From Mya arenaria (lineage: Eukaryota; Mollusca; Bivalvia; Myida; Myidae), in assembly GCF_026914265.1 (NCBI RefSeq), contig NC_069124.1, positions 74,648,765 through 74,712,764 on the forward strand: DNA of 64,000 bases, written 5' to 3'. Of the stretch, positions 1 to 64,000 are shown in pieces. How positions within the stretch are numbered: the stretch's first letter is position 1; the number at the start of each line of letters is the position of its first letter. The notes below the pieces were generated by a model. That model searched no databases. It was not told the DNA's origin and worked only from the letters and a program-made list of their open reading frames with translations. The position numbers were made by a program, and so were the translations under genes.

Positions 1-165
1 CATATACAAACCACCAGTGACAAACCGTATACAAAACACCACAGACAAACAAACATACACAACACCATAGACATACCATATACAAAACAACACAGACATG
101 TCACATGCAAAATAACACAATGATAACATATACAAAACAACACCGACATGTCACATACAAAAAGA
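1..165. repeat. Degenerate tandem repeat, unit about 25-40 bp
   Basis: Variants of a unit built on ATACAAAACA and CACAGACA recur with uneven spacing. It starts at the window edge, so its full length is unknown. No coding signal is seen. Confidence 0.5.
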
Positions 166-1566
166 TATATGAAAGGCATGATTGCGTCATTGAAAAGAGC
201 ATAATCATCATGATGATTGACAAAACTAACGCTGACATCCCAGCAACTGTACTATGCAAATACAACGAGAAAAATTAAATAGTCCAATTCTACAATTTCT
301 ACAATTTGTTTATTTATAACGAAAAGTACATCAACGAAAGTTCATCTTTCGGTGCTTTTCCCTTTTCGTACAACCAACAGTTGATTGTATTTGCTATATT
401 CAATTTTCACAAAGCGGCGACACCTATTTACTGATTTAATTAAGCCTAGGTGCCAAACTATCACGTGACTGCACAGAAGGAGGAGCTAGCTAGTAAGATA
501 AACAAGTGCGCACACCAAATTAGTTAGAGTTCATTTTGACGTTCTACTTGAAAATGGTTCGAGCTGACTAGGCTTGTGGCCTCCATGCGCTGGCTCCATT
601 TTTTGTAGATACTAGCCAAAACGAACTATAACATATTTGCTTATTGGTATTATACTCCCTCAAACTTATTATATATTTCATTTTTGGAGATCAATAGAAT
701 AAGAGGTAGCCCGCTATAGTTTCTGTAGATCGTCAACATTTGACTAGCTTATTTGGTGTTTATTGGTGCATTCCTCAGAAATGATTACCGTAAAATTAAT
801 GAACAGAATGTCCTCGATTGTCATGGGCCCACATTAAATGCAAACACCAAGTCAAAGTTACCTTTTAAATCTGACACTAGATTTACAAGTAATCATTGCT
901 AGAAAAATAGACTGACTGAAATATACTCTTTGAAATTATTTTAAGGTACATTCGTCAGAATCGATATACGTTAAATTATTGAACAGAAAATTTGAATAAC
1001 CCTCGATTTCCATTGGCCCACATAAAATGCAAACACTAGGTTTGAAGGGTGTTTATTTGAGTCATTATACATTCGGTCGGGCGGTCTGTGTTCGTGAACT
1101 GAACTATTTCCACAGTTTAAGATATATCACTCCGGTACTAGGTACACATTTCCATCCTAATGAATAGAAGTGTCTGGCGGCGTATTATTCGCTTCTTTTT
1201 CCAAATCATTATAACAATAATCGACAGTTGCCAAACCTTAAGGGCTGCTGAATCTAAGTTGATTTACTTGTTGCCCACATATATTTAGCACATATATCCT
1301 TATCCGGTTTGCTATTTGAGTGATTGTATACATGTGTGAAGTGTATACATGTGTTTATCATAATTAACATGTTTAATTATGCATTAATGCTTTATATGAC
1401 TTGTTGTTTATCGTATTTGATGATTTTTTGAATAATAGTATGTATACATGTGTGAATCGTGTAAAGATGTCATTATGTTTTGTTTAAGAAGGCCATATTG
1501 AAAATATAATGTTTTATAGTTGACACCGTAATTATGTCATAATGTGTTACTTTCTTAAAATAAAGA
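166..1566. other. Noncoding; contains a diverged direct repeat pair
   Basis: No exon was recognised. Positions about 765-845 and 950-1040 are diverged copies of one another: both run through a CAGAA motif, TTAATGAACAGAA or TTATTGAACAGAA, CCTCGATT, GGCCCACAT and ATGCAAACAC. If the receptor gene spans this stretch it is intron, because the receptor's amino-terminal exons are not seen here. Confidence 0.45.

Positions 1567-1624
<58 letters not shown>
1567..1624. repeat. (ATT)n microsatellite
   Basis: About 19 uninterrupted ATT triplets. The poly-leucine reading frame across it is an artefact of the triplet. Confidence 0.95.
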
Positions 1625-3191
1625 GATGAAGGGCACAGTTTCCCCTGCTATAATAGCAATTTCACATTTTGTCAAGTATAAAGGCCGTGTATTTTGGCGT
1701 CCTGGAATATATTATTGTGTTGCCGCTTGCAGAAACTAAACAGTTATTGCATTGTTATAATTACAGTGGTTGTGTCTTCGGTGACACAAAGAATATTTAA
1801 AGGTCAGACTTTGATTCGATCGCATTTACTACTCCCACAATTGAAGAGGTATAACTCCCATACTTGGTAATTTTCCCACCATGATGGGTAGTGCCTGCCG
1901 CTGACCGTGCGCACATTTCTTCTCAACTTAACGCGTAACTGCTCCATGCGCATTTTGTAAATCGTTCAGTAGAAGTAGCAAAAAAAAACAACATTTTATT
2001 TTTCTAATTCAAGATTTTCTCATTACTATATTCAGAAAACAATTTCAACGTGGTGATAAAATAAGTATATGACTAAAAACTTTTCCCAATGGCTTTTTAT
2101 AACTAGCAAATATTTAAATATTTTACTTAGCAGTTTCGACCAAAATTGAAACAACTGAAATCCCCATGTATTCAAAACTTTTCTATATGGCATTTCATTT
2201 AAAAAATGTTTAATTTACATTCTCACTATTAAAATGATACTTTACTCCACTGACATATCAGTTATGGAATGTTTTACCATAGTAATTGAATATAACCTTA
2301 TATTTCAAATAATTTACTGTTGGATGGTGTAGAATATGTGGGTGGTATGATGACCATAGATGACCATAGTACTGAGTAGGTATCATGGATGCTCATACTG
2401 TAATGGTAAATAAAGGTTTATCAATCTAGTAGTAGTATGTATCATTTTCTAATAGTTAAGTACATGTAAACAAAAACAATGCGCATGCAGTTATGGGCAC
2501 GATCATATCATTGTCGTTTTATTATTCTAAATGTTTTAAGTTTCTTTGATTAAATTATCATGATATTAATTATACATTACAACGATAGAAAGGTCATTAT
2601 TGGTGGATAATAGTGATATACCGCCATTTTGTCTCATAGTTTTGTGCTCTTAAATATTGGAGTTTTACACTTCTGGCTTCTTTGGAGTTCGCGGAGATGC
2701 CACTCTAAGTTTTGATACAAATAACCATTACAAGTGGTAGAAGAGTCAGGTGTTGTTTTTTTTCTTGACAAATGGCTCGTTGTCATTGACACCTGTCAAC
2801 TTCTTTTTGTGCAATATGCCCTTGAAAATCAGTTGTTTACTTTTGGTAAATTGAATGATTTAGATCAACCTTTTGGCAAAGAAGAATTACTTTCCTTGAT
2901 ATAATCTTTAAATAGTTGTTATGATGCGCACTTCATTGTTTCCTTGAGTCAATCAAAAACATCATGCGTGAAGGCGGCGTTTGGAGGATTCATCACTTCT
3001 GTAGTAGCTCTAATTAAAGATAGTCGTTAACATTGTCAACGAATTTTTTTAAAGTCTTCGGAGTTGAGTTTTAAAAAGAAGTAACTCGGAAAACCGAGCT
3101 GTTTTATGGAGAAAGGCACACTTTGAAATATATAATATATATATATAAATATATAAGAGTAGTTCATTACATTATGGGTTTTTTTATTCAG
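1625..3191. other. Noncoding, probably receptor intron
   Basis: AT-rich sequence ending in a pyrimidine tract and acceptor AG at 3190-3191 in front of the first visible receptor exon. I see no upstream coding exon. Confidence 0.5.
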
Positions 3192-6100
3192 GAGGCGCCA
3201 TTCTTGATGTTAACTAAGGGTACAAGGTCTGACGGCAAGCCATTCGTCGGCAATGAGAGGTACGAAGGTACGACTGGCTGCTTGAAACTCTCACTGATAT
3301 TCAGATTTGTTTTCAATTGAACACACTAGTGTCTACTTTTAGTTTATGCCAATTTATTTTAGCTCGATAGCGTAGAAAGCTCCTGTCCACTTCCTTGGTA
3401 AAACTCACCAGAAGTAAGTGTGAGAGGCCACAAGAATGTTCCCCGACCGGAGATCGAATCCAGGACTTCTTGTTCGGAAGGTGGACACTCTATCTCCGAG
3501 CCATCCCAGCCTTTGTCGTACAACTCTTAAAGACAACATTAAACATAAGGACGTAAATTACATTGATTTTTTTTCAACTTTTACCAATTGAAATAACGTA
3601 CTACACTAATACACGCCCTTATACCGATAAGAAGTGTTCATAACAATATGGTCTATTTATACTCGTTTGATTATATAGGTTACTGTGGCGAGCTAACAAA
3701 GCGTGTATTTGAATACCTGGGAAAGTCCTACCGCTTGAAAATAGTAGAAGACGGCTTGTACGGCCAGAAAGTCAGGGGAAGTAATAACGAAACCACCTGG
3801 AACGGCATGATTGGAGAAATACTTCATGGGGTACTGCAAATCATTTCATGTTTTGTCCCAGTTCGTTCTATGAATTGCTAGATTAAACACGCGTTAAGAC
3901 CTACGCTTTCAATAGCAAATGACATTGTGTGATCTATTGACAACGAGGGTATAGAGGATATTTGTTTATTCAGTGTAAGATCGTATTTTATTTCACGAGT
4001 GTAATAGAAAAACATATTTTCACGAGTGGCGAAGCCACGAGTGAAAATGTAGTTTTTTTATGATCACGAGTGAAATTAAATACGATCTTACACTGAAATA
4101 AACAAATTTTCTGTTTCTTTTATGCTTATTTTCGGAGTTTTTTTGTTTCTTATTTATTTCTGAATTACCCCCTTTTTGAAAAGGGTGGGCTTTACGCCGC
4201 TACCCGTGGGGCGCCCCTCATGCATAGTTATAGCTGTCAACTTTTCTACTTTCGGTCTGCTGAGAAATAGTTCTCTGCTATTCATTCTTATAGCTTAATA
4301 TTCGCTGTTTTTTATTGTACAGCTTTATGAACAGTAAACAATGAAGTATTATTAGTGCACATATGTTCCAAAACATAATGAAAACACTTTTTATTTTAAG
4401 ATGGGCATGAATACAAAACCAAATTACTACGCCGCTATTTAAAGAATGAAAATTTGGAAGGTCAAATGTGTTAGCAAAACAAATGTGGATACTCATTGGA
4501 TTTTAACCATTCTTCTTAGTTTAAGACTGCATGTACGCGTGTTATTATAGTAAGTTAATATTCAGTCATCTTACTGTCAGAGACCAGTCTGTTTCGATTT
4601 GAAATGTTTGTTTTCCAGATAAAGAGTAAATGCCACGCTAGTTTGTTGACACATTTTGAGGTGTGGGTGGGGTAAAAAATATCGGATCTATCTGTAAATT
4701 GTGTGAATTCTCCAGGAAGCTCATTTTACGTACTACAACGGTTAACAGTTCAAAATACATTTGAACGAGGATATAAAATTTTATTTATGTTCGAACAGTT
4801 GTTTTTGTCTGTAATTTGTTTGGTATGAAAGCAAATGTTCGAACATTCAGCTTCAAAGATCAGTAAAATGTTTGATAAACGGGATAACCGGTAATAAACG
4901 GTAAGTTGTTAATTTCCAATTATATGTTTATTTAAATTTATAAAATATTTCTTTCTTTTTTTAACAATTTTTGACATAATTTACTGAAGTCCACAATGTT
5001 CTGTTTCGATCAAGGCAAGTACATGTAACAACAAAGGAATTTAAAAGTAGTTCTGAAAGTTGATATTTTCACTCCTTATACCGTTGTTATTTCACTGTTA
5101 AAACCCCATATTTCATCGTAAAGCATGAAAGAAAAAATTCTATGTTTAAAAGTAGACATCTTTATGCACCAAGCAATTGTAACCACGGCCCCCTCAGGTC
5201 CGGGGATTAGGGGGGACTTTGACTTTCGGTTCAGCCAAGCCCGGGTAAAATTCCTGCCCAGCAGGGTCGAACTAATAGTAAAATCCCCGTCAAATGCCCT
5301 CGCAACCCCAGGGACCCTAGACTAGGCCCATTCTCCGCTACTTTTGGCGCGAAGATAAAACCACCGCATTCACCCGGCACTGCGGGGCAACCTGGTAGGT
5401 TAAAACACGGCCCATTTGCCCGGCTATCCTCGGTACACCATCGGATCTGGGGACATGGTTACAATTGACTGGTGCATTAATAAGGAGCTTAATATGACTC
5501 TCTGTAGGCGAGTGGGTATGGTATCCGTTGTTGTTTCTTGGCTGTACCGGCGTGGGTTCGCTTCCCACTACAACCAGGTTTTTAACACTTCAATTTTATA
5601 TTTTCCGCAATTTAAAACATATAATATAGGTTGTTTTCAGATGAATTACCGAAAAAAATATTTTGGTGCCAAAATATGAGAGAGTCCTTTTAACGTTTAT
5701 TCAGTCAACCTCGTCGGCTCAAACTCCCAAGGACCGGCGAAAACAAATCGAGCCTCGAAAAATTCGAGCCAAGCGGGAATGATAACCATCAATACAAAAA
5801 AGAAACGAGGTATTCGAGCCAAGCGAGTTCGAACCAACGAGGTTCGACTGTATAATGAATTCGAAAGTATGCAATTTTGAGTGGCCGGTAAAAGTAGGTG
5901 TCTGTTAAAATCAGGTGTTAAGACAACCAGTATGGAATGTATTCCTTCTAAATGTGTTTTATTTTTGTGATGATGATTTAGATGGTAAAAGTATATTTTA
6001 AGCTTATATATTTTTCTGGTCCATTTCGTCTAGAAAGCCGAACTGGCCGTCGCCCCGCTGACGATAACCAGCGACCGTGAGGAGACGGTAGACTTCTCCA

Positions 6101-9100
6101 AGCCTTTCATGGACGTCGGAATCTCAATCATGATCAAGAAACCAGAGATAGTCAAACCTGGAGTCTTCTCCTTTATGCAACCATTCACACTTGGGCTTTG
6201 GCTCTGCCTTGTGTTCGGCTATATTTCAGTTGGTCTTGGGATTTTCTTAGTCAGTCGCTACAGCCATGGTGAATGGAAGCGGAACCGTTATAATGGCAAA
6301 CTTGAGTATAACAAATTCAATCTCGCCAATTCTCTGTGGTTTGCGATGGGTTCCATGATGCTCCAGGGCAGTGACGACGCATGTCCAAGGTAATGGGTAA
6401 AATACGTTCTCGATTAACAAGCATTTATTAATCACAAATCTTTTTAGTTTTTTTCTTTTTTTATTACATTTAATTTTAACAAGACGCGATTTCAAGTTTC
6501 AAATTAAATAATAAGCTTCAATTATCAAATATATAGGTCAGCTCCTGGGCGGATCATCGGCGGAGCGTGGTGGTTCGCGGTATTGATCACAATCTCATCA
6601 TACACGGCGAACCTGGCCGCCTTTCTCACCATAGAAAAGCTCCTTACGCCCATAGAATCTGCTGATGACCTGGTAAAACAGACAGACATAGCATACGGCA
6701 CTCTAGCCTCCGGCTCCACGCAGGAATACTTTATGGTTGGTTGTTTTGTGGTCGCTTTTACTACATTTATTTAAGAACGTTTGTGTAGATTGTACGTTTC
6801 ATGTTAAATAATATGTTCGTATTTGTAGCAGTCTACTATACACTTTATATTATATTATAGTGAACACCATCAGTTATTTTTTTACTCGTTGCTACGCCAT
6901 TCGCGAAGTAAAGCTTTTATTGTTCACTCTGTGAAGAAATATACGATCTTAACTGAAATAACCAATTATCTTCGATATTATTATTTTCATAAAACTAGTG
7001 TAATATAACTTTTGACGTACCGGTATCAACGATTTGACGTGTTATGTTATCAAGCGTTTTATATCATCAAATCCTATATATACTCAAGAAATATTTATAG
7101 AAAGGTTTTATATGGTAAGTTTTGATTCTCACTGGTTTTGTCTTGCAGACTTCCAACGTACAGACTTACAAAACGATGTGGTATTACATGGAATCTGCAA
7201 ACCCTTCAGTCTTTGTCAAAAGTATGGAAGAAGGTATGTTCTCGAATATATATTACAAATAAATAGCACAGTTTTCCTTAAACAAATATATATATAAAGG
7301 TACATCCAATTCTTCATCTTCACACTTTCAGATATTAATAAGCACAGGAATTAGGTGTTTTTTGCGATACAAAATTCTGTTGTTTGTATGTTTATAATAT
7401 CAATTACATTAAAACGTATGTATAACTTTCGTAACTGGTATTTTCCACAGGTATAAAACGGGTCCGGGACTCGAAGGGGAAATATGCGTTTCTACTCGAG
7501 TCGGTATATAACGAATATGCCAACAACCAGAAGCCTTGTAACACAATGAAGGTCGGACATAACCTCAACTCAAACCACTACGGCATAGCCACTCGAAAAT
7601 ATCTTTCCCTCAGGTTGGCACTGTTCTATAGTTAATTAAAATATGTTTTTATATTGGCCACTCTAAGGCAATTTGATCGACAAGTGTAACTTTGGGACCA
7701 TGTTGCACTTACTCATTGCACGACTTCATGTGAAGCCATCTCTATGTCATTCTGATACTTAAGATCTACTGCTTGTCTTGAACTTTAGAGACCTCGGGTT
7801 GCAAGTATTGCCGTTTGTACAGTCACACATGATAGACTTCACGTACATGCCTGGTTGATATGTTCACATTGTCTTGATCAAATAAAGTTTCCTGCTTGTG
7901 TAGGGACGACATCACATTGTGTGTGTTGAAGCTGACGGAGGACGGGGTCCTTGAGAAGATTAAGAAGAACTGGTGGGTGGACAAGGGTGAATGTGGGTTC
8001 GCCGCCGGAAATAGGGTAAGACCGGTGGCTAGACTAGGGGCGAATGTGGGTTCGCCATCGGAAATAGGGTAAGACCGGTGGCTAGACTAGGGGCGAATGT
8101 GGGTTCGCCGCCGGAAATAGGATAAGACCGGTGGCTAGACTAGGGGCGAATGTGGGTTCGCCACCGGAAATAGGGTAAGACTGGTGGCTAGACAGGGTAC
8201 GGTGAAAACTTTCAAAATCAACATTTTCAACAGCAACTTATATTAATATCTCAATCGGAAGAAATCACACTGTAAAAATTACCGTACGTGGACAAGGGCA
8301 GGATAACAGACGGAATATTCATGTAAAATCAGCAATGTTTGGCAACTGTAGGACTAATTTATACAATATCAAAATTAAGTTTTGGTTTAATTTATTAGTC
8401 CATATACATGTATATTATACAGACAAGAGATAATGTTCGTTCTTCATATTGTTGACAAGATATAATGTTTGTTGTTCATATTGTTGACAAGATATAATGT
8501 TTGATGTTCATATTGTTGACAAGATATAATGTTTGATGTTCATATTGTTGACAAGATATAATGTTTGTTGTGCATATTGTTGACGAGATATAATGTTTGA
8601 TGTTCATATTGTTGACAAGATATAATGTTTGTTGTGCATATTGTTGACGAGATATAATGTTTGATGTTCATATTGTTGACGAGATATAATGTTTGTTGTT
8701 CATATTGTTGACAAGATATAATGTTTGTTGTGCATATTGTTGACGAGATATAATGTTTGTTGTTCATAATGTTGACGAGATATAATGTTTGATGTTCATA
8801 TTATTGACGAGATATAATGTTTGTTGTTCATATTGTTGACAAGAGATAATGTTTGTTGTTCATATTGTTGACAAGATATAATGTTTGATGTTCATATTGT
8901 TGACAAAAGATGATGTTCGTTTTTCATAATGTTGACAATATAACAATGTATGTTTTAATTTTTTTTTTATATTTACAGGAGTCCAAAAAGAAGAGCCTGT
9001 CCCTCAGTAACGTGGCAGGCATCTATTTCATCCTGATTGGAGGTCTAGTGTTCGCCATAATCATCGGCGTCTGCGAGTTCCTCTACATTAAATCTAAGCC

Positions 9101-9732
9101 GGGAGGTGTTCCATCAGCAGTCCGAAATCTGGTAAGTATATAAACATAGTAGTTGAAACAACTAGCGTATACCCTTGTATGCATGTCAAACAGAAATAGA
9201 TTTGCAATGATGATAGCACTCTAATTTAATTGTTGTTAAAGCTGTGCTAAATATGGGAGTTTTGTCATACGGCTTAATTAAGCCCTTGCCACTGGAATCA
9301 TTTATAGCATACGCGTATTTTTTATTTTATTTTGCAGATGGTTTACATGATGCCTGGTGTAGACTCACCGGACCAAACAGACGACACCACAGACAGCCAG
9401 ATAAATCACAAGCTACAGACGAATGGACCTGCCTCACCCGCCAACGGAAATGCCCAAACCGTGAACTATGTAAGAGACACCCTGCGGGAACATGTTGAAT
9501 TCTTTAAATGTTCTTTCCTTTTGTCAATTATGTACTTTTACGCTTGTTTAGACTTCTGTATAATAAATATAAACTACGCAACAAATTAATACCGAATGAT
9601 TTTTTTCTTTTACTTATTCGAACAAAAATGCTATCGTATTGTATTGGTTTTGTTTATTTTTAGTTCAGCTATGAGCCAACGTTCAGCCCACCAACTATCT
9701 CAGTAGACCTGGACGCAAATACGTCTGTCTGA
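3192..9732 (+). CDS. AMPA-type ionotropic glutamate receptor subunit, 3' part
   Basis: This is a glutamate-gated cation channel subunit, partial at the 5' side. Exons: 3192-3267, 3679-3830, 6034-6389, 6537-6735, 7149-7233, 7451-7613, 7904-8015, 8979-9131, 9338-9469, 9664-9732. Phases agree at every junction and give 498 visible residues. Order: S1 ligand-binding segment (1-110), M1, pore loop, M3 with [11 protein letters not shown] (216-226), S2 (about 230-380), M4 (about 393-416), cytoplasmic tail. Glutamate contacts known in AMPA receptors are kept: Pro84, Thr86 and Arg91 in S1, Ser255-Thr256 and Glu306 in S2, and the S2 disulfide pair Cys319/Cys374. [10 protein letters not shown] and SLSLSNVAG before M4 favour the AMPA over the kainate class. 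Oddities: Leu186 occupies the Q/R site, the following loop has one extra residue, and the tail ends TSV, a class I PDZ ligand. The amino-terminal domain lies outside the window. Confidence 0.93.
3355..3511 (-). repeat. tRNA-derived SINE in receptor intron
   Basis: Read on the minus strand it has a tRNA-like head. A box TGGCTCGGAGATAGAG (complement of 3488-3503) is followed at normal spacing by B box GGATTCGATCTCC (complement of 3449-3461). A non-tRNA body continues to about 3355. It does not fold as a full tRNA, so it is a SINE rather than a tRNA gene. It lies in the intron between exons 3192-3267 and 3679-3830. Confidence 0.65.
3961..4111. repeat. Foldback element with about 70-bp inverted arms
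   Basis: The left arm reads TTTGTTTATTCAGTGTAAGA and the right arm ends TCTTACACTGAAATAAACAAA when split at its middle. The two arms are near-complete inverted repeats around a short centre that contains two CACGAGTG direct repeats. It is a nonautonomous MITE-like element in a receptor intron. Related partial copies lie at about 6855-6970 and 28000-28120. Confidence 0.7.
5165..5690 (+). repeat. GC-rich dispersed repeat with tRNA-like segment
   Basis: A GC-rich block in an AT-rich intron. At its 3' side there is an A-box-like TAGGCGAGTGG (about 5506) and a B-box-like GGTTCGCTTCC with a GTGGG/CCCAC T-stem (about 5564-5580), then an AT-rich body. The acceptor stem is not paired, so it is not a tRNA gene. 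The B box and body recur near 39249-39420 (shared GCTGTACCGGCGTGGGTTC). It looks like a SINE, perhaps joined to another repeat; the class of the 5' GC-rich part is unknown to me. Confidence 0.5.
5702..5850. mobile_element. pogo/Tigger-like MITE, 149 bp
   Basis: The left end starts CAGTCAACCTCGTCGGCTC and the right end, reverse complemented, starts CAGTCGAACCTCGTTGG. Inverted ends beginning CAGTC match pogo-type Tc1/mariner elements, which duplicate TA. TA follows the right end (5851-5852), while the left flank has decayed to TT. There is no transposase. It sits in the receptor intron before exon 6034-6389. Confidence 0.6.
6855..6970. repeat. Partial, diverged copy of the 3961-4111 foldback family
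   Basis: It shares the terminal stretch TATACGATCTTAACTGAAAT with the right arm TACGATCTTACACTGAAAT of the complete element. It lies in the intron after exon 6537-6735. Confidence 0.45.
7987..8197 (+). repeat. 53-bp unit repeated four times across a 5' splice site
   Basis: Four head-to-tail units of about 53 bp. The first contains the end of receptor exon 7904-8015 and its donor GTAAGA at 8016. Units two and four keep the donor (8069 and 8175); in unit three the G of GT has become A (8122). Because 53 is not a multiple of three, donor two shifts the frame. Donor four restores the length in threes, but the read-through frame meets TAA in the second unit. The first donor gives the conserved protein. 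Confidence 0.9.
8421..8940. repeat. 32-bp minisatellite in receptor intron
   Basis: About 16 copies of a 32-bp unit containing TTGACAAGATATAATG and GTTCATATTG, with single-base variants. It fills about half of the intron before the M4 exon. The open frames read across it are a by-product of the repeat (three units make 96 nt). Confidence 0.95.
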
Positions 9733-10066
9733 AAATGTCCTCTCATTTCCATGGTGCTAACCGAAATCTCTCACGTGGCATGAGGTGTCTGCGTGCTTGC
9801 CTCCCAATGGCAAGCAAACTGTTTCTGCACGGTAGCCTGTACTGTATCGCAGAATAATTGGCAGCCAAGAGCGTGTGTATATGGTGATTCTGAGCTTGCT
9901 GTAGTGAAACAGATAAAATGAGGAACATTATGTTTTGCAATATTGTAACAAGAGAATGGTGTGACATTCTTTTACACATACTTGTTAGCATTCCCTTCCC
10001 GAAACGTTCCGTATATGTGTTATCCAACTACAAATACTTGTTGTGAAATGATAATGTATAATATTG

Positions 10067-10072
10067 AATAAA
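10067..10072 (+). terminator. Poly(A) signal of the receptor gene
   Basis: AATAAA 335 bases after the receptor stop codon at 9730-9732. The 3'UTR between them is the sequence found again as relics inside the downstream duplicated units. Confidence 0.75.
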
Positions 10073-12326
10073 TATTTTGTTAACTCTTCTTGTTTGATTC
10101 TTGACAAAAGTTTCTTGATATTATTTAGAATCCAAGAGCTTCAGATACATGTTACATATACTGACTGATAGTGTATGCCTTAAAAAAGACATATAATTGG
10201 TTAAGTCGTCAGTTTAGACAGCCATTCGAAAATGTATAGAAAAGAATAATAGGTTTGTACTGTGAATGATGAAAGATAATTGACGAACCCGACAAATTCC
10301 GTAAGATACACATTCCCATCAGCAGCACTACTGCATATATGACGTATCTTCTTGACATAAATAATCAGAATATAATCCATTTATAGTTTTTACATGTATT
10401 TTGACCCCTGGCTATGGCAAAGGCCATGAATCAATCGACTGACTTTTAAAACTAATTGGCTTTCTAATGATTCTGTTGACAGTTAGTGATGAAATGCAAC
10501 AGGCGTATGACTTCAATGTTTATTTTACCGTTTGCAGATGATAAAGCCCTGTTTATTACTGGTCCTCCTACTGGCTTCGCCTCAGTCGTCAGTATTTACC
10601 TTTGGTTGACAATTAGCACTGTCATCCTCAAGGCAGTCAAAATTTATATGTATTATGTACAGTATTGGACGGATACGAGTCGTACGCAGCCTAATACTTA
10701 GATACAGTTTTACAAACATTTGAAGAGACACGTTTAAAAAAACATACGCAATACTGAAAATAATGAATGAAGTATTTAGATGTGAAAAATCTAGATAACG
10801 ATTATTTTCGCATTATATTAAACAAAGGCACGTTTAGATCGTAAAGGTAACAATGTACTACTGCTGCTTGCAAGTAAATACCACTTTATGTTATGTTGTC
10901 CGTTAAACTCAGATTTACGTCTATAAATTCATATTTCCAGATCATTGAATACGTTGATGTTGACAGTGTCATCAGCACGTCATAAAACTATAAGGTGCTT
11001 GCATAAATTTATGTATTTATTACTATTTAAGGTATGTTAAGTCGTACCGTCACCATTGATGCAGTTGATTCGTAGACCTTTATGAAATAAGTTGTTTTGT
11101 ATAGTACGCACTTGTCGGAATTATTTTGTATTTGTCACCTTTACAGTTTTATACGTCTCATTTAAAGACGCACTCTTACTCCCAGATAAGATTTACCATA
11201 ATTAATAATATTGTATTAATATTCCAAAATGGATGTAAAGATGTCGAAAGCAATGACTCTTATGCAAGATACCGAGTTTAATTTTGAAGAAACGAGCATA
11301 AAACACGGTATTTCTACCTTATGAGACTATAGTAGACCACAGTAAATCTTTTAGAATTCGCCAATCATTTAATATTTTTGCGCTTTCAGCTATTAAATAC
11401 ACGGTTACGATCTTATTATCAGTAATTATTATGTTCCATAATTGCAGTATTTAGTAAGGAGATAAAGGTTTATCAGTCAAAATTTATGTTTGTAATGCAT
11501 GTGTATGCATTGATTTTGAATAAGAGTGTCAATTGAATATGTGTTGTTCATGGCAAAAACATTATATATTGCCGATATGGTCAATAAAACGTATATACAA
11601 ACAAACCTAAAGCGTTCATAAATAAAACATCGTATGTCTAGTGAACGCTTTTACATATCACTTTTCCTTGTACTTGACATTTTGTTTAAAACTGCGTCAT
11701 CAAAATGACGTCAATGTAATAGAAGAGAATAACAGGGCTGAGATGTTTGGATCTAGCTGCGACGTACCGTTGGGTTAGTAGTTTAAAGGAACAAAACTCT
11801 ACAAACAACATCTATTTATTTCTGAAGTGGTCCGCAGAACTGGTCAAGTACCTGGTCAATGCAGATCAAGTCCAGTAACCAACTGACCCAATAAATTCAA
11901 GTTTATTAGGCACCCTGTTAAAAGGACGATATATATGCAAGTGAAAGGTTACTTTCCTAAACTATTTTATGAAATTGCAGAGCATGTTATATTTCGAGGC
12001 AAACGGTTTCATACATATGTGGTTAATACAGAACAAGAAATATATTCAACCCGATTCAACTTTATTGCACACATATAAAATAAGTATGAATAAATAATAA
12101 ATCTTTGAATATGTACAAATGGTGCATTGAAGTTGTGACCGCGTGCGTGACTGGATAAATATCGTCCTGCTCTAGAAAATTATACACTCATACTCAACAC
12201 GCTTATTCATATGTTTAATAGCAGCTGTATCCTTTCTGTGAACTTTCCAGGGTGTGCAATTAAATAGAAGTATCATAAAGCGAACGATTTTCTATAGCTA
12301 TGTGTAGTTCATAACAAGATATACAT
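10073..12326. other. Noncoding stretch between convergent genes
   Basis: AT-rich. No exon, RNA gene or clear repeat was recognised. In units B to D the matching interval between the receptor relic and the peptide gene is only about 100-200 bp, so this spacer is either ancestral and later lost, or an insertion in unit A. Confidence 0.5.
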
Positions 12327-12335
12327 TTTATTAAA

Positions 12336-12341
12336 TTTATT
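12336..12341 (-). terminator. Poly(A) signal of pacifastin-like gene A
   Basis: TTTATT on the plus strand reads AATAAA on the gene strand, 90 bases past the stop. A second candidate lies at 12327-12332. The same signal is found just past the stop in copies B (19835-19840), C (24796-24801), D (31310-31315) and E (36802-36807). Confidence 0.65.
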
Positions 12342-12430
12342 GAACACGTATAATAACCAAATTATAAATAAATTATCGATCTTTGGAGAGGTATAAATGG
12401 TGAGTTTTCACACATTCACTGTTGTCTTGA

Positions 12431-13809
12431 TCAATATCCTCCTGGTCTGGGGCGGACCTGTCGGATAGGAAGGCCATGGTTTTGAAGACCACCACAAAAA
12501 CGCAGGGTGCAGATAGTCGGCTGGAAAAGACATTACTTATTCGTAAAAACGATTCATTAAGATAAAATGGTTTATGTATTATAAGTCAAAAATTCAATGA
12601 CGATGGCTTTCCTTTAAATGAAGTTACAGTCATGACTTAATGAAAATAAAATAAACTGACCTCATTTAAACGTATTAGGTAAAGAACCTTGTGTCAAATA
12701 CTCAAAATGTGAACCTACTAATGGCTTAACCGAATAACCAGCATGAATTATCACCAACTTAGTTAAACATTTTTTTTAGAATATTAATTCATTGATAAGT
12801 CTGAGCATAGCCAGAATCAACTTCAAAATTATGTTTAAAACAACATTATCCAGTAAAAGTCCGTTTTAATAAAACCGTCATTCATGATATGGTAAGGCCA
12901 ACGTACCTGTCCGTTAGATCCACAGGTACATGTGTTGCAACCATCACTGTAGCTCTGGCCGGGCCATACACGTCGACCAAGGTAGTCTGTGCAGTAACCT
13001 GCGAGTGATTGAACAGAAATATTAACAATTATTTTCCCATGTACGAAGGAGTTGCAGTGTCGTATGTAGGGAGTTTTCAAACGCATTTTCGAATTGTAGA
13101 AACATAGAAACTTAAGTGTGTGGCTTTTAGAGGCACTTATATTTACAAGTTGTTATTTCGAAAGTTAAAAATTATTACGATATATATTTGAAGTCAAAGA
13201 ATAGCGAGCAACATTGCCCAAGCTTTGAAATACGTACAAATTTATCACGTATACGTAAATATGTATATTTTACTTATCGTATTATAAGTAAATGTTCAAC
13301 TTACGTATTTGCGGATAATGTCTTCTAGGCAGGTAACTGGTTCTTGGCCCTGAACATGAGAAAAACAATGTAAACCTAAGCGAAAATAGTAGGTAGCCTT
13401 CTTTATAAAATAGCAAATCCTTAAATATATCAAACCAATTAAATATCGATAGAACTATTAAACAGGTGCTATATTACAAATATGACAGCATAAGCGAAAC
13501 ACGTTTAACAATTTTGTGTATTTGTAAACAATTGTTTTTATAGATTCAAAGATTAAAAGCTATGTTCTCGTGTTTTTCTTCAACAAAAATAGTTGATATT
13601 AATGAATTCCTCACAATATAGTAAAATGTACAAGCATCTTAATCAATACAAGATACAATTGATCTGCTAACAATATTTAAATCTGAAATCCTAATCCATC
13701 AATTAATGTTATTTCAAGAAAAAATAGCTTTTGTAGTTATCTACTTACACTGAGCCATTGATACGGCCACACAGCACACGAGCAGGCAGAGAACAGCTAA
13801 GGATTTCAT
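12431..13809 (-). CDS. Secreted pacifastin-like inhibitor peptide, copy A
   Basis: Four exons in transcript order: 13809-13749, 13349-13305, 12998-12907, 12520-12431, giving 95 residues. Residues 1-20 are a signal peptide (MKSLAVLCLLVCCVAVSMAQ). A 15-residue linker with YLPRRH follows, then the cysteine domain: Cys38, 56, 59, 61, 70, 75. CNTCTC, a Gly four residues after the fourth Cys, and CTLRFC match the pacifastin light-chain pattern C-N-x-C-x-C-x3-G-x4-C-T-x3-C; the first loop is longer (17 residues, normally 9-12). In locust PMP-C the reactive bond is Leu-Lys in CTLKAC, so Leu72 is the expected P1 here. The tail ends RPRPGGY. Synonymous third-base changes between copies fix the exon 2 frame. 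A single VWC-like domain is the main alternative. The inhibitor role is inferred. Confidence 0.88.
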
Positions 13810-13885
13810 CGTCGGAGGTGTTGAGTTCGTCAACGTTCAAATACAACCTAAAAGTCAAGTACTGATCATATGAAGACTTCACCAT

Positions 13886-13895
13886 GCCTATATAG
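13886..13895 (-). promoter_or_regulatory. TATA box of gene A
   Basis: CTATATAGGC on the gene strand, about 80 bases before the ATG. A CCAAT box (AGCCAAT, complement of 14032-14038) lies about 140 bases further upstream. The arrangement matches copies B to E. Confidence 0.7.
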
Positions 13896-15146
13896 CCATA
13901 ATTACGTTGACGAAAGAAAGTTAATCGATTAATTATAGTGGTTGCATTGACGTAGTGAAAATACGGACGTCTTTTTACCGCGTATGTGGCTTAAAGTCGC
14001 GCTTTGAAATAATACATACTTCTGAATTTTGATTGGCTTAAAGGGATACGACGTCGGCCGTGTACTATTGGTAAACGTTTAACAAGTACAACAAACTGCT
14101 TGGCTGATAATTTAAATGATAAATGACAGCCGACGCAGCGAGTCATAACATCGGTTTGCTTTGTGAATGATTAGTGAAATAATGAACTAACTGGTCTCTG
14201 TCATAACGTTTTACATCTTAGGCTAATTAGTAAACTGTCATTTTTTATTCAATCGCTAATGATCAGAACAGGTCTTTAAATGGGCATGTCATTGTATTTA
14301 GAATGTAACTCTTAATAATGTAAAAGGCTTTGTTATTTTTTATTATTTTATTTACATATTTTAGAAAGTTTGATCCAGAAAAGTAAATTTTTGTAACAAG
14401 TATTTTTTTTCGAACTAATTAAAATTAAAGGTTGAGTAGGTGTAGTACAATCAGGTTAAAACAAGGCCATACAAGAGAACAGGATGCAAGTACTGATAAG
14501 CCCATCAATGGGCTGCAGGTTAAAGGTTAATCAAAGATAAAACGATTGTTCAAAAAATATAATTCGTGTAAAAAGGAGTCAAAAAAAGAGAAAAGTAAAA
14601 CATTAAATGCATCAGGATTGGACCCGTGGTCCTCAAGGCCGGTGATTATAAACATCTTAAATCAATTCTTAACTTAAGTCGATTTCTTAACATGTTCATT
14701 GTCAAATTAAAGGAAATGTATAATGTTGTTAGTTTTTAAAGAATATATATTAAATAAAATCGATGAAGATAAAGTATATTAGATAATATTAAGTTATGAT
14801 ATCAAATAATCAGTGATGTACATAACATATGAAATTGACTTTAGGTAAGACATGACTTAAGATGTTTTATAAATACTGGCCATTGACATAATCCACTGCA
14901 TCATAACAGATTGATGCATTCGCACAGTTTAATGTAACATATAATCACAAATTAATCTATAATTGCGGAATATGTCAATATTGAATACTAACCTTTACTG
15001 TTGTATGCGAATCGAGCACATTTGTGAACTGAATTGTCCTTTTTGTTTCCAGGTAGTAGGGTTCTATGAAGCATTATTATAAACAAACTAAGTTGCCAAA
15101 CCGGATAATTTGGCTTTAAAAGATTGAAAAGCAATCAAATCATTTA
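13896..15146. other. Upstream region of gene A, otherwise empty
   Basis: Contains the CCAAT box (14032-14038) and a diverged version of the upstream sequence shared by the array. No exon or RNA gene was recognised beyond that. Confidence 0.5.
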
Positions 15147-15612
15147 GGGCGTTTTTGTTGATACCAAACCAGTTTCAGTTTTGGTGTCAATGGTTTCAGC
15201 AGTTTCGAACTCGGTTTTGACAGTTTGGCTTGAAGTTACAAATGAAAGGTTTTGTGTACAGTTTAAATAACATGGTGGAGCTAGTGCATGCAGTCATTAT
15301 TTCTTATTATAAATATAACCTTTATCATTTAGCTCATTTGCCCATTGTAAGGCATTGTTATCAAAAGGATTGAGTTTCAACAAAGGTGGTTGATCACATT
15401 CCGCCATGTTGGTTTCAAAGTAAACTAGTTTTCGGATGGAACGAACCGATGAAACCGCCTTCGGTAGGGGTTTCGATAGTTTCCAAACCGGTTTCGGTTT
15501 TCGTTAAAAACGATAAAACTGGTTTTGGTTTTATTTAAAACTGTAATAACAAATGCACAGTTCGTGAAACCGATATAAAACCGAAACCAGTTTATAACCA
15601 ACAAAAACACCC
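15147..15612. mobile_element. PIF/Harbinger-type MITE, 466 bp
   Basis: The ends are inverted repeats: GGGCGTTTTTGTTG on the left, CAACAAAAACACCC on the right. Both sides are flanked by TTA (15144-15146 and 15613-15615), the 3-bp target duplication typical of PIF/Harbinger. The interior is rich in AACCGG/GGTTTC-type sequence and codes for nothing. A diverged relative lies at about 28878-29320. Confidence 0.75.
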
Positions 15613-16089
15613 TTAATATCAACTCGTCTATTTTGAAGTTTCATCCCTATAATTGACTATTTGTATTAAAACAATTATTGAAAATAATGAATAATAGTGC
15701 ATACATTTGAAAACCACTGTTAAAACAACCAGTCAAATACACAATAACTTTTAAACCACATCTACCATTGCATTTATAAAGAGAGAAGAAAATTTAATTT
15801 CTGCATAAATATCCTTCAACTGGAGCGGATAAGATGACATTGTTACATTGTTTGCGACAATCCACAATATTAAAAACAAATATAAAAATGTTTAAAATTC
15901 AAGATAAGAGAGAAATTTCAAACGAAGATAGGTCTCATCGTAGGACCTTTATAATAATACGCTAACAAATATCATCGATATTGAACAATGACCTCATAAT
16001 GTATCCATTTAATTTTAGGCATTCTGTTCACTGTATTAAGTTGTTTGAAATCGGGATCAGACTACTGATCTACTGATCTACTGAAATAT

Positions 16090-17000
16090 CTCGTGTGTGT
16101 CCGGTTCAGATCGAATGCACATGCGTAAGCTTGTAATCACATTTAGTAACGACGGGCGTTGGGTACCACATATATCAACATCTTTTCAAAAGGCACGACA
16201 GAGGATCGGTACTATGAGGTCATTGAAGTTCAAACCAGATCGCGCTAGTCTCGAAATAATGTATATATTCTTCATTTGGCCCTTTCCTAAGTACTCGGAT
16301 GCTGTTTGGGACAACTGTTCATATGAATTAAAGGATAGTCTTGAAGCTTTTCAAAATGAGGCAGCTAGAATAATATGCGGGGCAACGAAGCTATTTAATA
16401 TTCAAAAGATTCTTTCTGATTTGGGTTGGGAAACGTTGACATAGAGACGAAGGAAACACAGACTTTCTTTTCTATTAAATGAATCACCACCTTTCTCCAA
16501 GCTATCTATCGGATATAATTCCGATCCAATGTCAAGATCGCTATCGCCTGCTTAATGCAAGTAACACTCCTTTTGTCATAGCAAGGAATTCTCTCTCTCA
16601 CCCTACACGTCATAGAAGAAGTTAATAGTTTTAGACATACACTGAACAAAAATATTCGCAAACCACTACCACACTACAATGTTGGCTGCAGAATTGGGCA
16701 GATTCTCCATACTTGCCCGCGACTTGGATGTAGTCCTCTTGGCTATGACCTACATCTCAAATCAATAGTTGACTCGGCTCTCTGTGAGTGTGGGTCAATT
16801 CAAACTTTAAACATTGCTTTATGGAGTGTAATAAATATAACACAATAATGGTTAATATGTTGTCTGGCATACCTTGTCTGCCAACAATAGACAACATTCT
16901 TCGTGGAAACACCTTACACTCGAGCAGAATAAAACTTTGTTTCTCATTGTTCACCAAAACAGTGTTGCCTCAAAACAAATGGGAACACATCAAGCCGCGC
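16090..17000 (+). mobile_element. LINE fragment: end of reverse transcriptase ORF
   Basis: One open stretch (about 16097-16441) reads like the C-terminal part of non-LTR reverse transcriptases: LVITFSNDGRWVPHI, a region ending AVWDNC, then EAARIICGATK. Further on, in shifted frames, come a glycine-leucine-rich segment, CECGS (about 16788) and KHCFMECNKYN (about 16812), the Cys/His motif of the LINE carboxy end. At least two frame changes and a stop separate the pieces, and the 5' part is missing. It is a dead 5'-truncated copy, probably of a Jockey/CR1-like clade. Confidence 0.8.
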
Positions 17001-19485
17001 GTGCAGTAAAATACTTTTTTCTCTTGTTTATCATTTCGTCCCGTTTTCGTCTTTTCTCTTTTCCAAATTTAAAAGCCATGCAACTTAAAGTTATATTTAC
17101 AAAATAAGTACCAAAGATCTAGTTAGATCTTGACTTATAGTTATATCTATTTATAACACCGTATGTTACTTAATAACAAAGGTTATTTATACAGTCTTGG
17201 CCAATCGCGGTACCGGCAACGCCGCATGCCCGAGAGTCGGTGTTACGATTCGGACTTGAACACATTCATGTTTTTTTTTGTTTCTTTCGTAACTTAGTTT
17301 ATACACTTCTATGAAATTAAAAGAGAAAAAATCATTTTTATACGTTCCACTGAACGTTGTTTACTGGCATCAAGAGGCCCACTAATGTTATTTATAGTTG
17401 ACGTCAAATAGTTCTCCTGAAAACGCGTTTAAACAGTAATTATTTAAATTAATTATATAATTTCATGAAGAAATATATATTGTTCGAGCTACATTAAAAT
17501 GCCTTTCTTTACTTTCTATAAACTGATTCGTGTGATTCATCTGATTCATGGGTTGTGCCAAATAGAATTTTCAAGCACGCCATGTTTCACCACAAATGCC
17601 TATCCTGCGTTAAAGGGAAAACAGTCATCCCTTACAGAGACTACGGAAGTAACAGTAACTATAACTTCTATCCAAGTGTTCCCAATTGCAAAGTCCATCT
17701 CACTGAAATCGTCACAATAACATCAATAATGCCATAAAAACTACATGGACAAGCAGAAATAAAAAAATCAAATATAAACACAATATTAGGACCCCAACGG
17801 CACTGAACGAGAGACACAAATGTATAAACACCACAAACAGCAATACACGCATCAAAATGACTATATCAATTAATGGTGTGATTACCGTGTTGGAACACAA
17901 GTTGACTGTGGAATTAAACTGGTTTATATGTGCATAACCTCAAACTTGTCACACCATTTATTCAAATAATACCATCTTAACGCAGAGCGCAAGGCAATGA
18001 AGCTACTGGTACCGAATAGTTTAAACGTCAATTGAATTGAAGAGGTCGAGGTTTGAACCCGGGTTTTTCCGCATCGGATGTATGTTTATATATCTATTAA
18101 AAAACCTGTAAGCCAACGCAAGCAATGCAATATTTAAAAAAAAATGTTTGCAACAGGGACCAATTGAGTGCTCTCATACGATTAAATATTTATGTATCGA
18201 AACAATTTGATCTGAGTACCTGTTTCTGTGCCTTTAAATGCCTTTATAAGGTCATGATACGTCCATTTTCAACAATATCTGAAGAAAACATGATAATTTA
18301 GTTCTTCTAGAAATGTATTGGTGTATCATTTTATCTCTTAATTCCAATTTTGTTTGAAACAGTATATCTTTATTTACCATTTTGACGATTCAACCAACAC
18401 TAGTTTACTAACAAAAAACAAGAACATTGTAACTGAGCAATAATGCTAATATTTCGCCATTTATATTTTGAATGATGGTCACGGGTCTAAAACTTGTAGA
18501 TTCCAAAGATTTAAAAAAAATCTCAGAGTTCGTATAAAAAAATGTAAGTTGGGATTTAATTAATTGAATTGTTTAAAGACGCATCGTTTGCAAGCTAGGA
18601 TCCTACAACCCTTGCTTAAACAAAATACAAACCAAAACTCAGTTCTAGAACTCTTTTAGATCTTGCAGAATAGTTCTTTGGAATTTAATCACTGTAATTG
18701 TCTTGACAAAATCCTGCTGTGTTGACGCCCTATCGTTTGCAATATATATGCAAAAAGCTACAAGCTGGGTTAAATTTTTGTCCGTAGCATTCAGTTTTAT
18801 AACTTTTTTAACATTTGAAAAAATCTTGGAAGCCAGAGTTAGGGACCTTGAGTACTTTAAATCTTCAACTATGGTCCAATAACATAGATCGTTTTTGAAA
18901 TTGTCTGAAAGACCTTGCATAGTTCGAGGACTTTAGTTCAAGAACATATTTAGTTACTTGCAAGGAACTCATTATTGATCAATAATAGTCAAATTATAAT
19001 CTACATATGATAAAACATATACTAAAAACATTCCCGCTAATGTTGGTCCTTAAATCATTAAAGAACCTGTCACTCTTTATATAAACTTTTAAATCATGTG
19101 CAACCAGTTTTTTTTTGTTCTCGTTCAGATCTGCATGCACATCTGTTAATCGCATGAGCGATATATGTATTAGCACAAATTACTGTCAAAAGTATACATA
19201 TGCATATGTTTATAAACTTTGTTAACGAGTTGTAATTAAAAACAATTAACTGCACTTGCTTAGATGACGCAAATTTGCAAACCGGTGAGTTTTCTTATCT
19301 CCGTTTTTAGTTTATCACCATAGATGCCAGATAGTGCCCGATGTAAACACCTGAAGTAATAGCGGGCATGAAATAATTGCCAAAAACTAAAACATTATGA
19401 ATTTGTTCATTTCTGTTAAGCATTTTTACACATAAAATCCATACTGGCTAAGGACCTATTTTCTGTCGAAAAAGGATTTTTCTTA
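17001..19485. other. Noncoding stretch before unit B
   Basis: AT-rich. No exon was recognised. A 91-codon minus-strand frame at 18645-18920 has no features I know and normal AT-rich composition. The sequence homologous to the start of later units begins at about 19486 (AAATAACTCGGGTATAT). Confidence 0.4.
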
Positions 19486-19565
19486 AATAACTCGGGTATA
19501 TCTGGATGAAATGTTGCAATTGAGTTTAGTTGTTTATCTGTTTTTCTTGGCAACGGTTTACAAAA

Positions 19566-19735
19566 GCCCACCAACCACCTCAGTAGACCTGACAGCATAT
19601 ATTAATGTCTCTAAAATCCTCTCGTTTCCAAGGTTATATCCGAGGTCCCACTCGTGATATGGGTTGTCTGCGTTCTTGCATCTCCAAGACAAAAGCAAAC
19701 TGTTTCTGCATGTTAGATATTACTGTATCGGACCC
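19566..19735 (+). pseudogene. Relic of receptor last exon and 3'UTR, unit B
   Basis: Aligns with 9693-9850 of the receptor. It shares CTCAGTAGACCTG from the last exon, then CCTCTCGTTTCCAAGG against CCTCTCATTTCCATGG, and CAAACTGTTTCTGCA. Only the tail of the last exon is present, with no upstream exon, so it is a passenger fragment of the duplicated segment. Confidence 0.75.
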
Positions 19736-19929
19736 AAAGGCAATGTTTTGACTTCACATTCCCAGGAGAATTATGAAGCAAGCCAATTTTTATGATAAGG
19801 TATAAATCAGAACATGATAAAGGTTTGATGATAATTTATTGCACTTAAAGACAAATCAAAGTATAAATAAAGTGAATTTCTTTGGTGAGGTATAAACGGT
19901 GAGTTTTCACACATTTACTGTTGCCTTGC

Positions 19930-21118
19930 TCAATATCCTCCTGCTCTAGGGCGGACCTGGTGGACGGGAAGACCATGGCTTGGAAGGACCTGGTGGACGG
20001 GAAGACCGTGACTTTGAACACCACCACAGAAACGCTGGGTGCAGTAGGTCGGCTTAAAAAGACAATATTCAATGAATAAATGAGATAAATAGTTATCACA
20101 TTTCAAAGATTATTTCAATGTCAGTGACAATATCATTCCATGCAGAAAATACTTCAAAACGGGCTGTAGAAACTGGCTATCAGAGAAATCAAGTCTATCA
20201 ACTGAAATACTTTAAGATGAAAAAAATGCTTTGAAGCCTACTTATAAAACACCTGTAAACACAATTGACATACAATGCCACAGATATAAACAATGCAACT
20301 TAATTTATTTCAAACTTTATTATAGCCAGCATCATGCAATTCCAAACGTTTATTTTAAGGCTACATAAAAAGGCATTCGTACGTTTCTTATAATTACGTC
20401 ATGAACATGGCCATATTGTTTTAATACACCACAATATAAACGTACCTGTCCGTAAGATCCACACATACATGTGTTGCAACCATCACTGTAACTCTGACCG
20501 GGACTCACAAGTCGGCCACGGTAGTCTGTGCAGTAACCTGCGAGTGTTTAAACAGATACATAACCACAAATATAGGAATCATTTGACTTCACTATTTAAG
20601 CACTTTTGAATGCTAGAAACTTTAATGTAAATCATAGGAACCTTTATTGAAATTGTACGTCAATGGTCATTAAGAGACTCATTTAATGTCAAAATAAAGT
20701 AGAATGTGCAGCCTTGACCAACCGGTGAAAATAACTACCAGTATATTATAAAATGATTTAACTTTAATCATATATTAAAAACTAACGTGTTTGAGGAAAG
20801 TGTCTTCTGGGCAGATAGTTGGTGTTTCCTTGCCCTGAAAAGCGAGAAAAAGGATTTATTTCAAACCGATCTATCTGGATGTAATTTTATTCAATAAAAA
20901 TATGCAATTCCATATCTAACAAAGTTATATAATAAATTTTAAAACATATGTTTAATATAACATTTTGCGCAACTTAATATGCGTAAACTTACAACAAATC
21001 TGAACATCAAAGAGCCTTAATTATATTCAAAATTACAATGCACTATTATTTACTTACATTGAGCCATCGATACGGCCACACAGCACACGAGAAGGCAGAC
21101 TACAGCGAAGGAGTTCAT
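19930..21118 (-). CDS. Secreted pacifastin-like inhibitor peptide, copy B
   Basis: Exons 21118-21058, 20834-20787, 20537-20446, 20052-19930; 107 residues. Signal peptide MNSFAVVCLLVCCVAVSMAQ, linker with NYLPRRHFPQT, then Cys39, 57, 60, 62, 71, 76 in the pacifastin spacing. The exon 3 product has RGRLVSPGQ where A and E have LGRRVWPGQ. The reactive loop is CTQRFC, so the expected P1 is Gln73. The tail carries two 11-residue repeats (each with SHGLPVHQV) before RPRAGGY. All splice sites are GT/AG; the exon 2 donor is GTTAGT. The exon 3 product is identical to those of C and D. Function is inferred as for copy A. Confidence 0.88.
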
Positions 21119-21205
21119 TGTCGGTGGTCGTAATACGTTATAATCGAACTAAACGTTTTAACAACAGTGTCAAAGTGAGAATGGTGACATGGCACTATCT
21201 GAAGT

Positions 21206-21215
21206 GCTTATATAG
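21206..21215 (-). promoter_or_regulatory. TATA box of gene B
   Basis: CTATATAAGC on the gene strand, 88-97 bases before the ATG. A CCAAT box (complement of 21343-21349) and a GTCGAC motif lie further upstream, as in C, D and E. Confidence 0.7.
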
Positions 21216-21602
21216 CATACGTTTGCCTGGATAAACATCGATAAGGGTAATAAATAAATGATAATAGTTCATGCGGTGTTAATTTTGACAGGTATGTGGT
21301 GAAAAGTTGCGTTACGAAAGGAAGAATATATCCTGAATTCTTATTGGCTGGAAACGAGACAGTGTCGACCGCAAAGTTAACGTAAAACGAATACTGATTG
21401 GTTCGTATACATAACTGACAGTCGATGCAGCGAATAACAAGTAAATATATGAATGTGGTTCCTGTCATAGCACGTAATACATCTATCATAAATGAACAGT
21501 ACGTCACTTAAAATATCGGTAGTTACGCACACCTGGCTACATCATATATCTATACACTGTTAAGGATAATACGATTTTTGAAGCACCTTATAATTAGTTT
21601 TG

Positions 21603-21957
21603 TCTTCCATGTTTCTTGTTTGTGATTTTTCGTTTTTGTGTTCTATGTCTTTGGCGTTAACTCAGTGCCATTAAACCGGGTCTATGTTTAAAAATTTTGC
21701 TACTGAGCTTGTTTCTGTAGATTTTTACATACGTATTGATATTTACAGCAGTTTTGTGAGTGCCGCGTGGAAGCTGTAATAAGTCGCCCCACAATTAAAT
21801 TTAATGTTGTCATATTTCCAGTTTTAGCTGTTCTTCCATGTTACTTGTTTGTGATTTTTTGTTTTGTTTTTGGCGTTTACCCAGTGCCATAAAACCGGGT
21901 TTATGTTTAAACTTTTTGCTACTGAGATTGTTTCGGTAGTTTTTTACATAAGTATTG
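21603..21957. repeat. Insertion specific to unit B, with internal direct repeat
   Basis: Interrupts sequence that is continuous in unit C at 26491 (TTAGTTTTG followed by TTAAATTGAAAAGG). The insert consists of two copies of a unit about 230 bp apart (CTTCCATGTTTCTTGTTTG at 21604, CTTCCATGTTACTTGTTTG at 21834; both later have CAGTGCCAT and AAACCGGGT), the second truncated. The repeat class is unknown to me. Confidence 0.7.
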
Positions 21958-24520
21958 TTAAAATGAAAAGGAAGATAGTTATTATCCAAAAGTCACTTAA
22001 GGATCATAGATTTGGTACAACTTATGTTAACCTACGGATGGAATAACGGAAATCCAAACAAAGTTTGAGACTTTCTTCCAAATGATTATGATAATTATTT
22101 GTGTTATGACTAAATGCTAAAATATCATGTTATATTCACTGCTGTTGCCAGCAATGCGTTGAAAATATCAATTTCTATATTTCCACTATTCGTCTAGATT
22201 TCGGTTCTGTTCACTATGCCGGGTTGTACAAATTTGGAACTATGTAAAATTACGTTTGGACATTTCCCGTACAATTTCATATTAAATGCCAATTAAATTG
22301 ATCCGTTCTTAAACTTTAGCATAAAAAAGCCGATCATTCGTTAAATTTCAAGATCGAAATTTATTTCGCACATAATAATAGAAATAATGTTTTCCTCTTG
22401 CGAAAACATTGCTCTCTGTAGCCACTCGCTACTTAATACAGATTTTGCTGCGAACATCAAGAAGTGTTCAATAGTCAACTTTTAACACTGTAAACCTTTG
22501 TTTGGAGCATTCATTTGTATGCAAATTTATGGCTACATTGGTAACTTAGAGCCGTTCTTCTTTACAGGTCAAAAGTTACAAATGTGTATACTACAAATAT
22601 GCAAGCTGCTTTGCCTTATATAAATCTTCACAATTGACTTACCAAGGGTTGTGTGCGTTTGTTGAATTAAGGAATCCAACCCACATTTGTGTCAATATAC
22701 CATATACTGTTGTTCGTATCACTTGAAAGTGTGTCACGTGCACTAAAAGCAATCTTAGGACTTTACCAAAATGATTATAGACAGAAGTGTTTTTACTTAT
22801 TGCAAATATTTCACGTAACGATCAATTTCAGTTGCCGCCATATGACGCCATTTATTTTTTGTGATAGCCTGGTGTGCGCTGACGTTTGATATTAAAGTGA
22901 GAGCGGATTAGAATGTAAAAACGAGATTTTTTTTCCAATTTTCGGTCAATTCTCAGTACATTTATGTAAACGTACGCCAAACTTTACTGTAATTATACAC
23001 ATGTGAAAGAAAAAATGAACACGAATATACATTAAATTACATGTCCGGGGTGAGTTTTTTATTAAGCACATTGGTTTCAAATTATTCATAATATAATAGT
23101 TAGAATTAATTTGCTTCTCATGTTCATTCATCCTTAAGGACTTAAAGAAATATAGTAACTCTTTTACATTTTTAGGTTGTCAAAATCAAATGTCCTTGCG
23201 AAGTTTAGATATTTTTCAAAACATAACAGTGATAATTTATTATATATAACAAATGTTTTTGTACTTTCACCTTCACTTTACTTTTCCACTGGTGACCATT
23301 GAGCAGAGAAGAAATCTTCCTGAAGAGCCAAAAGACTTTTAAGAAGTGCTTATATTTCGATGGGCTGAGCTGTTGAAAACTATAAAGCTTAGATAACCGA
23401 AACGTAATGGCGAAATAGATATAAAATCCTGCTTTTTTATAAGAACACCAAAACATTCTGTGAAAATTAATACACTCTTAATTCTTCATGTGTATAATTA
23501 TATCAGTATGTCCAAGTGAAAAGAAACAAATATGAAAACATTTTATTCCATAGATTCTAGTCAAACTGGATCAAATGATGTTAAACAATTATTTTGCTGG
23601 GATTTTATACTTATGTTTGGAGTAATTTAGATTGTGCAGGTGCAATCACAGAAATTTCTGCAGTTACAATCCAGTTAAATGTTTCATTCGACCTATTTTG
23701 CTGTTATAAAGAGCCTTAAAGAAACTAACATAACCGCAAAACTGTATCTTGATGGTTTTTTAATCAAACGACATAATGTAAAAACTTTTCATGATTGAAG
23801 ACGCTAAAGTAAAGCTTTATCACGTATATTGTTGTTTTTTTTACCTGAGCTTAAATATAAATGTTACATTTGATTTTTTGTTTGGTATGTGTGTATAAGG
23901 TATGGTTTCCAGAGTTATGGAAGGATATTGTACTCTACCCTTTTTTGCTAGCACCTTCCTACGTTCACGGAAAGCAACATGTGCATCGTTCTGCCTTCTT
24001 AAAATTAAATTTTATAGATAATTATATATGTCTTATGTTCTGATTAAAATTTATACTAAGACCATAAATACATTTATCCTGACAAATCGGTCCAATAACA
24101 AGGTGCCGGGTAAATTTAAGTTTATTAGAAATGTTTTTCTACAGTCAGTTGATCATGTGATCGCGAAAACGGACTGCTTTTCTATTCTGAAATTTCAGGG
24201 GAAAAGCACAATTTTTTTTTGAAATAACTCGGGATATACTGAAATTTGAATGGAATTTTACATGGAGAATGTTAGTCCCTGACTTTAAATTCAGTATGAT
24301 AAAATACATAATGTTTGTTTATTTTAGAGCGTATACACATGTCAAACTTACATGTACTCAGTAAACCAATAATTTGCCGACTTGAGGTAAATGTTGAGTA
24401 TGTGACAATACACAATTTGATTGATTGCAGTTTTCAAGTTGCTCTGTTCAGTCGAGAATTTTTGGATAAAATGTTTCCATTTTCTTTAGTACTATATCTG
24501 TTGTTCTTGAGAACAATTTC

Positions 24521-24720
24521 CGCAGGCCAACAAACCACCTCAATAGACCAGGCAGAAAAAATGTATGTCTCATAATATCCTCTCATTTCCGAGGTTATAT
24601 CCGAAGTCTCACTCGTGACATGGGTATTCTGCGTTCTTGCATCTCCAGGACAACAGCAAACTGTTTCTGCATGTTAGCCACAACTGTATTGTTACCAAAG
24701 GGAATGTTGGGACTTCACAT
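24521..24720 (+). pseudogene. Relic of receptor last exon and 3'UTR, unit C
   Basis: CACCTCAATAGACC and the following TATGTCTCATAATATCCTC align with the receptor end (CTCAGTAGACCTG ... GTCTGTCTGAAAATGTCCTC). 3'UTR similarity continues through CAAACTGTTTCTGCA. The fragment ends about 75 bases before the poly(A) signal of gene C, on the opposite strand. Confidence 0.75.
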
Positions 24721-24890
24721 TCCCGGAAGAATTATAAAGCAAGCGAATGCTTATGATGAGGTATAAATCAGAGCATGATCAAGATTTAATGACAATTTAT
24801 TGGACATATAAACGAATCAAATTATAAATAAAGTGAATTTCTTTGGTGAGGTATAAATGGTGAGTGTTCACACATTCACTGTTGTCTTGA

Positions 24891-26001
24891 TCAATATCCT
24901 CCTGCTCTGGGGCGGACCTGTCGGATGGGAAGGCCATGGCTTGGAAGGACCTGGTGGACGGGAAGACCATGGCTTGGAAGACCACCACAGAAACGCTGGG
25001 TGCAGTAGGTCGGCTGAAAAAGACATTATTTATTGAATAAATGAAATACTATAGTTATCAAATTAGATATTATTGCAATAACAATGACAATACCGTTTCA
25101 TACAAGAAGAAAATAGTTTTACACAGATACAACAAGTGCAATTCGACTTATTCCAAATTTTATCAATGAGGTATAACTAAATTCATGAGTATGAGAATAG
25201 CCAGCATCATGCATCTTCCAAACGTTTATTTAAAAGCTATATAAATCAGCATTAGTACGTTTCTTATAAAACCGTCAATCACATTACCATATTATATTTA
25301 TTACCACAATATAAACGTACCTGTCCGTAAGATCCACACATACATGTGTTGCAACCATCACTGTAGCTCTGGCCGGGACTCACAAGTCGGCCACGGTAGT
25401 CTGTGCAGTAACCTGCGAGTGTTTAAACAGATACATTAACACAAATATGGCTACATGTAGGATTTTTTTCAAGATCTTTTATCTTCACTGTTTACGCACC
25501 TTTGAATACTAGAAACGTTTATGTAAATCAGAGGAACCTTTATTGAAACTTGTAAGTCAATGGTGATGTAGAGACTCATTAAATGGTGAAAATGACTAAC
25601 AGTTTACTATGAAATGGTTTAAAATTTATTTCATATATATTAAACATACGTGTTTGAGGAAAGTGTCTTCTAGGCAGATAATTGGTGTTTCCTTGCCCTG
25701 AAAAGCGAGAAAGGGGTGTATTTCAAAGCGAACTTTCTTTATAAAATCACAAACTTTATGTTATGTATTCATTAAAAATATACAATTTCATATTTAACAA
25801 AGTTACATCAAAAATTATAAAACATATGTATAATATAACATGCTGCGCAAGTTAATTGGCGTAAAAAATGTACAAAACAAATTTGAACATCTAAGTGCTT
25901 TAACTGTATTCAAAATTACATTGCACTATTATTTACTTACATTGAGCCATTGATACGGCCACACAGCACACGAGAAGACAGAGTACAGCGAACGTGTTCA
26001 T
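24891..26001 (-). CDS. Secreted pacifastin-like inhibitor peptide, copy C
   Basis: Exons 26001-25941, 25697-25650, 25412-25321, 25013-24891; 107 residues. Signal peptide MNTFAVLCLLVCCVAVSMAQ, linker WQGNTNYLPRRHFPQT, then six cysteines at the same positions as B. The exon 3 product equals those of B and D (RGRLVSPGQ, CNTCMC). The reactive loop is CTQRFC, expected P1 Gln73. The tail has two 11-residue repeats, the second changed to HGLPIRQV, before RPRAGGY. No disabling change is seen. The TATA box is at 26090-26099. Confidence 0.88.
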
Positions 26002-26089
26002 TGTCGGTGGTGTTTATTATGTTCTATTCGAACTAAACGTTTTAACAACAGTGTCAAAGTGAGAGTGGTAACATGGTACTACATGAAGT

Positions 26090-26099
26090 GCTTATATAG
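26090..26099 (-). promoter_or_regulatory. TATA box of gene C
   Basis: CTATATAAGC on the gene strand, about 90 bases before the ATG. The CCAAT box is the complement of 26230-26236, followed upstream by GTCGAC. Confidence 0.7.
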
Positions 26100-27999
26100 C
26101 CATAGTTTGCCTGGATGAGCATCGATGGATAGTAATAAATAAATGAGTATACATGCGGTGTTAATTTTGACAGCGTACGTGGTAAAAAGTTGCGTTACGA
26201 AATGAAGAATATTTTAATCCTGAATTCTAATTGGCTGGAAACGAGACAACGTCGACCAACTGCTTATCGTAAAACAACTACTGATTGGCTCGTATACATA
26301 ACTGACAGTCGATGCAGCAAATGACAAGTAAATTTATGAATGTGGGCCTTGTCACAGCACGTAATACATCTATCATTAATGAACAGTACGTCACTTGAAA
26401 TATCGGTAGTAACACACCATTAGCTTCACCATATATCTATAGATTGTTAAGGATAAAACGATTTGTTGAAGCACTTTATAATTAGTTTTGTTAAATTGAA
26501 AAGGGAGATGGTTATTATCCAAAAGTCACATAAAGATCATAGACTTGGTACGACTTATGTTTACACTTTACATACGAATAGAATAACGGAATTCCAAAAA
26601 ATAGTTTGAGACTTTCTTACAAATGATTTTAATCCTTAGTTATGTTATGCCTATATGCTAAAATATCATGTTATATTCACTGCTGTTACCAGCAATGCGT
26701 TGAAAATATCAGTTTCTATATTTCCACTACTCGTTTAGATTTCGGTTGCGTTCACTATGCCGGTTTGTACAAATTTGGAGCTATGTAAAATGTCGTTTAG
26801 ACGTGTCCGTACAATTTTCTTATAAACGCCAATTAAATTGATGCGTTCTTAAACGTTGGCATACAAGAAGCCGATTATTTGTTAAATTTCAAGATCGAAA
26901 TTTATTTCACACTTAATCATAGAAATAATGTTTTCTTCTCGCGAAAACATTGCGTTCTGTGGTCACTCGCTACTAAATCAACAAGTGTTCAATAGTCAAC
27001 TTTTAACACTATAACCTTTATTTGGTACATACATTTTCTGCAATTTTATGGTTACATTAGTGAATCAGATCCGTTATTCTTTACATGTCAAAAATTCCGA
27101 TTGTGTATACTACAAATATGCAAACTGCTTTGCCTTATATAAATTTTTACAATTGACTAAACAAGAGCTGTGTGTATTTGTTGAATTAAGGAATCCAACC
27201 CACAAATGTGTCAATATACCACCTACTATTTTCGTATCATGTGAAAGCGTTTCATGTGCAGTAAAAGCAATGTAAGGACTTTACCAAAATTATTGACAGA
27301 AGTGTTTTTACGGATTGCAAATAACACACATTACGTCCAATTTCGGTTGACGTTTAAAACAAATACAAATGACATAACTGTATGTATGATGTACTATCGG
27401 TAATTTATTCTTCATATAAGTAATCAAATGCATTTTAAATGATGTCAAAATTATATACAATGAGGTTACTAGGCATCAAAATTGAACGATAAGAATAACG
27501 GAGCTTTCGGAGGGCTAGCTTATTTGTAAGTCGGGCCGAGTCGGGCCGTTTTTGAATGTTTTCTTTAGAAAATATGTTCGCGCAGTACATCAACTATGTT
27601 TAGATTTCATAAGAACTACAATCCTCATCATAATAACATAGCTCTGCTTAAAATTATGCAAAGCTATAAGAGAGGTGTCAGATTTGAACTATAATTTAGC
27701 AAAACAGCATTGACCTGACACATTCCAACAGCATTCCTCATTTGTTCTTCGTAATTAATGTATTCGCAAAATCATAGCTACTGTGCATAAAACTGTTAGA
27801 ATAAGGAGCAGACATCGAGTCTAAGTAACTTTGTTTTTATCCAACCATAGCACTAAACTTGCCCTTAAAGCATGATAGGCAACAAGTTTCAACAAAAAAT
27901 GCATGCAAATGTTTCAACATTTTTTTTCGGAATAAACAGAGAACTTTTCCTTAAACCAAAGGACCCAAAACGTAATATTCAGGACTCACTAGCAGCCCT

Positions 28000-28120
28000 C
28001 ATCATTTCACCGAAAGAACATAAGTAATAGTTCACGAGTGGTGTGGGCACGAGTAATTGTTTTACTTTTGGTGTTCACGAGGTGAAATATATTACGATAG
28101 TGCACTGAATCAAGCATTTG
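28000..28120. repeat. Partial foldback family copy
   Basis: Contains TTCACGAGTGG, GGGCACGAGT and GAAATATATTACGATAGTGCA, matching the centre and arm of the 3961-4111 element with substitutions. Confidence 0.45.
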
Positions 28121-28877
28121 TTTTTATTTTTATATGTATGCCTTAAAAGTATAGTAATGACAGTATATTGTAGTTTTTCGGATATGACACCATTTAGTTT
28201 TTTGTCACAGCCTTGTGCGCGTTTGATTTTGAAGCGAGAGCGAGTAGAATTCAAAACAGTGAAACACATTTATTTGTGACTATGCCTGTAGATAGGGGTA
28301 CAAAGTCAGCAAATTAAATATTGATAAAAAAACAAACTATTTTAATGTTTCGCAGGTGAATTGTATACTTGTTTCTTGTATTTATTGTTAATAGCAATTA
28401 AGTACGAACAAAATTCGTATATCGAATTTAAAAGGAGGAGTTTTTCCAATTTCTATAGAGTGCCTGACAACAATGGTTAGAATATTAACAGTTTGTTTAC
28501 GTCAAAGGTCACCTGTAAATGTTATATCAATTTGTGTTTCAATGGCAAGGTAGCTTGAAAAGTTTGTTGCAACACATTTCCATTGATTTTACAAGTTTTT
28601 TTATATATATATTTCTTAGAATGCAACCACATGAATAAGTATTTGTAGTAAGTGTACACTATTTTGAACAATCCTCCTGAGACAGATCAGGAATCAGTGT
28701 TTTGTAAAAGTAATTGTTTGCTGTAAAAAAGTTATATTATTAGTATAATTCAAACATGATAAAGAAATACTGTACATTTATTTTCTGAAGATTATAAATT
28801 TTATATTTAAAAGTCAAATGTTTAAAAGTTTGCATTTTTTGTTGTTGTATATGTTTGTATTTCTCAGTTATGACTAA

Positions 28878-29320
28878 GGGCGATTTTGTTTGTAATTTGT
28901 TTTGGTTTTATATTGGTTTAACGAACTGTGTACTTGCTGTAACAGTTTCAAATTTAATAAAATCCCGTGTTATCGCTTGTTTTACGAAAACCGAACCTGG
29001 TTTTTGAAACTATCAAAACCCGCTGGCCGTTTCGTCGGTTCGTTCCATCCGCAAACAAGCTTACATTGAAAAAAGAACAACATGACGGACAGTGATCCAA
29101 CATGTGTGTTGAAACACCATTTAGTTAAAATAGGCAAACGACCATCTGCGGTATCATAGTTTTGAAGAAAATTAGAAGTAATACCATGCAGAATGCTACG
29201 TGCAGAAGCTCCAACATATTGTTGAAGCTGTACACTTACTTCAAGCTAAACTTTCAAAACAAATGAAACCAATGAAACCCTTCAAACAAAAACTGATATT
29301 AGTTTGGTATCAACAAAATC
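28878..29320. mobile_element. Older copy of the 15147-15612 MITE family
   Basis: The left end GGGCGATTTTGTTTG and the right end CAACAAAATCGC are inverted. The interior shares CGGTTCGTTCCATCCG with the reverse strand of the first element (CGGATGGAACGAACCG). The flanks no longer show a clear TTA duplication, so it is older or damaged at one end. Confidence 0.55.
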
Positions 29321-31040
29321 GCATTTGCCCATTCCTAATCTAGGGGCAAACTGGTAAACAGTTCAGGTATTTATGATTTCCAGTAAGCCTGTTTTATTTA
29401 AGTTAGATGTTGTCCTATTCACGGATGCATACTAACACGATCAATTCACTACCTATTTTTCATTATAGGTCAATCCTCGGTACATTTATGTAAAAGTGCG
29501 CGGAACATTACTGTAATTATGCACATGTGACAGTAAACAAGAATACGAATATACATTAAATTACATGTCCGGGGTGCGTGTTTTTATTCATTGGTTTAAT
29601 ATTATTCATTATATAATAGCTTCTCATGTTCATTTATTCATCCTTAAGGACTTAAAGAAATATAGTAACTCTTTTACATTTTTGGGATGTAAAAATCAAA
29701 TGTCCTTGCGAAGTTTAGATATTTTTCAAAACATAACAGTGATAATTTATTATATATCACACATGTTTATTTGTACTTTCACCTTCACTTTACTTTTCCA
29801 CTGGTGACCATTGAGCAGAGAAGAAATATTCCTGAAGAGCCAATATACTTTTAAACAGTGCTTACATTTCGATGGGCTAAGCTGTTGAAAACTATAAAGC
29901 TTAGATAACCGAAACGTAATGGCGAAATAGATATAAAATCCTGTTTTTTATAAGAACACATAAACATTCTGTGAAAATTTATACACTCTTAATTCTTCGT
30001 GTGTATAGTTATAGTCTTATGTCCGAGTGAAAAGAAACAAATATGAAAACATCTTATTCCATAGATTCTAGTCAAACTGGATCAAATGATGTTAAACATT
30101 TATTTTGCTGGGATTTTATACTTATGATTGAAGTAATTTACATTGTGCAGGAGCACTCAAAAAAAATCTGTAGTTACAATGCAGTTAACTGTTTCAATCG
30201 TCCTATTTTTTGTTATAAAGAACCTTAAAGAAAATAAAATAACCGCAAAACTGTAGCGTTATGGTTTTTTAATCAAACGACATCATTCTAAAACTTTTCA
30301 TGATTGAAGATCTTAAAGTAAAGCTTTATCACGTATATTGTTTTTGTTATTTTACCTGATCTTAAATATAAATGTTACATTTGATTTTTTTGATATGTTA
30401 AATAAGGTATGGTGTCCAGAGTTATGGAACGATGCTGCACCCTGTCCATTTTGCTATCACATCTCTTTCCTCGTGTAAAGCAACATGTGCATCGTTCTGC
30501 CTTCGTAAAATTAAATTATATAGATAATTATATATGTCTTAAGTTCTGATTAAAATTTATATTAAGACCATAAATACATTTATCCTGACAAATCGGTCCA
30601 ATAACAAGGTGCCGGGTAAATTTAAGTTTATTAGGATAGTTGACCGTGTGATGTTTTTCTACAGTCAGTTGATCATGTAATCGCGAAAACGGTCTGCTTT
30701 TCTATTCTGAAATTTCAGGGTAAAAGCACAATTTTTTTTAAATAACTCGGGATATACTGAAATTTGAATGAAATTTCTCATGGAGAAAGTGAGTCCCTGA
30801 TTTTAAAATCAGTATGATAAAATACATAATGTTTGTTTATTTTTAGAGCGAATACACATGTCAAACTTACATGTACTCAGTAAACCAATAATTTGCCGAT
30901 TTGAGGTAAATGTTGAGTATGTGAAAATACACAATTTGATTGATTGCATTTTTTTAGTTACTCTGTCCAGTCGAGAATTTTCGGATAAAATGTTTCCATT
31001 TTCTTTAGTACTATATCTGTTGTTCTTGAGAACAATTTCC

Positions 31041-31230
31041 GCAGGCCAACAAACCACCTCAATAGACCCGGCAGTAAATATGTATGTCTCATAATATCCT
31101 CTCTTTTCCGAGGTTATATCCGAAGTCTCACTCGTGACATGGGTTGTCTGCGTTCTTGCATCCCAAACAGCAAACTGTTGCTGCTTGTTAGCCATAACTG
31201 TATTGTTTCCAAAGGGAATGTTGGGACTAC
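31041..31230 (+). pseudogene. Relic of receptor last exon and 3'UTR, unit D
   Basis: Nearly the same as the unit C relic: CCTCAATAGACCCGGCAG, TATGTCTCATAATATCCTC, CTGCGTTCTTGCATC. It lies about 80 bases before the poly(A) signal of gene D. Confidence 0.75.
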
Positions 31231-31404
31231 GCATTCCCGGAAGAATTATGAAGCAAGCGAATTCTTAGGATGAAGTATAAATCAGAGCATGATAAAGATT
31301 TGATGACAATTTATTGCACATATAAACGAATCAAATTATAAATAAAGTGAAATTCTTTGATGAGGTATAAATTGTGAGTGTTCACACATTCACTGTTGTC
31401 TTGA

Positions 31405-32582
31405 TCAATATCCTCCTGCTCTAGGGCGGACCTGGTGGACGGTAGAACCATGGCTTGGAAGACCACCACAGAAACGCCTGGTGCAGTAGGTTGGCTGGAA
31501 AATACATTGTTTAATGAATAAATGAGAAACAAAAGTAATCACATTTTAAAGAATATTGCAATAGCAATGACAATACCGTTTCATGCACTAAGAAAATAGT
31601 TTAACAAACGTGTTGTAGAAAAAGGCAATGTGAGGGAAACCGAATCTATCAACTGAAACAATTTATAATGAAAACATGTTCTGAAGTCTAATTAAAAAAA
31701 ACGGTAAACATAGTTGAAACAAAATGACACAGATACCAAAAATCCAATTCAACTAATTCCAAAATGTATTTATGAGGTATAACTAAAGTCATGAGTATGA
31801 GAATAGCCAGCACCAAAAAGTTATTTAAAAGCTACATAAATCAGCATCAGTACGTTTCTTATACAACCGTCAATCACATGACCATATTATATTTAGTACC
31901 AAAATATAAACGTACCTGTCCGTAAGATCCACACATACATGTGTTGCAACCATCACTGTAGCTCTGGCCGGGACTCACAAGTCGGCCACGGTAGTCTGTG
32001 CAGTAACCTGCGAGTGATTGAACAGAAATATTAACACAAAGATGGCTACATGTATGTATTTTTTCTTGATATTTTGGCTTCACTATGTACGCACTTTTAA
32101 ATGCTAGAAACGTTAATGTAAATCAGAGGAACCTTTATTGAAACTTGTACGTCAATAGTGGTGTAGAGACTCATTAAATGGTGAAAACAGTTTACTATGA
32201 AATGGTTTAAAAACTCATATATAACAAACTTACGTGTCTGGGGAAAGTGTCTTCTAGGCAGATAGTTGGTGTTTCCCTGCCCTGAAAAGCGAGAAAAGGA
32301 ATATATTTCAAAGCTAACTTTCTTTCAAAAATCACAAACTGCTTGTAATTTTATTTAAAAAAGATACAGTTAAATACTTAACAAAGTTGTATTTTAAATT
32401 CTAAATCATATGTATAATAAAACATGCTGCACAAGTTCGTTGGCGTAAAAATGCACAACAAATCTGAACATCTAAGTGCCATAGTTATATTTAAAATGGC
32501 ATTGCAATATTAGTTACTTACATTGAGCCATCGATACGGCCACACAGCACACGAGAAGGCAGAGTACAGCGAAGGAGTTCAT
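31405..32582 (-). CDS. Secreted pacifastin-like inhibitor peptide, copy D
   Basis: Exons 32582-32522, 32281-32234, 32007-31916, 31494-31405; 96 residues. Signal peptide MNSFAVLCLLVCCVAVSMAQ, linker WQGNTNYLPRRHFPQT, then the pacifastin-type six cysteines. The exon 3 product equals those of B and C, but the reactive loop in exon 4 is CTRRFC, as in E, giving expected P1 Arg73. The tail has one repeat only, altered to SHGSTVHQV, before RPRAGGY. Exon 3 and exon 4 thus side with different copies, which hints at gene conversion. It is intact, with TATA box at 32671-32680. Confidence 0.88.
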
Positions 32583-32670
32583 TGTCGGTGGTGTTAAGTT
32601 AGTTTAAGCTCAAAACTACGTTTAAACAACAGTGGCCAAATGAGTATGCTAATATGGCACTTCATGAAAG

Positions 32671-32680
32671 GCTTATATAG
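32671..32680 (-). promoter_or_regulatory. TATA box of gene D
   Basis: CTATATAAGC on the gene strand, about 90 bases before the ATG. The CCAAT box is the complement of 32814-32820. Confidence 0.7.
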
Positions 32681-33092
32681 CCGTAGTTGAGCGTATGGAT
32701 GAGCATCTGTGAATAGTAATAAATTAATTATAATTCATGTGATGTTTATTTCGTCAGCGTACGTGGTGAAAAGTTGCATAACGAAATGAAGAATATTTTA
32801 ATTCTAAATTCTAATTGGCTGGAAATGAGACAGCGTCGACCGCAAACTTTACGTAAAGGAATACTGATTGGCCCGTTTATACATCTAACAGTCGATGCAG
32901 AGAATGACAAGTAAGTATATGAATGTGGTCCCTGTTAAAGAACGTGATACATCTATCATAAGTGAACGGTACGTCATTCAGATTATTGGTAATCATGTTC
33001 ATATTAAAAGTACATTTAGCTAAACTACATCTCTATAGTTTGTAAGGGATAATATGATATGTGAAAGCACGACTGTATTAATTACTTGTTAA

Positions 33093-33384
33093 AGGCCTAG
33101 TTTAAGGAATGTTTGGCATGATAATCCCCTGCTGTGCATATACTGCTTATTGCACTGGTGTTACAGTAGGGGCCAATTTCCTGTGTATTCGTTTATTGGC
33201 TCGGGCCATTTAGGGTCCAACAACAATAATAAAACAACCCCAATTGCACAGCAGGATACTCAGATTGGAGATCTGATAATACAATTAGGCAATAAGATTA
33301 AGATCAATTAACAGAGGTTGTGTACAAATACACAGTTTTGGCGGGGGGGGGGGGGGTCACTTAAAGAAGGCCTAAACTAGGCCT
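33093..33384. mobile_element. MITE with TTAA target duplication, 292 bp
   Basis: The ends AGGCCTAGTTTA and TAAACTAGGCCT are inverted repeats, and both sides are flanked by TTAA (33089-33092 and 33385-33388). Unit C has the matching empty site with one TTAA at 26491-26494. TTAA duplication suggests a piggyBac-type mobiliser. The interior holds a run of about 14 G (near 33341-33355) and no ORF. Confidence 0.75.
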
Positions 33385-33388
33385 TTAA

Positions 33389-35590
33389 ATGGAAACAAGG
33401 AGGTGGCTATTATCCGAAAGGGACATTAGGACCATCGCCTTGGTACAACTAATGTTAACACAGGAATAACGGTAAACCAAAAATAGTTTCTTTCTTCATA
33501 ACGATTATAATCTTTATTTATGTTATGCCTATATGCTGAAATAGTATGTAATTTTCACTGCTGTTACTATCAACGCGTTGAAAATATCAGTTTCGATATT
33601 TTCACTACTCGTCTAGATAGATGGCCGCGATGTGCAACAATAGGTATCGGGTACCTGATACCGGATAACATTCAGAGATTAAATATATATGGAGTGTATC
33701 GTTTCGGAATATAATACTATTCTTCATAGTGCAGATTGCTCACACAATAATTTTGTGAATAAAATGTTAACGATGTTCACTAATGTAGCTAATATTTAGA
33801 AGCACTTCAAATTTTAATGATTGCAAATTTGATGAAAACGGACTGATTTTGTGTGACCGAAAAAAGATGAATATGCCTATATTTGAAATAAAGAAAAATG
33901 TTGATTACAGAAAAAGAATGCATGACATAGAAAATTTAGGAAAATGTAAACCTCGAGAGATCCGGAAGCTTTTTAAGGTAAAAACTTCCAGGGTTTAAAT
34001 GAACATATTTAGTTTAGTCAATCCATATCATTAGTGTCACCAACATAATATAATTTCGGATGCTCAATTCGGATTTTGATAAGGGCTTTCTACAACCGAT
34101 GCTTTTTTTTTACTTTATTTTTTTTAATTCAAACTTCTATTTTTGAAAATAAAAGATAATACGTCTTTTTTGTCAATAAAATCAAATGTTTTGATATTTT
34201 TTTTATCGAAATGCATTATGGTTAAAGATATACAAATATGAAATATAAGGAAAAACACATAGCGACATGCATCCAAAAGTCAAATCTTGTGTAAAATCAA
34301 TGTCTTCATATTCTGATTTCTTTAGTTAAGGAGAAGTTATGTCTCCTTTGTTTACTTTATTTATTTTGTTTATTTGTAACAGATCCTGAGATGTATTAAC
34401 AAAATGATATTAATTCTGGTCTGCACTTGCATGACATTCTTTTAATAGTGTTATTATTTGCTAGTTACAGGGTCATTGTAGGCAAATCTCCTGAAGAAAT
34501 TCAAATTCAATTAAAATAACTTTATCGAGTGCATGTGGACTACAGGTAAAAATGATATGGTTTTTTTCGAAAAGAGGCGGGCTTTAGCCTAACGAAAGAT
34601 GGACTTATAGTGGCCAGGCAAAGAAGTGGTTAACGATTTTTATTATGTAGTTTATGTGTTTAATTATACTGATAATTTAAGAGTGAACTAGGAACACTTG
34701 TTGGAAAAGCACTTTTTCGTTCAAGATTGTAACCACTGACAATACTATTAAAAAAGTTTAAACCCAAACTGTGTATTATAGTGCACTAAAGATTATCGCA
34801 GTTAGATTCATAATGATAAAAAGATGTTAGATGATTTGGGTTATGGCCACGTCCTTGAGAATGTTCTGAATAGCGATGTACATTATCCATTTAAGTTTTC
34901 AGAAGTATTTTATATTGTTAAATATCAAGATCTAAATTTATTTCACAGCTCTGTGCGCGCTGACGTTTGATTTGGAAGTGACAGCGGGTTAAAATGTTAA
35001 AACAATGAAAAAATGAAATTGTTATTTCAATGTTGAAAACAGTAGCATTTTAATTACACTAACAAATCTCTATAAGTCACGAAAATGCATATCATAAATT
35101 GTTTTCATTCAGGATGCTCTTATAAGAAATAATATGTTTTCATTTTAATGCTTTTTTCGAAGGCATTTTGGTTTTTAGAATGATTGGTTAGTGTATTCCA
35201 AGCACGTGAATAATCATCAGATATTAAATTTGACACTTCATCAGACTGGAATACCTTTAGAAAATAAAACAAATGCGAGCTTTTGATTCCCGGTGACCAT
35301 TTACTATTATCATCTTTTGTATTATTTGAAACGGTTTATGTGAAGAAAAATGAAATATATTCAGAATATTATAACAATCAAGTTTTGGCCTTTACAGATC
35401 GCCTCTATGTAGTCCCACTGCGGCACGATCAATGTCGGGTTATGTCTATTAGTCCCCTCGTATTCAGAATGTCCCAAATGAGCTGCGGAAGAGTGGGCGT
35501 GCAAATTTAATTTAATTGACTGACTCCACGTTTTTTAACAACAAAATCAAGTGTTAGGGTTCAAATGCACACTCGGGACGTTATAATTTA
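33389..35590. other. Upstream part of unit D and junction to unit E
   Basis: Homologous to unit B and C upstream regions in places (for example ACTACTCGTCTAGAT near 33604, GTGCGCGCTGACGTTTGAT near 34954). No exon or RNA gene was recognised. Confidence 0.5.
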
Positions 35591-35594
35591 TATG

Positions 35595-35740
35595 GTTCTG
35601 GACGAACATACATCTGTCTGAAAATATCCTCTCATTTTGATGGTGCTTAACGGAGTCTTACACTGCATGAGTGTTGTCTGCGTTCTTGCCTCCCAATAGC
35701 AAAACAAACTGTTTCTGCAAGGTCAGTATTACTGTGGTAT
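35595..35740 (+). pseudogene. Relic of receptor last exon and 3'UTR, unit E
   Basis: CATCTGTCTGAAAATATCCT compares with the receptor GTCTGTCTGAAAATGTCCT. It then shares CATTTTGATGGTGCT-like sequence, TCTGCGTTCTTGCCTCCCAA and CAAACTGTTTCTGCA. It is closer to the receptor than the B to D relics are, so unit E may represent an earlier duplication. Confidence 0.75.
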
Positions 35741-35754
35741 ACGAACGGAAGAAT

Positions 35755-36270
35755 TTTGCCATTGCACCTTCCAAAACAATTTTGGACCAAAGAATGAATA
35801 TAATTGGCGATAAGAAGAAAAATGTGATTGAAATTTCCCAGAAACATTTGGATCAAAGAAAGAGTTTATCTCGCGATTAGAAGAATAATGTTACTGAACA
35901 TTCCCAAAACATTTGGATCAAAGAAAGAGTATATCTGGCGATTAGGAGAATAATGTGACTGAACATTCCCAAAACATTTGGATCAAAGAAAGAGTATATC
36001 TGGCGATTAGGAGAATAATGTGACTGAACATTCCCAGAAACATTTGGATCAAAGAAAGAGTATATCTCGCGATTAGGAGAATAATGTGACTGAACAGTCA
36101 CAGAAACATTGGGATCAAAGAAAGAGGATACCTCGCGATTAGGAGAATAATGTGACAGAACATTCCCAGAAATATTGGGACAAAAGAAAGAGTTTATCTC
36201 GCGATTATGAGAATAATGTGACTGAACAGTCCCAGAAACATATTGGGACCAAAGAAAGAGTATATCTCAT
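35755..36270. repeat. Minisatellite, unit about 64-65 bp, about 8 copies
   Basis: The unit contains GAATAATGTGACTGAACA, ACATTTGGATCAAAGAAAG and TCGCGATTAG. It arises directly after the receptor 3'UTR relic of unit E. Open frames across it are repeat artefacts. Confidence 0.9.
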
Positions 36271-36896
36271 ATCATATCATTGTCCTACACATATTTGTAA
36301 GGACTTTCTTCAAGATGTGTTTTGTATTAGTGTGCCTTTCACCAGAGAAATATACACCATTCAATGATAATACATGTTATTCTGTATATCTTTTTTATCA
36401 TATGTTCGTGTTTGATAAAACATTTTTAGATATTATTGTATGCAAGAAATGTAGACTGTTTGACAAGTACTGATAGTTTATATCATGTCGAAGTATTAGG
36501 AATGGAATAATAAACTGTGTATATGGTGGAATGAATGGAAATAGAAACACAGTTCATGCTCTCAACTGACATATGCCATAAATATAATCTATATATCGAT
36601 AAAGTCACTAGTGTTTAGATGCTGATTATAATATGTCGAACTGTCATTTGAAAACATACACTTATATGTAATACACTAATCCAGACGTTACCACGTGTGA
36701 CCCTTCTTTAAGCTTTGCAGAATATGCAATAGAAGAATTATAAAGCGAACGATTTCCTATAGATATGTGTAATTCATAACAAGATATACATTTGATTAAA
36801 ATTTATTGCACACGTATAATAATCAAATTATAAATAAATTATGAATCTTTGTAGAGGTATAAATGGTGATTTTTCACACATTCACTGTTGTCTTGA

Positions 36897-38171
36897 TCAA
36901 TATCCTCCTGCTCTGGGGCGGACCTGTCGGATGGGAAGGCCATGGCCTGGAATGACCTGGTGGACGGGAAGACCATGGCTTGGAAGACCAGCACAGAAAC
37001 GCCTGGTGCAGGAGGTCGGCTGAAAAATACATTATTTATTGATTGAATGAGATGCAAATAGTTATCGTATTTTAACTATGGTTACAATATCAATGATAAC
37101 AGCTGGTTACAATATCAATGATATTAGCATTCATTGAAAGAAAAAAGTTACTCAACACAGCCTGTAAGAACAGGCAACGTAATAAGAATTGAGTCGATCA
37201 AAAGTCTATGTCTCAAAAGAAAATAGATTAATATGTATAAGGCGGGTGCACACACAAACTTTTGTTCATAATTATATATCTTATTAAATGACAGATGTGA
37301 CAAGACAAGCATACCTGTCCGTAAGGTCCACAGACGCATGTGTTGCAACCATCACTGTAGCTCTGGCCGGGCCATACACGTCGACCAAGGTAGTTTGTGC
37401 AGTAACCTGCGTGTGTTTAAATACATTTGCAAATTAACAAAAAAAATATTTGGTGGATTTTCTGAAACATTTGGTTTAACCATTCATGCACTTGCATGAC
37501 GATATATACATATACTGAATCGTGCAATCTTGACCAACCGTAATTTCGTAAAAAATGTTAAAAATATTACTTCGTATATTACAAACTTACGTGTTTGAAG
37601 AACGTGTCTTCTGGGCAGATAGTTTTGGTTTCCTGACCCTGAAAAGCGAGAAAAGCGATATATGACAAAGTAAAAAGTGTGTGTAGCTTTCTTGATATAG
37701 CTACAAAGTTCTTGTAAATACATTTATCAAATATACATTTTTATAGTAAAATAGTTCTGATATTTATTATATTACTAAATAGCACGTATATTATAATAAA
37801 TCATGATGAACAAATTAACTCATGTTCGAAATTGTACAACATATCTACACTGGCATTTATAAAAACATTCGTTTTGAAAAAAACAACTTTTGTAGGTCAA
37901 TAATTGTTGTCGATTAATTTCAAACAAGCGTTTGAATTGCATGCTATAAGTTTATTCGAACACAATATGCAGAAAACATAGCTAAGCGTCTAAATCATAT
38001 TTTGAATTGACTTGCAATAACATCAGGTGCGAACATCTCATACAGAAAACTTAAGTACGTGTACATGCTTTGATTATAATTAAAACTTCATTGCAATTTT
38101 ATCTACTTACATTGAGCCATTGATACGGCCACACAGCACACGAGAAGGCAGAGAACAGCTAAGGATTTCAT
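36897..38171 (-). CDS. Secreted pacifastin-like inhibitor peptide, copy E
   Basis: Exons 38171-38111, 37638-37591, 37406-37315, 37019-36897; 107 residues. Signal peptide MKSLAVLCLLVCCVAVSMAQ is identical to copy A. Linker WSGNQNYLPRRHVLQT. The cysteine domain has LGRRVWPGQ like A, and CNTCVC. The reactive loop is CTRRFC with expected P1 Arg73. The tail has two 11-residue repeats (SHGLPVHQV, GHGLPIRQV) before RPRAGGY. It is the outermost copy and, with A, keeps the sequence type that differs from the inner three. Function is inferred as for A. Confidence 0.88.
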
Positions 38172-38258
38172 TGTCGGTGGTGATTAATACGTTAATGTTC
38201 GAACTAAATGTTTTAACAACAGAGTCCAAGTGAGAATGGTAAATGGCAATTCATGAAT

Positions 38259-38268
38259 GCTTATATAG
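38259..38268 (-). promoter_or_regulatory. TATA box of gene E
   Basis: CTATATAAGC on the gene strand, about 90 bases before the ATG. The CCAAT box is the complement of 38396-38402, with GTCGAC just upstream of it. Confidence 0.7.
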
Positions 38269-38409
38269 CCATATTTGTATGTACAAGCGTTGATTGACTG
38301 GTATTGATTAATAATGCCGACGTCTTTCTACAGCGTTTGCGGTGAAAGTTGCGTTACGAAACGAAGGAGATTTATCTTCATTCTGATTGGCTGAAATCGG
38401 GGAGACGTC

Positions 38410-39884
38410 GACCGCATATTGTAAACGAAAAAATAATAGATCAAGTTGCTTGCCTCATAACTGACAATTTTAGTGTATTTGACAAGTGAGAATGTGAATG
38501 TGGTCTCTAGCGTAGTAAGTTTTACGTATATCGTTTTATTACGGTATGTCATTCTTACCCAATCTTCATTACAAGTCCATCCATGTTAATACGTCTCTGT
38601 AGTATTTTAAGTAGAGATGATAAGATAGCTTTGTGCACTATAATATTAAAATTTGTCAAGCGGAAACAATTAGATCTTTAATTTCTAACTCAAAATCACT
38701 TTACATACGAAAATGAAGTGTTGAGGGGAAAAATCAAACAGCTTGTGTAGTCAACAATCAATGCAATACCATGAAATCATTTACAACTTTTTTCAAAATT
38801 ATTATATTCCTTATTTATTAAACGCTTTTTTTGTTGAACTGCCATGCTATTATCTCTGCATTTAAATATCAACCTCGACATTTCACTGTTCTTACAGATC
38901 CCGGTTGTCGTTTTGCCTGAAAACAGTACGATAGCATTTATTTGCAACATTGTCAATATAACAATGGCAAGAAATAAATTCAAAAAGTCCATCAAAAATT
39001 CCTATACAAAATTCGACAGTCATAGTTGCCATTTCGTCTAACAAGATAAAAGACAAACGCTAAATGGTGTGGCCAAAAGTACCATGCTTTTGTAAAATTA
39101 TAATCTGCATCCAAATTTGTTAATATTCTTTTTGGAGGCAACATCCTAAGAAAGGGACTCGTTTATGGTTTGTAAAATGCACTTTTTACGGATTTGTTTT
39201 ATTATGAAAAACAGTGGCAAAACATTAGAGTAATTAAACGTAAAATGCTGTACCGGCGTGGGTTCTCTCCCAACTAAATCCCGGTGTTGCACTCTTTAAT
39301 TGTATTTGTTCTGTAATATCGATATCAAAGAGTAAAACAATTATACTTTAAGTGTTTTCAGATGGATTGCCAGAAAAAATAGTATTGGTGCCCAAACATG
39401 AGCGAGTCTCTGTAGCCCAGAGAACCCCAAAGGCACTCTATCACCGGTAAGTGTGCCATCGGTTGAATCAAATTTACAATTTTTTGATGTGACTATGATG
39501 TTTGTGACTGTTTATTTGCATGAGCATTTTCGATGGAGTGGATGCATCAGCTATATTCATATTTGGCGAAAGTGTCGGAACTTAACTTGCTTTCAGTGAA
39601 TAAGCAATGAGCAATTATCAACATTACTTTTAACAGTCTCTTAAATGTGTGCATCTACTTCGTTCTGGCACCTTGCGACCGTCCAAATTTTCTCTAAAGT
39701 TTGACGCATACGGTATTAATTCATTAACTGCAGCGAGGTTTCATCATCCGGCATGATTTTGTTTTATTCCATGAACTTCACTTGTCCACGGATGAACGAA
39801 CAATGAACGCCAACACAATTGGTGTGTTGGAGTTTTTAAGGACTGCCTGTGCCCATTGACTGCATTATGGAAGAGGTAATTAAG
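38410..39884. other. Noncoding; partial SINE-like repeat
   Basis: AT-rich without recognised exons. Positions about 39249-39420 repeat the B-box and body part of the 5165-5690 element (GCTGTACCGGCGTGGGTTC, then TTTTCAGATGGATTGCC). Confidence 0.5.
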
Positions 39885-42836
39885 AGGAATATAGAAGCCT
39901 AGATGGCGGATAAGTATCCTCATTATTGAAAGGTAATATAGAAGCCTAGATGACGGATAAGTATCCTCATTATTGAAGGGTAATATAGAAGCCAAGATGA
40001 CGGATAAGTATCCTCATTATTGAAGGGTAATATAGAAGCCAAGATGACGGATAAGTATCCTCATTATTGAAGGAGAATATAGAAGCCAAGATGGCGGATA
40101 AGTATCCTCATTATTGAAGGAGAATATAGAAGCCAAGATGGCGGATATGTATCCTCATTATTGAAAGGTAATATAGAAGCCTAGATGGCGGATATGTATC
40201 CACATTATTGAAGGGTAATATAGAAGCCAAGATGGCGGATAAGTATCCTCATTATTGAAGGAGAATATAGAAGCCAAGATGGCGGATATGTATCCTCATT
40301 ATTGAAAGAGAATATAGAAGCCTAGATGACGGATAAGTATCCTCATTATTGAAGGAGAATATAGAAGCCAAGATGGCGGATAAGTATCCTCATTATTGAA
40401 GGAGAATATAGAAGCCAAGATGGCGGATAAGTATCCTCAATATTGAAGGGTAATATAGAAGCCAAGATGGCGGATATGTATCCTCATTATTGAAAGAGAA
40501 TATAGAAGCCTAGATGGCGGATAAGTATCCTCGTTATAGTAAGGTAATATAGAAGCCTAAATGGCGGATATGTATCCTCATTATTGAAGGGTAATATAGA
40601 AGCCTAGATGACGGATAAGTATCCTCATTATTGAAAGGTAATATAGAAGCCTAGATGACGGATAAGTATCCTCATTATTGAAGGGTAATATAGAAGCCTA
40701 GATGACGGATAAGTATCCTCATTATTGAAGGGTAATATAGAAGCCTAGATGACGGATAAGTATCCTCATTATTGAAAGGTAATATAGAAGCCTAGATGAC
40801 GGATAAGTATCCTCATTATTGAAGGAGAATATAGAAGCCAAGATGGCGGATAAGTATCCTCATTATTGAAGGAGAATATAGAAGCCAAGATGGCGGATAA
40901 GTATCCTCATTATTGAAAGGTAATATAGAAGCCTAGATGACGGATAAGTATCCTCATTATTGAAGGGTAATATAGAAGCCTAGATGGCGGATATGTATCC
41001 TCATTATTGAAGGAGAATATAGAAGCCAAGATGGCGGATAAGTATCCTCATTATTGAAGGGTAATATAGAAGCCTAGATGACGGATAAGTATCCTCATTA
41101 TTGAAAGGTAATATAGAAGCCTAGATGACGGATAAGTATCCTCAATATTGAAGGGTAATATAGAAGCCTAGATGACGGATATGTATCCACATTATTAAAA
41201 GGGAAAAAAGAAGCCTAAATGAGGGATATGTATCCTCATTATTGACGAGGAATATAGAAGCCTAGATGGCGGATATGTATCCTCATTATTGAAAGCGAAT
41301 AAAGAAGACTGAATTGGAGGATATGTATCCTCATTATTGAAGGGAAATATGGAGGCCTAAATGGGGGATATGTATCTTCATTATTGTAGGGCAATATAGA
41401 GGCCTAAATGGGGGATATGTATCTTCATTATTGAATAGGAATATAGAGGCCTAAATGGGGATATTTATCCTCATTATTGAAGGGGAATATAGCAGCCTAA
41501 ATGAGGGATATTTATCCTTATTATTGAAGGGGAATATAGAGGCCTAAATGGAGGATATGTATCTTCATTATTGAAGAAGAATATAGAGGCCTAAATGGGG
41601 AATATTTATCCTCATTATTGAAGAGGAATATAGAGGCCTAATTGGGGATATGTATCTTCATTATTGAAGGGAAATATGGAGGCCTAAATGGGGGATATGT
41701 ATCCTCATTATTGAAGAGGAATATAGAGGCCTAAATGGGGATATTTATCCTCATTATTGTAGGGCAATATAGAAGGCTAAATGGGGGATATTTATCCTCA
41801 TTATTGAAGGGGAATATAGCAGCCTAAATGAGGGATAGTTATCCTTATTATTGAAGGAGAATATAGAGGCCTAAATGGAGGATATGTATCTTCATTATTG
41901 AAGAGGAAAATAGAGGCCTAAATGGGGAATATTTATCCTCATTATCGCGAAGGGAATATAGAGGCCTAAATGGGGAATATTTATCCTCATTATTGAAGGG
42001 GAATATAGAGGCCTAATTGGGGATATGTATCCTCATTATTGAATAGGAATATAGAAGGCTATATGTGGATATGTATCCACATTATTGAAGGGGAATATAG
42101 AGGCCTAAATGGGGATATTTATCCACATTATTGAAGGGGAATGTAGAGGCCTAAATTGGGGATATGTATCCTCATAATTGAAGAGGAATATAGAAGCCTG
42201 AATTGGAGGATATGTATCCTCATTATTGAAGGGAAATATAGAGGCCTAAATGGGGGATATTTATCCGCGTTATTGAAGAGGAATATAGAAGCCTAAATGG
42301 AGAATATGTATCCTCATTATTGAAGAGGAATATAGAAGCCTAAATGGGGAATATGTATCCTCATTATTGAAGGTGAATAAAGAAGCCAAAATGGGGAATG
42401 GTTATCCTCATTATTGAAAAGGAATATAGACGGCTAAATGGAGATATGTTTTCTCATTATTGAAGGGGAGTTGAGAAGCCTAAATGGGAGATATTTATTC
42501 TATTTTTGGTGGGGTATATAGAAGGCTAAATGGGGAATATTTATCTTCATTATTGAAGGGAAATATAGAAGCCTAAATGGGGGTGTTTATCTTCATTATT
42601 GAAAGGGAATATAGCAGACTAAATGGAGGATATGTATCCTTAGTATTGAAGGGGAATATAGCAGCCTAAATGGGGGGGTGTCTTCATTTTTGAAGGGGAA
42701 TATAGAAGCCTAAATGGGGGATATGTATCCTCAATATTGAAGGGGAATATAGACGCCTAAATGGGGGATATGTATCCTCATTATTGAAGGGGAATATAGA
42801 AGCCTAAATGGGGGATATGTATCCTCATTATTGAAG
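39885..42836. repeat. Satellite-like array, 47-bp unit, about 63 copies
   Basis: Period 47 bp, for example between AGATGGCGG at 39901 and AGATGACGG at 39948. There are two domains. 39885 to about 41180 is homogeneous (GCCAAGATGGCGGATAAG or GCCTAGATGACGGATAAG variants). About 41180-42836 is more diverged, built on GCCTAAATGGGGGATATG. It is not coding. Confidence 0.97.
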
Positions 42837-43296
42837 GAGGTATAACGATTATGTAACAACGATGAATGGTATCCAGCACGTTACGCAATCGAGAGATAAT
42901 ATTGGTCAGCCCCAATAAAATGGTTAAATGACCAGCCTCTTTGCGCGTCATCTTGGTTCGGTTGACCATTGCGTCAACGCAATCTGATATGGTCGTTATT
43001 TTGGGTTTTAATAATGTTTTTCAAAGGGATTTTTTTTTCGAAATGATTGGCTGAGATGTATTCCAAACTCGTGCTCTTATACCAAACATACTATTTAACA
43101 CTTCTGACTTTAGAAACATTCATCTAACAAAAAGGGTGTTTGTCGGCTATCAGCGACAGGGATATCGAATTCGTTTAGGTTTTATCAAAATTTACATTAG
43201 CCGTTTATAATGAGAGGCAGTCATATTTCACTCAAATTTTAGCAAATTTGACTTGACATCAAAGGTTCCTCTTTTATTATCCTCATAAGCAAATAA

Positions 43297-43878
43297 GGTG
43301 TAAAATCCAGGTGTACGATCTAGGTGTAAGATCTAGGTGTTAAGATCAAGGTGTAAGATCTAGATGTACGAACTAGGTGTACGATCTAGGTGTACGATCT
43401 AAGTGTAAGATCTAGGTATACGATCTAGGTGAACGAAATTGGTGTACGATCTAAGTGTAAGATCTAGGTGTACGATCTAGGTGTACGATCTAGGTGTATG
43501 ATCTAGGTTTACGATCTAGGTGAACGAAATTGGTGTACGATCTAGGTGTACAATCTAAGTGTAAGATCTAGGTATACGATCTAGGTGTATGATCTAGGTT
43601 TACGATCTAGGTGTACAATCTAGGTGTACGATATTGGTGTAAGATCTAGGTATACGATATAGGTGTATGATCTAGATGTACGATCTAAGTGTAAGATCTA
43701 GGTGTACGATCTAGGTGTACGATCTAGGTGTACGATCTAAGTGTAAGATCTAGATGTACGATCTAAGTGTAAGATCTAGGTGTACGATCTAGATGAACGA
43801 TCTAGGTGTACGATATAAGTGTAAGATCTAGTTATACGATCTAGGTGTAAGATCTATGTGAACGATGAAGGCATAAGA
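43297..43878. repeat. 13-bp minisatellite, about 44 copies
   Basis: Unit GTGTACGATCTAG with frequent variants GTGTAAGATCTAG and GTATACGATCTAG. The variants occur in recurring blocks, so larger groups were duplicated too. Confidence 0.95.
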
Positions 43879-44059
43879 TCTTAATTTATTTTATCGAGTG
43901 ATCATGTAGACAGCACACAGGGGCAGGTTGCGTTGTTTTTACACACCAAGCCCCCCGACCGTTTTTTTTTTTATCAATTTTTTTTTTATCAAATTTTAGT
44001 AAGAATGTAATGTGGTAACTGTAACTTGTGAAAATTGGCAAAAAAATATTATTATTTTA

Positions 44060-44545
44060 TTTTATTATCTTGTTAAGGGTGACGACTTGACCCTGGATTT
44101 CCATGTATTTGCCGACATGACCCTGTTTAAGAGGCCATAACTTTATCAAATCTTAACCAAACTCTACATTTTTGGACTTTCCTTGTAGAGTTAGTGTCAA
44201 TCTTTAAGAAAATGTACAGTTTCAACGAAAACAAATGCAATTTCAAACCCGAATTTCCTAAAAACATGTTACTCGACGAACCAACTACCCGCAATTTTCA
44301 CCGAAATTTTCCAGACTAAAATGCATTATCCCGCTATTGCATCATCAATTCAACACGTGTGCATAAGAGAAACAATATATCTATCACGATACAGGTGAAA
44401 TGGAAGTCAAATATCGTCCAACAGAGCCTAAAACAGTCAAATTGTTGACGACGGACGACGACGACGAAGAACAACGGACGACGGACACAGGGCGATCACA
44501 ATAGCTCACATTGAGCACTTCGTGCTCAGGTGAGCTAAAAATAGA
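44060..44545. repeat. Dispersed repeat ending in a stable hairpin
   Basis: Diverged body, then a GACGACGGACGACGA run and a 3' hairpin AGCTCAC ... GAGCAC-TTC-GTGCTC ... GTGAGCT (about 44500-44536), then a short A run. I recognise this type of 3' end from dispersed repeats of molluscs, from memory. No protein is encoded. Confidence 0.55.
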
Positions 44546-46020
44546 CGATATTTTACCAACAATATAATAGTGCAACCATTGTCACGCCATTATCATAATC
44601 AATATAATACAGAATTGGTTTTGATAATTATTTAATTAGTATTTCTTAATGAAATGGTATAACAGTACGCTTAAATACGCTACATTTCTTAAGGTAAAGT
44701 AATCGAACACGGTATTTACTCACTACAAGCTACCTGTGTTTCATGCTTCGAATTTACAGAATAAATAACCATCAATTAAAAAAGAAAAAAGGAATAAATG
44801 TTAACTCGAGGGCCGTAAGTATTAACCCGAGATCCTAGGTATTAATACTGTTCCTACTTAGATTAAATTTTGTAATCTTGACTTAAGGTTTTTATAGACA
44901 TTTTCTGTTAGCGAGCTCGCTTTTTAAGAGTCGGAAAATATACAACTGATATAAATTTGATATTTGTCAAACAAAAATTATCTTAATGATAATTTAATAC
45001 GATAAACTATTTCTTTTATTTATATAATTAAGTTCAAGCTTGTAATTTATCTAAATGAAAGAATATACGTGAGGCTGTTACGCTTAAAGATCTCGAGATA
45101 TTGGGGTCTTGTCTTGACAGTCAACTATCTAACCACTATATAACAAGACTACGGGTCACAAATCCTCCAACAGTTTAATAAAAAAATATTTGAAACAAAA
45201 GAAAGTGTCAGTCGGTATATTTATCGCACTATGTTTGACCTGATCATTTATAATTCATGCAAAAAACGATCCGCATAGTTTTGCTTCATGCAGAGCGCAC
45301 GTTTGACGACAAGTGTTATTTGGAACAGTATTTCCAGAGTAATCCGGTCGGGAACATGTTTTCCATTAAAATGCCATTGGGTTTTCAATCGGACCATTTA
45401 TGACTTTCAAAATATCAAAAACACCAGAAATCCCCATGACCTGTCCAATATTCATCATTCAATGCATGCACCTTTTAAATTGCATGTTAATGGACCAGTT
45501 GTTTCAAGGTGTCTTAGTGATGCTTGGCGAAGAAAACTGCATTGCCTTAAAATTTAACCGATCTACATGCAAAAATAAGGCTTTATTCTGAATGCAACTG
45601 TTAAAAATATTTACAACGGAACACGAAGTTTCAGAGGAGACGATCGGTTTTAAGTTTATGACTGGCAGGCAATCAGACTGGACATAATCAACAGTTATTT
45701 TCCACACCATATTTACAGGTGACATAATAATCAACCCTCAGGGGGTATTCAATATTGGCGATATTTTGATCTGGAAACGAGGTAGCTAATCGGATTGCAT
45801 GATAAATATCGGAGCTATACAAGTATTGCTGGTGGTAACACACTTGACTGTCACTCCGAAAATTAATCGTCTTTCGAGAGGAACGTTAAATGAGGGTCCA
45901 GTGTGACAGTGACATACTCCGGTGCACTTAAAAGAACCAGGGTAATATTCTGTCTGTGCTCTATGCTCAAATAACCTAATATGACTAATAATCTCTTCTA
46001 CCTCTCGCCAGATGGGCTTT
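44546..46020. other. Noncoding stretch
   Basis: AT-rich. Several frames of 60-97 codons occur but show no known features, and they overlap on both strands. Nothing is supported. Confidence 0.4.
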
Positions 46021-47175
46021 GCCCGAGTATAAAAACAAGAGCTGTTACAGTATGTGAGAAATGCCCCCGATTGTGACATTGACCTATGAACAAGGTCAGT
46101 TCATGAAAAGTTGATCTTGCCTTTACATGTCAAATACATATGGCAATTTATTTTTAATTGCCTCTAAACATAAAATATACCACCCATACTTGACAACCGA
46201 CACTGTTATGTCCTTATAAGCAGCATTCCATTATGAATAAACAATAAGTGTGACCTTGAACTTAGAGGTAGGAACATGGGTCTTGCACGTGGCATGTCGT
46301 CTTGGTATGTCGGACACATGTGGCAAGTCATTTTAAAATCTTCCATACAAGAGAAAGTTACAGCCTGGACACGACAACCTATACACTATGTCCTTATGTA
46401 TACAGCACTCCATTGTGAATAAACACCCAAGTGGGACCTTGACCTTAGAGATAGGGACACGGGTCTGTCATGCGACACGTCGTCTTGGTATGTGGAACAC
46501 ATGTGGCAAGTTATTTTAAAATCTGTCCATACAAGGGAAAGTTACAGCCCGGACAAAACAACTTATACTCTATGTCCTTATATGCAGCACTCCATTGTGA
46601 ATAAACACTAAGTGTGACTTTAACATTAGAGGTAGAGACACGGGTCGTGCACGCGACACGTCGTCTTGGTATGTGGAACACATGTGGCAAGTTATTTTAA
46701 AATCTGTCCATACAAGGGAAAGTTACAGCCTGGACACGACAACCTATACTCTATGTCCTTATATGCAGCATTCCATTGTGAATAAACACTAAGTGTGACC
46801 TTGACCTTAGAGGTAGGGGCACGGGTCTTGCACGCGACGCGTAGTCTTTGTATGTGGAACACATGTGGCAAGTTATTTTAAAATCTGTCCATACAAGGGA
46901 AAGTTACAGCCCGGACATGACAACCTATACTCTTATGTCCTATATGCAGCACTCCATTGTGAATAAAGACTAAGTGTGACCTTGACCTTTGAGGTAGGGA
47001 CACGGGTCTTGCACGCGACACGTCGTCTTGGTATGTGGAACACAAGTGGCAAGTTATTTTAAAATCTGTCCATACAAGGGAAATTACAGCCCGGACACGA
47101 GTTATTGAGCCGGACACACGGACGGACGGACGGACGGTGCGATTTTAATATGCCCACTTTTGGGGGCATAAAAAC
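46021..47175. repeat. Dispersed repeat with internal 181-bp tandem expansion
   Basis: Begins ACAAGAGCTGTTACAG with AATGCCCCCGA and ends with CGGACGGACGGACGG and ATGCCCACTTTTGGGGGCAT. Between these, a unit of about 181 bp is repeated about five times: ACACATGTGGCAAGT falls near 46314, 46497, 46677 and 46857, with a variant near 47038. End structures of this kind are common in mollusc dispersed repeats, from memory. Confidence 0.7.
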
Positions 47176-47569
47176 GTACCTTAAAGCGACAACCGTATTT
47201 AAAATCAATAAATGTTAAATAGCTGAAAACAGACACATACTGACTGGCGAGTGCTTAAAGATTTACAGTGATTACCTATCGTCTCATAAGGTAAAAATAA
47301 CGTGTTTTCTGCACCTTTCCTTTAAGTTAAACTCAATATCTTTCTTAAGAACCATTGTTTTCGATATTAATTCATCCTTTTCGGTAAATATTTTTTTTAT
47401 TAATTGTGGTACATCGTATTTGAGAGTAAGAGTGTATCTGTAATGAAGTAAATGTTGTACGAGTATACGAATGACATCTCAACACCAACCCTGTTCTTTA
47501 TCTTCACATTTCTAACACAGTTGTGTCATGTCTATGACAAAAACAACACAGTAATTCGAAGATAATTCT

Positions 47570-47575
47570 TTTATT
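47570..47575 (-). terminator. Poly(A) signal of KIF3A
   Basis: TTTATT on the plus strand reads AATAAA on the gene strand, about 810 bases past the KIF3A stop. The last 500 bases of the 3'UTR are very AT-rich. Confidence 0.55.
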
Positions 47576-48061
47576 TCTGAAATAATCATTTTTGTTTATA
47601 CGTGATATTAAAAATAATACGAACAAAAATATCACAGATTTTTTAAATAAATAAAGTAGACAAAATCATTTGTAAAGAAATGAAAATGGATGGTTCATGA
47701 CATTATGTTCTAGCAAAACCCATACATCAATACACAAGAATGTGCATTAGACAGTTGCTACATGTAAATAAAAAAATAATCAGGAACAGATCAGAAAGTA
47801 CACAAGGGTGTGCCCAGTAATCATTTAATAAATACCGATGTAAAATTTTCTAAATACAAGTCACTTGATAATAACAAACTCACAACCATATATTATAACA
47901 ACTTTTAATTGTCAAGCATTGCATTTCCTGCTAAGTGCGAATCAACATTATGTGGTGAATAAACGTTGATCATTTCCTCAATTAACAACATTTTGTACAT
48001 GTTCTTATACACATGTACAGCACAAATTAATGGCTGTTCAAATTACATCGATATAAGTTTA

Positions 48062-48382
48062 AATAAATAGATGTATAAAAAGAAATGAGGTGAGCCACAA
48101 TATGAAGATAAAGAAGGCCATGACAGCGACAGAGATTCTGGGTAGAGCGGCGATCAGATCACAGGGCTTTCCCTGCTGGTTCCCTGTATGTTTGTGTGAG
48201 CTCCAGTAATCAGGCAACCAGGAGTCTAACTGCTGGTCCTGAGGGTAGTATGTGTGGTGTATACCCCCATGCTGGCCAGGGGGTGGGGCAGGGACGGGGT
48301 GGGAGAGAAGTGAAGAGAGGTGTTGACAGCAGATGTACAGGTACACATCCAGCAGGAGAAGGGCCACAGCCGCGTGGTAAAG
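48062..48382 (-). other. 107-codon open frame after the KIF3A stop, same frame
   Basis: Directly after the TGA at 48385-48383 the same frame stays open for 107 codons, to TAA at 48061-48059. It reads LYHAAVALLLLDVYLYICC, a Pro/His/Gln-rich middle, and a hydrophobic end with VMAFFIFILWLTSFLFI. GC content is about half, against a very AT-rich 3'UTR just beyond the TAA, and codon choice looks coding. There is no early ATG. It could be reached by stop readthrough (context TGA C) or by splicing to an acceptor at 48272-48273, which follows a long pyrimidine run. Chance is not excluded. Confidence 0.4.
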
Positions 48383-61615
<13,233 letters not shown>

Positions 61616-61759
61616 GGTTTGCCTAAATCTGATTTTCTTGTCTTGATCGTATTCTTCCCCAAAGAGTATTCTACATAAATATTTACGTGAACGCGGACAC
61701 TACAAATACGACATTTGATTGGTTAAAAATATAAACTTGGAGCAAGTATAATAGTGTTG

Positions 61760-63150
61760 TCTGCGTCCTGTTGTCTGCTGCAATCTCAGTGTCAATTTCT
61801 TATTTCTTCTACCTGACCTCTTGTCACAAACTGTTTGATTTTTGAATAATTCAACCATAAAAATGCTGAAATACGAGGTCGCATGTGAGAGGATAAGAAA
61901 AAATCTTCTGAACTGCTTACTTCAGTCGGAATGTTACAAAGTGGTATGCTATTATGAATTTACATTTAAAATTAAATATTTAGAATATAATGCGGATGTC
62001 TCTTGATTCGGACACTGTTCTTGAATATATTAATTATATGAACCTTTCCATGGTTTGTTCTAAAGAGAAAGGTAAAAACTTAAAAAAGACAAAAATTGTT
62101 TTTGGTTGCAACTGGGACTTTTCACAAATCCTAATCCCAGGTTGCAATGTAGTCCAAATAATTGTACGTTGACAGATCTTTTTTACAATTTTGGATATGG
62201 CAAATCATTCAAGTACAAATTGTTTTGTACAAAGAGTGGGAATTTATACCGATCAAGATTCTGGATTAAAGCATATTGGGTCAATAAAATATCATAAAAA
62301 CAAGAAATATTACCAGATAATGATATTTTATATTAGTTCCGTACTCAAAAAAATAAATATCCGATAACTTAGTATGAGTTTGATGTGTTTTTCTTCATTT
62401 CATACTGTCAAATCATAATAATATGTACATGAAGGGCACCTGCAAGGCTGTGGTTCACAGTTTTACAGCAATCAAAACACTTCGGCCATGGCTGAGTTGT
62501 TACAATTGTATATATTAGGTCTATCTCGAAGTTGCTGGAGATGGTCGAGTTGTTACGATTTGCATAATCGTTGTCTGTGTCTGTCAAGTTTTGTTTTATT
62601 GGAAAGGTAAATCCTGTGTTTTAAAGCATTTAATGCTTGTTTTGTGCAAACTATCTTTGCACTTGCATGGTTAAATATGAATATTAACCTTTATCATCTA
62701 TCTCAAACATAAAATACTTCTCTAAATACAATTGGGTCACGGACACTACGGACCAGACATTACGGACCAGATTTAGGGACACTACGGACCAGATTTAGGG
62801 ACATTACGGACCATCTTCAGAAACTTACGGACCATCATTTATAATGTTTTTAAACATTTTTTTTTTTTAATTTATTCACTCAGTGGTCTTAAATTTGTTA
62901 ATAAATACTTGAATATTAGTGCTCAGTATGAAAATTATCTTTAATGTAACTGAAAAATCCAGGAAATTCCAATGTTAAACATCAATGTATTTTTAATAAA
63001 ATATTATAATAATTTGAATAATAATGAACGAAATATGTGTTTATCCTATAATTGTAAATGTGAATATTAATGTTTTCATATGTGATCGATTGCATTCTGA
63101 AATAAACTTTGAATTGTCATATTTGTTTGTTTTCCGTTTCAACTGTTTTA
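61760..63150. other. Noncoding; short repeat of an ACGGACC motif
   Basis: Contains about 62740-62835, where CACTACGGACCAG, ATTACGGACCAG and GATTTAGGGACA recur five times at about 20-25 bp. No exon was recognised in the rest. Confidence 0.45.
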
Positions 63151-63210
63151 ATTGAAAGGTTCAGTCAAGGCGGCGAATCCACGTGACCAAATGGTTGGTT
63201 TCAATGCAAG

Positions 63211-63444
63211 ATGGCGTCACCAAAACGCTCGACTCGAGCCGAAAATCAACGTTATATCTATAATTATGATAGTTTCTTGGAATTTAAACATAGCCTATCA
63301 TATGCCTACCTACCTAGTGTGTATTTACATATCCATATTTTCCTTGAATTTGTTACTGTTTTCGAGAACACTTTTGCAATGTTTCCAACATGTACACAAT
63401 CCGACTGGAAGGTTACAGTTCCATTTATCATTTTGGCTCAGATT
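63211..63444 (+). CDS. Weak candidate first exon or small gene
   Basis: Starts CAAGATGGCGTC, a good start context, and reads MASPKRSTRAENQRYIYN onward. The first about 35 codons are better than background (basic, polar); the later part drifts into hydrophobic AT-rich codons. It may be a first exon using the GTGTAT donor near 63320, or chance. No family was recognised. The 3' part overlaps the left arm of an inverted repeat. Confidence 0.2.
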
Positions 63445-63835
63445 TAGTAGAAAATGAGATAAAAGTTCGGGAAAACCGCATAAAACACTTAAGTTTTGTT
63501 TAAATATAACAGGTACAGGTATTTGTGAACAAATATATTAATGATTTTAAAAGATATGAGAACGAAATGAAAATGATAGATTGCAGCTCCGATTTTTACA
63601 AAGATAGGTTGCAGTTGCATATATAGGCTTCCGTCTTGACTGCGAATTCTTTGACTTATTTTTAGTCTCCAAAACAAAAGTATAACCTTTTTTACTTACG
63701 TTTGAACAAGATCAACGAATTACACTCGATTGGTTTGTAATGTCAACATGCCATAATCTCATTTTCCGCTAAATCTGAGCCAAAATGATAAATGGCAATG
63801 TAACTTACCAGTCGGATTGTGTATTGAGCCGTGGG
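63385..63835. repeat. Inverted repeat, about 70-bp arms, about 300-bp spacer
   Basis: CACAATCCGACTGGAAGGTT at 63391 and following (ATTTATCATTTTGGCTCAGA) is found reversed at about 63755-63830. The right arm on the minus strand contains GACTG followed by GTAAGT, a good donor, which the left arm lacks. It could be a transposon pair, or an exon copied in reverse. Confidence 0.6.
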
Positions 63836-64000
63836 TTCAGTGAAAGTGCGCCGTTACAATGGGTTTTCACACTTTTATGATTGCCAATTAAAGGTTGTCA
63901 GTATAATGTTTGTTTCTTTTGTTATATACCGCCGATAATTGCGGGTACAATTATAACTAATAAACACTAATTAAGGCAACAGAAATCGCCAGTTTTAAAC

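Follow-up and report, generated by a model that had tools for sequence, protein, structure and literature searches.

Structure of the array

Five pacifastin-type genes, copies A to E, lie side by side on the minus strand of the window, by which we mean the whole 64-kb stretch of DNA that was analysed. A six-frame scan of the window for C-T-x-[KR]-x-C gave five matches, every one on the minus strand: CTLRFC at 12494 (A), CTQRFC at 20026 (B) and 24987 (C), and CTRRFC at 31468 (D) and 36993 (E). Position 12431 is the end of the last exon of copy A, and 37019 is the start of the last exon of copy E. The spliced reading frame is open in all five copies, each of which has four exons, and all introns are GT-AG. 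The exon order is the same throughout: predicted signal peptide, short linker, scaffold carrying Cys1 to Cys4, and Cys5-Cys6 followed by a His/Pro/Gly tail. Each putative mature protein contains six Cys after the signal peptide and then ends at the stop. Exon 1 ends in phase 1, and exon 3 is entered in phase 1 and left in phase 0 (copy A). The pacifastin domain is thus interrupted by a phase-0 intron between Cys4 and Cys5, and the reactive site is encoded by a separate exon; this intron is a new detail. Every copy has a polyadenylation signal, AATAAA, at +89 beyond the stop. The TATA-like sequence GCTATATA occurs five times on the genes' strand in the 64 kb, once 87–99 bases upstream of each ATG, and three times on the opposite strand. 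Whole-genome searches returned these five as the closely similar copies, with no further close copy found elsewhere in the genome. The features of each copy are listed below.

13749..13809, minus, copy A exon 1, signal peptide, ending in phase 1
13305..13349, minus, copy A exon 2, linker containing LPRRH
12907..12998, minus, copy A exon 3, scaffold Cys1-Cys4, phase 1 in and phase 0 out
12431..12520, minus, copy A exon 4, CTLRFC, tail and stop
12503..12505, minus, copy A P1 codon CTG (Leu)
13889..13896, minus, copy A TATA-like box GCTATATA, 87 upstream of ATG
12336..12341, minus, copy A AATAAA polyadenylation signal
21058..21118, minus, copy B exon 1, signal peptide
20787..20834, minus, copy B exon 2, linker
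20446..20537, minus, copy B exon 3, scaffold Cys1-Cys4
19930..20052, minus, copy B exon 4, CTQRFC, two-unit tail and stop
20035..20037, minus, copy B P1 codon CAG (Gln)
21209..21216, minus, copy B TATA-like box
19835..19840, minus, copy B AATAAA
25941..26001, minus, copy C exon 1, signal peptide
25650..25697, minus, copy C exon 2, linker
25321..25412, minus, copy C exon 3, scaffold Cys1-Cys4
24891..25013, minus, copy C exon 4, CTQRFC, two-unit tail and stop
24996..24998, minus, copy C P1 codon CAG (Gln)
26093..26100, minus, copy C TATA-like box
24796..24801, minus, copy C AATAAA
32522..32582, minus, copy D exon 1, signal peptide
32234..32281, minus, copy D exon 2, linker
31916..32007, minus, copy D exon 3, scaffold Cys1-Cys4
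31405..31494, minus, copy D exon 4, CTRRFC, one-unit tail and stop
31477..31479, minus, copy D P1 codon AGG (Arg)
32674..32681, minus, copy D TATA-like box
31310..31315, minus, copy D AATAAA
38111..38171, minus, copy E exon 1, signal peptide
37591..37638, minus, copy E exon 2, linker
37315..37406, minus, copy E exon 3, scaffold Cys1-Cys4
36897..37019, minus, copy E exon 4, CTRRFC, two-unit tail and stop
37002..37004, minus, copy E P1 codon AGG (Arg)
38262..38269, minus, copy E TATA-like box
36802..36807, minus, copy E AATAAA

Two other gene models were considered and rejected. Splicing exon 1 directly to exon 3 would leave an extra Cys in the mature protein, which the conserved exon 2 removes. 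In exon 4, a +1 frame runs on beyond the stop in every copy, which would allow dual coding. It closes far sooner in A and E than in the other three copies, however, and base conservation within the array drops at AATAAA, so the extended frame was read as untranslated region.

Domain family

Spliced proteins of three of the five copies were submitted to Pfam (A, C and E; the domains of B and D equal that of C except at P1 in D). All three matched Pacifastin_I (PF05375), with scores of 40.8 (A), 34.8 (C) and 36.9 bits (E) against a cut-off of 27.9. No von Willebrand factor type C (VWC) family was present among the Pfam hits listed to E 10 for these copies, a list from which HMMER filters drop many weak hits. 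When the genome was searched unspliced with the PF05375 profile, none of the 21 matches fell inside the window, most likely because the Cys4-Cys5 intron splits the domain; the spliced copies pass. Searches with the families of abalone egg lysin (PF01303) and molluscan haemocyanin (PF14830), run with no positive control, yielded no match.

All five copies conform to Cys2-Asn-x-Cys3-x-Cys4-x2-3-Gly-x3-6-Cys5-Thr-x3-Cys6, the consensus pattern given for pacifastins in a 2009 survey (PMC2689174), and each carries the P2 Thr, the Asn that follows Cys2 and the Gly of the Cys4-Cys5 loop. The Cys1-Cys2 spacing is 17 residues in every copy, outside the 9–12 of the published consensus (PMC2689174), and the copies were therefore not placed in the conventional arthropod pacifastin class. 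A long-hairpin, 'Ancestral' pacifastin-like class has been described with 13–20 residues between these Cys (PMC13388995, 2026), a range that includes both the 17 of the window and the 16–19 of the genome's other domains. Judged by these sequence features, the copies are pacifastin-like, single-domain members of the long N-terminal hairpin class. The 17-residue spacing, lying beyond the conventional range, also counts against reading the genes as inhibitors.

Variability of the reactive-site loop

The initial annotation held that P1 differs between copies while the rest of the loop is fixed. The scan and the codon coordinates confirm Leu, Gln, Gln, Arg and Arg at P1 in A to E, and Thr, Arg and Phe are identical in all five. 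P4, the residue just before Cys5, also varies (I, Y, Y, Y, S), but as it is not part of the Cys5-Cys6 loop it leaves the claim of a fixed loop intact. With copy A as query, a 30-residue match to locust PMP-C was obtained with no gaps (E 1.8e-6) and with Leu on Leu, which bears out the equation of the variable residue with P1 of the locust inhibitors. That this residue sets specificity agrees with the survey, according to which P1 chiefly determines specificity in the members studied (PMC2689174). Among the 33 non-Cys domain columns of the five copies, P1 has the highest pairwise diversity, and P4 is one of the six three-state columns among 107 aligned over the whole protein.

Variation of this kind at P1 is already familiar in the pacifastin family. 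The suggestion that Gln at P1 is unusual did not hold up: the survey counts acidic or amide residues there in 13% of catalogued domains, their effect being unknown in 2009 (PMC2689174), and among 36 other domain sequences sampled from the genome, 16 have E, Q or D at P1, five of them Gln.

On balance, we lean toward reading this tandem array of five intact genes as encoding small secreted standard-mechanism (canonical) serine protease inhibitors with specificities set by P1. The Cys5-Thr-P1-Arg-Phe-Cys6 loop, held by two disulfides, would sit in the protease active site, with the P1 side chain occupying the S1 pocket. D and E, with Arg at P1, would prefer trypsin-like enzymes, and A, with Leu, chymotrypsin-like enzymes; B and C, with Gln, may have another target or a weaker one.

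The copies could instead be extracellular-matrix or biomineral modules with a pacifastin/VWC-type fold and no protease inhibition, the exposed loop varying since P1 is unconstrained; we regard this as rather unlikely. To our knowledge, the His/Pro/Gly tail is unlike those of assayed inhibitors, which would suit a matrix role. The long N-terminal hairpin class is associated with adhesion and biomineral modules (PMC13388995), and a limpet shell-matrix protein has been annotated 'VWC/pacifastin' (PMC4094399). However, the consensus P2 Thr and Asn after Cys2 (PMC2689174) are fixed, as are P1' and P2' within the array. With P1 the one variable position of the loop, contact with an S1 pocket is a better fit than free drift. 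The window genes are also solitary and single-domain, like 67.4% of the long-hairpin class (PMC13388995).

Selection and paralogue clusters

An excess of change at the P1 codon had been expected. By parsimony, replacement changes per codon were 2.0 at P1 and 0.57 in the rest, a weak indication of such an excess, but P4 reached 2.25, and the replacement:silent ratio at P1 (8:4) did not differ from that elsewhere (55:39; Fisher p = 0.76). This similarity of ratios also accords with the matrix-module alternative. Whole-gene pairwise dN/dS was 0.17–0.81, below 1 in all 10 pairs. Values above 1 appeared in a few single segments with very few sites (tail: A-C 1.26, D-E 1.50, A-E 2.71; linker: B-E 4.57). 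Within the genome's own paralogues, replacement:silent counts (parsimony and Nei-Gojobori) gave no sign of positive selection.

These results could also mean that the proteins are inhibitors whose P1 differences arose by near-neutral turnover following duplication, with functional Arg copies and weak or spare Leu and Gln copies. In the codon table, CTG, CAG and AGG are each one base away from CGG, so few single-base changes would be enough; the non-significant replacement excess at P1 and the gene-wide dN/dS below 1 point the same way. Against this, the 40-residue domain of B and C differs from that of D in amino acid sequence only at P1 despite 1.5–3.5 silent changes (Nei-Gojobori), which indicates that the rest of the domain is constrained, and variability at P1 and P4 was seen again, modestly, in other clusters of the genome. 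We consider such turnover unlikely.

The cluster test used 17 of the 36 other domain rows (five IIa, six IIb, six III), selected as same-length paralogue groups. P1 ranked first of 33 columns for diversity in the window cluster, was tied top in IIb (2 of 32), and was mid-ranked in IIa (15 of 30) and III (11 of 30). Combined over clusters, p was 0.007 for diversity ranks (0.05 without the window) and 0.012 for parsimony counts (0.039 without the window). The corresponding values for P4, 0.0036 and 0.040, are exploratory, as P4 was chosen after looking. Variability at P1 and P4 thus recurs modestly in other paralogue clusters. One IIb row carries an internal stop, and the affected column was set aside; two cluster-II hits were dropped (L048 and L050, both without Cys6 and L050 also without Cys1), both with Arg at P1. 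The 19 rows outside the test include C12 multi-domain runs and a C4 paralogue pair that retains Lys at P1 in both members, with differences at P1' and P2'. Thr is missing at P2 in three of the 36 rows, two of which also have no Asn after Cys2.

Under the inhibitor reading, a common scaffold would have been retained while P1 and P4 diversified, as in some of the other clusters. The genealogy of the reactive-site exon differs from that of the flanking segments, which suggests gene conversion. Conversion may have shuffled exon 4, with P1, P4 and the tail, among conserved scaffolds to give an exchangeable-specificity inhibitor repertoire under selection at P1 and P4, though we think this improbable.

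Should the copies inhibit different enzymes, the array would form a natural series of three P1 residues on one scaffold, in which B/C versus D is a single-residue comparison inside the domain. It would allow the effect of Gln at P1, not yet known according to the 2009 survey (PMC2689174), to be tested directly. Differing targets would also make a case for inhibitor-repertoire diversification in the long-hairpin class.

Comparison with known systems

The window domains share with locust PMP-C (1gl1, 1pmc), SGPI-2 and SGPI-1 the spacing between the PG motif and Cys6, the CNTC core and the Gly of the Cys4-Cys5 loop. The CT-P1-basic-x-C loop is likewise common to them, and PMP-C also has Leu at P1. 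In contrast, Cys1 in the window lies eight residues further upstream (17, not 9, residues to Cys2). Locust pacifastin precursors encode several domains, whereas each window gene comprises one domain, a linker and a tail. Insect domains are generally encoded within a single exon (PMC2689174), while those of the window are split between Cys4 and Cys5. Trichoplax tapp-1 likewise has two exons per domain, but it is one gene of 42 domains in which each exon carries three Cys, rather than four plus two Cys in single-domain genes (PMC2689174). The 'Ancestral' domains resemble ours in their Cys1-Cys2 spacing and in a highly variable P1-P1' that includes Gln; the available text of that paper names none of the window pairs L-R, Q-R and R-R (PMC13388995). 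Within the genome, other pacifastin-like exons form clusters on C3 (42–44 Mb) and C5 (21.7–22.0 Mb), with further domains on C12, C7, C4 and C15. They share the long hairpin and a variable P1, but each holds the whole domain in a single open frame, and at P1' 21 of 23 domains have Met, Ile or Lys and two have Arg, whereas all five window copies have Arg there.

Five putative inhibitor genes differing at the predicted reactive-site residue

Scanning all six frames of the 64 kb window for C-T-x-[KR]-x-C gave five matches, located where the initial annotation had put them; all were on the minus strand, one in each of the five pacifastin-type inhibitor genes, A to E. At the predicted reactive-site residue (P1), A carried Leu, B and C carried Gln, and D and E carried Arg, as the initial annotation had read it, and the remaining loop residues (Thr, Arg and Phe) were invariant in 5/5 copies. 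The limits of that finding (12431-37019) coincided exactly with exon borders. The observation and the family assignment were both correct, and the finding is of an ordinary kind. Spliced A, C and E scored 40.8, 34.8 and 36.9 bits against Pacifastin_I (cut-off 27.9), and the only other family listed in these searches was FnI_RECK, below threshold, for A and C. In a gapless 30-residue alignment (E 1.8e-6), the Leu of A fell on the Leu of the locust inhibitor PMP-C.

Each copy had a complete four-exon gene model with intron phases 1, 1 and 0 in order. Exon 1 encodes the signal peptide (MKSLAVLCLLVCCVAVSMAQ and close variants), exon 2 a linker (45-48 bases, including LPRRH), exon 3 the scaffold (92 bases, Cys1-Cys4), and the last exon Cys5-Cys6 followed by a tail, built from one or two units of 11 residues similar to LPSHGLPVHQV, and GGY plus stop. 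Frames were open in 5/5 copies, and AATAAA started 89 bases past the stop in 5/5. GCTATATA occurred five times on the array strand of the window, with each occurrence 87-99 bases upstream of a different start codon of the array, and three times on the opposite strand; a CCAAT motif lay 221-238 bases upstream of each start codon. Judged by these features, and by exons that are better conserved than introns (see below), A to E look like working genes.

Genome-wide (1.216 Gb, 18 contigs), the scaffold-exon search gave 12 matches among the best candidates scored: five close ones (84-100% identity), every one a window copy, and seven at no more than 65%. Last-exon DNA gave five matches among the best candidates scored, again all window copies.

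The array was flanked by a receptor-like gene and a kinesin motor gene. Neighboring features were as follows:

3597-6771, plus strand: exons, by eye, of a gene like ionotropic glutamate receptors, with the motif SYTANLAAF
16085-16441, plus strand, between A and B: by eye, a fragment like the reverse transcriptase of a non-LTR retrotransposon
39879-42844: long tandem array, period near 94 bases (self-BLAST offsets)
about 50356-60264, minus strand: exons of a kinesin motor gene (by eye)

Elsewhere in the genome, two pacifastin-like exon runs in opposite orientation on contig C12 (35.488-35.492 and 35.875-35.879 Mb) had almost identical domain sequences. Among cluster-II copies (C3:43.58-43.62 Mb), L044 carried an internal stop and L048 and L050 had lost Cys6; these three are possibly decayed members.

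Replacement changes at P1 and P4

P1 was the most diverse of 33 non-Cys columns in the window. Of three other paralogue clusters, it tied at rank 2 of 32 in one and stood at ranks 11 of 30 and 15 of 30 in the remaining two, rank being the number of columns with at least equal diversity; a fifth paralogue pair, on C4, with Lys at P1 in both members, was left out. As the hypothesis came from the window, p values are also given without it. When one random non-Cys column was drawn per cluster, the combined P1 diversity had p = 0.0068 with the window and 0.0505 without, and parsimony counts of P1 replacement changes gave p = 0.012 and 0.039, respectively. P4, the residue just before Cys5, which was picked after looking, behaved similarly (p = 0.0036 and 0.040). 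Replacement:silent counts were 8:4 at P1, 9:2 at P4 and 55:39 elsewhere, with no significant difference from the rest at P1 (p = 0.76) or P4 (p = 0.20). Replacement changes are thus likely to be moderately in excess at both P1 and P4, without positive selection being demonstrated. The dN/dS excess that the initial annotation anticipated at the P1 codon is weakly supported: its replacement:silent ratio resembles that of the rest.

Genealogy of the reactive-site exon

Two-state informative sites were counted for or against the grouping A+E vs B+C+D. This grouping was backed at 3/4 sites in exon 1, 9/19 in intron 1, 1/3 in exon 2, 13/22 in intron 2, 7/7 in exon 3, 18/25 in intron 3, 67/84 downstream and 32/79 in the 600 bases upstream. 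In exon 4 it was backed at 0/7, four of the seven lying inside the tail repeat unit, where alignment is ambiguous, and a fifth immediately after it (exon 4 vs intron 3 plus downstream, Fisher p = 5.6e-5). Consecutive dissenting sites numbered 11 at most, in a run that spanned exon 4 (p = 0.0003 over the gene by shuffling); with the five sites in or just after the repeat unit removed, a run of six still surrounded the reactive site (p = 0.008 locally, 0.053 over the gene). D and E shared AGG and an intron base nine before the acceptor, but the sites at distances of 20 and 4 bases from that acceptor grouped the copies differently. The exon-4 site pattern and the dissenting run suggest, but do not prove, gene conversion of the reactive-site exon.

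Comparing A or E with any other copy, exon identity was 0.64-0.97 and intron identity 0.51-0.68, the introns aligning poorly. Between A and E (12336-13809 vs 36802-38171), identity was 0.97 in exon 1, 0.94 in exon 3 and 0.94 in the 3' UTR, with just 0.64 in exon 2 and hardly alignable introns (0.51-0.59). For this pair, the contrast may reflect conversion limited to exons, constraint on silent sites or a fast turnover of indels.

Comparison with known pacifastin domains

Variable P1 in pacifastin domains is not new; the freshest parts here are the split between scaffold and reactive-site exons and the odd genealogy of the latter. A 2009 survey reports 17 different P1 residues, 13% acidic or amide with unknown effect (PMC2689174), and a 2026 survey reports 80 P1-P1' pairs, listing Gln-Lys as one of the dominant pairs of molluscs and non-animals, though also as enriched in the arthropod class (PMC13388995). 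In the same genome beyond the window, a sample (not a census) of 36 distinct domain sequences had as P1 residues E (10), L (8), K (6), Q (5, one of them in a sequence with an internal stop), S (3), R (2), Y (1) and D (1). With Gln in 5/36 and acidic or amide P1 at 13% in the 2009 survey, the suggestion that Gln is unusual at this position does not hold.

By analogy, A to E would be secreted canonical inhibitors with the target set by P1: the Arg copies (D, E) would act on trypsin-like enzymes and the Leu copy (A) on chymotrypsin-like ones, the target of the Gln copies (B, C) being left unspecified. This chain from sequence to specificity draws on studied arthropod members, and the window copies belong to the long-hairpin class; the main rival is a matrix role instead of protease inhibition, a limpet shell-matrix protein being annotated 'VWC/pacifastin' (PMC4094399). 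Cys1-Cys2 spans 17 residues in the window copies, compared with 9-12 in the published consensus (PMC2689174), and domains with 13-20 residues there are described in the 2026 survey as a widespread 'Ancestral' class (PMC13388995).
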